From: Hexactinellida sp. DTS-2022
Taxonomy: Eukaryota; Porifera; Hexactinellida
Length of the DNA stretch: 64,000 bases
Assembly: GCA_028753945.1 (NCBI GenBank)
Contig: JAPNXP010000013.1
Coordinates: forward strand, 2,604,001-2,668,000
Direction: 5' to 3'
A program made the position numbers and the translations under genes. This document shows, in pieces, positions 1 through 64,000 of the stretch. Under the pieces are notes generated by a model. It was not told the origin of the DNA, searched no databases, and was given only the letters and a program-made list of their open reading frames with translations. Position 1 is the stretch's first letter, and each line of letters opens with the position of its first letter.

Positions 1-1819
1 AGGAGTGAGAGTTTTTTTATCGGGAGAAAACTGTTTATATATTTTAACATTTTGAGGATAATTATCAGAACAAAGTACATGGACATAGAGACCGCATTTT
101 TCAACGTCGCAAATTACAGATTTGATAGTAAGATATAAATTCGTTGCTTGGGTAGATGCTAGGGGAACTAGGCGAACAATCGATGACCATTTTTTGTGCA
201 GACTTGACACCATAATTGCTAAAACCGTCCGTATAGGATCTTCTGTGTCCAAAGAAGGTGCAATAATTTTGCCTCCTTTATAAGTTATATCGGATTTGAC
301 ATGGACTTCATCTATTTGAATAATTACATTCTTTTGTTGAGTTGAGAATTCACAAGCCACGTTTTTCAAGAAAAGAAAGTATTCGCTCTGTAGTCCAATA
401 GGATGGTATAATCTCTCTAGTGTGTTAAAATGTGGAAGAGATAGACAGTCAAGAGACTGTAAATAATTATAGCATGCGCGAGAATAAATATGAGCCTTGA
501 GCGATAATATCTAAAATAAAAATAGAACTATAAAGTAAATTCAGAACTGGATGATCACTACCACAGTCAACTCCTCTATGCTGAAGCTCAAGGACCCCCC
601 CCCATTATTTTATTATATACAAAAGCATTTCAATATTTACGTGTATATCAAATTGGTTGAGAGCATTTTATTCAAAAATAGTTTTCGGCTCTTCGAGACA
701 ACTTCGATATAACCAGGTATTTCAGAATATCAGGCTTGGTTATAATAGGAGTTGAGTGTAGATGTAAAAAAATCAATAACAATGTCATAAGGAAGTAGTG
801 AATATACAATTATATAATGTTCAAAGTTTGCGGTAAACACGTGTTTATAATATATTTGTGTCAATTAAATCGTTAAAAAAACTAATTAATTGGCATACCT
901 GCGTTAGGATATTGTATCTTCGCCTATTCTTTGCGACTGTGGCATTCTCGATCTGACATAAAATAAATTGGAGTCGAGGGAGATAAGTAGAAACGCTAAC
1001 TTTCTCTTTTAACTCTGATTCTGTGTCATCAAGACTAAATTTCTCAATATTATCCATTGCCTTGATAATGTGCTTTTTCGCTGAATCAATGTGATGTTGC
1101 ACTATATCTGTGTGATGATCATCATTTAGGTATGAGTAACATTCACTGAGAAGGACTTCAATTTGGCGTACATCTGTCAAGCATTTGATGGATAGGGGGG
1201 TAGGTTGGTTATGGCAAAAAGCTTTGGTTCCCAAATGAGAATTAATTGTTAGGCTGGCTTGGATTGTGATCTTAGAATTTTCTATATGTGGAAGTATGAA
1301 ATGAACAAAATTATCACAGGTAGACCAAAGTAACCAGTTGTTGAGAGAAATGAGATTAAGCTTTTCCTTTAATACGTCTAAAGTATCTATACTAAACCTC
1401 TCCTGAGCAACTTCAGCAGTTTGCTGGCTCTCTTGAATTGCCTGAACAAAAAACTGAGCTTCTTTCGAGTCCATTTTCAAACGTTTACTCGACGTAGACG
1501 ATGAGGGTATTGAAAGATACTTAGGACATCCAGGTAAGATACAAGGAATGGCGCCTTTAAGAAGCACTGGTACCTTTCGAGGAATTTGTTGAATGGATCC
1601 ACTAGGCCCAGAAGGTACAGAATAAGAACGACAGATGTCTTCATCACGAAAATGCTTCTCACATACAAATGTGTTTGGGTGAATATCTTCTAGATATAGC
1701 GCACTAATCCATTTCTGTCTCAGTTCAGGCGGTTCATTGGGGAGTTTGAACACGGTTACGTGCACATCAGTCGAACTGTAGTTCCCTTTACAGGCAGGAG
1801 CTGAACATTTGTTAGGCAT
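1..1819 (-). CDS. THAP-domain P-like DNA transposase, 5' part (copy 1)
   Basis: N-terminal part of a P-superfamily (THAP9-like) transposase that runs off the left edge. Exon 1 is 1819-899: a THAP zinc finger in residues 1-90, with the Cys pair in CSAPAC and the Cys-x2-His in CEKHF, then a helical linker ending RRRYNILTQ. A phase-0 intron (898-511, GTATGC...TTTTAG) follows. Exon 2 (510-1) stays open for 170 codons and holds the RNase H-like Asp motif QIDEVHVKSD and the second Asp motif CSDNYPQN. The start ATG at 1819 is followed at once by the THAP Cys motif MPNKCSAPAC. No stop or frameshift is visible, unlike the relatives at 46.3, 53.3 and 58.2 kb. THAP binds the element ends; the core cuts and joins DNA in the nucleus. 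The C-terminal third, with the catalytic Glu, lies outside the window, so activity cannot be judged. Family assignment is firm. Confidence 0.88.
511..898 (-). other. spliceosomal intron of the THAP transposase, copy 1
   Basis: GT at 898-897 follows the Gln codon that ends RRRYNILTQ; AG at 512-511 precedes the exon that begins ILSLKAH. Joining the exons keeps frame (phase 0). The homologous protein at 49.15 kb reads RRRYNILTQ straight into MALKAH with no intervening DNA, so the segment is absent there. This supports an intron, or a precise insertion, in copy 1. Confidence 0.75.
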
Positions 1820-2438
1820 AGAAGTATGCTAATTACAGATGATTGAAGATAAGATATAAATCAGTAACACTAATTCAATAAAAACAAATAAATGTCTAGC
1901 AATTTCACTTCTACTACGTAAATTAAATCCAATACAGTATAAACAATTCTAAGTATTAGTATTTCAAGCTACTAGAGTTATTAATACTAATGGGTAGATA
2001 TTAAATATAAATTACATAACTTTCTTGTGGTTTGATAATAAAATGGCCTTCGAACTTATCCCTGGTTGGGTTATCAAGGTCAATGGTTAATCCTTATATT
2101 GAGTCATCTATGGTATTATTTTCTTAGATACATGAATCATTACATATCCATCAAACAACTTTTTTCAAGCTTTATTCTTGCTAAGTCGTCAATGATATCC
2201 GTGCGAAGACTGCATGTCTAACTAGTTAAACTTAAATTACGTACTATACATAATAAGTTGCCACTTCGAGACATAATTATTAAACATTCAGGTCACATTA
2301 TTAATTGACGAAATGTCAAACCAGTCAAAGTTTCTAAACTAAAAGTATCATTAAATAATTTAGATGTATTAAAATCAATCTAACTTCAATTACAAGGTAA
2401 TATTTTGTTTAGAAATAGGTTCTCAACATTAGTAGTCC
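1820..2438. other. AT-rich stretch without recognisable gene
   Basis: Upstream flank of the transposase on its minus strand. It should hold the promoter and right inverted end of that element, but I could not find the CATAGCC-type P-like terminus seen at 46.3 and 53.3 kb. No coding similarity seen. Confidence 0.5.
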
Positions 2439-3052
2439 CTGTCACGCCAAAATTGGTCAGGGTCAAAAGTGGTCCGGCCGGACCAATTTTGACTGCCAAA
2501 AATGGTCCGGGACCAATTTTGGCTGGAGATAAATGGTCCGGTCGGACTAGTTTTCGTCGCCAAAAATGGTCCGACCGGACCGGTTTTGGTCGCCAAAGGC
2601 GGTCCCCATTGGCCAAAGGTGGTCCCCGCCGGACAGCCATTCCAAGACAATAATTAAAGAGCTTTTTATCATTCATCAACACAAGAATAGATAGAAGATG
2701 CAAATGTTTTCACAATAGTCAATAATACACAATTACTAAGTTGATTCTTTACACCGTAACTCCATATATCACAATTACAAAACCAATTCTTTTCACTATT
2801 ATTCATGCCTTAATACCTACAAGCGACTCCTTTTTCCCCTGAACCATAGTAGACAATTAGAAAAAGATACATTTTCAATTTAATAATTGATTGTCCTATA
2901 CAATTTCGCACTAGTGGGCGGTCTGTTATAGCAACTATAGTGCGATCTAACAAAAAGTTAGGCCGGACCTATTTTAGCAAGCTAGGACCATTTATAGCAG
3001 GCCAAAATTGGTCCCGGACCAGTTTTGGCCCGGACCAATTTTTTCGTGACAG
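2439..3052. mobile_element. non-autonomous inverted-repeat element with GGTCC motif arrays
   Basis: Ends are inverted: CTGTCACG plus CCAAAATTGGTC on the left; the reverse of the right end begins CTGTCACGAAAAAATTGG. Both inner flanks carry many GGTCCGGNC/GGACC units, e.g. 2457-2630 and 2960-3040. A 3-bp tcc flanks both sides (2436-2438 and 3053-3055), too short to prove a target duplication. No transposase. The open frames over the left array are artefacts of the repeat. Confidence 0.65.
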
Positions 3053-3417
3053 TCCGACAGTGTAGAACTTCAAAGAACACAACAGATATTTTAAAAGGTA
3101 AAATACTTATTACAAATATATGTTCATTGAAAAAGAGTGTTTTAAACAACTTAGCGGGAGTGAACGATGAATAAATAAAGGATGTATGAAGTACAATCAT
3201 ATCAATGTTATAAAAACGTACCTATATTGAATTTGGTTGCCTTATAAATAATAGAAAATTCCATGCATCAATATCAATTTATAATTTAAAATTAGTAACA
3301 CTATATCCGATGATAACGGACACAAAATAAATATTGGCATACTTGCTTGACACGATGAGTCCATCTGCCCAATACATGAAGCCTCATTTTTAATAATTTC
3401 TCTAAAAATTCACCTAA

Positions 3418-3552
3418 ACGCCCCGAAGCCGCTAAAAGCGCTGGGCCCCCAAATGCGCGGGGCCCTAGGCCATGGCCTACTTGGCATATGCGGTAATCAG
3501 GCCCTGGGTGGGCCCCCCAGAACTGTGGGGCCCTAAGCCATGGCTTATTTGG
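3418..3552. repeat. GC-rich tandem duplication, about 68-bp unit
   Basis: Two imperfect units share the order GGGCCC, GGGGCCCTA, CCATGGC and TTGGC, at roughly 3443-3507 and 3508-3572. It is strikingly GC-rich against the AT-rich surroundings. It probably belongs to the hAT fragment that ends near 3648. Confidence 0.5.
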
Positions 3553-3599
3553 CTTAGTGGTTAATCCGGCTCTGCTTGTAGTACGTAATTCTCAAATAT

Positions 3600-3648
3600 G
3601 TTGGAGGGCTGGATTGTGGCCCGCGGGCCGTAGGTTGGGCAAGCCTGA
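3600..3648. mobile_element. solo terminal fragment of a hAT-like element
   Basis: Read on the minus strand it begins CAGGCTTGCCCAACCTACGG, followed by CCCGCGGGCC. CAGG-type starts of this kind are typical of hAT ends. I found no matching left end or 8-bp duplication, so this is one surviving end. Confidence 0.4.
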
Positions 3649-3649
3649 T

Positions 3650-4440
3650 ATACATACAGTATAAAGGTTTGTGTTTAATAGTATAGAAACACACACCCAG
3701 GTATGTATTTAATAGTTATAGATGTGCAGTGTAGGTGGCACCGTGACAGCTAGATGCGTGTTTATTGGGAAATTGGTTTGAGAGTTATCAAATAAATATG
3801 ACGATATTTATTTCCCCGGTAAATGGGAGGGGCAACAAGTGAAAATGGGGAGGGAGACAAAAGCGAAATGCCACTTGGTGACAATCCTGACAAGTTTACC
3901 CCGTTTTCAGTCCTAAATATTTGTATCATCCAGTTATTCAATTCGATGTGCTTCGAATTTAGATTTCATGAATTTACAGTTGGAAGTTCCTTAATTTTGG
4001 GGAAATCTCGCCCTGAAGTCACTATTATGTGTTCATTATAAATAATATATAATTTATATTAATTTAATTAGTAAATTAAATAAATTACTAATTTGATTAT
4101 ATATATTTAATGATTGGGTAAATATAATCGTAAGAACTATTAATTTGTATACGAATCCGGATTCCGTAATTATCATCCTGTTGCAAACGAATCCCGAGCC
4201 AGCTAAATCGAGAAAATCCGGCCGTTCCAGGATCCAGTGCATCCCTAATGCAAGAGACATTTGTGTTTTCTCATTTTGTATTAATTTTTCTAATTATCGA
4301 GATTGATCGAGAGCTTGTTATCTCTGACACCATGATAATTGAACTGTATCAAAAAGCTGAAACTTTGTATAAGTAATACAATTTATTTACAATCCTGGTG
4401 CAAATATTCTAAGCTCACTATCTCGATAATAAAAATAATA
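3650..4440. other. no recognisable gene
   Basis: AT-rich. Short open frames (3823-4041 plus, 4054-4260 minus) show no family signature and no support. Confidence 0.5.
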
Positions 4441-4441
4441 T

Positions 4442-4570
4442 AAAAAAATCCAAAATTGCAGCTTGTGCCGACAGCATGCTCCTTTGGAGGCACTATCAAT
4501 AAACAACCAACAAAATATTGTGCCACCAAAGGAACATGCGTCGGCACAGGCTGCAATTTTGGATTTTTTT
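4442..4570. mobile_element. palindromic MITE (CTGTGCCGAC family), full copy 1
   Basis: A near-perfect inverted repeat of about 52 bp per arm around a short loop. The left arm starts AAAAAAATCCAAAATTGCAG; the right arm ends with its complement. Closely similar full copies lie at 39074-39196 and 39881-40009, and half copies at 8005-8033 and 8563-8599. It could fold into one long hairpin. No coding capacity. Confidence 0.8.
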
Positions 4571-6420
4571 ATTTTCAACTATATACATAGATCCGTTATG
4601 AGAATACTGTAAAAATTTAATAGAATAATATTATACATATATCCAAAAACCAAAATATTTTTAGGCAATTTTTTCTCAAAAATTTTTGAATGTGAATCTA
4701 TTATCAAAATGTTAAAAATGTTCGTATAAAGTTGTTTTCAATAGCTATACATGAATTTACCAATTATACATGGCCTAGGACACAATACTTTGACATTATG
4801 CAATCGTATTTACTCACTTTATCGGAATTAAAAGATTATCATAAGAACTACCGCTTATGGACCTCAAGGGAATGACCACAACAAAATTATTAATTAATTG
4901 AGAATTGATTATTGTCCATTTTCTTCGAGAATTAGAAATTTAGACAATTAATATCGCTATCTATCTACGTACTAGGAAAAAAGATTATAGCTGAGGCTGG
5001 TGTAGAGTTACATAAAATGTTACAACTTCCAGTATTATCAGTAAACAGTAAATAAAAACGTGGCACTGGTTATAGTTCGTTCTACCTAATATTGGAAGTG
5101 AATTCTATTTTCTCTTGCCCCTTCGATATTTATATTCGAAATATGAATAAAACACTAGCAAATGAAGAAAATACTTGCTGTATACTACTTTCTCTAACTT
5201 CCATTCCAACTTTCCAGTATTTCCCATCACGGCATCACCGCATAATATATTTTATTTTTAAAATTTTATTTTAAATGTATCAATTAATGTAGTATTTTTG
5301 GGTAATACTTTTTAAAGCTGAGTCTTATTAAGTAGTATAATCAGGATTTTCTAAAGGATTAGTTGTATTGAGTAGCATGGGCGGTTAATCGGTTAACCAT
5401 GTCGGGAAATCGAATCGAAACCGGAGCCTAAGAACGGTTAATGTTCTTATAACCGGCGTTCTTATATCCAGCATCTACTATATAAGTTATAAAGAAATAC
5501 AGATTCATTGGAATACAAGGAGCTGGATTTATTTGCCTTACTTGGAAGTCAAGTTAGTGGACACTCAGTGTCACTCACCAACAGTGGCGTCGAACTTTCC
5601 ATTTTTCGGAAAATCATCCCGGGACGAGTTATAATTTTTAAAAATTTCACCTAGTATAAAACTTGTTTTCCGAAAAGTTGTTTACCTATAATATTGTGTA
5701 ACTTTTTTCCAAAAAGTCTGTTTTATGTTGATGAAAATTACTCGCTAAATCGCTATCTATTCTGACACAACACATACATTGCATTCTTTAACTTTAACGG
5801 TTCGAATTAAGTTCGGCCGAACCAAAATAGCATAGTTCTTGATGAACTAAATAATAAATAGGTAAATATAGGTTCATCCGAATCAAATAGGTTCGTGCTG
5901 AACTAGGCGCAAAAAAACTTTCCCGCGGGTAAATTTCGACTGTCACCGATTTTGTTAATTAATTACCTTCCGAACAGAGATGATATGGATCGATTTATAA
6001 TTTTTAGTTCAGCCGAACCAATTTGTTGGGTTCCACTCGAATTAACTTCGTCTAAATATGTTCACCCGAACCAAATAGGTTCGTGTCAAACAAACGTATG
6101 AAACTTTTCCAGCGATTTTCGCAGTGGGTCCAAACATGCAGTAAATTTGCTCAAACGAGTTTAGAAACAATAAAAAATAGCAATCCATGATAGATACATC
6201 CAAATTATCACGAAACACCACCAAAAATCACCGAATTTCGGCAGATTTATGCCGGGGCGAAACAGTGGCCGCCCGGCATGATTCTTTCATGCCGGGGCAC
6301 GCCCCGTCCGCCCTGGCATGTTTGACGCCTATGCTCACCAACAGAATATCTTCAGAATTCTCAAATGAATTCTGGTCAGATTTTGGCAACCGATGTACAA
6401 TTAGTGGATGATTCGTGCTA
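4571..6420 (+). repeat. dispersed repeat, copy A (paralog of 16.13-20.08 kb)
   Basis: It aligns block by block with 16130-16302 and 18918-20080: the stretch ending ACATGGCCTAGGAC; the block starting CTACGTACTAGGAAAAAAG; GGTTAATCGGTTAACCATGT; and the tail TACAATTAGTG. Copy A lacks the 2.6 kb hAT of copy B and so shows that hAT's empty site (near 4770). Copy A carries its own hAT MITE (5582-6333), which copy B lacks. No long open frame; class unknown. Confidence 0.75.
5582..6333. mobile_element. hAT-type MITE with 8-bp TSD ctcaccaa
   Basis: Left end CAGTGGCGTCGAAC, right end (reversed) CATAGGCGTCAAAC. A perfect 8-bp duplication ctcaccaa lies at 5574-5581 and 6334-6341. Inside are repeated GGTTCG/CGAACC words on both sides. 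Copy B of the host repeat (about 20003-20020) has the site without the insert. No transposase. Confidence 0.85.
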
Positions 6421-6424
6421 ATTA

Positions 6425-7570
6425 TCATTTAAATCAATATAATTATCGCGAGTTGAAACAATAGTGAAAGATTTAACAAGTTAAACCAATAAATTTATCA
6501 CAAGTTGAAACAATAGAATTTTATTTAACAGTTTTACTGAATCTGAAGTGTGAGGAAATACAGGAGATTGGCACCCCAATTATGGCACAAACATAGGCCA
6601 AATTGAACATTTTCGATTTGCCTAAAGGTGTAGAATTTAATTCACTATCCAAATATGTAAATTTAATCAAGCTCACTATTTATTATTTCATGTTATGACC
6701 AGGCTTGTCAAAAGGTCCCGCATTGTCAGGTCAGGTCAGGTCATTGTGGAAAAAAATCATACAGGTCAGGTCAGGTCAAGTCTTTCACATTCTCAGGTCA
6801 ATTTCAGGTCATTTCAGGTCACTGCATGAGGAATTATAGCAATGCCTAATAGCTTTATATATTATATTTTTATAGTACTACTAGGTACTAGTGCTAGTCT
6901 ACTATATAATATTTATATACTACTAGTAATAGTGGGGTTTATACAATATAAAGCATCAATTTATTAATTGATGTTGCGTTGATCAGCATTTCCCCCGACC
7001 TTTTGCGATGCGCTCATAATTTGCTTGTAGAGACCCTTTAAGGGCGAGATATCAATACTTAAGCGAGTCATTATATGCAAAAAATTACTCCATTCTGAAA
7101 TTAAAGCACGTTAAATGGCATGGCGCGTTTAACGCGCTATGTGTGAAAAGTGGCGTTGATATATCTGACAAATTGAATCCAACTGAGTTGACCCTTTGAT
7201 AGACTAGGTCAGGTCAGGTCAGGTCAGGTCAGGTTATGACCTGACCTTTTGACAAATCTGGTTATGACCCATAATTAGATTAAAATGGTGCTAAAATTAT
7301 TTGATCAAAAATCGTAACCCAAGGTGCAAATTAGACGGTTATACCGCACCTACATGCCAAGTTTCAGCCCTCAATGTATACAAGTGTGGTCAGGGCACCT
7401 GCTACGGAGAAATAATATAAATAAAGGCAGTGAGATTAGAACTGGGCCACTATACTATAGTAAATTCGGCACAGTAAAAATGTTCTGTGGAGAGGATATG
7501 GAAGTATAATAATAATATACCAAAGCACTAAGATTAGAACTGGGCCACTATTATATAGTACAGCTACAGT
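6425..7570 (+). repeat. dispersed repeat R1, first copy, split by a hAT MITE
   Basis: Recurring blocks include AATATAATTATCGC with AAGTTGAAACAATAG, GTGCAAATTAGACGGT, CACCTACATGCCAAGTTTCA and AGATTAGAACTGGGCCACTA. The same blocks recur at 8310-8560 and 9240-9815, and on the minus strand at 37.9-38.4 and 39.2-39.7 kb. No protein of known type; probably non-autonomous. Confidence 0.7.
6700..7260. mobile_element. hAT MITE, AGGTC family, 8-bp TSD gttatgac
   Basis: Left end CAGGCTTGTCAAAAGGTC; right end (reversed) CAGATTTGTCAAAAGGTC. A perfect duplication gttatgac lies at 6692-6699 and 7261-7268. Arrays of AGGTC sit inside both ends (6717-6830 and 7207-7235). The second family member is at 10988-11198. 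Inserted in repeat R1. Confidence 0.9.
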
Positions 7571-7690
7571 AATACCTCGTTTTACGCGGTTTTTTTTTAC
7601 GTGTTTTCGTTTTACGCGGAACAATTTTTTATGACCAAAACTTTTTTTACGCGATCCTCAACTCGTTTTACGCGGTTTATCTATGATTTT
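7571..7690. mobile_element. single end of a pogo/Tc1-like element
   Basis: TA followed by CAGTAATACCTCGTTTTACG, then further GTTTTACGCG units. CAGT plus a coding-strand-like CTCG motif after TA is common in pogo/Tc1-mariner ends. No mate with the opposite orientation was found nearby. Confidence 0.45.
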
Positions 7691-8004
7691 CATACAATTA
7701 ATTCCCTTTTTTATGGATATTTTCGATAATTTTTAAGATTTAGTGGTAACAAAGCGGTTCTACATTTCCAAAAAACAAAAATGATGATTTAGAGATAGTA
7801 GATAGTTAGGGATATGTATTTGTCGTATAGTAAGTTCATCCAAATATATTATTGGTCAAATGAATACATATTTGCTTCAATATTCACACTAGAGATACCC
7901 GGTTGTGGGAGGTACCCGAAGGTGTAGGGTTGCGGTGTGAAGGGAATTTTAATTCCCTTCACAACACAATTCCCTTTCTGTGGGAATTCCCAAAGGGAAA
8001 TACT

Positions 8005-8033
8005 TTCGGCACAGGCTGCAATTTTGGATTTTT
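8005..8033. repeat. half copy of the CTGTGCCGAC palindromic MITE
   Basis: Contains GGCACAGGCTGCAATTTTGG only; the opposite arm is missing. A second half copy is at 8563-8599. Both sit at the same place in repeat R1 where full palindromes sit at 39 kb. Confidence 0.7.
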
Positions 8034-8762
8034 CGACATGTCATGAACGCTTCAAGGTGTTTACATCCATATCAAGTGATCACGGCCAAAGGAACGATTG
8101 TTAAATTTCAAGCTTCTTTTAGCTTAAACCATCTTTTGTTTAATGCCATTCATTTGTAATGTGTTGCTAATAGATTATATAAATAGTTAATTATTTTAGC
8201 AATGTTATCCAAGGTGAGTTGAGTTATGTCAAGAAATTCCTTATTTTATTATATTTGCTTTAATCCACTGTATAGTAATAGTACTGCAATTAAATAGAAG
8301 CCAGCTCGAACACAAGTTAAATCAATATAATTATCGCAAGTTGAAACAATAGAGTACGATTTAATACTTTCCATTGAACTCAAGTGTTAGTAAACAAAGG
8401 CAGTTTGCAACTCAATTTGGCACAAACGAAACCCAATTTAAATATTCGTGCACTGTGAAAAGGTGTAGAATTAAATTCTCTATCTAATCCATATATAAAT
8501 CGAATTTTCGCGCAATTTTTATTGCCCCTTTTCTAACATTAAACTGGTGTAAATATGTAATCAAAAAGGAACATGCTGTCGGCACAGGCTGCATTTTGGC
8601 CAAGTCATCAACGCCTCAAGGCGTCAAGAACCATTTGTTAATTGGTCCGAGTCACAAAGAACGGTAGATAAATTTGAAGTTTGTTTCCATAATAAACCAT
8701 CTTGAGTTTAATGCCATTCATTCATTATATTGATAATAAATTATATTATGAGAATGCTTATA

Positions 8763-8937
8763 CAGTGGAAGCCGCTTAATCGGGAGACGGTTAATCGGGA
8801 AATTCGGTTATTCGGGACGAGGCTTTGGAAACCAATTCGTATCAAATAGTATAAAGTATATCGGTTAATCGGGAGAACCGGATAAACGGGACTAAGATTC
8901 CTACTCCCGAGGCGTCCCGATTAAGCGGCTTCCACTG
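8763..8937. mobile_element. pogo/Tc1-type MITE with TA duplication
   Basis: Inverted ends CAGTGGAAGCCGCTTAATCG (left; right is its complement) with TA at 8761-8762 and 8938-8939. Inner TTAATCGGGA words repeat. The inverted R1 copy at 39.7 kb lacks it. Confidence 0.85.
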
Positions 8938-8940
8938 TAT

Positions 8941-9093
8941 AGAGCTGAGCTCTAGTAGAGTTCAGATTTTTTCCCATACTAAAAGCCCAGGCTTACTTTC
9001 TAAAGATCAATTTCAAAGCTTGGGAAAAACTGACCTTTCTCAGTGCCTGAATACACATACTGAAAAACTGAACTCTACTAGAGCTGAGCTCTA
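8941..9093. mobile_element. short palindromic MITE abutting the previous one
   Basis: A perfect 25-bp inverted repeat begins AGAGCTGAGCTCTAGTAGAG (8941-8965) and ends with its complement at 9068-9092. TA dinucleotides flank it. It is absent from the R1 copy at 39.7 kb. Confidence 0.7.
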
Positions 9094-9680
9094 TATAAGT
9101 AATTTCTTATATTATTAATTATTTATTTTATCCACGGTTGAGTTGAATTAAGTCAACAAATTCCATATTTAATTTAATTTGTTTTAATTCATTAAATAGT
9201 AATACTACAATTAAATAGAAGCCAGCTGGCATATATAAGTTAAATCAATATGATTATCGCAAGTTGAAGCAATATTGAAAGATTTAACAAGTTAAATCAA
9301 TATAATTATAACAAGTTGAAACAATTGAATTAAATTTCACAGTTTTACAGAAATTGAAGTGTGAGTAAACAAAGAAATTTCAACCCCTATTTATGGCAGA
9401 AATTAAACCCTTTATTGAAAATTTTCTTCTCCAATCAGACGCAGAATTTTATGGTGAATCCAAATGTGAAATAAAATTTTGGGGTTTAGTAAAACATTTT
9501 TTGAGTTATGGACCAGACAAATTTTGAAAGGTGTTAAAGATGTGTCAAAAATTTGTTAATACAAAATCGTAACCCCAGGTGCAAATTAGACGGTCCCATC
9601 GCACCTACATGCCAAGTTTCAGCCCTCTATGTATATAGATGTGCCCAGGGCACCGTCTACGGAGAAAGAATAATAATAAT

Positions 9681-9812
9681 AATATACAATAAAGGCAGTA
9701 AGATTAGAACTGGGCCACTATACTATAGTATAGTCGGCACAGTAATAATATACAATAAAGGCAGTAAGATTAGAACTGGGCCACTATACTATAGTATAGT
9801 CGGCACAGTAAA
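9681..9812 (+). repeat. 66-bp tandem duplication
   Basis: Two near-identical 66-bp units carrying AAAGGCAGTAAGATTAGAAC and the palindrome ACTATACTATAGTATAGT. Diverged units occur at 7430-7570 and, reversed, at 37928-37980. Confidence 0.8.
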
Positions 9813-9864
9813 AATAATACAGTATATCACAAATGATCAGATTTTCTCATTGATTTTATGTTAA

Positions 9865-10925
9865 ACTAATAATTCAGAGATTTGTAAACTTTTGAATAGT
9901 ATAAAGGACTGGTAACATCCGATTATAGAAATAAGAGGGATGGCCAGGAAAATAATGGTGTATTCAAATACTTCTTTCGCAGAGTACAAATATGAGAATT
10001 GACCAATTTTCTATCTTGATTATCCTGTAGTTTAGAGATTTATATCACTCTAAGATTATTCCAAATAATTAATTAAACTTCATAAATTTGACTGTAAATA
10101 TATGTTAGTGAAAAATATTGATCAAGTATTTATAGTTACTCACTAAATTAATGACATTATGTCAGAGTTGTTGCAAGATAGATTTATCCACGGTTGCTTA
10201 GGGCACATAACAACATAAAAAATGGGTCTTAAACTTTGAGGTTATGATGGCATTGACAAAAACATGTTTACAATTATATGCATTCGATATTTCCACACAA
10301 CATGTACATAAAATTACTGACACATCACACTTTATATTCATGCTAAAACTAGAATAACTATTAAATAAAATAGGTTAGAAGGAAAATTCGAGGAGACGAC
10401 TTTCCAGGCAACATTTACGTATACAGTCCCCTACCAAAGGTACACGTACTCCAAAAAATTCCCATAGGAAATAGCTATATAGTGTGTCTAGAAAAATGAA
10501 CATTGTATTCGTAATATATGGGATATTGCAATTTTGATGCCAGATTCTTATTCTACGCATTCGATATATCCATTTCAGATGCCTTTACCTCTGAAAGCTA
10601 GTGATTAGGTTGGAAATTACCATCCTTTGCCACTATGTGCCACTTGTTCCCACCTTATACCATGTTGGCAATTGGAAGAATGGTACATGCTTCCACCGCA
10701 AGATAATTTCCAAACAAATCAATATGTTATTCAGATGAAAGCATCTACAAAGGTTAATTCGGATTCGTTGAACACGATTCTGCAATTAAAATGACCACAT
10801 CTCATATGATTTGAAAGCATTAGCACATAATATTAGACTTATATACATAGTACTACTATTTCCAATGGGAATTTTGGGTGTACGAATAATTTTGGTAGGG
10901 GTGTATATCGGGGACAGAAGAAGTT
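9865..10925. other. no recognisable gene
   Basis: AT-rich DNA with short unsupported frames only, such as 10375-10560 minus. Confidence 0.45.
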
Positions 10926-11680
10926 GTGAAAGATTTACATTTACAGTTGTCGGATTCAACTAATTCCATAAGTGATAATATCCCAGCCAGGCTTGTCAAT
11001 AGGTCCCGCATTGTCAGGTCAGGTCAGGTCAGGTCTCATATACAATATTTACGGTCAGAATTTCAGGTCAATTTCAGGTCAATTCAGGTCAAAAAAGTTC
11101 AGGTCAGGTCAGGTCAGGTCAAGGCATTCAGAAAATAGGTTCAGGTCACTCAAAGGTCAGGTCAGGTCAGGTCATGACCTGACCTTTTGACAAGCCTGAT
11201 CCCAGCTAATTCTAATTTAAAAGAATATGTTACTTCGAAGTGTTTGCGAATTCCTGGAGATGGAAATTGTTTATTTGCATCATTATCATACTGGTTTCCT
11301 TGGAAAAATTGATAGTTTTAATTTAGTACGGTTGAAAGTTGTAGAGAATATGGTTGGTAAGCTGAAGGAAGCATGCAATAAGTTTATTGCTAATAAATTT
11401 CTGAAGTGTAATTAACTGTCGTAATGTGGCGGACTATGTAGTGAAATCAAATATGAAGAGGAATTCTACGTGGGCTACTGATGAGGATTTATTTGCTGCG
11501 ACCTTATTACTACAGACGGATATTTGGGAATTTAGTTTCAGGTAGAGGTGCTAAACTAATTGATACTTTGGAATCTCTCCCAGGAAATAATGCAGGCTAT
11601 ACAGTGTATCTATATTAATCATAATGGAGTACATTATGAACCTATATTACGGGTAGATTTAATATCTCTTAGATATTATT
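10926..11680 (+). pseudogene. OTU cysteine-protease-domain relic, first copy
   Basis: In frame from 11208 the sequence reads LRIPGDGNCLFASLSYW, the Cys-loop motif of OTU proteases (GDGNCLF). It then needs frame changes: VRLKVVENM (about 11325), the block around STWATDEDLFAATLLLQ (about 11470) and the His motif YINHNGVHYEPI (about 11610). The order Cys loop, WxTD block, His strand is that of OTU domains. Removing the hAT MITE (10988-11198) and one TSD restores frame from 10926, so the MITE hit an open frame. Two further frameshifts make this a relic. OTU domains are deubiquitinase-type and also occur in invertebrate transposon proteins; the second relic at 22.5 kb makes a TE origin likely. Confidence 0.75.
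10988..11198. mobile_element. hAT MITE, AGGTC family, 8-bp TSD atcccagc
   Basis: Ends CAGGCTTGTCAATAGGTC and (reversed) CAGGCTTGTCAAAAGGTC, perfect duplication atcccagc at 10980-10987 and 11199-11206. AGGTC runs fill much of its 211 bp. Its ends match the 561-bp element at 6700. The open frame 10926-11138 is an artefact of reading through the array. Confidence 0.92.
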
Positions 11681-11799
11681 TAATTAATAACTATAGTATT
11701 ATTAGATAATTAAAGAAAATTTCCTTTATTAATAAATAATTAATTGTTGTATGCAGAATACTATCCAGGTTTAGAAATGACTCTTTGGTATATACAGTT

Positions 11800-12404
11800 G
11801 AGTGGCGGCGGAAGCTAATAAAAACTAGGGGGCTAACCTGTGTAGCTATGTCCACCTTCAAATGGAGAACGAAATATTTGGGCGACATATATACTCTATG
11901 ACTAGGACTCTATGAGTATTGTAAATTTTGCGATTGGCCACAAAATCACAATTAGTATTCGAAATAAATATTTGCTACATTAAGTATATCTATGTATTTA
12001 CCATTGTTTAAATAATAAATATTCCAAAATCATAGCAAGGACTGACATTTATTTGTCATATTATAGTTTCATGGTGAATGAAGTGATATTACAAAACTTC
12101 AATATTCAATTAATTTCTCAGATCATTAAATAAATAACAAATCGTCAAATAAATTCAAAAAACAACATAAAATAATTAGAATAAGTTTTCCAAGTCATTT
12201 CCAAATATCTAAGTCATTTACAAATAAATAAAGTATTGAGAAAACAACATCAACAAATAATACAAATTTGAATATCAAGTGGCTGGTGACACTCACCAAA
12301 GCAGATAGTTACTGAAATGTCCTTTACTAGTATTATTTAAATTAGTATAATGTATATGAGGGGTAAGTAGGGCGGCTATAGCCCCCCTGCTTCTGCCGCC
12401 CTTG
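11800..12404. mobile_element. hAT-type element with 8-bp TSD atacagtt
   Basis: Left end GAGTGGCGGCGGAAGC, right end (reversed) CAAGGGCGGCAGAAGC. Perfect duplication atacagtt at 11792-11799 and 12405-12412. The duplicated site contains the TACAGTT start of the adjacent TA-flanked MITE (12408), so this element landed in that MITE's end. No coding capacity seen. Confidence 0.82.
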
Positions 12405-12407
12405 ATA

Positions 12408-12468
12408 CAGTTAATTCCCGTTATAACGAAGTTCACCTACTTGGAGTTCGTTATAACGGGAGTTAACT
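12408..12468. mobile_element. tiny TA-flanked palindromic MITE
   Basis: About 61 bp made almost wholly of inverted arms: CAGTTAATTCCCGTTATAAC and its near-complement, with TA at 12406-12407 and 12469-12470. Pogo-like CAGT ends. Confidence 0.7.
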
Positions 12469-12471
12469 ATA

Positions 12472-12540
12472 ATCGATGTAATTAAAAGGATCACTTCCAA
12501 GTGATCCTTTTAATCAAGTGATCCTTTTAATTACATCGAT
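12472..12540. repeat. 25-bp perfect inverted repeat
   Basis: ATCGATGTAATTAAAAGGAT plus CACTT at 12472-12496 and its exact complement at 12516-12540. The inner AAGTGATCCTTTTAAT is present twice in direct orientation. Could fold as a hairpin; possibly a MITE. Confidence 0.7.
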
Positions 12541-12552
12541 AGAAGGATAGAA

Positions 12553-12871
12553 CAGGGTTCCGAAAACTAGGTTTTTCAGTCCTCAAGCGGCCTGAAACAA
12601 CATTATGTCTGGCCTGATAGACCAATGGAAATTTGTATCATGTGTGGCCTGAGAGACATTTCTAATTTTAATCTGGCCTGTACACATATACACACTGATT
12701 AATGTACTAGTAAACAGTTTTGACAAGAGTCCTTTATGCACTTTTTGCTTCGAAATTAGTATAGTTCTAGTATTACAACAACTTAATAGTTTTGTTATAA
12801 ATTTCGAAAATTTCTCGATATTGTTTGTGGCCTGAGGAAAAATTTATTAAGATTATGCGGCCGGAACCCTG
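12553..12871. mobile_element. hAT MITE, GGCCTGA family, 8-bp TSD ggatagaa
   Basis: Ends CAGGGTTCCGAAAAC and (reversed) CAGGGTTCCGGCCGC. Perfect duplication ggatagaa at 12545-12552 and 12872-12879. GGCCTGA occurs about five times inside. Confidence 0.9.
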
Positions 12872-12879
12872 GGATAGAA

Positions 12880-13736
12880 GAATAAAATAATTTCAGGATT
12901 GACAGTGCAAAAGATAGCGATTTTGATGTCTGCAGGCAAGTAACTAACAATTATAAAGCCACTCTCTCTCCATTTATATTGGCCAACATTAATAGTGGTA
13001 AGTTATATTCTTAAAATTAATATGTGGTGATTTCTAGTTCTCAAAAGAAGGCAAATACGCGTATACGTATATTTATGGAGAGAAGGAATTGGATAAGTAA
13101 GAGCAATCTAAGAAGCAGTCGGATGTGATACAAGCACGAATTATTTTAATGAAATTACTGGATGGCATTCCCTCTTCTATGTAAGATCAATCCAAAAGCA
13201 GTCGGAATTCATAAAAGCACGCATTATCTTATGGATGCCATTCTCTTCTTGCATTTGTTTATAATTTCCACCCACAAGTTATTGTAACAGCCAGAATATT
13301 CATTATTTACAAGATTCTGTTTGCATTCCAATCATTTATTTGACTTGTATAGTGTGAATATAGTTGCAATAACAATTTTCTATTATTAGTAGAAAGTTAC
13401 TAGAAACTCAATACTAGAATGGGAACTAAGAGGAAGCGAATGAATTGCGTTACACTAGGTAGTTAGTCTACACTAATAGAATATGATATAATGAAGGTAG
13501 GATAAGCAAAAATAATGAAGAAACGAATTTGAAACCTATTGGAGAAATTATAAAGTTCTGAAAGAAATAATTAGCGACCCCTGTTTTTTTTCGGGGGATT
13601 GAATAATAATATGTCAGATTACAAATTTTCCAGAATTGTGAACAAATTTTGACATAGTGATCTTTTATGAAATACCAACCCTGAATTGTATGATAAAAAT
13701 GACTAACAGAAAATTAATACAAAAATCATATTCCAC
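12880..13736. other. no recognisable gene
   Basis: AT-rich; a short direct duplication around 13110-13190 (GCAGTCGGA...AAGCACG) is the only feature noted. Confidence 0.45.
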
Positions 13737-14083
13737 CTAAGTTGTTTAATACGCGTATTGCGTATAATACGTATTATACGTAATATGCTATCAATCAGGA
13801 CGTACCGTATAAGAAGCTAATCTATGATCAACCAGGAATGTTTTCGAAGTAATTCAGTAAAGCATATTTTTTTTAATTATTTAATTAAAACAAGATGCTA
13901 GCAAATAATCAAATTTGTACTATACTGACTATGATACGAGTCTATTAATAAAAAAATAATAACTACTAAGAGAAAATTGTCCAAAGGAAATTTCATGAGC
14001 TCGATAATACAAGGTATACTTGTGATACGTATTAAATTATACGTATTACACGTGTCCAATAAAATACGTATTAAACAACTTAG
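13737..14083. mobile_element. inverted-repeat element with ATACGTATTA motif
   Basis: Ends CTAAGTTGTTTAATACG and its complement. Repeated ATACGTATTA-type palindromes lie inside both ends (13749-13790 and 14028-14075). No target duplication could be recognised. Confidence 0.6.
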
Positions 14084-14793
14084 CTTTTAACCGGCATCCA
14101 CTGCGTGACATTTTGAGACACTACTATTAGTAAACCATGGATGTGCAAATACAAGTCATACTAGGCGCTAAAAAAATATCAATTTTTGGCATAATTATAC
14201 TTTTATTGTGAATTAAGACACTGCTAAAGTGGAACCTGCTGAAACGAGGCGCAATGTGGGCAAGCTTTTAGCCACCCCATTCTCAATTTCTGCAGATTCC
14301 CCGTTGGTGGATATTATTTGTAGGTGACTAGGAATTTGCTGCATACTTTTCACACAATTTGTAAGCTTGTTACACAGAATTACTAAACCTCGAATGCATA
14401 TTTGGCGGTTCAAACGTTACATCACCCAAAATCCCTTCGTTTAGCGGTTTTTGCCTATCTATTGTTTATCAGCAATCCTTCTGAGCTAGATAAGCTATCC
14501 CTCCCCTGTGAGTGTTGCGTAACAGTTACATTTATCTGAGTTGTCCAAATTTATTTGAAGTAAATTTCCTATTTATCTATTAGGTAGTTTTACATCTAAT
14601 AATTATATACTCACTTGACACTAAATGTGAGAACAAAACTAATATTTAATTACTTAAACATAAACACATAAAATACCAAGTACAAACTACATTAAATTTT
14701 AATTATTTCTCTAATTTACAAAGAAACCCTCCTCTCCTCATTTTCCTCCTATTATTAGCTTCCCTCTCCCTCCAACTCTTAGCCCTACCTGTC
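14084..14793. other. no recognised gene; one unassigned frame
   Basis: A 66-codon minus-strand frame (14413-14213) has ordinary amino-acid composition, but I cannot link it to a family. Confidence 0.35.
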
Positions 14794-14927
14794 CATAGGC
14801 GCCGAGGTTTGATGAATCCAGGGATGGCCATTAGCCATCCCAGTCCAATTCCCGGGATAGTCTAGCCATCTCAGTCCAATTCCTGGGATGGAATAGCCAT
14901 CCCAGAATGCATGCCTCGACGCCTATG
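14794..14927. mobile_element. CATAGGCG-type MITE, 134 bp
   Basis: Ends CATAGGCGCCGAGG and (reversed) CATAGGCGTCGAGG. Only ctgtc is shared by both flanks. The inside is repeated CCATCCCAG/CTGGGATGG. Ends resemble those at 5582 and 63421. Confidence 0.7.
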
Positions 14928-15540
14928 CTGTCAATAGTCTTCGGAGTGTCAGTCTCTCCCCTTCCAATACCAATCTTTCATATTCCCACCAGTGTATTAT
15001 ACAGCCATTTATAAATACGCTACTTATCCTGGTCTGATCCAATTTTCATACGCCTAAATTACAAATTAATGTTAAGGTTTGGGAGAGGATTCCAAATTTT
15101 CGCTCTCCTAATTCAAATTTTCCAAAAATCATGCTCCAAAAGGAGCGGCTCGCGTTCCTTGATAATTCCTTGTTTCCCACAGCTTCCTCTCCTCCTCCAA
15201 CCCTCTTTGATAATAATAAATTAACAAAATAATGTAAACAAATTTTTAAGAAAATAGGTTGTGATGAAGCAAACGATTTCAAAAATGTTTAAACCTTTAT
15301 CTTTCTCCTAAAATATTCCTTGATTTGTTACGATCTTATCGTTACAAATATTATATCAATTTAACCGGTTATAGAAATAATCACAACTATTCATACTTTC
15401 TAAAGGAATTTACTATGCTTATACTAGGACAGGGACTTCTTTAATATAGGGACTGTAAACTTCGTTTTACGGTAAAATTAGCGTAGGCCTAAAACAGTAT
15501 TGTTACTTATTGATATCCCGTAATCCGCTAATGCTAGACA
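14928..15540. other. no recognisable gene
   Basis: A pyrimidine-rich stretch near 14730-15000, otherwise unremarkable AT-rich DNA. Confidence 0.4.
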
Positions 15541-15544
15541 TAGG

Positions 15545-15862
15545 AAATGTATTATTGTCGTATAGGAAGTCATATTTTGGGAGTCCAACGGTAATATTGG
15601 TTTATCGAAAATATTTGTGGAATGTAAGTTATGCGATTTTCACACCCTTCCATATATGGTAATATTGTTAAAATCTCGAGATTACTTAACTTTATACATA
15701 TGAAATGTATCATTTTCGTACAGGAAATCATATTTTGGGAGTCCAACGGTAATATTGGTATATCGAAAATATTTGTGGAATGTAAGTTATACGATTCTCA
15801 CACCTTTCCATATATGGTAATATTGTTAAAATCTCGAGATTAGTTAGTTTTATACATATGAA
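15545..15862 (+). repeat. tandem duplication, 158-bp period
   Basis: CATATTTTGGGAGTCCAACG occurs at 15571 and 15729. Each unit continues through GTGGAATGTAAGTTAT and AAATCTCGAGATTA with few differences. The frame 15631-15843 is a by-product. Confidence 0.85.
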
Positions 15863-16302
15863 ATATATTATTGGCGAATTGGAAATGGGAATTCATATTT
15901 AGGGACTCAGTAGATCACATTGATTTACCTAAGGCGTCCCCCTTAGCCTATTAACCACATGAATAACCAATTTATAAAGGAATAGCAAGAATTTACTTGT
16001 GATATTGTAATGAAATAAATTCCATTACAATATCTCAAATTGCTATTATAATTATTGCTACAATATTTATTGCTATTGTATAGTATCAATTTAATTTTAA
16101 ATTGTTTGTTTGCAACTACTTAGATAGGCTAAGAAATGAGAACAATTTCATAGAATAATATTATCTATCCAAAATATAATTACGTAATTGTGTCAATCTA
16201 TTATCAAAATGTTAAAGTTTTCGTATAAAGTTGTTTACAACAGCTATAATGGGGTAATCAACTATGTTGACATTAATTTACCAATTATACATGGCCTAGG
16301 AC

Positions 16303-18917
16303 CAGTGGCGCCGCCAGCTTTTGCAAGTTGGTGTCGCAGCCCAGTCGCAGGTTAACTTCATTGTCGCAGGTTAATTTTTTTCGACAGTCGCTTCACCGTT
16401 GTAGAATTATAATTCACTGTGTCTGTGCGTGTTCCACTAGCTAATAGTACTTACTAGCATGTCTAATGCATACAGAAAATGATGGAAGCCGCCGACAAAG
16501 CATCCAAGGCGACCTGTGTATCTAGCAAACGAAATTGTGTCGATAATGATAGCAGTGGCGGGTCTAACCCAAAGAAGTTATGCATCGTCCCAGAGGCTGT
16601 ATCACAAAATATCAGCAAGAACATCGGAGAAGGTCCTAATCGCCCATCTGTTCGTGATAGCGACTACCCCTGCCGCGTTTTTAGCAATACTCGGAGAAAG
16701 TTTTTGGCGTCTTCGTATTACCCAAATCACTCCTGGATCGAGTACAGTTTGGTCCGGGATGCCATCTTCTGCTTTGCTAGCCGTCACTTTGCTACTACTG
16801 GTGTACTTGTGACTCTGTTCGCCGCTGCTGGGGTTTGTTCGTGGTCCCAACAAGGCCGTATCAACGACCATGCCAGTTCTGAGACTCACAAGGACAGTAT
16901 GTCTAAGTGGCAGGATTGGAAGGGATCCCAAGACAATGGTGGTATAAGGGCTGTGATGTGTGGTGGGAACGAGAAGCTCATTGCAGAGCACCGGCTTTAT
17001 ATGAAGTCCGTAACAGAGGCAGTGATGTTTCTCGCACTGTAGGGTCTGGCATTCCGAGGTCATCGCGAAGGCGAACTGACAGATGAAGTCCGCAACACGA
17101 ACAGTGGGAATTTCAAAGAGCTGATGAGTCTAATAGGGCGTCACAACTCCATCGTGAAGTCGAAGCTGACTGGCATGAAGAACGTCACTTACACTCACTC
17201 CGACATACATAACTTTCTTATCCAGACGATGTCCACCATGGTGCGCGAGGAAATTTCTTCGGAAATTGCCACATCGGGGGGGACATTTTCTTTGCAGTGC
17301 GATGAGTCCAAGGACATCAGTAAAACTGAACAGATAAGCATAGTGGTTCGTTACGAGAAAAACTGCCAGCCCACCGAAGAATTGCTCGACATAGTTCCTG
17401 CCCAGGGTCTCACTGCGGTGGATCTCGCTGCAGTGATTGTGTGGATCCTCACGCTCCATAAACTAGACAACAAGCGATGCTGTGGACAAACCTACGACGG
17501 CGCGGCGGTCATGTCAGGCATTCGAAATGGAGTCCACAAAAAGATCTTCGAGTCAGTCCCTCACGCATACTATCCGCACTGTTTCAGCCACAGGTTGAAT
17601 CTGGCCATGGTTGACGCATCGAGGGCATCGCCGAAGGTTGGGGACTGTCTCGATATCCTGTCGTCCATATATAACTACTTCAGTAGTTTGGTGATCAATG
17701 CTGAATTCATGGATCAGTAGGGCAAATTGGCGGCTGCTGAGTCGAGCAACAAGGTTTTCAATCTTAAACATCACGCTGACACACGCTGGATATCTCGCCA
17801 CGAATCCTGCAGGGCGGTCATGAGAACTCTGTCAGCTATCATGAACACCCTGGAGTACTTCGCCGAGGCGTTCGACTCTGACCGTCGCGTAAAGGCGACT
17901 TCAATTATTGGCATGATCGATACACTCTTTGTAGCACACCTAATCCTCATCACCCGGGTCTTAAAAGAAGCGAAGTTACTCACCAAACATTTACAGAGAG
18001 AACAAATCAAGTACGGAGTGGCCATCGACCTTGTAAATGCCTTGAAATCGACACTTACTGACCTCACAAAACCGGTAGAATTCGACAAGCTCTGGACTGA
18101 TATCGTGTCCCTGTGTGACCGAGCGGAGGTACCACAGCCAGTGGAGCGCAAGCGTAGGAAGGTACGCACAGATAGTCGGAATAACACCAAGTACGGCACG
18201 AAGGATGACTACCTAAAACATGCTCTGATCCCATTGGTCGAGGCCGTTAACTGAGAGCTCGCCCGCCGGTTTAACGGCGACGCCAATGTGCTGTACTGCG
18301 GAGTTTCGGCCTTCACGCCGGAAAATCCCCTCTTCCTGGATATTGAATCTATTGTCAAGTTCGGAGAGCAGTACAGTGTCGACAAGGAGGACATTACCGA
18401 CGAGATGAAAACCTTGAAGAAGCTCTATACCCGCAAGTGTGCCGATGAGTCATTCGATGTTCCCTCCACACTGTGTGACTTCATGAAGTTCCTCAATCGC
18501 TACAAGGAACCATTCCACGCTATGGCCGGGCTATGTACAGTCTGTGTGAGCCTAGGAGTGTCCTCTGCAGGCTGTGAGAGGGCGTTCAGCTGTATGAAGA
18601 GGATCAAGACATACTTGAAGAGTTCAATGAGTGATGAGCGCCTCGGTGGACTAGCCGTACTAAACGTAAATTCTGGGAAGACCACTGATCTCGATCTAGA
18701 TGCAGTAGTCACTCGTTTTGGACAAAGGGAACAGCGTAGGATAGAACTGTTTTAGTAGTATTGATCAGGATTTTGAGACTACACGTATTTAGGAATATCA
18801 ATTATCTATCTAGGTAGGTAGTTATCCGTTGGGTGTCGCAAATCTTGTCGCAGAGTCAGTCCCAGACTCCCAGGTGTCGCAGCTGCGATACCTGCGACAC
18901 CCCTGGCGGCGCCACTG
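16303..18917 (+). mobile_element. hAT transposon with near-complete transposase, TSD cctaggac
   Basis: Ends CAGTGGCGCCGCCAGC and (reversed) CAGTGGCGGCGCCAGG. Perfect 8-bp duplication cctaggac at 16295-16302 and 18918-18925. Copy A of the host repeat (near 4770) shows the same site once, without the insert. Subterminal TGTCGCA/TGCGACA words cluster at 16332-16390 and 18832-18905, as expected for transposase-binding sites. Confidence 0.95.
16479..18755 (+). pseudogene. hAT transposase (ZMYM1/TTF-type), three in-frame stops
   Basis: One frame of 758 codons interrupted only by TAG at 17040, TAG at 17718 and TGA at 18252. Order: a TTF-type zinc-finger region (residues about 65-150, with WIEYSLVRDAIFCF), a DUF4371-like RNase H core, and the C-terminal hATC dimerisation block. 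Likely catalytic residues: Asp 275 in LQCDESKD, Asp 340 in TYDGAAVMSG, Glu 700 in SAGCERAFS; HCFSHRLNLAM is also present. The second Cys of the usual FCFxCR motif is Ser here. The first stop sits where relatives have Gln (LAL-stop-GLAFRGH), fitting CAG to TAG. No frameshift is seen, so decay looks recent. It would excise and insert elements with TGTCGCA-type ends. Confidence 0.92.
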
Positions 18918-19469
18918 CCTAGGACACAATACTTTGACATTATGCAATCATAATATATACTCACTTTATAGGAATTAAAATAATATCATAATATCTTCAA
19001 GTTTACAATCGTGCAACTATCTCTTACACTCATCAAGGGACAATTTAGACAATTAATATCGACATCTATCTACGTACTAGGAAAAAAGATTATAGCTGAG
19101 GCTGGTATAGAGTTACCTAAATGTTCAACCTCCAGTAATATCAGTAAACAGGTAATAAAAACGTGTCACTGGTTATAGTTAGTTCTACCTGATATTGGAA
19201 GTGAATTCTACTTTCTTTTGCCCTTCCGATATTTACATTCGAAATATATTGTACAAACACTAGCAGAAAATACTGGCTGTTTACTACTTCTCTAACTTCC
19301 ATTCCAACTTTCCAGTAACTATAGTGACAAATATCAAAATGCAACCTACTTGATTATTAAATACAGCAATAATTGGCAATGTTTATTCCACACGCCCTGA
19401 GTCTATTGAACCACATGGGAACTGTTTGTTTTTCTAGCAATATCTGCTATATTCGGAAAAAATACACAA

Positions 19470-19918
19470 CAGTAGATGCCGGTTATAAGAACATCGTCGG
19501 GAACTGCATATCAAAGCTGGATTCGGTTAACCGTTGCTAATATCGATTAGCGGTTACAGAATTCGTTAACCAGTTTTCCGGTCTGTTGAAAATCAGCAGT
19601 ATTACTTGAAAATTATTGTATAAATATTTAAAATTATCTGAATTGTGTTAGAAGATTATATCATAAACCATTTCCCATCACGACATCACCAAATAATATA
19701 TTTACATTTTAACTTACTCAATTAATGTACTCTTTTTTGGTAATACTTTTTAAAGCGGAGTCTTATTCAGTAGTATAATCTAGATTTTCTAGATGATTAA
19801 TTGTATTGAGTAGAATGGGCAGTTAATCGGTTAACCATGTCGAGAAATCGAATCACAACCGTTGCTTAAGAACGGTTAATATCCTTATAACCGGCGTTCC
19901 TATATACAACATCTACTG
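19470..19918. repeat. inverted-repeat segment with GGTTAACC motif inside copy B
   Basis: Left end CAGTAGATGCCGGTTATAAG; the reversed right end starts CAGTAGATGTTG, then CCGGTTATAAG. GGTTAACC-like words occur on both sides. Copy A keeps only the right half (about 5380-5495). No target duplication found. Confidence 0.5.
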
Positions 19919-20342
19919 TACTATATAAAGAAATACAGATTCATTGGAATACAGGGAGCTGAATTTATTTGCGTTACTTGGAAGTCAAGTTAGTGGACAC
20001 TCACCACAGAATTCTCAAATGGATTCTAATCAGATTTGGCAGCCGATATACAATTAGTGAATGATTCGTGCTAAATATAATTTCAATATAATGAAAACGT
20101 GGAGAAACCACCAGCCAAGCAATATAGTTAGCAAATTTGGATCACCATTTTCACCCTGTTACTGATCTAATAAATGGTCGTTAACCTTTATATTTTACGA
20201 ATTACAGTTTTAGTAATGTATATATTTGCAATTAAAACTAACTAACTAATACTAATTCTATTAGCAAATGGAATATATTCCATTACAATATCACAAGAAA
20301 ATTCTTACTATTCCTTTATCAATTGGTTATTCATGTGGTTGA

Positions 20343-20930
20343 GAAAACAGGCGAGAAAGAATAACAAAGGAGTAAGAATCTCATAGTAGTAAGAATCTCA
20401 TAGCAATTGTCATCCATGGTTCTTGTAATCAAAGTAGTAAAAATCTCATGATAGTAAGAATCTCATACAACGGAATTAAGTAATTAATGTTTTGGGGCCT
20501 CCTCCTTCTGTGTAGAAGAACCGCACTTCTATATCCACTGAATCGGCACACATTTTTGAATTTAATTAGCCTTCGTTCGTATGTGTGCAACTCGACAAGA
20601 CAGAACGAGCTTCGCATTGATGCGCCCTGATAATGCGGTTCCCAGTTTAAAATTAGACCCAGTTTTAAAATAGATTAAAATAGTTTACGTTAAACTTTAT
20701 TACTCAACTTAAATTAAAACTAGGAAATTAAACAGTTGAACAGTAAACTCCAAGTCGGCAATAAATTGGCTTATAACGAATTTCAATGGCCCGGAGAGCC
20801 TTGTATTTAACTACACTATAGTAAAAAATGGATATAAGGAAAATCGTTTTAACAACGATATTTATTTCCCTCTAAAATTGTGAGTTAATATTGATCAGCT
20901 TATAAATAAATTGGGTTATAAAAAATGAAA
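20343..20930. repeat. short degenerate tandem repeat, then nothing recognisable
   Basis: 20375-20470 holds about four degenerate units of AGTAAGAATCTCATAG. The rest to 20930 shows no gene. Confidence 0.55.
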
Positions 20931-21012
20931 TCTTAAGTACTAAGTACGTACTTAGTTAAGTACATACTCAAGTCGTATTCACTAAGAAATATTGTTGCAC
21001 TTAAGTACATAC

Positions 21013-21800
21013 TAGGAGTGTTACCCGGTTCTCAGATACCCGGGTAAATACTCGGTTCACAAAATCGAATGAGATTCGATACCCGGGTAATTTAATCCGA
21101 ATACCCGGGTATTGCGCGCAATAATTTATATAAAAGGTTTCGGATTACGCTATTGAAGCAATAAAAATCAACAAATGGCGTTTTTAATTTAAAAACGCTT
21201 AGAATACCAGTGCAAACTGTAAACATAACAACATTATATTATAATGGCCTTATAAACTGTAGACTACTAAATTAAGGTCAAGTTTGAGTGACTCATCCTT
21301 AAGATCCCTTAGTATTTCTAAAGTTTACAGTAAATAGTAAAATTTCAGATTATTTTAGAATAATTATCATTTAGTTAGAAAGAGATACATAGAAGTTAGA
21401 ACATTTTCTTATCAACAACATCAATACAGTCGAAATAGGATTATTTTGTCATCGGATTAGTTTGTCTTATCGGATTATTTTGTCGAATTATCCATGAAAA
21501 GAATTGGACAAAATAATCCGATTTCGACTGTATTTCTCATATTTAATTTAGAATTTACTATACTAATATTAAATAAATAGAGTCATTTATGTTAATTTGC
21601 TAAAGGGTCTTTCTTACATAAATTGAAAAATCCATGATACGATGTGTATACAATGAGCTTACTATTTATTTAAGGCATGTTGAAAAGTATTCTATGTACT
21701 TAAAAATAAATTACCCAGGTACCCGAGTATATCCGGGTATTAGCTTGGCAAAGGATTCGAGAACCGGGTATTAGAATTTGAGGATTCGTCGGCACCTCTA
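21013..21800. mobile_element. hAT-type MITE, ACCCGGGTA family, TSD gtacatac
   Basis: Ends TAGGAGTGTTACCCGG and (reversed) TAGAGGTGCCGACG. Perfect duplication gtacatac at 21005-21012 and 21801-21808. ACCCGGGTA words lie inside both ends. A TA-flanked MITE (21427-21530) is nested within. Confidence 0.85.
21427..21530. mobile_element. pogo-type MITE, TA-flanked
   Basis: Arms start CAGTCGAAATAGGATTATTT, the right arm being its near-complement; TA at 21425-21426 and 21531-21532. Confidence 0.85.
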
Positions 21801-21808
21801 GTACATAC

Positions 21809-22310
21809 TTAACTAAGACTAAAGTACGTACCTAAATACGAAATTGAATTATATTTAATATCTTAGCATATTAGTGTATGGAATGCTATTGTAATAGCTT
21901 CATGTATTATTTTAACTTTAAAAAGAATATTCTCGATGTTTTTCCTGTGATTTGTGTGCTTGAGAAAAAACAGAAAATTTTAGAAAACAACAACCAATAG
22001 TAATAAATGTTGAAAATTGGATCATAAACTTCCCCTAAAGTAAAACAATTACTACTAGAAATCTATCAATGTTCTACTTAAACACCAACGTCTAAGGGTC
22101 AATAAAAGTAAATTCTTAGAAGTCAAGTTAACTTAGTAGGTGACTTAAGTTTAGTACTTAAGTATGTACTTAAGTGCACACTTAAATCTTAGTGAATATG
22201 ACTTAAGTACATACTTAGTACTTAAGTACGTACTTAACTTCTTAGTGAATACGGGCCATGATTGAGAGTGATCGAAATAGTTTTGGATATAAAGGATGGA
22301 TGTAGGGTTA
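21809..22310. other. no gene apart from motif array
   Basis: AT-rich with the right-hand CTTAAGTACGTAC array of the element described above; no coding signal. Confidence 0.45.
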
Positions 22311-22318
22311 TCTGTGGC

Positions 22319-22455
22319 CAGAGGCGGCGCCAGGATTTTCAGGTAGGGGAGCTCTGGGTGGGGTAGGGGGGATTTCTGGGGTGGCCACACTGTACAACAT
22401 TGTTATTCTAGGGGGGCCAGCCTCAAAAGATGTGGGGGCCATGGCCCCCCCCCTG
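22319..22455. mobile_element. hAT MITE, 137 bp, TSD tctgtggc
   Basis: Left end CAGAGGCGGCGCCAGG, right end (reversed) CAGGGGGGGGGCCATGG. Perfect duplication tctgtggc at 22311-22318 and 22456-22463. GC-rich. It abuts the 3' side of the OTU relic on the minus strand. Confidence 0.85.
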
Positions 22456-22985
22456 TCTGTGGCTCTGTGTAAACTCCAACGTAGCCCGCGAATTATTTGG
22501 CTCTTTAGTTCTGCAGACATCGGCATTAATAATAGCAGAAGCAACATAAATTTCCACATCTGTTCCTCAAACGGATTCACGATTCATAGGTAAATGTGTG
22601 GTAAGGTATTTGACGGTCTCATTTCTTTGATTTTAAAATACAATCCTAGTTTCCTTGTTCCTTCAATGGCGATAAAGCGAGAGATGATAGAACGTAGGTG
22701 TGGGTGGCTGTTTTCATTCCCGGTAGCAAATTTGGATAGACATCGAAATAGACAATTACCATAACCTTCGATATGTTCCATTTCCCAAGCTCCAAAACCG
22801 CTCAGTGACTTCCCAACGCAACGCTATTTAATGGTTGTCTGCAAACTGATTCGAATGATATTCCCAACATATCGCATTTATTTCTCTGCCAATTTTCATC
22901 TATCACATTGATCCTTGAGTCCATACGGAGAGGAACTGCGTTGTGAAATGATTCCCATAGCATTGTGTTTAGCTACTGCATTCCC
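22456..22985 (-). pseudogene. OTU cysteine-protease-domain relic, second copy
   Basis: Minus-strand reading: a leader with MDSRINVIDENWQ (about 22915), then after a frameshift IEGYGNCLFRCLSKF with NSHPHLRSIISRFI (22781-22680), then after more damage GTDVEIYVASAII (about 22555). These are the OTU Cys loop (GxGNCLFR), the helix after it and the WGTxxE block. The region starts after a TTTTTAG that could be a splice acceptor near 22986. Stops and frameshifts show it is dead. It is diverged from the relic at 11 kb, so two OTU genes or elements decayed here. Confidence 0.7.
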
Positions 22986-23042
22986 TAAAAATATTAATTC
23001 ATTAATAATTTAATATAAGAATATTTAAAGTGTGTTAGCATG

Positions 23043-23203
23043 TGTTATAATTTCAGAGTATACAAAATATAATCTAATAAACACAAGTTAATCCTATATA
23101 CATAGTACGTAAATACTGAGGTTTACAAGTTATTAAGGTTACTACTAAACATTATGACGATAACACAATTACAAGAAATTCTAGTAGGTCTAAGGATACT
23201 ATA
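23043..23203 (-). repeat. 3' LTR of the Gypsy element
   Basis: Pairs with 28367-28525; begins TGTTATAATTTCAGAG and ends near GGATACTATA, where the other LTR ends GGATACTACA. The LTRs differ at scattered positions and by small indels, so the insertion is not recent. Confidence 0.9.
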
Positions 23204-23416
23204 TTCCTTTCCACAAATAGAAGACGAAGTTTGTTGACTAATTATGGAGATTCTGGCCGATAAAGATCTGGACATATCGTATCCTGCATGAGCGCCGCAA
23301 GGGAGGGCTTATGACTTCTTCGTTGTCTTGAGTATGATCAACGATTGGCTGGGGACCTTCATCAATAATATCCATTAGTATATCAGTATCTTGAATCTAA
23401 TCACTCGTACTTGAGA

Positions 23417-23671
23417 CTACATATGACTGAATATGGTCGATATGCGGTCGTAAATCCGGCCGTCATCCAATTCGACATTAAAAGATAGCGGCCCACTTTT
23501 GTCTCTCACGATGCCTTTTACCCATGAGGTACCTTCTGGAAAATTATTTACTAAAACCAGATCACCAATTTCAAATTCTCTTTCCTTCGCCCTCTCATCA
23601 TAGCGTTCTTTTTGATAGGTTTGTTTATCGGGAAAAATTCTAAAAATACTCAACTTTTTGAAAATTTCCAA
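23417..23671 (-). pseudogene. Gypsy integrase C-terminal fragment
   Basis: Contains QKERYDERAKEREFEIGDLV and VKGIVRDKSGPLSFNVEL, the conserved tail of Gypsy integrases (GDLVLV..NFP). It is cut off from the catalytic core (25.1-25.6 kb) by the 1.7 kb inserted element; the part of the core with the catalytic Glu is missing. Confidence 0.85.
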
Positions 23672-23782
23672 ATATACTCAAAAAGTTTGTAAATATACTC
23701 AAGTTTTTCCAAATAAACTCAAGGTTTTATTGGATTATTCCAAATATACTCAAGTTTTATTGGATTATTGAAACTAGTATGG

Positions 23783-24046
23783 CAGAAACGGAACCGGTCG
23801 GGTCGGGTCGGGTACCGGTCGGAATTTTGACCGGCCGGTCGAACTTTGACCGGCCGGTCGAACCCTGACCGGCCGGTCGAGATCTCTATATGATCTATTC
23901 GATATCATAATATCATAATTTGTTTTCTATTATATATAAATTATTGCTAGCTATGATTGACCGGTCGATCGGCCGGTTGGGGCGGGTCAAATTTCCAACT
24001 GCACCGGTCGGGTCGGGTCATGAAAATCCCGACCGGTCCATCTCTG
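23783..24046. mobile_element. hAT MITE, GGTCG family, TSD tagtatgg
   Basis: Ends CAGAAACGGAACCGGTCGGG and (reversed) CAGAGATGGACCGGTCGGG. Perfect duplication tagtatgg at 23775-23782 and 24047-24054. Arrays of CCGGTCG/CGGGT lie on both sides. Nested in the TACTCAA element. Confidence 0.9.
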
Positions 24047-24257
24047 TAGTATGGTGCTCCAACCATAAATATTTATTAGTACAAGCTGTTCGGCTGCTCT
24101 ACGCATGTCCTTACAACTTCTACCTCGGGCTTGTGGTCCTCGCTTGTATTTCAAGCATGTTATTTTTCAAATTAAATGTCGTTTTTGATGAGGCCCCTAG
24201 CTGTCTATTTATATCCGTGGATCCTAGCTATTGGTTTATATATGGAAGAGTTAATTA

Positions 24258-24805
24258 CAGTCTACTCCGCTTAATTGGGACACATTTGATCCAGGCCTCT
24301 TGTCCCAATTAAGCGGAGATCCCAATTAACCGAAAAATTGTTGAAAGTAGTGATCTACGTACGATTTTCAACCATTTTACATTTAAACCTGTTACAACTA
24401 TTCCTCCAATGCCTGCAGATCCTTTATTATACTCAACCCCATAGTATGAGCCTTTTTATTCTGTGGACCATTTGAATCTTCCCCTGAACCACAAGGTCAT
24501 AGAATCTGAGAAATTTCAATTTTTCGGAAATAAAAGGAAAATACACCCTAATTAGATATTTTGTTATGCCTTTATCAGAATTGACCAAGATTATTAGAAT
24601 TTGTTCCGTTTAATCAGAGTTATATATTGTCCGAGTACCAATTTTGAACATAATTTGTTGAGTTTGTCCCGATTAAGCGGAGTTTGTCCCGATTAACCGA
24701 AAATATTTAGTATTAGTTACTATGGAAAGGTTTGGTTCTTGGGGAGTTGTCCCAATTAAGCGGTTGTCCCGATTAACCGGTGTCCCAATTAAGCGGAGTA
24801 CACTG
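24258..24805. mobile_element. pogo-type element, TA-flanked, TTAAGCGG family
   Basis: Arms CAGTCTACTCCGCTTAATTG and (reversed) CAGTGTACTCCGCTTAATTG; TA at 24256-24257 and 24806-24807. Several GTCCCAATTAAGCGG words follow. A degenerate relative spans about 40300-41170. Confidence 0.85.
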
Positions 24806-25034
24806 TATTTGGATATTTATGCTAATTTGAACAGACAATTTTCTAGATATTAAAGCTTGTCAGTGTATAATAATATACCAATCCCAAATGTAAAATTTAA
24901 TATCACTAAGAAACTGTACCAGTGGACCCCTAACTTTGGGATGTGGAGAAGTTATTGAATTGATTGAAAATAATTTGATATCAAAGAAGATGTGAATATT
25001 TTTTATATATTGAACTTGTTTGTACAAACATTAT

Positions 25035-25135
25035 TCCCTACCCCTGCCAAATTTCAAGTCTAGCTTTTACCAGTTCCTCAATCAATTCTGAACAAACGCA
25101 CAAACAAACACAAAAACATAAAAACATTGTGATTT
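25035..25135. repeat. short tail resembling a non-LTR retrotransposon 3' end
   Basis: Sequence of the form CAAATTTCAAGTCTAGC, CAATCAATTCTGAACAAAC, a run of ACAAA units, then TTTAATATATA. Similar tails occur at 43165-43255 and 61975-62040. RTE-like 3' tails often look like this; no RT is visible. Confidence 0.4.
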
Positions 25136-25609
25136 AATATATAAGATAAACTAAATATAGCCTTTCTAAACTGGAGTAGATTTGTGAGATTATTGAAAAG
25201 TTGAGTTGATTTGGAATTTATTGAAAACACTTTAGCAGAATTGGAATTATTTTGAAAAACTTGAGTAGAATTGAAATTATTTGGAAAGACTTGAGTAGAT
25301 TCGGAAAGATCTAGTTTTATATTTGAGGTCAGTAAAAAGTTGAGTATATTTGGAACAGTACCATTGTCCGACACTATCGTTTCGGGTAAACCATGCGTGG
25401 TAAACATCGATCTAAGTTTCTCAATTGTAACACTTTATGTTGCTGAGGAAACGATGACAACTTCCATCCATTTGGAATTGGCATCCACAACTGAGAGGAA
25501 CCACCAATAATGGTCCAGCATAATCTATGTGTATGTATGACCACGGACGTTCAGGCCATTCCCATGGACGTATGGCACTTTGGCTGGTAAATGTTGAGAA
25601 AACTGGCAT
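25078..25609 (-). pseudogene. Gypsy integrase core fragment
   Basis: Minus-strand pieces in more than one frame: the zinc-binding region GHPGISRMKSLARCFVWWP (about 25710-25650), the first Asp motif SYIHIDYAGPL (about 25530), and the second Asp motif GLPETIVSDNGT (about 25385). The third catalytic residue is absent because of the insertion at 25355. Integrase would insert the cDNA; this copy cannot. Confidence 0.85.
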
Positions 25610-26150
25610 TGTTCATACTGCTTTACTCTAGTCTCAAGTTGTTCATCCTACTTTGGCCACCAAACAAAACATCGTGCCAAGGATTTCATACGTGATATAC
25701 CTGGATGTCCTTGATGCAAGATGCTGATAACCAGTTCTTGACCCTTTTGTGGTAGCGCGATTCGACTACCCCAAAGTACGAACCCATTCGTACACTTAGC
25801 TCATCCTTCCTACGTTGGTATGGTAGCAGTTCTAGGTCGACTTTTCTGGCCATCTCTTAAGCAGGAAACATCGAACATTTGATATTATTTGGTTACTGTT
25901 AATCCATAGCTTAATTAGCCAGCACTGACAAATAACCGCTCGAGGCTGTCTAAGAGTAATATCGTTTTTCCTGGTAGAGGAACTTCACTAGGAGATTGGG
26001 ATAAGATCCTTTGTGTGTCGTTATTGTGGTGCACTTCTTTGATTGTTCTTCCATAGCTAAGTCTAACTTGAAAAAAGAAACGCATTCTGACAATGTAGGA
26101 AACAAATCGTCAACACGAGGTACGAATATGCGTCAACCTTAGCAAACATA

Positions 26151-26956
26151 CCGTATTTCCCCGAATAAGCGCCAGGGGCTTAAATAAGCGCCGGGTCAAT
26201 AAAATGACATTGGTATGAAACAGGCCTGGGGTAATAGTAATATGTAATAGTAATTGTATTAGTAACGATTACATTTTAGAAGTAATAGTAATAGTAATAA
26301 GTAATAGTGTTTCAAATAGGATGTAATAGTAATAGTAATAGTAATAGAACCTATTGTAATAGGAATTATCTATTACAATTCTACAACTTCGGACTGGCTT
26401 ATTTGATTTTTCGTGAAGAAATAGGAAGTTGTTAAAATAAATTTAAGGCAAAATGATTATCGATTTGAATTTGTCACTTTATTGAAATTAGTTGTTTGCT
26501 TAGGTTAGATAATATATGTTTTGTTTGTGTGGGATAATCAATTAAAATAATAAACTTCAGACATTCTGAATCATAGCAGAGTCTTAGTAAATGTCTAGTA
26601 ATTTGTAATAGTAATATTAAAAGTAATAGTAATAGTAATAGTAATAGTAATATATTACATATTATTATAATGTAATTGTAATAGTAATAGTAATAGGAAG
26701 AAATATAAGTAATAGTAATAGTAATATATTACATTTTAGAGTAATTGACCCCAGGCCTGGTATGAAACAATTTATACACGTTAGTTAATTACTGTAATGT
26801 AATTCCCTTGATTTTGGCAACTTCGGTAGGTATACTGTTGGTGGAAACCATTAGATCCGACTTAAATATTATATTCTGTATTTTTCACAAAAATTTCAGG
26901 ATAATTTTGGCCCACGAAAACAATAAGCGCCGGGGCGTTTATTCGGGGAAATATGG
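26151..26956. mobile_element. TA-flanked MITE in Gypsy RT, carrying a hAT MITE
   Basis: Ends CCGTATTTCCCCGAATAAGC and (reversed) CCATATTTCCCCGAATAAAC; TA at 26149-26150 and 26957-26958. Without the nested 539-bp hAT MITE it would be about 259 bp. AATAAGCGCCGGG words lie near both ends. Confidence 0.85.
26221..26759. mobile_element. hAT MITE, TAATAG family, TSD gtatgaaa
   Basis: Ends CAGGCCTGGGGTAAT and (reversed) CAGGCCTGGGGTCAAT. Perfect duplication gtatgaaa at 26213-26220 and 26760-26767. Long GTAATA arrays occupy both flanks of its interior. Third level of nesting in the Gypsy element. Its ends resemble those of the TAATCG family at 28861. Confidence 0.92.
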
Positions 26957-27340
26957 TAATCACAGTTATCTTGTGTTCTCCACAAATGCGGACCGAGCCA
27001 TTAATTTTAACAATTGGAATAATTGGAGTATCCAACTTAGAGGACGGAACAAGCTCAATTACATCCTGAGCCTCTAATCGCTCAAGTTCTTGCTCTGTTC
27101 TCTCGCGCAGAGCTAAAGGAACAGTCTTTGTACGGTATAACTAGCATGAGCGTCTAGGTTTACGATAATTTTTGCACGAATATTCTTAGCAATTAAGGAA
27201 GGATAAAAATCCAAAACCTTATTGAAATCATTTGTGGCTCTGATTTGATGAAGTTGAGGCCAGTCCAATCTAACTTTCTTCAGCCAATCTCTTCCAAGTA
27301 AGCTGGGACCATCGCACTCTACAACTAATAAGCTGAGACT

Positions 27341-27562
27341 TTATTGATGTTTGTTGAGGAATAAGTCCACTTCAAGCTGGCCGACAACCTTGAAAGTTTC
27401 GCCTGTATAGGTTCTAAGACGAGCACCTGAAGGTTTAATTTGGGGAGCGTTGTTTTCATCCCATAGCCGATTAAATGTTCTCTGACTTATGATTGAGTTT
27501 GTCACCCCTGTATCTACGTCTAATGGAAGATCCACTACATTAATTATCGCTATCACCTGCAA
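27341..27562 (-). pseudogene. Gypsy aspartic protease fragment
   Basis: Contains LPLDVDTGVTNSIISQ, with the Asp-Thr-Gly active-site triad, then RTFNRLW and GETFKVVGQLEVDL. Length and order fit a retropepsin domain directly after gag. Confidence 0.85.
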
Positions 27563-28366
27563 TGGTTTATTATCGAATTCTTCTGACTCCTGATCGCCAC
27601 TAGTAATGTCGGAGTGTAGCTGAGGTGTTTATTTTCTATTGAAAATTGGTTCTGATCGCTTTCCTTTGCTCTGATAAACTCTGGATAGGTGGCCCTGTTT
27701 GCCACAACTATGACAGTGAAGATCTTTATAGCGACATTATTTGCCCGATGATTCGCGCCGCAGCGGTAACACCTGATTTCCTGACTGTTTGTGAACTTCA
27801 TTTCACCAGGTATGTCTTCTCTACTCCCAACTTTGAACCCTGTAAATCGTGGACATTGCGCTCCGCGGTTTCCATTACCTGGGTTATGTCGAGATCTTTC
27901 TTATAAGTTAAGTCCGGATCAGAAAGTAAACGACGTTGCATCCCTCCATCGTTGATACCGCTTTCGAGGCGGTCACGAAGCATACCATTAAGGGTGTCAC
28001 CAAAACCAGTGCTCGGATAATTTCTTTAATTCAGCAACTGATTCGCCCTCCTACGAGAACGATGAAAAGTAAATCTCTGTACAATGATCGACGGCTTAGG
28101 TTGCAAGTGATCTTTCAGCAACTGGACCAGCTCCGAAAAAGTCTTATCCGTCGGCTTCTCTAGAGTGTGTAAATCTTTAGGAGGTGATAAGTCTGTGCTC
28201 CTCACATGCCGAGAAGAATAGCTTTCTGTTTCTCTACAGGATTCACTTCATTTGCCGCAAAATACTGTTGTAAACGCTCAGCGGTCCAGTATTCTCTGCT
28301 GGTCTCAAACTCGTTAAAATGACTCCTTGCCTGGATGCCATTTGAAAATTTTACCTTCGTCGCCAA
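27553..28366 (-). pseudogene. Gypsy gag fragments with zinc knuckle
   Basis: Read on the minus strand in shifting frames: RLQQYFAANEVNPVEKQKAI (about 28280), VAELKKLSEHW (about 28030), MLRDRLESGINDGGMQRRLL (27983) and the zinc-knuckle-like CYRCGANHRAN (about 27765). Frameshifts near 28190, 28000 and 27800 break it. Gag would form the particle and bind RNA. Confidence 0.82.
28350..28366 (-). promoter_or_regulatory. presumed primer-binding site of Gypsy element
   Basis: Directly inside the 5' LTR, the minus strand reads TTGGCGACGAAGGTAAA. TTGGCGnCG after the LTR is common in Gypsy elements as the tRNA primer site. The tRNA identity was not checked. Confidence 0.55.
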
Positions 28367-28525
28367 TGTTATAATTTCAGAGTATACAAAAGATAAGTTA
28401 GTAAACACAAGTTAATCCTATATAAAAAGTACGTCAATACTGACGTTTATAAGTTAGTAAGATTACTACTAAACATTGACGATAACACAATTACAAGAGA
28501 TTATGGCAAGACTAAGGATACTACA
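28367..28525 (-). repeat. 5' LTR of the Gypsy element
   Basis: Starts TGTTATAATTTCAGAG (as read on the plus strand) and ends GGATACTACA; TG...CA termini. It should carry the promoter for the minus-strand transcript. Confidence 0.9.
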
Positions 28526-28619
28526 GCATGCTTTCGAAGGTAAGTGTATGCTGAACAAATATACTAATTTTCACTGAATTGAGTTGTATGAGTGTATTGT
28601 TAGATTAATTTAACTTACA

Positions 28620-29500
28620 CAGGGATGGAAACAGCCAAGCTGTTAACAGCCACTAGCTGTTAACAGGAAAGGAAAATCGAAGCTGTTAACAGCAAGATGC
28701 TGACCAATGCAATAATTGAATATATTCGTATAATCAATTAGTTTCAAATTTCACTGTTTCTAAATACGATATACAATTCGAATTTAAACATTTTTGAGTA
28801 TAACTTTCTTTTCTGGTCCCTTTTCCTTAATTTTTACTGATACAATTTTTGAATTTGAACCAGGCTTGGGGCTGATTACGATTACAATCGTAATCGATTG
28901 TAATCGATTACAACTTTTCCTGTAATCGTAATCGTAATCGTAATCACCCCCTAGTAATCAGCCCCAGATATGGCACCAGGCCCCCCCAAATTTTCCACAA
29001 TAACTTTAAATAAGGATATAGTTTGAGGCTTCGCTGATCTCATTGCACCTCCAAATATATATCCGGCCCCTACAAATAATTCTTGGTGGCTACCCCCATG
29101 CACACGGGCATTATTTTTCGTGCGCATGAAACTCCGGGGCTTAATCGAAACAATCGTAATTGCATCGTAAAGAAATGAATTGTAATCGATTACAACATTT
29201 CCTGTAATCGTAATCGTAATCATAATCAAGCTTTTCCTGAAGGATGTAATCGTAATCGTAATCGTAATCACTCACTAGTAATCAGCCCCAGGTCTGATTT
29301 GAACAGCTTGAATTGGTTGCTAACAGCTTAAATTGGGCTGTTAACAGCTAGAATTGGCTGTTAACAGCTTAAATTGGCGTAAATTAAAAACTTAAAGGCG
29401 ACTTAAATGCAGTTAAGTTTTAATGCCAATTGTGGACGAATTCTTGGCTGTTAAGATCAAACAGCCAAAATGGCTGTTAACAGCAGATTTACCAACCCTG
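28620..29500. mobile_element. hAT MITE, GTTAACAGC family, TSD aacttac(a/c)
   Basis: Ends CAGGGATGGAAACAGCC and (reversed) CAGGGTTGGTAAATCTGC. Duplication aacttaca at 28612-28619 versus aacttacc at 29501-29508 (7 of 8). GCTGTTAACAGC palindromes repeat on both sides. It hosts the 28861-29296 element. Confidence 0.85.
28861..29296. mobile_element. hAT MITE, TAATCG family, TSD atttgaac
   Basis: Ends CAGGCTTGGGGCTGATTACG and (reversed) CAGACCTGGGGCTGATTAC. Perfect duplication atttgaac at 28853-28860 and 29297-29304. GTAATCG arrays on both sides. An extra copy of the right end near 28950-28974 suggests a composite of two units around an unrelated 29.0-29.14 kb core. Confidence 0.9.
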
Positions 29501-29508
29501 AACTTACC

Positions 29509-30990
29509 ATGAAATAAAGTACTGTGTCTGTGTATCTAGCAAGTTGGGTATCGCTATAGCTGAGGTAGAGATCTATTGTCCAGCTGAGTAAAATCTCCAT
29601 GATATCACTCATCTACAATATATTAATAACGTGATCATTTGTAGTTATCGTATCAATTATTGTAAACTTACGACCTCATCTCTTCCACAATCCAAAAACT
29701 CGAATAACTTGGTAATGTGAGTCTAGTCGTGCCCTTTGTGTAACTTGTTGTGCAATTCTTCATGTAAAGGAATCATGAAGGTCTAGCCAAGTATATTATG
29801 CTCTAGGATTTCCTACAAATGACAACATTGAAATATTTTTTTACTGGAAGTTTCAAATTTTCTGGATTGACATCAATTGAAGGTGTAATTCTAAAGTATG
29901 GCCCCCTTCTCACCTCCACTCAACGTATTAGACAGTAGAGGTGAGAACGGAACCTTACTTTTAGTTATTGTGTTCAAATATAAATTCCGTAGAAAATCCG
30001 AAGAGGTTCTGGTTCATCAAAAATGAAATATTTTAACATTAACACTATTTTATTTTATAAATAACAACTCAATCACAATGAATTTACCTGTGAGGTGTTC
30101 TATGCTATTTTCGAGGCTTACTCGCTTCTTTGTTGTCTTGGGAATAGAGGTACTTTCGAAATAAGGCCTTGTGGTATGGATTGGATGTTTTTTTGCCCTT
30201 CTTGGCTCCTAATTCTGTTTTTGTATTGTAACATGGATTTCTGTTACTTTCGACACCGTGTAGGGCCCAGTTTGTTTCGTTCGCTTCTTTGTGTGAGCAT
30301 GTGTTTAGTTTGGCCATGTTGGTATATAATATATAGATGATCTTATCATCAATCTTTAGTGGAGCACTAATTTCTAGAGAATAATTACAATAGAAAGAAT
30401 GAATCGAACATTAGTAACAAGTAGGAAACGACCGAGAATCCCAGTTAATTCTCTGTTTCCCGGGATCCTGGTTATTTCCGGGAACGCCTAAATTCACCGG
30501 GATCTAGCCGGGAATTTAAAAACCCTAGTAGTGGAACTCCGAAAGATTAATATTATACTCATGTAATTTATGGTCAAACGTATATATTATACACTATAGA
30601 CATTAACATTAATGTATTTCAGAATTCTGGACACCCCGCTATTCCGAACCCGTCATTCTTTTAGGACGAAACCCTACCTAAGGCTACCTTTAACCTCAGA
30701 AATAAGTTCCATTGATAACATCAATAGCTCACAACTTGTTGAATCAATAGTTTACGTGTTAAACCATAACATTTTATTCACTATTATACGAGTAGACATA
30801 CCAATACATTGCAATGTACATACATACGTACATATCTATAAATGCAGACATCTTACTCCATCAGTTATTCCTGCTTTGAAACAATCGCATCTTGACAAAA
30901 AGAACAATTTCTGGGGTATGGACATACTTCTCTCTAGACGAGTTAGATGATTCGATAGCAGTGTGCAACATAGTATAATATTCAGCGATA
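29509..30990. other. no recognised gene; weak unassigned frames
   Basis: An 81-codon frame at 30095-30340 (Cys- and Trp-rich) and a 112-codon frame at 30612-30950 match no family known to me. 30425-30528 carries CCCGGGATC/ATTCCCGG words like a small decayed MITE. Confidence 0.35.
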
Positions 30991-30999
30991 TCCCGATGA

Positions 31000-31350
31000 G
31001 TACTCCCTGCTCCTAGTGGCGCTGAAAAGAAAACATACTCGACAAAAGGATTGTGGACTCATCTCAATTCTCATCACCATGATGAGCATCGGGAAGCGAG
31101 TGAAGATAAGATGGCAGAACAAGATGAAAAAAGGCTAAATTTTCGAATGAAGAGTAACGGAATGAAATCTACAGCTCAACGACAAGTATTAATCTGACGA
31201 AGCAGCTGACTTTCCAGCAGACATTCGATTGTCAGAAGAAGTGGACCGAACATCATCCAGATTTTCCAGTGAACGTGAGTTAGAAACTGCAAAAAACATC
31301 AGCAGCGATGAACGTGTTAGACGCTCCCAGAAAGTATTGAGAGCCTACTT
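31000..31350 (+). pseudogene. BED-zinc-finger hAT transposase N-terminal relic
   Basis: Reads KKTYSTKGLWTHLNSHH, the second half of a BED finger (K.YST..LW.HL...H), followed by EDKMAEQDEKRL and a stop at 31195. In another frame it continues TKQLTFQQTFDCQKKW, like the linker after BED in ZBED/SCAND3-type hAT transposases. The Cys pair of the finger is not preserved. Fragment only. Confidence 0.65.
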
Positions 31351-31397
31351 TTTATAAAATTCAACTTGAGGGCAATCGGATATAATACTCAACAACT

Positions 31398-32297
31398 CAG
31401 GGGCGTATTTGACGGGGGCTCCAGGGGCTCCATGGAGCCCCCAGTCGGTGCTCCACTGGATCTCGTCGGAGGAAATAGAGTAGGAAAGAAGGAAGGAAAA
31501 GGATAGTTTAGTTAAGGGGGAAAGTTAGAAAGGTGGAATAAAAGGTAGAATGATCAAAGATAAATTATTGTTAATTTTTATTTTTGTTTAGATAGATATT
31601 TAGTAATCATTAGTTAGGTTCATAGGCGTCGTAAACCACCCGGGGACCCGGAAATGTACGGGCGTCCCAGAGGAGCTACCCATTTACCCATTTTACCCGG
31701 GGTGCGGTTAAACTCCTGGTAAGTCATACCTGCCAACCTATTTACTAGCCTAAAATCTGTGGGCAACCCTAAAAGGTTTTCTCGCTCGCTCTTCTTGGGA
31801 ATCTCTTTACACTTATACAAAGAGAAATTACGCTAAGATATTGCATTCATGTTCTCAATGCAGACAGAATTGCAAGAAATACAATAATGCTATTTATATT
31901 TATTAAGGTTGACATAAATCAAGTGAATCCTTTGCAAATTACTCACAATCAGTAATTTTGTCCAAAATAAGAACCCCTGTTCAAATGTACTAAATCCCTG
32001 ACGCCTGTATAGAACAGTAAAAAGAGCTAAATCCCTGTACAGTCGGCATTTATTAATGATAATACACTTATCTAGAAGTAGTTCGAACTACGGCACAGGA
32101 TTTTATTTGCCTGGAGCCCGAAGAGCCAACCTTCATTTACGTCGCCAATGGGGACGGTCCTATATTTCATTGTCCGGGCGGCCGGAAGGTCTATCCCTCG
32201 TATTTACGACGCCAATAGTACTTAGATTGGATTAATATAAACTCGTCGGAGCTGAAGTTGTGGAGCCCCCACCTTGGCTTGGGGCCCAACGCCCCTA
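31398..32297. mobile_element. hAT-type element with TSD caacaact
   Basis: Ends CAGGGGCGTATTTGACGG and (reversed) TAGGGGCGTTGGGCC. Perfect duplication caacaact at 31390-31397 and 32298-32305. GGGGCTCCA/TGGAGCCCC words near both ends. A CATAGGCGTCG start at 31621 suggests another nested GC-rich MITE without a recognisable mate. No transposase. Confidence 0.85.
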
Positions 32298-32477
32298 CAA
32301 CAACTCAAGATTGTGAATAAGGAGGTAATTCAATATCTGACAGCATTGATATTCTCTGAAGTAGTAGACTAAACTCTCATTCTGTAGTAATTCATCCAAG
32401 GCCTATTTAGTACCTTCATATAATTACAAAAAATAGATGAACTTCATATTGTGACATTTAGATTATCATATTACTCA

Positions 32478-33642
32478 CAGTGGGAATTTTCAGGGGTGTA
32501 AGTGGAAATAGGAAAACTATGATAGATAGACTCTAATGAAGTATTATTCACATATAGGTTATCGGTAGCTGCAAACCGAATGGCATTATCAAAAGTGATG
32601 TACGTAGTCTCCTAAACGTAGTTCTAGACAATTCATGTTAATTCTGTCATAAATTATATTTTAGGTTTGTTAACAAAAATTTTATTGTTCACCCATGATT
32701 ATTGATTATATTTCTTGAAAAAGGTATAATTTTTTCAAAAATACTAATATATATGGTTTAAAGTTATTAAGTGACCCACGTGGCGACTTTTCGCGCATTT
32801 AGAAACTATTTTATAAGAATATTACATCACCTAGGTTTTAGAGCTAGTAGAACCTAGTTTTGACAATATTGTTGAGATCTCAGTATGTAAAAAGTATGTT
32901 TCCACTAATTTGCTGACAGTTCAGCTCCCTGCTAAACTTTAATTCATCAAATTGACACCGAATTGTTTGATATTAGTCAGATTCTAATTCATTGTAATCC
33001 ATAACTCACTGGATTCGAGTTAAGAAATTCAAAAGCTTCCTTGTTATGCATAAGAAATAATTTTAATTGAAGGAGTATAATTTTACTTGAATCACTTATC
33101 TTAATAAATTTATTAATATTAAAGGAAAATATCTGTGGGCAAAATTTAGCGCATCTGGAATTTGGTTTATATTAAAGTTAAATATGTCTACTTTATATTA
33201 AAACACACAAAAAACCCCGCGTGAGCCTGGACACGATATTTCCCATCACCTTGAAGGAGGGGGACTAAGCAAGAATTTATTGTCCGAATCGTATATTTTC
33301 CGTTAGCCACATCCCATAATCAATTTATACTGAGATGTTGTTTTGTTATCTAATATATATAATTAAATCATGTATATCAGAATATTCAAAAGAGAAGTCA
33401 TCCTCAAGAACAGTGTTCACAAAATCTGCAATGAAGCATTAGTAACTTTCTATAACCGCAAAATAGAAATTCCAATTGTCAAAAATCCAATCTTTGAATA
33501 GTCATAACAACCAAAATATTTCTTCGATCAGAATGAAATAATGCATTACTAGGTTATTTGATATTCTGAATTCAGTGGTAAATAGGAATTCAAGTTTCAA
33601 GAGAATTATAATTTTATCCTATTTCCACCTAAATTCCCACTG
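32478..33642. mobile_element. CAGTGGGAATT inverted-repeat element
   Basis: Left end CAGTGGGAATTTTCAGGGG followed by GTGGAAATAGG; the reversed right end reads CAGTGGGAATTTAGGTGGAA. A second, end-truncated copy of the first 540 bp lies at 57351-57860 in the same orientation. No duplication or coding region found. Confidence 0.6.
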
Positions 33643-33967
33643 AGCAACATTCCAGGTTACAAAAGGTGTGGGATTTCCGATTCAAGACTAAGGCAGAAAA
33701 TCCCGTGTTTTCTCAACGTCTTGTGGAATCTGTGGATTGCATGGTAACATAAAACCATAACTTAAAGTGGATAAAGCAATTAGATCTGTAGGAAATACGG
33801 ATGAAGATCAAAACTCAATCAAAGATTTAAATTCAAGCGAGCATGATGAAGAAAGAGTAGAACTACAAAATGGTTAACTGATTCTGAATACTCGGATGAA
33901 AGTGATACTGATTGATTAAGAAATCAATGACATGCTAATTACACAAATATTTTAACTGTCTTATAAT

Positions 33968-34364
33968 CAGTGTTCGGAAAAAATCGCCCTTTTCTAGAAA
34001 AGACCGGGGCAGGTGGAAATAACCGTTTTTTTCCGGAAAAACATCCATTTTCTGGATATTTCTGCCTTTTTCTATTGACTGGCCTACGCGTAATTAATAT
34101 AGGTATTTCGGTGTATTTAGTGGTTAATCCACTAACCTTTGTATAAGATTAGGATTCCACTCTCAAAAGTCCAAAATTTATCAATCGTTGGCACTAGAAG
34201 TGTAGTATCTCTAAAAATATCTGTCTCTTGCATATAGAAGCTGACCATAAATGGGCCTATAGTGTTGCCATATTTGTTTTTTTCCTAATTTACTGCACTT
34301 TCCGGGGTGGAAAAAACCGGGTTTTCCGGGGATTTTCCGGGGTAGTCTTCTTTGGCAAACACTG
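33968..34364. mobile_element. hAT MITE, CCGGAAAA family, TSD ct(t/c)ataat
   Basis: Ends CAGTGTTCGGAAAAAATCG and (reversed) CAGTGTTTGCCAAAGAAG. Flanks cttataat (33960-33967) and ctcataat (34365-34372) agree at 7 of 8. TTTCCGG/CCGGAAAA words on both sides. Confidence 0.8.
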
Positions 34365-34372
34365 CTCATAAT

Positions 34373-34880
34373 ATTTAAAAAATGAATGCTAAGTAATAAA
34401 AGTGGATATTGAAATTACAGAATATTTTTCGTCCGAAATATATATCACAAGTGATTCCTAGCAAAACCTATATAAAATAACCCATTATTGTTCCATTTAT
34501 GTGTTAAATAAGTAAAGTTTTAAATATAGTAATGATAAAAGCCCATATAGTCAGCTAATTTAGATACTTTTGTGTCTCAGCGAAATAGAGGTTAATAGTT
34601 GACAGATGCTAAAAATGTCAAGGGAATTTAGAAAATACATAAATGAATACTATACGTATATGATAGTAATTAATAATTTTTAAAGATATAAAAAATATTA
34701 TACATAAATTAAACAAAAATTACGACGTCAGCTAATAAAATCAAAATATATATATAAATTGACGTCACCAGAATGAGAATGAGATAAACTTGGATTCCTA
34801 TCCAATGGGCATCTAGGAACGTGGTTTATAAGGTGGTATGTGTTGATAATTTTTGCTAAATTTCGTAAATATATTACACC
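34373..34880. other. no recognisable gene
   Basis: AT-rich; no coding or repeat signal recognised. Confidence 0.45.
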
Positions 34881-35036
34881 CGTGGAAACAAAACGGATGT
34901 AAACCAATAATTGTGAGCACGATGAAACATCAGTGGACTCATCAAGTTGCAATGAAAATAACTTCAAAGTTCAAACTTGTAACTGTTTCACAATCTATTT
35001 CAGAGTGGACCATGGTCAACATTGGTGACCCATGAC

Positions 35037-35263
35037 CAGGGCCGTAGCCACCAAAATCAATGTGGTCAGATTAATTTGACCATCTGACAGAGTGGTTAGA
35101 TTAATCTGACCAACCTTACCGATTTGTAAGGTTAATCTGACCAACCTGACAGAGTGGTCAGGTTATTCTGACCAACCTGACTGAGTGGTCCATTTTGGGA
35201 AATTAATCAACCAAAAGTGGTCAGGTTGAAACCTGACCAACCTGACCAGTGGCTACGGCCCTG
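35037..35263. mobile_element. MITE with CAGGGCCGTAGCCAC ends, TGACCAACC family
   Basis: Ends CAGGGCCGTAGCCACCAAAA and (reversed) CAGGGCCGTAGCCACTGG. atgac flanks both sides (5 bp), but the target is itself a TGACCCA array, so the duplication length is ambiguous. CTGACCAACC words inside. Confidence 0.82.
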
Positions 35264-35571
35264 ATGACCCATCGCATTCGTGACCCATGACCCATTGACC
35301 CATTGACCCATGACTCATCGAGTGACCCATTGGCCCATCAAGTAACGCTTTGACCCATCGTGTTACCCATTGACCTTTTTAAATATCTATTCTTTAATAT
35401 CGAAACATTATGTAACACATTCCGACTTACAATATATGGATGATGCTTGTCAATTAATTAATCTTTGTGGACTTCTAATATCATAGAAATACTCTGTAAT
35501 GTGTCTGGGTTAATTTGACTCGTACTATAACTGGACGAACATCGAAATTCCAAATCGGTCATGGGTCATGG

Positions 35572-35880
35572 CATAGGAGCCAAAACTTTCCAGCGCCAGG
35601 GGGAGTGTAAGTTTACATTTAAATGTGAAAGGTAAAAACGATGCCTATGGTGGCTAAAAATCAATTATGTTCGAAGAATATAATTGTATACATATATAAA
35701 TCATTCAATGTTATTCAGAAAAATATGGAAAAAAAACTTCTGGAATATATAATTTTCTATGGGTCTATGACTCTATGTTCTATACGTATAACATTAAAGA
35801 AAATGTCTAATATACCCTCCCTGAAAAAAAACAGGGAGGGTCAAACCCCCTGACACCCCCCCCCTCTTTCGGCACCTATG
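35572..35880. mobile_element. CATAGG-type MITE with 8-bp TSD ggtcatgg
   Basis: Ends CATAGGAGCCAAAACT and (reversed) CATAGGTGCCGAAAG. Perfect duplication ggtcatgg at 35564-35571 and 35881-35888. Nested in the TGACCCA element. Confidence 0.85.
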
Positions 35881-36110
35881 GGTCATGGGTCACAGAGCCG
35901 TGACCCATGACCCATCTGACTAATCAATTTAAGTAACCCATCTGACCCATGACCCATGACCCATCGACCCATGGTCCACTCTGATCTGTTTTAGTATATT
36001 ATCTGACATTTCAGAGATCCTTCGCTCGACAATATTATTTGATAGTGGAATCTAATATGACATAATAACAAACGCATCTATAAAAACTATCCGGACGATG
36101 TCCTTCGCAC

Positions 36111-37730
36111 AAGGAAGTATCAAGTCCTTTCCAATTGTGGAGGTTTATGTCACAGTGGCACGAAACAGCCAAAATCTGGAAGTAGGCATTTAGGTTGCAG
36201 ATAGCATTATAAACTAAATTATTGACCTATGGGAAATCAACCCCAAGGAATCATTTGGTGTAATCAGAATTATTCTATCGTTTGAGGTGTTAAATTTATG
36301 ACGTCATTGTCACATTTCGAGAACCCTGAAAATTCATTTAATCGCACATAATTCGCGCCCACTAAGAGATAAAAATCTGAAAATTTAATAAAACATGTAA
36401 ATTAATGATGCGAACACGTTGGTCACACCAAATTTCCCATGTGCTTACTCATTATCGCATGATGACGTGAATACTAAATTCAAATTGTGAAGGCTTGACC
36501 CGCACTCTTAAAAATTATTTTCCGATCCTATCCATAGTTATATCAGTTTAAGCCTACACTATACTGATAACAAATCCAACATCAGAATTGAATTCGAATA
36601 ATATTCGCTCGAGTGATTGATTATAATTAAAATTACGTAATACTACATTCCTATACTGACTGAAAATATGTGCGCCTATTTTACTCCAAAAACCACAGGG
36701 TTTAAGCGCTGATAGAGCTTAATTTATTCAATAGATATATTAGTGTATACATCCAAGCTATTTCCTCTTCAGTTTTCGTGCTTACTATATAATTATTAGT
36801 CAGATACTGAAACCTCGACAATGATTTCATGATTATTTGGTATTTTTTTGATTCAAAATATTACAACAATTCTTTAGATCTATTTGCAACGTTAAAAACA
36901 GCTTGGATGTATCTACTAGCATACTCTTAAATATTCTCAATACTTAATTCATCTTAAACCAGTTTCAACTTCCAGAAAAATGGCGTCATGCTGGCTCGAC
37001 TTTCTCGAAAATGATTTCTAAAATTAGTACAAATTCCTAGAAAAGAAGGTACCCCCGGTGCCATATTTCCTAAAGTATTTGGAATTTTTGAATGAGACTT
37101 TCAGTGAATACTCTAAACATATAGACCTTGCTAAATATGCACTAAAAACATTTAATATGTATACCATGGATATTGTTTTGAGAGTGCGACTCGAGCCTAA
37201 AGCCATTTCCATATTTTTGAAAAATGAAGGATTTTTTGGATAAAAAGTTCAGGATAGCGAGTTTCAAGATGTCGTTTTAATTTACTTAGTTTCATCGATT
37301 CAGCTGACAGTCTCATTACATACAACACATTGAGGCTTTTGAGTTCCCGAAATTTGGATACAAGTTAAAAAACAAATCGTTTTCATAAATTACTTATAAC
37401 GTGCGACCCCCTGAAAATTGTTTAGGGACCCCCAGTTAGGAATCACTGTTGTAAATGGATAAGATGTGAAGTTTATTGGACAATTAGTACATATATTGTT
37501 TCTTAAAAAGTTTAATACGGTATATACCCCCTGGATGATTGATAAAAGAACACCTATGGTTTATCTATACTACTATGAACTCAAAATTATAAAATTCTTA
37601 AATTCATAATAACAAGTAAAATAATGCAAAAGTGCTTTGATAGCGTTTCAGAATATGACTGTATAATTTCCAATAGCACATCCATGGTTTGATAATAGTA
37701 ATGTCTCAAAATCTCATGCGTTTCAAAATC
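36111..37730. other. mostly featureless; one old dispersed repeat
   Basis: 36295-36480 is a reversed, diverged copy of 42885-43090, with a third part copy at 45715-45840; all share TCTGAAAATTTAAT and CGCACATAATTCGC-type words. No gene recognised. The 60-codon frames at 37.0-37.2 kb lack support. Confidence 0.45.
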
Positions 37731-37739
37731 GATGCAACA

Positions 37740-37820
37740 GTACTATGTATGTTCTCTAATAGTACACCTGGGTCTTTTTTCCCAATTTTGGACTATTAGA
37801 GAAAACATACTGTACATCTC
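37740..37820. repeat. short palindrome
   Basis: ATGTATGTTCTCTAATAGT (about 37746) and ACTATTAGAGAAAACATACT (about 37792) are complementary arms around a short loop; possibly a small MITE. Confidence 0.55.
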
Positions 37821-37904
37821 AGGTTAGGGTTTCACACTTTCTCATCGAAAACATCTTACACTGTAATGTGTTTTATATTTTAAGCGAAGATGCAAACATC
37901 CCTA

Positions 37905-39880
37905 TTATTAGCAAAAATTTAGACGTTTTTACTGTGCCGACTATTCTATAGTATAGTGGCCCAGTTCTAATCTTACTGCCTTGGTTATTATTATTATTAT
38001 TATTATTATTGGTCCGTATCGTCTCCACAGATCAGAGTTATAATTACTAAGAACTAAAATTTTCATGACAGGTGTCTCATGGGTTACAGATGTGCACATG
38101 GGGTCACGATTTTTGATTCCAAATTTTTGGAGACATTTTTACACCTGTTTAATACTTGAAAAAGAACAATAAATAGTGCGGAAATATTTAATTTATATGC
38201 ATTCGATAGAAAATTTAATTCTACACCTCTTCACAGTACACGAATTTTTAAATTGGGTTTCGTTTGTGCCACAATTGAGTTGCAAGTTTCCTTTGTTTAC
38301 TAACACTTAAGTTCAATTGAAAGTGTTAAATTGAATTCCATTGTTTCGACTCGTGATTATTATATTAATTCAACTTGTGAGATCGAGTAGGCTTCTATTT
38401 TCTAATTGAAAACTAAGATTTTACATTCCATAACAACGACAGAGTATGTGATTATATTTACTTCTCTGTGAATATTCTTGCACAATGGATACATGACATA
38501 TTTAATTCTAATTAATTCGCTCAGTGTTTAACTCATAGAGACGGTTCCAATTAGATTATTGGGGTTATCGAGTGGGCTGAATTCAAATATGATAGTGAAA
38601 TTAAATTTAAATTAATAATAATTGCAAATAATTGAACTTAATTTATTTTGCTGTACATATTAATGGTGTTAAATTATTAATAAATTAATAATTATTTATA
38701 CTGATTTAATAAATCGGATTAATCTCAGAGATTTATACAAGATAGAGACAAACTTCCAATTTATAAATTGATCCTTATGCCACGTAGCACCTCTACAAAT
38801 GTGTCTTGACACCTTGAGGTGTCGATGACATCGTAAAAAAATGCGGTTTCACAATTTTGTGAATTATATAATTCAAATGGGTCGGTTGGTTTTGGGTGAT
38901 TACCCAACACTCACATAAAAAATGCTGAGTCATCAGCTATTATATTCTACTCATACTTGAATATCTCTGAAATTAAGTGAACTAAATGGAAACTTCCACC
39001 ACTCTAAGGTCGATGCCCTCTGTAACACCTTTTTGAAATAATTTAACACCTTTATAGTGATGATGACAATGCGAAAAAAACCCCCAAATTGCAGCCTGTG
39101 CCGACAGCATGCTCCTTTGGAGGCACTATCAATAAACCACCACCAAATATAGTGCCACCAAAGGAACATGCGTCGGCACAGGCTGCAATTTTGGATTATC
39201 ATTATTAATATTTATTTATTTTTTCTCCGTAGACGGTGCCCTGGCCAGAGCTTTATAGTTGATGGGCTTAAACTTGCCATGTAGGTGCGATGGGACCGTC
39301 TAATTTGCACCTGGGGTTACGATTTTTGATTAAGAAATTTTTGACACATCTTTAACACCTTTCAAATTTTGTCTGGTCCATAACTCAAAGATTGTTTTAC
39401 TAAACCCCCAAATTTTATTTCACACTTGGATTCGCCATAAAATTCTGCGTCTGATGGGAGAAGAAATTTTTCAATAAAGGGGTCAATTTCTGCCATAAAT
39501 GGGGGTTGAAATTTCTTTGTTTACTCACACTTCAATTTCAGTAAAGTGTTAAATCTAATTGTATTGTTTCAACTTGTAATAATTATATTGATTTAACTTA
39601 TAAATTCCAGCTGGCTTCTATTTAATTCTAGCATACTATACAATGCATTAAATGAAATTAATTTATATAAGGATTTTGTTGACTTTACTCAACTCACCGT
39701 GGATAACATTGCTTAAATATATAACCAAAAATATAATTTATTATCAATACATAATGAATGAATGGCATTAAACTCTAGATGGTTTATGATAGAAACAAAC
39801 TTCAAATTCAACAATCGTTCTTTGTGACTCCGACCAATTAACAAATGATTCTACACACCTTGGGCGTTGATGACTTGGCG
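37905..39880 (-). repeat. R1 repeat cluster, inverted relative to 6.4-9.9 kb
   Basis: Reversed R1 blocks occur at 37928-38440 and 39220-39880. The block TTACGATTTTTGATT, followed by the CACATCTTTAACACC region, and GGCTTCTATTTAATTCTAG are recognisable. A (TTA)n run at 37984-38010 sits where the 9.67 kb copy has a TAA run. Confidence 0.72.
39074..39196. mobile_element. palindromic MITE (CTGTGCCGAC family), full copy 2
   Basis: Same arms as 4442-4570, slightly diverged at the left tip (AAACCCCCAAATTGC). Sits between two inverted R1 blocks. Confidence 0.8.
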
Positions 39881-40009
39881 AAAAAAAATCCAAAATTGCA
39901 GCCTGCGCCGACAGCATGTACCTTTGGAGGCACTATCAATAAACAACCAACAAAATATAGTGCCACCAAAGGAACATGCGTCGGCACAGGCTGCAATTTT
40001 GGATTTTTA
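39881..40009. mobile_element. palindromic MITE (CTGTGCCGAC family), full copy 3
   Basis: Nearly the same as copy 1. It lies in R1 right beside the TTGATGACTTGG block, the position where only a half copy survives at 8563-8599. Confidence 0.85.
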
Positions 40010-40510
40010 TTTTATGTTATTCTCACAACACATAATTCAATAATTCAACAATTAACTTTAACTAATATAAAAGCGAAAATCATTTAAAGCTTTTTATAAA
40101 GATACGTCTGTAAAATATACACCGATCACTCGATACAAATCGAAATGCAGTCTAATGATATAGTCAATTATCACCCAATGACTGATGTAAATTATTTGCT
40201 TAAGGAACGTTAGCCTATATATAATGTTTCAGAATGTTATAATGAATATCTTCAACTTTCCCCCAAAAGGAGTGAATAACTAAATACCCATGAACTGTAT
40301 TTTTCGCATAATTTGGACAACTCCCAAAGAACCAAATCGTTTCCATAGGAGCTAATCCCACTATAAATTTTCGGTTAATCGGGCAACTCCGCTTAAATGG
40401 GGCAAACTCAACAAATTTGTTTCAAAATTGATGTTCGCTCAATAGAAAATTCATATAGATCAGAACAAATTTAATAAGTTTATAACAAAATATCTAATTA
40501 GGGTCTATTG

Positions 40511-40710
40511 CAGGCTTTCATCAAGAAAAATTACCCCGATCCTAAATTTTGTTCAGTTTTCATTTTGTACGCCTACATTATTCAAATTGTATTCAGAACA
40601 TGGGATCATCTCTCGATATTGTAGGCCAAGAATCGTTTTTGTAAGCCTAGATAAAATCCTGCCAGAATACGCTCCTTTAGGCGCGCCAAGCACGCCTGGA
40701 TAACACCCTG
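40511..40710. mobile_element. hAT MITE, ACGCCTGGAT family, TSD gtctattg
   Basis: Ends CAGGCTTTCATCAAGA and (reversed) CAGGGTGTTATCCAGGCGTG. Perfect duplication gtctattg at 40503-40510 and 40711-40718. Same family as 41696-42099, but only half as long. Confidence 0.9.
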
Positions 40711-40779
40711 GTCTATTGTCATATTGATTTCCGAAAAATTGAGATTTAACAGAGATTATGACCTTGTGGTGCACGGATA

Positions 40780-40955
40780 CAGTTGAAACCGGATATTTTT
40801 AACACATTCTTTCCACGAAAATTTGTTAAAAATATCCGATTGTTAAAAATACCCGATTTTACAACAACAACAATAATTAATTATTTACAAGAAAAAGTGT
40901 TAAATATATCCGATTGTTAAAAATATCCGGTGTTAAAAATATCCGGTTTCAACTG
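40780..40955. mobile_element. pogo-type MITE, CCGGATATTTTTAACA family, copy 1
   Basis: Arms CAGTTGAAACCGGATATTTT and complement; TA at 40778-40779 and 40956-40957. Several TTAAAAATATCCGATTG words inside. The second copy is at 53500-53659 in reverse. Confidence 0.9.
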
Positions 40956-41695
40956 TAGTTCCAAAAGATCACAAAATATTGAGCCTAATACAATGGGTCT
41001 GAATAGACTCAAAGATCTGCAGGCAGTGGAGAAATAGTTAGATCAAGTTTAAGACTGAAATTGTTGTAAATCGCAGCTTAATTTTAATTTTTCGTTTAAT
41101 TGGGAACTTCACTTATTTGGAACAAAAAGCCTGAAACATAAGTGTCCCAAATAAGCGGAAGATTGCATCAACTCTAATTTGCAATCCTTTATAGAAATAA
41201 AGTTGATACCAAAGGCAAGCAAAGATGTAAGTCACCTGACTCGAACCTTGAAGTGCTCTGAGGCGTGAATACGCTATACAGGACTATATACTAGTCAATA
41301 AACGGCGGATAATGGATTGTTTCAGGTCAAAAGGTCTGTTTGAGGTTTGAAATATTCTATGTCATCAGGTTACCAAGTTTATAAATTCTTATGCATCTCT
41401 ACTATGTGGTGGTCTCAACTTTGTTAGATAGTAATTTTTCTCCCCTTATACCAAGTTCTACAGTTCTACTTTATCTAAGTAATTACCAGCAAAGGAGATT
41501 CCAATATTTAATGAACCACAATTCATGGAATTAAACATTAATATATTCAACTTTCGATACCCATTTGATAGTTTTAGTCTTAATAAATAATCTCTTAGTT
41601 CCTAATCAATTATTCACTAGCGCGCTTCGCTTGCTAGGTCGCTTCGCGGCAGAACTCAACCACACACCAACCGTTTGGCGGTTGATGTGTGGTTT

Positions 41696-42099
41696 CAGGC
41701 TTTCATCCAGACAAAAATTTCTGCGCGCCTAGATTTAGTTTGAGCTCGTTCATTTTTCATTTTGACGCCTAGTTTGCACATTTTGTATTAAGTCTATGGG
41801 AGCATCTCTCGATATTGTAAGCCTAGACACGATTTTTGTACTAGAAAGAAAATTGTCTTTTAATATCAGATAAATGGACATTTTTGCCTAGGCAAAAGCC
41901 GGCGTTTCCCTAAGACACTTTTTGCCGAGTAAAGACACTTTTGCCTAATACTCCATAAAAGACACTTATATGGAGTATTTCCTATTATAAAGAACTGTCT
42001 TTAAAATTGAGATATACAGACAAATTTTGCACGCCTAGATTAAAATCCATCCAAATTACGCTCCTTTAGGAGCGCCCAATACGCCTGGATAACACCCTG
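41696..42099. mobile_element. hAT MITE, ACGCCTGGAT family, TSD tgtggttt
   Basis: Ends CAGGCTTTCATCCAGAC and (reversed) CAGGGTGTTATCCAGGCGTA. Perfect duplication tgtggttt at 41688-41695 and 42100-42107. It landed at the edge of a hairpin (arms AACCACACACCAACCG and GGTTGATGTGTGGTT). Confidence 0.9.
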
Positions 42100-42126
42100 T
42101 GTGGTTTATATACTTCTAACATCTAT

Positions 42127-42815
42127 ATTATTAAATCTCGATTGTTGTGTGTGTGTGTGTGTGTTTGTTTGTTTGTCCGGATTGTAATAAAGTGATGGGG
42201 GAATAGAAACCGCATTTATATATGAGATATAAACTAACTTTCAAATGTTATAATTGGTAAACAAATGTTATAATAGGTAAACAAGTATGCTAAACACGAA
42301 TTTCGCATTTACAAATTTATGATATGAATATTTATTGTTGTTGTTTACACAAAATAGGTAAACAAATTTATGAAAATTCAAAATCAACCTAGAAGTTAGC
42401 TTTCAACGGGTATTATAGGTAAACAAGTATGCTAAACACGAATTTCGCATTTATAAATTTATAATATAAATATTTGTTGTTGTTGTTGACACAAAATAGG
42501 TAAACAAATTTATGAAAATTTAAAATCAACCTAGAAGTTAGCTTTCAACGGGTATTATAGGTAAACAAGTATGCTGAACACGAATTTCGCATTTATAAAT
42601 TTATAATATAAATATTTGTTGTTGTTGTTGACACAAAATAGGTAAACAAATTTATGAAAATTCAAAATCAACCTAGAAGTTAGCTTTCCACGGATATATA
42701 GGTTAACAATTATGCTGATTTAGTAAGGCCGCATAGCGGCCGTTAACTTGAGGTGCGTAGCACCGATCTGTCGCAAAGCGACCGAGACCGAAGGGCTCGT
42801 TGATTATAAAGCGTA
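42127..42815 (+). mobile_element. tandem-array element (142-bp units) with hairpin cluster, copy 1
   Basis: Order: ATTAAATCTCGATTGTTG, a TG microsatellite (42149-42168), a lead-in, about three units of 142 bp (GTATGCTAAACACG at 42285, 42427, 42569), then consecutive hairpins GGCCGC-ATA-GCGGCC, GGTGC-GTA-GCACC, GTCGC-AAA-GCGAC and CGAG...CTCG at 42727-42799. An inverted copy is at 62112-63215. Central tandem array plus terminal hairpins recalls Helentron-associated (HINE/MINE-type) elements; no Rep/helicase seen. Class is inference. Confidence 0.75.
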
Positions 42816-43734
42816 AATAGGCCTAAATACAATGTCTGAAAATTCTATGCAACAGGCTAAATAAGTCAAATTTAACAATGTGTAAATTTTATGATTACGT
42901 CTTCATGTGATAATGAGTATGCATAATGGTGATCTGGTGTAACCAACGTGTCCGCATCACTAATGTACCTGTTCTATTAAATTTTCAGATTTTTATCTCT
43001 TAGAGGGCGGGAATTATGTGCGATTAGGTGAATTTTCAGGGTTCACGAATGTGACGATGACGTCATAACTTGTCGAGGTGTGAGAAATTTTGAGTGGAAA
43101 ACTCTATTTATTGGCGGGTGCCAAAAGTTACCCCAAAATGCCAAAAATCACATTTGGAAACCGTCCAGTTCTTCAATCAACTCGGAACATACAAACAAAT
43201 ATATACACAAATACACACACCCAACCTTGTGTTTTAATAGTATATATTGATAGCTTTCAATCAAATAATGCAGGCTGGATGCTCAGCCCCAGATTGCCGC
43301 AGTGGTAAGATAGCGATGAACCAATACCAATCTTTAAAATGAAAGAAGAATTATGTGATGTGAAGAATTATTGGAGAAAACTTTACACAGAGCAGATAGC
43401 TCTCCTCTGAAACACATACGTATACCTCCGTGCTATGTACCTTGGATGTATTATACACCTGTGAAGCACTACTACCTGCGACTGGATATATGTTGTTAAT
43501 TTTGCATTCTTAGTGGTTATAGAATTATAATTTTTGTTTTGACAGACTATAGGTTGTCGCAAGAGTAGTTGTATTAAATTTAACCATTATCTTTCAATAG
43601 ACATACCGTAGACTTGGTCTAACAAAGGGTGCTATTCTTTCAACTTTAACAAATTGTCCTTGCTATTTTCAAAATAATATTGAAAAATCTAATTTTCTTG
43701 ACTTTGATTAGATAGAGAGAACATAGTTAGTTTT

Positions 43735-44190
43735 TCGAAGAAAGCATATGTCTGCATGAACTGGAAAAAGAAGAATTTGGGATTGATACCTTGTCTGATC
43801 TTGTCAACAAATTGAAGAAGATTGACATGCCAAACAATTGGCTTCTCTGGAGTCCAATGAAAGACACCTTAGATATTATACATCCCTCCCTTTCTCAAAA
43901 ATATTTGTCAAACGAATCTTACTTGACATTTGATTCTCATTGTATATGATTGTAGTACGAAAGCTTTTTTCACAATACTCAAATAGCTCTTTCTAATATT
44001 AAAGTAAAAGATGTTAGTCAAATCTATTCACTTATTGAGGAAGTTTCCAATTATTCCTTAGATTCCATTGAAGGGAAAACACCCAATTTTGTCGATTTCC
44101 ATTCTATTTGGTATATGTATCGCTTATATAACATACTTGATACTGATTTAAAATTTAAACTTCCCAGTTTGACAATAATTTGTATTATTA
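43735..44190 (+). pseudogene. THAP/P-like transposase linker fragment (copy 5)
   Basis: Reads FGIDTLSDLVNKLKKIDMPN then NWLLWSPMKD, aligning with FSIDTLDVLKEKLNLISLN and NWLLWSTCDN of copy 1 (1400-1320). Later, in other frames, IEEVSNYSLDSIEGK aligns with NIEKFSLDDTESELKEK. The THAP finger and catalytic core are not visible. Confidence 0.7.
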
Positions 44191-44199
44191 ATAAGACCA

Positions 44200-44770
44200 C
44201 CCATGGCCTACTTAATATACGGCTATATATGTCGCCGAGAAGGCCATAAAACAAAGAGGCCAGTTTCTAATTTTCAAAATGGAGAATTGATCTTTATTCG
44301 AATAATTAGCAATGATAGAGCTGAAAAGTGTATTATAACTATATAGGAATATGGTATCCAGGTATACATAGCACCCTCCATAATTGTGATATGTCATCAT
44401 CTGATGACGTTATGGTTATTTTGGTTGCGAATTATCTTGTTTTTCTAGCATACTTTTAACATAGTTAAACGCGTTATAAATGTTCAAAATTGGAACATGG
44501 TTATACCCAGAAGTAGTAGAATAAAATATATCTAAATTATAAATGGAATGTTGACACATTCCTCGGTTGCCATGGAAAATGTATATTTCCTAAAATGTGC
44601 CATAACTCAAAAACTATGAATGTTATCTAAACTAGACTGGTACTGATCTGTCCGGAATAGGTAACTTCCTATTCATCGATAATACATTTCATATGCCTAA
44701 CTTCAATAATTTTTGAGATAATGGGATAATTAACACTTAATTCATTATTAGGTAATGACTCATGTTCCTG
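44200..44770 (+). repeat. terminal module shared with the P-like element at 58.2-60.5 kb
   Basis: The stretch from AGGAATATGGTATCCAGG through GTTAAACGCGTTATAAATG, ACACATTCCTCGGTTGCCA and CCATAACTCAAAAACTAT to AACTTCAATAATTTTTGAG recurs twice, head to head, at 59690-60240 and, for its first part, at 58290-58380. It is a single copy here and follows the transposase fragment. Confidence 0.65.
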
Positions 44771-46339
44771 GGAATTATTTTTTACCTCACACGGTCTGAA
44801 AAATTAATTTGTGTCCATATGCTATGTATAATGCAATATCTACTAATGAAAATACTTAGTATTATGCATATGCACTATATTTGCATACCAACTGATTTTT
44901 TGATGGAGAGTCGCCGCTCGTGGTACCCCCCAATTTCTTACCATATCTCCGGACCAAAGTTTTTGCCACTTGACGTCGACAGAATTTGATCCACTAGTCC
45001 GATTATCGGTTTTCTGTGGATCTCAAAAGATACTCGCGATTGAGCTTGGCGTTTTTCCTTAATAGAAAAAACTTATTTACTAATGATCCATAAATTTTAA
45101 ATTCTTGGGTGTATTTCTATCATAAGTTAAGGAACCAGAATAATTTTTCATTTTAGATTTATCAATGGTTTGACAAGCTCAATCGCGCATTTGACTCAAA
45201 TGAGCCACTTAAACACTAAAACACTATTAAAGATAAAATAATATTTTCGTACATTGTCATAGTTACCTACTATGAAAACTTGAAATTTTACTAGAAGTTT
45301 TATTATATTTTACTAAGCTTTTCATAAGTATCGGAATATCAGAAAGAAGTATCGGACATTTTAAATAAATCACGATTCGCATCATCCCGGGATTAATGTA
45401 CACTGCAAATTCGTCGAAAATGTTACACGGGAGCAGGGTTTATCTAGAATTTTTTGGCCGGCACTTTATTCATAAAGTTATTATACTATTTAAAAAACAA
45501 AATTTAAAACAAAATTATTAAAAGAAATAATGGAAGAACGGCCGGAATATTTGTTAACTATAGCGAGGTGTTAATTAAAATAGTATGACAATGAAATTTT
45601 ATTATACCGATGATTTAAGTATGCAATGTTAATTGCATATTTAGCTTTTAATTAATTTTATTTAAATAATTAGTGAGTTTTGTCTGCCTTTACATGTTCC
45701 TTCAAATAGTATCTCTTCGGTGGTCTTGAAAATTCACTTAATTGCACATAATTCTCGCCCTTTAAAAAAAATCTGAAACTTTAATAGAACATGGACGTTA
45801 ATGATGAGGACTTGTCGAGCTGTGAGAAATTATTAATTCGCTTCAAATTATGTTAGATTGGGGATAGACTCAATTGACAAATTTCACATACAATCTTTAT
45901 ACAGGACTTGAACCTAATTCCTTAGTGAATTCATACAGTCTATCAAACAATATTTGTTTCTTGGTGATTTAAACAGGTATATAATTCAAAATTAGCTAAA
46001 TTAAATGTTACTTTTGAATGTTTGTTACATCTAATTGTGAATATATTTTATTGTTTACAAGCGGGAAAGCGTCCATATATCCGCTTTAATAAATGATTAT
46101 CAATACAAAGTTGTTGGATATATGTAAAAGCAAATTAAAACCTTTTGGGTCATAGAGGGAATTTTAGAATGCCCCGTAAATTTAGATTCTCCGTAAATTT
46201 TATGGTAAATCTCTAGGAATTTATCTGAACTCACTTGGCAACACTGAAAGATTGACAGAAAGTTTATGCCAATCTTATTGTTGCCTTTGGTGGCAGGATG
46301 AAGCTCTTTAGTAGTTCTAGAGGTACTTTGGGGATTAAA
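44771..46339. other. no recognisable gene
   Basis: AT-rich with one old repeat fragment (45715-45840). A short ORF at 44762-44989 is unsupported. Confidence 0.45.
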
Positions 46340-46662
46340 ATGTTAGCATAGCCTACTATATATAAGGCCTCACAGTAAAATATGATATCTGGACCAGGGA
46401 TGCGGTCGCCGCCGGGAAACGAAAATTATGGTATTTCAATTTTAGATCAAATATAGTGACTTACTGCTTAAAAACAGCAACCTCAATAACTAGCAACTGT
46501 AATAAAGTAATACGTATACTCTCATTATACCATTAATCTTGTTACTTTGTGAGTTTGAATACAGTCACATAACATATACAATACAGAAACTACTAGAAAA
46601 CATCTATTTACTCTGGTAGATATAGTTACTTCACATAAGACAACTAACTCGTATCTAAATAA

Positions 46663-49600
46663 TCAGGAATCGAACTTTTTCAATTTCCGCTTTTCTAATC
46701 CCTTTAAAGTAAGGCTCGAATTGTAATTCTTGACAAGATTTGCAATTAGACAATTTGCTTCACTTCGAACGAGACTTGATAGAATGGTTGAACCTTTCAC
46801 ATTACAAGGACAAGTAGTTCTCCAACCTTCAAAACCACTATCAAGACCAGTTAGGGAGCCAAAAGCAAGTGTTACTAAAATCTTTCTAGTTTGACCTTCT
46901 ATCAACAGGGACATAAGTTCACACTATTACTTTGGATTATAGTTAGAATCTTCCAAACAATAATTAAAGATTCCAATGCAAGCTCTGAAGGATACTTTAG
47001 ACCACCACGACAGAAAGCTGCAGTAGTTGGTACCGGAATTCGAAGGATTCATCTACTAGAATATCTTTGTCGATAATTAAAATATCTCGGCATATTAAGT
47101 ACTGTGAAGAATGCTTAAGGTATTGGTAGGCAGCATACCCAGCAATAAAAGCTAGTGACTGGAGTGTTGGGGTATCGCACTCAATGGCTGATACATCTGA
47201 TAGAGCATCAAGAAAAGGATCAATGTCAATTTCTGTATCTGTATGTACGCTATAAATGGGAGAGAAAGACTGAATAAATTCCTCCATAGAAATCTGGCTG
47301 GATGGTTGAGTGTTGGTATTAGAAAATAGAGTTAATAGATTGGAGATTTTCAAACGACGTTCAGCTTCTAAAATTTGAAGGTATGAAACATGGTAATTTG
47401 ATCCAGACATCATCCGATAAAGTCCAAAATGGTGCTCTAGTGGATCTGTCTGTAAGAAACGTGTTAAAATGTAAGCATATCCACACTGTCCAGTTAGATA
47501 ATTAACTATTTGAGGGAGTACAATGCACGCGTGTCTTAAGCTTGTAAAAGTTTGCTTGCTCAATTTGCCATCTTTCAAAGAGTGTGATTCCCAAGTCTCT
47601 AGCCAATTTACTATCCTGGTTAAAAAGATAAAGCGTTCGTCATTAACTGTGAAAGGGCGACATGAAGAATCATTTAAACGAATATGCTTATATGGAACAT
47701 TTACATTAAACATGTTCCATAACGTGAGTAGAATTTTGACGAAACTAGAGGTGTTTGTTTTCAACTCACTGCAACGTTGATCATTTTGGAGAGCTAGAGC
47801 AGCAATCGTGGACTCATGGATTACTTTCAGACTAATTTGACATTTTGGCGTTCCAATACAGTTTAAATGTCAACCGCGGGGCAAATTTTGCAAGACTCTC
47901 CTTCTCTGAGCTATAAAGGGCGCGTACATCTTGGAAAGAAGCGCAGCACACCTTTAAAGGAAATGAACAATAATCAAATCCAATATCGTCAAAATCGGGG
48001 TAGAAAAAACACTTATAACTGGACTTCAGATTTAGCCAATTGTTTCGTACAGATTTCAAAATATGGACGAAATCGAAAGTGAGATACAGAGGCCTGTTAG
48101 GAACACAAGGATGAGGTACAAATGTTTCAAGCTTACCAACAGGAGAGAATAGTTTGAATAACTTGACGTTAAGAGGATAGTTATCTGTTGAGATTACATC
48201 CACACATAAACCACAAGTTTCGATATCTTTAATACAAGCGAGTATGATGGGGAATATCTTCTCAGCGGAAAGAGAGGCACATGGTAATAGACGAACTATA
48301 GTAGATCATTTTTTCTGGAGACTTGATACCATAATAGCGAATACAGTCTTTATTGGATCTTCTGGGCTTAGACTAGAACCATATATCTTGCCTCCTTTAT
48401 ATGTGACATCAGATTTTACGTGAAATTCGTCCATTTGCATAACGATATGTTTCGAAGCTTCAGTGAAAGAATTTGTCGCTTGCTTGCAGAGGCGGCGCCA
48501 CGCTGGGGCAAGGTGGGGCAAATGCCCCACCTGGCCTTCGGCTTGCCCCACCACTGGTGGGGAAAGCCTTATCAATAGCTTAGAATTTATTTGGGCGCTT
48601 TTGAAGTATTTTTCGTTCATCTTCTTAATAGGACGCTTTTTGAAGCCAATTTTGTAGCATGGATTACGTTTGAATTGGTTTTCATGTTTTGAACCTTGTT
48701 GTTACTGTTAATCTTACCATGAAAAACTTTATGGCGTCGCCTACCGCTGCCGAAACTACTAGCTCAGCCTCAAGCTCATGCTCTATCGATGTGACCGGTC
48801 CTCCTGCCTATCGGACAGACGGATGGGGCTCATATAGTACTAGCACTATTGTGTCAATTTGTGTGTCTACCAGACTCTACCTATATTTTTTGATAGTGGT
48901 TTTATAGTTAAACATTTTGCCCCATCTCAAATGTCCCTTGCCCCGGCCAGCCCCATCGCTCATTTTGGTCTCGCGCCGCCACTGCTTGCTTGAGGAAAGG
49001 AAAGAATTCACACTCAAGTCCGAATGAAGAATACAACTTCTCCAAAGTGTTGACATGAGGCAGAGATAGACAAGCCATTTGTTGAAGATACTTATAACAT
49101 GCTGGTGAAATTAAATGTGCTTTAAGTGCCATAACCTGTGTGAGGATGTTGTACCTCCGCCTGTTTTTGGGTACAATACTGTTCTCAAGCTGACATTGGA
49201 AGAATTGAAGCCTGGATATTTCGGGGGAATCAGTTAATTAACTCTAATTCACTATTAGATGAAAGTACTTTGTTAATGAGTAGTTGGATATTGTCCTTCG
49301 CTAAAGATAAAGTCTCATTAACGGTCTTTGAAACAGATTCAGTGGACAGAACCTACGAGGGGATATAGAAATCTCACAGATAATTGATTCAAGGTGTCGT
49401 ATATCGCTGATTGAGCAAATAGGAATTGGTAAAATTTCTCCATTACGATAAGCTCTAACTGACAAATCGAAGGACACTAATATATGGGTGTTGACAATGA
49501 TATTGTGTTCTGTCAGTAGAGGTAGCATATAAATTAGACTATGATCATCTGGGTACCATAAAGACCATGTTTTAGGTAGGGAAAACAAAGGTAACTTAGC

Positions 49601-50045
49601 TTGGATATCCTGGAAACAATTGATCTGATATTTCTATTTCTCTTCGCTCTCAGATGCCAGGCTAAGTGTTAATGCTTCATAAAACATTTCCTCATCTTTT
49701 GAGGTAGGTGACACACATCTGCGCTTTTTGGAGCTAATAGATTGAGAACAGATTGAAGGGTGTCCTGGTAGAAAAACTGGAACGGCACCATCTTTTAGCT
49801 TTGGGTTGACTCTTGGAATTTCACGATAAGTACCATCTCCGTTTGGAACTTTGTGAGTATACTCAACATCCTCCTGGCGAAAATGATTTACACCCACGTA
49901 ACCCCCTTGAATGATTGTAAATCGTCTCTCCGAAGAACCTGAAGCCATCTGTGTCTTAGGTCATCTGGTTTCGTAGGTAGTTTAAAAACTGGGACACGGT
50001 GATCGTCGTTGTAGTTGATTAGGTAACAAGATGGATTATTTAGCT
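46663..50045 (-). pseudogene. THAP P-like transposase, decayed (copy 2)
   Basis: Minus-strand order: a damaged THAP finger (RVPVFKLPTKP, frameshift, then HFRQEDVEYTHKVPNGDG), the linker ending RRRYNILTQVMALKAH (intronless), the Asp motif MQMDEFHVKSD, a TGA at about 48308 just after SSLQKK, STDNYPLNVKLFKLF, LTFDFVHILKSVRNNWLN, then TDPLEHHFGLYRMMSGSNY with the probable catalytic Glu (about 47430), and a C-terminal block ending KRKLKKFDS. The start ATG and first THAP Cys are not recognisable. A hAT MITE interrupts it between the linker and the first Asp. Dead, but covers nearly the full length. Confidence 0.9.
48487..48984. mobile_element. hAT MITE, GGGGCAA family, TSD cttgcttg
   Basis: Ends CAGAGGCGGCGCCACGC and (reversed) CAGTGGCGGCGCGAGAC. 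Perfect duplication cttgcttg at 48479-48486 and 48985-48992. GGGGCAA/TTGCCCC words near both ends. Inserted in the transposase frame of P-like copy 2. ORFs inside are spurious. Confidence 0.94.
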
Positions 50046-50329
50046 GTAGAGCGTAATATAAGTGTAAATTTGCTATGTATGTTATATACCATAAAACACT
50101 TACTTATATTATGGGTGAATAACAACACAAAATTCTAAAATTAATTTGTGGTTAATATGCATATTTTTCGATATATATCGACTGCTAGTCACCGGAATAT
50201 CTGTTTTTAAGCGGAATGTCACTAAATTTGATAAAAAATTGCAATTTCGTTTCCCGGCGGCGACCGCATCCCTGGTCCAGAATTCATATTTTACTGTGAG
50301 GCCTTATGTATAGTAGGTTATGATGTTAG

Positions 50330-51290
50330 CTATTTTTCCTAAGTGATTCTAGTTGTTGGCTTATTCGTCAGGTGTCTGAAAAGTGTAATTGATTATCTGT
50401 TTGCATTCCCATGTCTGTGTATCTAATTTTCAGGAATTGTAGGCAATGTTGTTTAGTCATTTTTGTCATTTACAATTGGCCGCGATTTTTGGCAAGATCT
50501 TTATTGTCAATTAGGTAGGTGTTTATTTGTGTAAATTCTGGTTCTTGCTGTGAAGGTGCTTATACATGTGTCTATAATTTGAAGTACTTGGTAAATTACG
50601 GTAATCTGTACAAGGTTGCACGCGTGGCGGGCTGGTCTGACATCCCGATTGTGTGGGCCGAGTTTCATTATTGCCCCGCGGTGCTTGCGGGACATTGGCC
50701 CGCAACAAACCCACAACAGGAAATGGGGCTTGTTGCGTTTTGGCATAGTTTGCATGCGTGGTTATAGTAACAATCGTTTATTAGTGAGGGATGGGTAGCT
50801 CGTATCCCCGGCTTCATTGACATAAAGACTTATAGTTGTTTTGACGATGAGTTTTCAGAGCGTTGTATTAAAATTCTTCCATTCCCTCAGGGTTTTTGTT
50901 TCGTGCCTGGGGCGGGGGCAGGTGTGATTTTGGACTTCGGGTGTTCTTTTGGGGATTTTTGCCGTGGCTGAGGCATTGTATTTGTTGAATTCTTTGCGGG
51001 TGAACTGTTTCCTTTTTATACATTTGCATATATATATATTTTTTCAGTTGATCCCAAAGCAGGTAAATTAATCTATGTTTTATATCCATTATCAAATTCA
51101 CTCTAAATGGCTACCCCTCAATTGATTAATCACACATAAAGAGATTTGAGGAAATTATCATGGGGAAGAAAAACCTTCAATGTTTTTGGAATGGACAGAG
51201 CAAGAGGAACAAGAGACAAGGATTGAACTAAAAATTCGTTACCGTTTTGTAACAATTCTTGAATTACATTAATTAAATATATTCATCACC
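50330..51290. other. unassigned, less AT-rich stretch
   Basis: Higher GC from 50600 to 50960. An 82-codon plus frame (50519-50767) and its antisense frames overlap, and none matches a family I know. Poly-purine AGCAAGAGGAACAAGAGAC near 51200. Nothing supported. Confidence 0.35.
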
Positions 51291-52200
51291 AAAAAGTTCA
51301 ATATATTCCCCCCTGAACTTTCTGTAGCGTTCCAATCTTCCTGGAAAAGTGGAAAATAAATCGGGATGGATCCCTATAACCCAGTGATTTATTTCCCACT
51401 CCAGCTACTTGAAATCGCTAAATCTATTACCACGGTGCGATTTTTCATTTCTCCAAACAACCGTTAATAGCTCGGAGCTAGGTCTGGTCTATAGGATGAT
51501 CAAATCCCAAGCGACGACTAGCTTCCTTTGTTCGATAGCTAACAGGGGGCCTCGTTTTATCATGTTGGATTAAAATTATATTTCTAAGTTTCCTTTGCCT
51601 GAGTTCTTCAAAGTTCTTCAAATTCGCTGATGAAATAATCGCTGTTGATGGTAGTTTTCTTTGGAAGCAATCAAAAGATTCCCGTTCTATCCCAGATTGG
51701 CCATCCGTTTGTCTGCAGAGGGAGCACTCCTAATGTTGATAGAGACACGGATTCTTTCGCTTCCAGTGACTGTGTTTTAGTCTCTGGTTGGTAGTAATGG
51801 AAAAACGTTTCATCTCAAATAACTACCCAGGATATATATTATTTTCTCTTCTCCATGATTACAGTAGGTCGCGACTGATCACTCCAGCTCAATTACCAAC
51901 CAGTGTCATTTCCAGTTCCTATTGAGTAATTCGATGAATGATTGATTTGGGATCCCACTTAACTCCTCTAACTCCCGGGCAGTAGCACGTAAGTTTTCAC
52001 CCAGTATGGTCTCAATTAGCTGAACGTTACTACGGAGACCTGCCGATTTTGGCCTCCACGGACAAAGTCCTCATAGGTATCCCAGCCAGTGTTCCCCCTA
52101 AGAATATTGACCTTTCAGCGAAAGGTTAAATTGAGTCTGCTGCTCAAAATATTTCCTAAATGCCATTGGACCCCTAAAATCGAAATTAAAATGGGATGGG
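51290..52200 (-). pseudogene. mariner transposase relic
   Basis: Minus-strand reading: a helix-turn-helix remnant near 52050-51960, the first catalytic motif DETFFHYYQPETKTQS (about 51810-51765), then IILIQHDKTRPPVSYRTKEA with RRLGF (51580-51500), corresponding to the mariner HDNARPH block with the second Asp, a remnant of HPPYSPDLAPSD around 51490, and a tail like the usual RW.K.I...GEY (about 51320). Stops and frameshifts throughout. I could not find its inverted ends. Confidence 0.82.
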
Positions 52201-52639
52201 GAATGATTTTCAATTGATTTTGAAAGTTGCGAGTGGTAGTTAGCCCAATATAGGCACGCATTTTAAAGATTTCTGTGGGATACCGAAGTTATATAGTATT
52301 TATGTGTTTAAAAAGTGCAGTATTTCCAGCCGGTGTATTGACGTTTTCTGAAATTTAATAGTCGATGAAGCAGGCCGAATGTGGCTGAAAAATTGGTCTA
52401 GGGTGAACAATAATCCCAGCCCTCCTCGATTCGTTCTATCCAATTGTATACTGTTGACCTGAAATGGCACTCATCCCCATATACCATGTGAAAACCTGCC
52501 TATGTATTGTAAATTCAACGATACTATCGATATATACTACTAGTCACTATTTAAGTTGTTATACTAGTCTATGTAATAAATCAATTCAGTAAGAAATTTA
52601 TGTCAATCCTTGCAATAGTGTATTTTGAAATCTCTGGTT
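52201..52639. other. no recognisable gene
   Basis: Flank of the mariner relic; may contain its decayed N-terminal part. Confidence 0.4.
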
Positions 52640-53029
52640 CAGGCTTGGACCGGGTCACCGGGTCAACCGGATCACAATATTCGCTAAAACTCCGGGTCAC
52701 TACCGGGTCCGGCTTGGACTGAGTCACCGGATTACCGGGTCAACCGGGTCACTTAATTTTGATTTTACCCGATTCTTCACAGTAATGCTAATTAAATTTT
52801 ATTGGTTTGTAGAATTATAACTTAGAAAGATTCATTTAATATAGTAAGTCGTTTAATATTTATGAGACATAGTACTTCAATTGAAATTTCTTTGGTATCG
52901 CTGGTCACTGTATACTTACTTACCGGGTCAACCGGGTCACCGGTTCAGAATTTATCGGGTCAGCCGGATCACCGGGTCTGAGCTTACCGGGTTGACCGGG
53001 TCATGAAATCTTGACCCGGTCCAAGCCTG
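52640..53029. mobile_element. hAT-type MITE, ACCGGGTCA family
   Basis: Ends CAGGCTTGGACCGGGTCACC and (reversed) CAGGCTTGGACCGGGTCAAG; ACCGGGTCA arrays at 52660-52755 and 52920-53010. No 8-bp duplication is evident, unlike its look-alikes. Confidence 0.75.
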
Positions 53030-53499
53030 GTTTGAATGCAGATAATAAGCCAACTTCACTATACTTGGCATTTTTTATAATATTTCTAGCCACGGTACGT
53101 GGTATATCGATGGTATAATGAGGTATAACCAATTCTACAAAATTAGGAATTGTTTCGGTATAACAATCTATACTTGCATTACACATATATTATACCTATA
53201 ACACCTTAATACTATAAATAGACTTGGTATATTGTGGTATAATATTGGTATAATCATAGCCAACTCTATATAAGGCCTAACAGTAACTTTGAAATTATGG
53301 ACTAGGGATGCATCAATAGATGGTAATATTTAACCAACCACAATATTTTAACCCATATTTCTATTTATAATAAACCACATGTTTTTGTTACAACTACCCT
53401 ACTAAATACTAAGTTTAATTTTTTACTAATTATTAGCCTCTTTTTTATTTATTTTGTGTCATTATCTTGTCCCCTACTATTCCTATTCATTTCTAACTA

Positions 53500-53659
53500 C
53501 AGTTGAAACCGGATATTTTTGACAATCGGATATTTTTAACACATTTTCTTGTAAATAATTAATTATTGTTGTTGTTGTAAAATCGGGTATTTTTAACAAT
53601 CGGATATTTTTAACAAATTTTCGTTAAAAGAATGTGTTAAAAATATCCGGTTTCAACTG
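53500..53659. mobile_element. pogo-type MITE, CCGGATATTTTTAACA family, copy 2
   Basis: Same arms as 40780-40955, reversed; TA at 53498-53499 and 53660-53661. It lies 19 bp before the transposase ATG of P-like copy 3, so it may have changed that gene's 5' region. Confidence 0.9.
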
Positions 53660-53678
53660 TATTAGATTCGTTTACATT

Positions 53679-55568
53679 ATGCCCAGCAGTTGCTCAGCCC
53701 CCGGATGCAGAAGTACAGCCCAGATGATCGAGTTACTATATTCAGGATGCCTGAACATTCACCAGAACTCCGACAAGCTTGGATACGGGCTCTTCTTCGA
53801 GAGAATATTGATAATCTCAAGGTAGTCAACGTATGCTGAAGCATTTTCGAGAAGATGTCGAAGTTTCTCACAAGGTTCCCAATGGAGACGGAACTTTCAC
53901 TGAAATACCTCGTGCAAAGCCCAAGTTGAGAGACGGCGCAGTTCCCTGCTTGCTTCCTGGTTGTCCATCCTACTATTCTTCAACCATAACAACCAAACGG
54001 ACTCGCTTGTCGTATGACGCAAAAGAAGAAGAATTGATGAATCAGACACTACAGCTTAGCTTACTATCTGAGAGTGAGGAGAAACATAAGTACATCATCA
54101 GAAATTTACAGGATCTAAAAGCTAAGTTAATTTTGACTAGCCATTGAATTTAACTTGTGTAAATTATTTTCTCTTAGTGGAAAGCTGGAAACTAGCGTAC
54201 CCCACCCTTTAGATGAAAATTGACCTCTCTTCCTTACATTTGATTTTGTCCATATATTGAAAAGTATACGCAATAATTGGTTAAATTAGAAATTTTTTGA
54301 TAAACATTTCGTTTTCCAAATTTTGAACATATTGACATTGATAAATGCAGCTACCCCCTCAGTGTCCATTCTGCTTCTTCTCAAGATGTACGCCTTCTAT
54401 ACAATTCTGAACGATACAGTTTAGCAAAACTAGCCGATCACTTGATTGTAAAAGCTTGTTTTCCTCCTAGTTTAGAAAGGCAAAATGTCAAATTGGTTTG
54501 GAAGGTTGTTAGCGAACTTACACTATCTGACCTTGAAATCCAAAATGAAAGTCGTTGTCCGGAGTATCGTAATAATACATCTAGTTTCGTAAGTATCCTT
54601 CTTACTCTTTGGAAAATATTCAATATCAATACGCCAGTCAAAGGGACCCGATTAAATGATAGCCTCTCAAGACCGTTGATCTTAAACGATGAACGATTTT
54701 TATTTTTGATACGTATAGTATTTTGGCTAGGTGCTTGGCAGGATTTACCCGACAAAACGGGTAAATTGAGTAAGCAAACGTATACTAGTTTTAGACACGC
54801 CTGTACTGTCTTACCACTTATACTAACCATCTAACTGAATATTGTGGCTTTTCTTAAGTATTATCATCCTTTTTGCAAACTGACCCTTTGGAACACCATT
54901 TTGGACTCTACCGTTATGATGTCGGGTTCGAATTACCATATTTCTTACATTCAGATTCTTGAAACCGAGCGTCGTCTTAAACTTTCTAGTATATGTATTA
55001 AACATGTTTGCAGATCAACAATACGCTTTCCAAACGATTCAGACATTTGTAAAGTCTTTTTCTAATTGCTGCAATGCGTTTTCTTGATGTAATTGGCGAT
55101 CTATCATCCATTGAATGCTTCAACAAATCCTTCAGTCGTTAGCTTTTATCGCAGGTTATACGGTCCATAAGTTATTAAAAAGATCTCCAGAATGCCATGT
55201 GTGCGCTGGTACTTTAATTTATGATAAATAATTTGTTTTTGATGTTGAATCACATACTGAGTTTAAGTTCATACAATTAACAGCGGACTTAAGTATCCGT
55301 CTGAGCCTGTTCTTACTGGAATATAATGATTGCAATAGAAAACAATAATCAGCTGTTGACTTTGCTTGTAGACGGTCCCTCTAGAAGGTTATTAGTAGAA
55401 CTCACCTTGACATACATGGAAAATGATGATGATATTGCTATCTGGAAATCAAATTGTATTAATTGCGATGTGTACAGTTGGAGTATTTTGAGCAAGTTAA
55501 TCTTTACTGCTGCTAATTGTTTCTTGCCAATAAAATTAAAAACTACAACTCCTCTGTGCTTCAAATAG
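53679..55568 (+). pseudogene. THAP P-like transposase with internal deletion (copy 3)
   Basis: Starts MPSSCSAPGCRSTAQ (THAP Cys pair), goes out of frame, then VCLKHFREDVEVSHKVPNGD (about 53835) and RDGAVPCLLPGCPSYYSS, ending near 54147 in the linker. It resumes near 54175 at GKLETSVPHP, with LTFDFVHILKSIRNNWLN (about 54240): the region with both catalytic Asp residues is deleted. Later blocks LVWKVVSELTLSDLEIQNES (54490), GKLSKQTYTSFRHACTVLPL (54760), MMSGSNYHISYIQILETERR (54915) and a C-terminal block to 55568 remain in different frames. Cannot encode active transposase. Confidence 0.9.
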
Positions 55569-55897
55569 GTATCGATAAACGTGAATTTAAAAAAATCTCA
55601 TGAATTATTGTTTACCATTACATAATATTTATTGTTGATAGCACTTAATTTCTTTATAGAGGAGTTCCAACACATGTTGTGTTTCGTATATGTGTTGTGT
55701 ATTACACTAGTTTAAATGTTTGTATTTTGTATGTAGGTTGACTTATTATAATTAAAATATATTAATTCCAATAAATGTATGGACTTATTCTTCACGGATA
55801 TACTGGGTTGGGAAAATATTACTTGAGATGCACTTAAGTGCTTTTATGTTCATTATATCAACTGTTAGGCCTTATATAGAGTAGCCTATGGTATAAT

Positions 55898-57347
55898 CTA
55901 GGTGTAATGTAGATAAAATTTAATAAATAATTTAAGCACAAGGTAGTATACCGAAACTATATACTAATTTGGTATAATTGCTTATACCTCATTATAGCAT
56001 CGGTATACCACGTACCGTGTTTCTAGCTCATGTCCAACAACATTGGTCTTACCATATACATATGTACGAGCAACTTGTTGCATCGATTAACTAGGTAATA
56101 AATTTTAGATTCAATTATTATTTTAGTTAGTACCTTCATTTTAAACAAGCTTTTGTTATTCGTTGAGTTCTTGAAACACAAATTGACGGCAATAGCCCTA
56201 GCCATTCAAATTTAAGTTTTTAGAGTTATAATATTTTATGTAAATAATCAATCAGTGTTATCTTTTTGGTACGATTGCAATTTAAATAAAGGTTTATTTC
56301 GGTAGACAATTCGCCTAGCCCCTCATTTTCGTTAGGAATTGTTTGTTGCTACAAAATAAATTATCATACGCCGAAAAATAAAGCTATGAATTTATTCTTA
56401 TATCTGATATACAAGACATAACAATAACTATTTACTGATAAAGTTTAAACGAGATGGTAGTTTAATTTTCGCTGAGGCTTTGCGCTGAACAACACTGATT
56501 CTACAGGTCAAAGATAATCCTCAAACTTGCACTCGAGACTGAAGCAGTGAGGCCCTCGATAGTGTTTCTAGCAAATTCCGTAAGAAATAAATGAAATGTC
56601 TTTGGGTAGTATAAAGCAGTAATTCAAACTGGCTGCAAATAGGCTATGCTTTATATAAATAAGTTATCCTATGTTTTAAGAAACGAAGATAAGCTGTTAG
56701 ACAGCAATAAAGCTATACAAAGAACAACGAAGCTAGGATGTCAAAAGAACGCTTCTCCACAAGTGTTCTCACTAGGCCTCTTTTGGGGGTACAGTACTCC
56801 TTATTGCGATAATGCACTTCTCTATCATGCCTAAATAGACATAATGTACACCCCTATAGTGCCTAAACAAACCTATTGTACCCCATATAGTAATCCATAT
56901 TATGATATAATGAATATTTATGGGAATAATAGTAATGATTCAGCATTCGGAGTCATTGATGATTTCTAAGTTAAATAATGTAAAAATCACTAGCACTACA
57001 ATAATTGTGTAATATTATTTGAAAATGGCAGGAGTGTTGCGATCGAAAGAATCGCTATTGGTAATTTTATAGTAGAATTATCCCGTAATTCCGTAAATAA
57101 CCTCGTAATTCGGAGTTAAAATATTTGCCCACAAAGTGGACAATAATCTTCCTTATACCTTAGGGGTATAAATATTTTTGAGCGCGCATTAGGCACTGAG
57201 TGCATATCCCCCAATTACAAAATCTTGGCGAGAACCCTGCTCCACAAACATCAACTAAGTGAGGCTGTCAGAGAGGAACAAAGGTATATGACTAGAAAAT
57301 AAAGTAGGCTGTGAGACAGCAACTAAGAAACACCAAGAACAAAACAC
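55898..57347. other. no recognisable gene
   Basis: AT-rich; scattered frames (56023-56205 minus, 56646-56834 plus) without support. Confidence 0.45.
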
Positions 57348-57350
57348 AGT

Positions 57351-57860
57351 GGGCATTTTCAGGGGTATGAGTGGAAATATGAAAAATATGCTAGATAGAC
57401 TCTAATGAAGTTTTATTGATATATAGGTCGCTGCAAAACCGTATCTGCAAACTGAATGGCACTATCAAAAAAATGTACGTAGGCTCCTAAAAGTAATTCT
57501 AGACAATTCATGTTAATTCAGTTATGAAGTATATTTTAGGTTTGTTAACAAATTTTTTATTGTTCACCCATGATTATTGATTATATTTCTTGAACATTTT
57601 TATAAAATCCTAATATATATGGTTTAAAGTCATTAAGTTTCCACGTCCCGCCTTTTCGCGCGCATTTAGAAACTTTTTATATGAATATTACATCACCATG
57701 TTTTAGAGCTAGTAGAACCCAGTTTCGGCCATATTGCCGACAGTTCAGCTCCCTGCTAAACATTAATTCACCAAATTGAACCGAATAGTTTGATATTAGT
57801 CAGATCCTAAATGATCGTAATCCATAAAGTCACTGGATAGGAAGCTTCTCTCATAAAGGT
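57351..57860 (+). repeat. second copy of the CAGTGGGAATT element, one-ended
   Basis: From CAGTGGGCATTTTCAGGGG it tracks 32478-33010: GATAGACTCTAATGAAG, GTTCACCCATGATTATTGAT and TTTTAGAGCTAGTAGAACC are shared. No right inverted end was found. Confidence 0.75.
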
Positions 57861-58179
57861 TGTATTTTGAGAAATCAAGAGCTTCTCGATTGAAAGTGAT
57901 GCTATACATTTACTGAAGTGGTATATCCATTTGTAAATAAAGTGTTCAGTGCGCCTCCGTGCGGGGTAAATACTTTTGTAATTTGAATATTAGTAACGAA
58001 ACAAAATTTTAAAATTATAAAGATTTCACAGCAGGGCATAGCACTATAACTATAAGTCCCATCACTTTTTAGAAGGCGGCCTAAATTATATTTTTTGACC
58101 GAAAATAAGTATTAGAAAAAGTCGGTGCCAAAAGACAAAATATGTTGAAAGAGTTCCAATCATTTAAATCGATGTAGTT
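57861..58179. other. no recognisable gene
   Basis: AT-rich flank between two elements. Confidence 0.4.
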
Positions 58180-58661
58180 CGTGACCTTCGTTATATAAGG
58201 CCTTACTACTACTCCGAACCATGGATTACTTAAAGGCCATTGATTATTAGCTGATATATCTTATCTCAATGGCTAGTAATGACAGACTTGAGAAATGCAT
58301 TATAATTATATAGGAAGTTAGGGACATGATATCAAGGCATACATAACACCCTTTAGAATGTGATTTACAACCATTTAATTACGTAATCGCATAGCCTACT
58401 ATATACAGGCCATTTCACTGAGCCAAATGCGGCTGGACCAGGGATAAGAAAAAGGGGATTTTCTTATATACCCATAATGTAATATAAATATTTTGATTAA
58501 AACTAAATGCAAATCCGGGTTAGAAATATAGTTAACGAGATTCATCTATGTAAATATTAGCTATTCTAATTACAATTTCTCTTTAATTCAATCATACTTT
58601 GCCTTTATAATGTTAGCTCCTTGTTTATTAACTTTATTGAATTTATTTATATCCTGGAATC

Positions 58662-59580
58662 ATGCCCAACTGTTCTGTTCCCAGATGTGCTATGGATACT
58701 ATAGAGATCATAGTGGTGTTGCAGTATTTCACATTCCTTCTGGGCCGGAGGACATAAATTATATATGAAAAAAAATTCTGCATAGAGATGGTGAGTATAT
58801 CTTTACTAGTTGGACAAGCTTAATTAATTACTTTACCAGTTTTCCTTTTAACCTAAACATCACTTATATACTTTAATTAAGAAATAACTTATATGTAGAC
58901 CGTCTACATATAAGGATGCTCTTTAATTAATCATACGTAATTATGTAATTATATGCTAGATAATCACACACTAAAAAACATTTCGTTTGTGCTAAACACT
59001 TTGATCCTGATGATATCATTGACACACAAACTTATCTTGACATGATGGCCAAACGAAGATACGACCAATAAAAGCTACATTGAAGAAAGGCGCAGTAGCT
59101 AAATACCTTCCTGGTGGCCCTGATCGTCTTAATCACACTAGCAAGTATCAGCGGCTTGATAGAGACAAAAAGGAGCATGATTTACAGATCCGAGTATGTC
59201 AAGTTGTGCTAAATGTAAAAGTTTTGTATTTTAATATGTTGTATGTTATTGTATATAGGCAATGAAACAGAGTGTTGACGTGTACGAAGAAGAACAGAGA
59301 AAATTCACTGTTTCTAAACTAGATGACATAACCATTAAATTATCTAACATTAAGATCCCCAAGAATGGATTTTTGGCACCTTGATGCCACATTTATATTG
59401 TCAATCTGACATCAAATACAGTAGTGATTTCAGTCAAAAGATTATTACTATTGACAAGTTTCTTCAAGTTAATTTCCTCATGAACTGGCAAGCTTCCCCC
59501 GACTCTAACCAACGAACTAGATTAGACATTCAATTATATCTGGCATCATTATGTATAAGTGGCAAGAATAATTATGTATA
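58662..59580 (+). pseudogene. THAP-domain transposase N-terminal relic (copy 4)
   Basis: MPNCSVPRC (THAP Cys pair) at 58662; after a frameshift VAVFHIPSGPEDINY; a possible donor GTGAGT at 58791; then VCAKHFDPDDIIDTQTYLD (Cys-x2-His) near 58985 and KGAVAKYLPGGPDRLN (59092). A later block FTVSKLDDITIKLSNIKIPK (about 59310) aligns with the linker of copy 1. No catalytic motifs follow. The THAP parts are separated by about 180 bp, which may be an intron. Confidence 0.7.
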
Positions 59581-59689
59581 AGTGGCAATAATCAACTCCT
59601 TTCCAAGAGTTGATTAATCAATCAATGTCCATATCTATCGGTTTTCAAACATACATCTGATTGAGAGATTCGCAAGGGTTCCACAATTA

Positions 59690-60240
59690 TAACACTTTAA
59701 ACTCCTTATAAATGTTCAAAATTTAAACATGAGCATGTCCATATCTAGTTGAATGAAATATATCAAATTAAAAATGGAATGTTTACACATTCCTCGGTTG
59801 CCAGGGAAATGTATGTTTCTAAAATGAGCCATAACTCAAAAACTATAGATATTATGTAAACTATGCTTTACTGATCTATCCCAAATTGGTAACCACCTAT
59901 TCATTGATGATAGATTTTCTAGGCCTAACTTCAATATTCTTTGAGATAATGAGATTATGGCACTTTATTCTTTATATGGTAATACACTCATTATCTCAAA
60001 TATTATTGAAGTTAGGCCGAGAAAATGTACCATCAATGAATAGGAAGTTGCCTATTGCGGATAGATCAGTAATAGCATAGTTTACATAATATCGATAGTA
60101 TTTGAGTTATGGCTCATTTTAGAAATATACATTTCCCTGGAAACCGAGGAATGTGTAAACATTCCATTTATAATTTCGATATATTACATTCAACTAGTAA
60201 TGAACATTTATAACGCGTTTAACTATGTTAAAAGCAGGCT
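59690..60240. repeat. large foldback palindrome
   Basis: Arms of about 260 bp meet near 59960. The left arm holds ACACATTCCTCGGTTGCCAG, GAGCCATAACTCAAAAACTA and TTTGAGATAATGAG; the right arm is its diverged complement. One arm alone occurs at 44460-44760. Confidence 0.8.
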
Positions 60241-60719
60241 ATAAAAACACGATAATTCAAAAGAAAAATAGCGATTACGTAATTAAATGGGGATATATCA
60301 CATTCTAAAGGGTGTTATGTATGCCTTGATATCATGTTCCTACCTTCCTATAGAATTATAATGCATTTCTCAGGTCTGTCAATACTAGCTATTGAGATAA
60401 AGATATGTTAACTAATAATCAATGGCCTTTAAGTAAACCATGGTCCAGCAAAATCTACTCAGTAGTAGGCCTTATATAATGCAGGTCACGCCTCCATTCA
60501 AATTTCCAAATATTACAGCAACTGGCCTAGGAAAGTTTTGCCAATTTTAGAAGAGGGCGAACGCTCATTAAAATTTAATTAGGCTGTTCTCCTAGGATGG
60601 AAAAATTTGAATAATTTAACTCGTAACACCTACTAATTAATTAATATAAATAACATGATAGTATTTCTTGCTATGGATTCTGAACTAAGAACGTAGTGCA
60701 ATGCTTGGTTAGTATACTC

Positions 60720-61195
60720 CCTTTAGTACAGGGGTTTTGACTGCCAACCGTACAGGGATTTTGACCATTTTGGCTGGACCGTACAGGGATTTTTTAATTT
60801 GTACAGGGATTTTTAGCTAGGGAAAAATTATTGATTGTGAGTCTATTAATACCTAAACATGTCTACTCCATCTAAATATAACATTTTGTTTTGTGTAAAT
60901 AATCTGTTCCTATTCGAGCATACAGAGATTCCCTATTCAGTCTATATAAACTAATGTTTTCACCTTTACAAGAAATATTTTTGGGGTGTACAGGGATTTT
61001 GGCCAATGTACAGGGGGAAATAGGAGCCTCGTACAGGGATATGTCTCAAATAGGTTGGAGGTATGAGTATAAGTGTACATGGATACAGGGGAATATTGGA
61101 GCTACGTACAGGGATCTGACAGTGACACAAATAGGTTTGCTGTTTGCAGCTATGACAATGGTCATAGTACGATCTATATTTTAAACTTTACACTA
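60720..61195. repeat. GTACAGGGATTT motif region
   Basis: GTACAGGGAT-type words occur about eight times between 60727 and 61130, with related reversed words at 31965-32045. It looks like a decayed element of the subterminal-motif type; ends not defined. The frame 60954-61184 reads through it. Confidence 0.5.
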
Positions 61196-61280
61196 TTTAT
61201 TGCTTACTTGTTTACACGTTGCTTTTAACATTATGTGGGTGATCTGACTTGTCTGGTTAACTAAATGATGATACTATTAT

Positions 61281-61829
61281 CAGGGTTGGGTTCAAGTACA
61301 ATTTACTTAAGTACTTCTGTAATTAAGTACATTTTTTGAATACTTGTACTTGTACTTAAGTACTTTCACCATTTTTCCGTTGTACTTGTACTTAATTACT
61401 TTCCTCAATTTTCTAAAGTACTTGCACTTGTACTTGAGTACTTGTTACTCGTGACTTTTTTATCATTCAATATATTTCCAACACACATCATTGATGTTCC
61501 TCAGATCCCATCTCAAATAAAGTAGTGTTACTTAATACTTAGAATATTAGGAATTGTGTTCGTGTCAAGGACTACTGCTACTTTCATTTAAATAGATTTG
61601 GATGATAATATATAAACTAGATATTTAGCAATTCTACTATTAGTACGAGAGATTTATCATGAGCTTGGGAAGTACATGTACTTGTCCCCAAGTTTTTCGT
61701 AATTTTTTCATTGTACTTGTACTTAAGTACTTTAAGTTACCTGTACTTGTACTTGTATTGTACTTGAATATCTGAAAAGTAGTAGTACTTGTACTTAAGT
61801 ACTTTCAAATGTACTTGAACCCAACCCTG
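61281..61829. mobile_element. hAT MITE, GTACTTAAGTACTT family, TSD actattat
   Basis: Ends CAGGGTTGGGTTCAAGTACA and (reversed) the same 20 bases. Perfect duplication actattat at 61273-61280 and 61830-61837. GTACTTGTACTTAAGTACTT arrays at both sides. Confidence 0.94.
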
Positions 61830-62111
61830 ACTATTATACAGGCCAAGATTAGTGCAATGAATAAACAAAGCATCATATAAATTATCAATTCTATTTCATT
61901 CCAGTTAAATAAGTAATACGCAGCAAAATAGTGGAGGGGGACGGCGTTCCCCCTGGCAAAAGATGACTGATATGGCTCCCTATCAATTCTGAACAAACAA
62001 ACATAAACACAAAATTAAAACAATAGTTATTAATATATAGATGACAAATTATCATAAGTGGATAACAAAATAAAACTATGAAACGAAGTGTAAAGTAAAC
62101 ATAGTTAATAG

Positions 62112-63150
62112 TTACGAGCCCTTCGGTCTCGGTCGCTTTGCGACAGATCGGTGCTACGCACCTCAAGTTAACGGCCGCTGTACGGCCTTACTCCTCACAT
62201 TTTCTACCATGGAAATGGTAGATAGGGACGTTATGATTTTGATTTTCATTAATTTGTTTACCTATTTGTGCAAACAACAACAACAACAAATACTCATATT
62301 AGAATTTTATAAATGCGAAATTCGTGTTCAGCATACTTGTTTACCTATAATACCCGTTGAAAGCTAACTTCTAGGTTGATATTGAGTTTTCATTAATTTG
62401 TTTACCTATTTTGTGTAAACAAAACAACAAATATTCATATTAGAAAATTTAAACGCGAAATTCGTGTTCAGCATACATGTTTACCTACAATACCCGTTGA
62501 AAGCTAACTTCTAGGTTGATTTTGAATTTTCATTAATTTGTTTACCTATTTTGTGTAAACAACACAACAAATATTCATATTATAAAATTTTAACCGCGAA
62601 AATTGTGTTCAGCATACTTGTTTACCTATAATACCCGTTGAAAGCAAACTTCTAGGTTGATTTTGAATTTCATTAATTTGTTTACCTATTTTGTGTAAAC
62701 AACAACAACAAATATTAATATGATAAATATATAAACGCGAAATTCGAAATCAGCATACTTGTTTACCTATAATACCCGTTGAAAGCAAACTTCTAGGTTG
62801 ATTTTGAATTTCATTCATTTGTTTACCTATTTTGTGTAAACAACAACAAATATTAATATGATAAATTTATAAACGCGAAATTCGTCTTCAGCATACTTGT
62901 TTACCTATAATACCCGTTGGAAGCTAACTTCTAGGTTGATTTTGAATTTTCATTAATTTGTTTACCTATTTTGTGTAAACAACAACAACAAATATTAATA
63001 TGATAAATTTATAAACGCGAAATTCGTGTTCGGCATTCTTGTTTACCTATTATAACATTTGTTTACCAATTATAACAATTGAAAGTTAGTTTATATCCCA
63101 ATATTAATTGCGGTTTCTATTCCCCCATCACTTTAATATAATCCGGACAA

Positions 63151-63181
<31 letters not shown>

Positions 63182-63215
63182 AACAACAATCGAGATTTAA
63201 TAATATTAGTTATAT
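62112..63215 (-). mobile_element. tandem-array element (about 140-bp units), copy 2, inverted
   Basis: Same order as 42127-42815 but on the minus strand: hairpin cluster at 62114-62190, then about six units (GCATACTTGTTTACCTATAA-type block at 62331, 62471, 62612, 62753, 62891, 63032), then the AC microsatellite (63152-63175) and CAACAATCGAGATTTAAT. Unit number differs from copy 1 (three). Confidence 0.78.
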
Positions 63216-63420
63216 AAAAGGAAACATTTGGTCACTTCGTTTATACCCCACATAAAATTTAGTGGGTCATTTAACCAAAAGCAGCTCGCAACCCCAATAT
63301 TTTGGAAATCCAGGTAGTTACATATTCCAATTATGGCTCTGTCGTGAATTTGAATTTTTCAGGCGTAGTAAAGGAAATTTAGGAGGGAATGTGCGTCACC
63401 AAAGTGGCTTAGGGCAGAGG
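63216..63420. other. no recognisable gene
   Basis: Short stretch between two elements; the open frame starting 63262 extends into a MITE and is not credible. Confidence 0.4.
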
Positions 63421-63577
63421 CATAGGCGTAGACCCACCCGGCCACCCGGCATGGGCCGGGTGGCCCAAAGGGGCTACCCGGCCGTGAATGTAGCGGTCCC
63501 GGGGTCGATTGGGCCGGCCCCGGAACCTTCGGGCAGGGCGGCCCAAAGGCCCGGCGGGACCATTTCCGACGCCTAAG
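63421..63577. mobile_element. CATAGGCG-type GC-rich MITE, TSD ggcagagg
   Basis: Ends CATAGGCGTAGACCC and (reversed) CTTAGGCGTCGGAAATGG. Perfect duplication ggcagagg at 63413-63420 and 63578-63585. Very GC-rich, with GGCCGGGTGGCCC and CACCCGGCC palindromes. Confidence 0.88.
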
Positions 63578-63585
63578 GGCAGAGG

Positions 63586-64000
63586 GACGTCAAAATGTGG
63601 CCTATTTTAAAAGCATTATATATTTCACCATTCCATCCATTATAGTCCAGCAATATGGTGAAAGATTGTGCATTTACGAGATAAAAGTACCAAATTTTGC
63701 ACAATTGTAGTAATATAGGTTCTGATCAACTTCAGCTATGGCACATAGCAGAATTTTTGGAAGAACAAATTTTTCATGGGGTCAAAAATTGGTGCCCAAT
63801 CGAATCGCCGGAAGTATAAATACAGGATAGCTCATTCAAATGGATTCTTAACCACTTTATACTCTCGATTCGTGCTCAGCACTTAATTTCCAGCATTTTG
63901 ATAGGTATATTAACTATATTTGGTGAGAATATTTTTTGGTTTTCCATAGCAACGGTAAGAATGTGATAAACATTCCGATCTCTCAATTTGGAGTAACCAT
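63586..64000. other. no recognisable gene
   Basis: AT-rich to the window end; nothing recognised. Confidence 0.4.

Follow-up and report, generated by a model that had tools for sequence, protein, structure and literature searches.

Subterminal words of hAT-like elements track transposase lineage in Hexactinellida sp. DTS-2022

We found that the short words repeated just inside both ends of hAT-like elements track the lineage of the transposase, and that the GTACTT, TAATAG and AGGTC MITE families are internal-deletion relatives of coding hATs carrying the same word. The word also outlasts the DNA that surrounds it. hAT transposases are known to bind repeated subterminal words. The elements were studied in a 64,000-nucleotide stretch of contig JAPNXP010000013.1 (the window) and in 56 coding loci.

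Ends, duplications and word arrays in the window

Through an end scan for exact 8-bp duplications, CA..TG ends and TIR matches of at least 9/12, we found 14 elements in the window, a number that includes the P-like element at 53091. The same scan on 30 second-order Markov sequences gave no element in 26 of them and one element in the other four. All 13 elements named in the initial annotation have clear ends (Table 1). The duplication is exact in ten (6700, 10988, 12553, 16303, 21013, 23783, 26221, 28861, 48487 and 61281) and 7/8 in three (28620, with its right end at 29500, 33968 and 35001), and the right ends of 21013, 33968 and 35001 were corrected to 21800, 34364 and 35983. The observation of word arrays and 8-bp duplications was confirmed.

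Table 1. Elements with subterminal words in the window
Element	Position	Strand	Remarks
MITE, AGGTC family	6700..7260		TSD GTTATGAC; internal-deletion relative of coding hAT L051
MITE, AGGTC family	10988..11198		TSD ATCCCAGC; words almost end to end
MITE, GGCCTG word (GGCCTGA)	12553..12871		weak, 4 + 1; TSD GGATAGAA
Coding hAT, DUF4371 + Dimer_Tnp_hAT	16303..18917	+	TSD CCTAGGAC; GTCGCA words 3 + 4; TIR 15/16
MITE, TAG ends, ACCCGGGTA words	21013..21800		TSD GTACATAC
MITE, CCGGTC/GGTCG words 8 + 5	23783..24046		TSD TAGTATGG
MITE, TAATAG (= CTATTA) words	26221..26759		TSD GTATGAAA; internal-deletion relative of BED-hAT L063+L020
MITE, GTTAACAGC words (AACAGC 12)	28620..29500		TSD AACTTACA/AACTTACC; interrupted by 28861
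MITE, TAATCG (= GATTAC) words 10 + 10	28861..29296		TSD ATTTGAAC; nested in 28620
MITE, CCGGAAAA words (GGAAAA 3 + 4)	33968..34364		TSD 7/8
Element with TGACCCA words, superfamily unsure	35001..35983		TSD 7/8; 35572 nested inside
MITE, GGGGCA words 4 + 2 (GGGGCAA)	48487..48984		TSD CTTGCTTG; tip and word like L062
MITE, GTACTT (= AAGTAC) words 12 + 12	61281..61829		TIR 16/16; TSD ACTATTAT; internal-deletion relative of BED-hATs L066+L002 and L036, both coding

Hexamers were counted over the outermost 150 bp at either end and the top one was compared with dinucleotide-Markov shuffles; its count was above the element's own shuffles in all 13 named elements, with p 0.005 for 6700, 10988, 16303, 21013, 23783, 26221, 28620, 28861, 35001 and 61281, 0.01 for 48487, 0.015 for 33968 and 0.05 for 12553. 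A harsher control used 300 pseudo-elements from elsewhere in the window, whose top hexamer count per 300 bp had a median of 4, a 95% point of 7.0, a 99% point of 9.6 and a maximum of 11.5. Six elements (10988, 23783, 26221, 28620, 28861 and 61281) exceeded all pseudo-elements, and 6700 (11), 21013 (10) and 35001 (10) exceeded the 99% point. The claim of a family word inside both ends stood against the shuffles throughout, but it is weak against the pseudo-elements for 16303 (7), 33968 (7), 48487 (6) and 12553 (5, as 4 + 1), which lie inside the 95% range. Of the 56 ends examined, 40 had a first word copy starting no more than 20 bp in, and 15 of 18 elements had at most three interior copies of the top word. 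The TGACCCA copies of 35001 are lopsided, with 1 and 9 in the ends and another 10 in the interior. AGGTC arrays are mostly one-directional 5-bp tandems, so slippage contributes to them.

Arrays had been ascribed to many elements of this kind. They exist in the 13 named ones, but no significant array was found in five other window elements with hAT-like ends (5582, 22319, 35572, 40511 and 63421), and one is present in a P-like element. Members of the P superfamily have CA ends and 8-bp duplications and repeat a word just within each end. The element at 53091-56019, which does not look like a hAT, shares this layout with GGTATA words; the layout is therefore not proof of hAT.

The one coding hAT in the window was said to have the same layout with TGTCGCA. 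It carries CCTAGGAC on both sides together with a short TIR, and its domains include DUF4371 (E 3.3e-15) and the hAT C-terminal dimerisation domain (PF05699, E 7.4e-06, over the cut-off), which assigns it to hAT; its word count lies within the pseudo-element range. Its frame has three in-frame stops, and the element is not intact.

MITE families and coding partners

Three MITE elements keep the tips and homologous subterminal DNA of a coding hAT and have lost the interior. Positions 1-218 of the 61281 element align to L066 (92%) and 211-453 to the adjoining L002 (87%); 1-261 of the 26221 element align to L063 (89%) and 258-539 to L020 (86%); the 6700 element aligns to L051 at both ends and at 190-525 (84%). 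A Pfam scan revealed hAT domains in the coding partners of all three. The 48487 element resembles coding L062 by tip and word, and at 1e-6 it aligned neither to L062 nor to any other of the loci compared; 12553, 23783 and 28620 also gave no DNA matches to these loci at this level.

The initial annotation proposed that each family may answer to its own transposase lineage, and this interpretation is partly supported: GTACTT, TAATAG and AGGTC have coding partners and TGTCGCA is itself coding, but seven of the twelve window word families (GGCCTGA, ACCCGGGTA and five others) have no coding hAT partner shown, the genome search having covered the five others. For these five, end places in the genome numbered 220 for GTTAACAGC, 344 for GGTCG, 180 for CCGGAAAA, 517 for TAATCG and 682 for TGACCCA, of which the first 100 each were listed.

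Several candidate partners were examined further. L053 was dropped for TAATCG: its hAT is a separate element inserted in a TAATCG copy, with its own duplication ATTGTAAT, its own ends CAGAGGTGGATCTAGG / CAGGGGTGGATCTAGC and domain scores below the Pfam cut-offs. L054, from the first 100 of the 682 TGACCCA ends, is bounded by TGACCCA on both sides within an exact 8-bp duplication; no hAT domain was found in the four scanned of its six listed frames of at least 80 aa, and the MULE-like appearance of its ORFs had no Pfam support up to E 10. The coding hAT in the supposed AACTCA element of L034 (648-4464) is a nested ATCCGG element (877-3438). The outer ATTCCC element of L058 (199-4086) was likewise set aside, as the BED-hAT lies in an inner AATTAC element; a matching duplication was found neither for this inner element nor for L056. 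Some coding hATs showed no array: L040, L043, L048, L049 and L059, which belong to the DUF4371-type branch, and also L028, L032, L037 and L050.

A few transposases that read mainly the shared tips might mobilise many families, with the arrays merely tuning efficiency. The five hAT-like window elements without arrays fit this reading, and so does the tip pattern CAGRSYTGGGKTCAA, which precedes AAGTAC, AATTAC and AAATAC (among the matches listed, 72 of 375). We nevertheless regard it as rather unlikely, since the three paired MITE families each trace back to a coding element that carries the family's word, and the words are conserved beyond neighbouring DNA.

Words and transposase lineage

Word labels were assigned by the author to 41 of the 56 coding loci and 15 were left unclear; L001 and L009 were labelled from additional data because other elements displace their arrays. 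On the transposase tree, 8 changes suffice for the 32 loci that carry the eight multi-member words (minimum 7), against a mean of 22.1 and a lowest value of 16 in 200 shuffles of the labels. When unclear loci were taken as a state, all 18 groups needed 25 changes (least possible 17, shuffled 38.6), and on the short-domain tree AAATAC, AATTAC and CCGGGA needed 3 changes each. The Mantel test of word against transposase gave r 0.75 (p 0.0002) for 33 loci with a word count of at least 6, a level also reached by 8 of 150 control stretches. Within the BED-hAT clade, a tree built without the BED columns needed 6 changes for 7 labels (outgroup included), the fewest possible, while shuffles needed 13.7 on average and none of 200 was as low as 6. 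This clade-I tree held 19 of 22 loci, L011, L013 and L017 being excluded because their arrays were unclear or their rows short; L011 carries AATTAC words, 12 and 4. In L010 (AAGCCC) the word was seen at the 3' end only. The check suggested at the outset, that words follow the transposase, thus turned out positive.

Such tracking is partly expected for anything inherited with the element, and the comparison of masked pairs answers this objection for word persistence only. Once the words were masked, 19 of the 23 pairs sharing a word at less than 80% domain identity showed no subterminal alignment above shuffles; the four that do align include the only cross-lineage AAATAC pair. The test used the word-richest windows of 20 loci with six author-grouped words, leaving out the near-copies L003, L021, L006, L009 and L015, as well as L001, L025 and the TATTAC/mixed and CCCGCA loci.

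This persistence speaks against random microsatellite growth, which had been named beforehand as the outcome contrary to binding sites. In that case a TIR word would expand by slippage and conversion and be carried along, the transposase not reading it. The AGGTC, TAATAG and ACCCGA arrays are indeed strongly one-directional, the first two partly tandem, and coding L051 has an expanded inner array with 29 AGGTC beyond the terminal 200 bp. We consider such growth improbable as the explanation, because in addition to the 19 pairs the AAGTAC, CCGGTC and ATCCGG words lie in both directions with variable spacing, interior copies of the top word are few as counted above, and the word agrees with lineage. 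Host factors could also keep the words, for element transcription or local effects instead of transposase binding. AGGTCA and TGACCCA resemble nuclear-receptor half-sites, AGGTCA-type words are present, and the arrays could serve as promoters at the 5' end. However, the arrays occupy both ends and persist in gene-less MITEs, and the words vary among lineages of one host and follow the transposase tree, so we give this possibility very little credence.

Putative BED-finger sites and known systems

In one BED-hAT clade the words AAATAC, AAGTAC, AATTAC and TATTAC make up a series of one-letter steps, and each array is homogenised at the two ends: L057 has 18 and 17 AAGTAC, L056 15 and 13 AAATAC, L058 15 and 10 AATTAC, and L020 12 and 13 TATTAC, while L023 and L044 have mixed-word arrays. 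The suggestion that the words diverged from a common site holds inside this clade only; between clades the words look unrelated. L057, a GTACTT element, has an open 644-aa frame with zf-BED (E 1.3e-08) and Dimer_Tnp_hAT, so a BED finger is present in the same-word transposase.

The fingers of the clade have C-x2-C-x16-H spacing and an invariant S66-N67. Residue 70, whose Hermes counterpart reads the G of AAGT, is Lys in five of six AAGTAC elements (Ile in L035) and basic in none of the eight readable others. Residue 62 is Leu/Met for AAGTAC, Thr for AAATAC (two lineages), Tyr for AATTAC and Gly/Ser for TATTAC or mixed arrays. The four words are perfectly separated by 2 of 21 BED core columns and by 12 of 501 columns outside BED, so the covariation, which is not significant as a scan and covers about three independent word changes with several near-copy fingers, is a lead and not proof. 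L060 and L061, whose domains are 27% identical, have in common STKGL within the finger as well as the word CCGGGA (L030 = L060; BED of L014/L015 unreadable). The BED profile matches ZBED1 (E 0.001), and the BED piece alone had no Hermes match in PDB at E up to 10.

We think it likely that the window samples a large, long-lived hAT set and its deletion-derived MITEs, with the lineage words as putative sites of the transposase BED finger. In many families a tip, usually CAG... with 8-bp duplications, is followed just inside by an array of one short word, and by analogy with the AAGT subterminal repeats of Hermes this word may be the site of the N-terminal BED zinc finger. The array would load several protomers of the transposase oligomer onto each end, and MITEs may persist because, with tip and array kept, they would still serve the matching transposase as substrates. 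In the BED-hAT clade whose tips resemble CAGGGTTGGGTTCAA, the site may have drifted by single letters, from AAATAC to AAGTAC or AATTAC and from AATTAC to TATTAC. For a whole array to switch at both ends, either a new founder word would have to be duplicated locally time after time or gene conversion would have to act, and the finger would have to change as well; a single genome would then contain families whose transposase-end specificities are separate.

More tentatively, we might speculate that the finger and arrays of 20 to 35 putative sites co-evolved stepwise, both ends being rewritten together, with L023 and L044 as extant intermediates and each new lineage isolated from the old MITEs. 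If true, this would be transposon speciation by binding-site switching and a natural BED-finger recognition code at residues 62 and 70, the latter basic where the word has G.

According to Lannes et al. 2023 (PMC10368747), the Hermes BED site is AAGT, with base contacts by S66, N67 and R70. The elements here resemble Hermes in the C-x2-C-x16-H finger (spacing from the residue numbers of that paper), S66-N67 and the basic residue 70, and in the many short words at both ends, AAGTAC containing AAGT; in its catalytic and C-terminal parts, L057 is also a homologue of Hermes (E 6e-20). Unlike Hermes as described there, this genome has many lineages with differing words and dense homogenised arrays, some with MITEs.

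According to Yellan et al. 2021 (PMC8097297), hAT-type DNA-binding domains vary in specificity and the motifs of four hAT proteins match their own subterminal regions. That work on hAT-19 and CGGBP measured binding across species, mostly for domesticated genes, whereas here a stepwise word series with element-borne arrays is seen at the sequence level within one genome. A full-text literature search, seen as titles and abstract openings, found no stepwise word series within one genome.

One genome thus holds many word lineages, several with coding copies and MITEs, along with one-letter neighbours and mixed intermediates. Two questions become directly testable: how a multi-site array switches its word and stays mobile, and which base is read by which BED residue. 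Strict matching, if it holds, would provide orthogonal transposon-transposase pairs and a reason that MITEs amplify family by family. The genome may record the joint change of a transposase and its recognised marks. In the Ac/Ds system of maize (PMC3260210), non-autonomous elements share the parent tips and some subterminal repeats, and one class consists of internal deletions; unlike that one system, here a dozen or more words are found in one genome.

Terminal duplications and word arrays in the window

The window sits in contig 5 of an assembly of 112 Mb in 18 contigs. A scan for exact 8-bp duplications, CA..TG ends and terminal inverted repeats matching at 9 or more of 12 positions revealed 14 elements in it, and 30 simulated sequences gave 0 or 1 each. 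All 13 elements named in the initial annotation were found to be real, ten with exact duplications and three with duplications of 7/8 bp (Table).

The initial annotation also held that each family repeats its own short word just inside both ends. Over the outermost 150 bp at both ends, the top hexamer exceeded dinucleotide-Markov shuffles in all 13 elements, at p 0.005 in ten and more weakly in 48487 (p 0.01), 33968 (p 0.015) and 12553 (p 0.05), names being start positions. A harsher control drew 300 pseudo-elements from other places in the window (per 300 bp: median 4, 99% point 9.6, maximum 11.5). Six elements had word counts above every control and three were above the 99% point, but 16303, 33968, 48487 and 12553 fell inside the 95% range. 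Five further window elements with hAT-like ends (5582, 22319, 35572, 40511 and 63421) contained no array; the layout is therefore common, not universal.

Genome-wide, end patterns were counted as forward plus reverse occurrences, each with a reversed-pattern control, for eight words (all except GGCCTGA, ACCCGGGTA, GGGGCAA and TGTCGCA). With up to two mismatches we found 682 ends for TGACCCA (control 7), 517 for TAATCG (1), 466 for GTACTT (1), 248 for AGGTC (8) and 93 for TAATAG (0); with up to three, 344 for GGTCG (39), 220 for GTTAACAGC (33) and 180 for CCGGAAAA (47). Doubled TGTCGCA had no match in the genome.

Features in the window and at loci (L-numbers) read elsewhere in the genome; TIR, terminal inverted repeat; TSD, target duplication
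Feature	Position or length	Ends and duplication	Content
Element 28620	28620-29500	duplication 7/8	
Element 33968	33968-34364	duplication 7/8	
Element 35001	35001-35983	duplication 7/8	
CATAGG-ended MITE	35572-35880	duplication GGTCATGG, resembling the word of its host	nested in element 35001
Element with GGTATA words	53091-56019	TIR 16/16 (CACGGTACGTGGTATA), TSD TTTCTAGC	8 + 6 words in terminal 200 bp
ORF in the same element	54304-54834		looks P-transposase-like; no Pfam match
Similar ORFs	46997-48701		by eye presumably P-like; adjoin GGGGCAA MITE, apparently split by it
GGGGCAA MITE	48487-48984		
Element of probably another superfamily	58335-60326	TIR 16/16 (AGGCATACATAACACC), palindromic flanks TGATATCA / AATGCATT	
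Open frame	845-1828		THAP domain (PF05485, E 5.5e-12)
Tandem arrays	42269-42716; 62234-63054		141-142-bp units; by eye same sequence, opposite strands
hAT in L053	486-4946	TSD ATTGTAAT	inside word array of TAATCG MITE
L057, GTACTT family	2,561 bp	TSD TAGGTAAG, tip CAGGGTTGGGTTCAAGTA	open 644-aa frame, zf-BED + Dimer_Tnp_hAT
L051, AGGTC family	3,603 bp	TSD ATCTCGGG	hAT domain; aligns with 6700 and 10988

Coding hATs and their MITE relatives

The hAT dimerisation domain PF05699 gave 638 first-look candidates genome-wide, and the 150 of these that were scored matched. The coding loci analysed numbered 56, made up of 30 search loci, 20 larger stretches and six others, and some are near-copies of one another. 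The window's own coding element, the TGTCGCA hAT at 16303, has a frame broken by three in-frame stops.

MITE-parent homology was found in three families. Besides the AGGTC family, the GTACTT MITE 61281 aligns to the adjoining coding pieces L066 and L002 (92% and 87%) and is an internal-deletion relative of this sister coding element. The TAATAG MITE 26221 consists of both ends of the coding locus L063+L020 (89% and 86%), joined at MITE positions 258-261. The GGGGCAA family and coding locus L062 are alike in tip and word (7 GGGGCA per 400 bp, shuffle maximum 6), and no DNA alignment was found between MITE 48487 and L062. Four of the six listed frames of L054, the TGACCCA candidate, showed no hAT domain. 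L053 was rejected as TAATCG coding partner, its hAT being a different element nested in a TAATCG copy; word arrays may serve other hATs as insertion targets.

Words follow transposase lineage

A 3' hexamer count of at least 8 per 160 bp was found in 29 of the 56 coding loci, against none of 150 non-element control stretches. On a weakly resolved tree built from 79 columns of the 56 dimerisation domains, the eight multi-member words (32 loci) required 8 changes, compared with a shuffled mean of 22.1 and a lowest value of 16 (n=200); all 18 groups, unclear loci included, required 25 against a shuffled mean of 38.6. The six ATCCGG loci shared a tree group with a single unclear locus, and CAACTC was carried by two sister loci; AAATAC, AATTAC and CCGGGA were each not a single group on this short tree. 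Array similarity correlated with domain identity (Mantel r 0.75, p 0.0002, 33 loci).

Because descent alone could yield such agreement, the words were masked. Of the 23 pairs that share a word and have domain identity below 0.80, 19 showed no residual subterminal alignment above shuffles and four still aligned; the elements compared keep 6 to 17 word copies per 160 bp. In many cases, then, the word is kept while the DNA around it is not.

Within the clade of coding hATs with a BED zinc finger, the words form a one-letter series, with single-letter steps between AAATAC and AAGTAC, AAATAC and AATTAC, and AATTAC and TATTAC. The loci on the clade tree carry AAGTAC (7), AAATAC (4), AATTAC (4) and TATTAC (1); L023 and L044 carry a TATTAC/AATTAC mixture, and L010 has AAGCCC at the 3' end only. 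Except in L010, both ends carry the same word or mixture wherever both arrays are readable. In a transposase tree computed without BED columns, AAGTAC (98/100), AATTAC (85/81) and TATTAC with the mixed loci (100/100) each formed one group, and AAATAC stood at two places, L001/L056/L006 and L016 beside AATTAC (99/98); the words changed the fewest possible times, and AAATAC is perhaps the older word. In these terms, the window word GTACTT is AAGTAC, TAATAG is CTATTA(C), and TAATCG, as (C)GATTA(C), is one more single-letter neighbour.

Clade tips resemble CAGG[GC][CT]TGGG[GT]TCAA. By hand count, 72 listed genome places with the common tip pattern carried AAGTAC (45), AATTAC (21) or AAATAC (6), and none carried AACTAC. 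The same tips occur with different words, and in Hermes complexes in vitro the left end differs from the right. These two points keep viable the alternative, in our view rather unlikely, that transposases read mainly the common tip and arrays tune the response. We consider it probable instead that the BED finger of each transposase has the word of its own elements as its site. Present in many copies at the two ends, the word would load several transposase protomers, and MITEs would be deletion derivatives retaining tip and array. The arrays, the duplications, the homology of three MITE families to coding parents, the agreement of word with lineage and the conservation of the words are observed; word binding, strict word-transposase matching and the route of array rewriting are what we infer here.

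The BED finger and known hAT systems

L057 is homologous to Hermes (E 6e-20), and its BED piece alone retrieved no Hermes chain. According to the structural report, the Hermes BED domain reads AAGT through S66, N67 and R70, plus Q64 and main-chain contacts (PMC10368747). As in Hermes (zinc ligands C51, C54 and H71), clade fingers have C-x2-C-x16-H spacing, and S66-N67 is invariant. Of six AAGTAC elements, five have Lys at residue 70 and L035 has Ile; the eight other readable fingers (three AAATAC, two AATTAC, three TATTAC/mixed) all have Leu or Thr there. Each of the 16 readable fingers, several near-copies among them, has a residue 62 that goes with its word (Leu/Met, Thr, Tyr or Gly/Ser), and the two AAATAC lineages both have Thr. 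The initial annotation had suggested testing whether motif changes track changes in the DNA-binding domain of coding hATs. The words do follow the transposase tree; the covariation scan of BED columns was not significant (word-separating columns 2/21 in the BED core, 12/501 elsewhere). That the Hermes structure names residue 70 makes the residue-word covariation a specific lead open to testing.

It is already known that hATs carry subterminal repeats, that MITEs occur as their deletion derivatives and that hAT-type domains differ in specificity; Yellan et al. 2021 (PMC8097297) matched the motifs of four hAT proteins to their own subterminal regions. What is new, as far as the full-text literature listings show, is how densely lineages occur within a single genome, together with a one-letter series that includes mixed intermediates and has two steps with paired MITEs.
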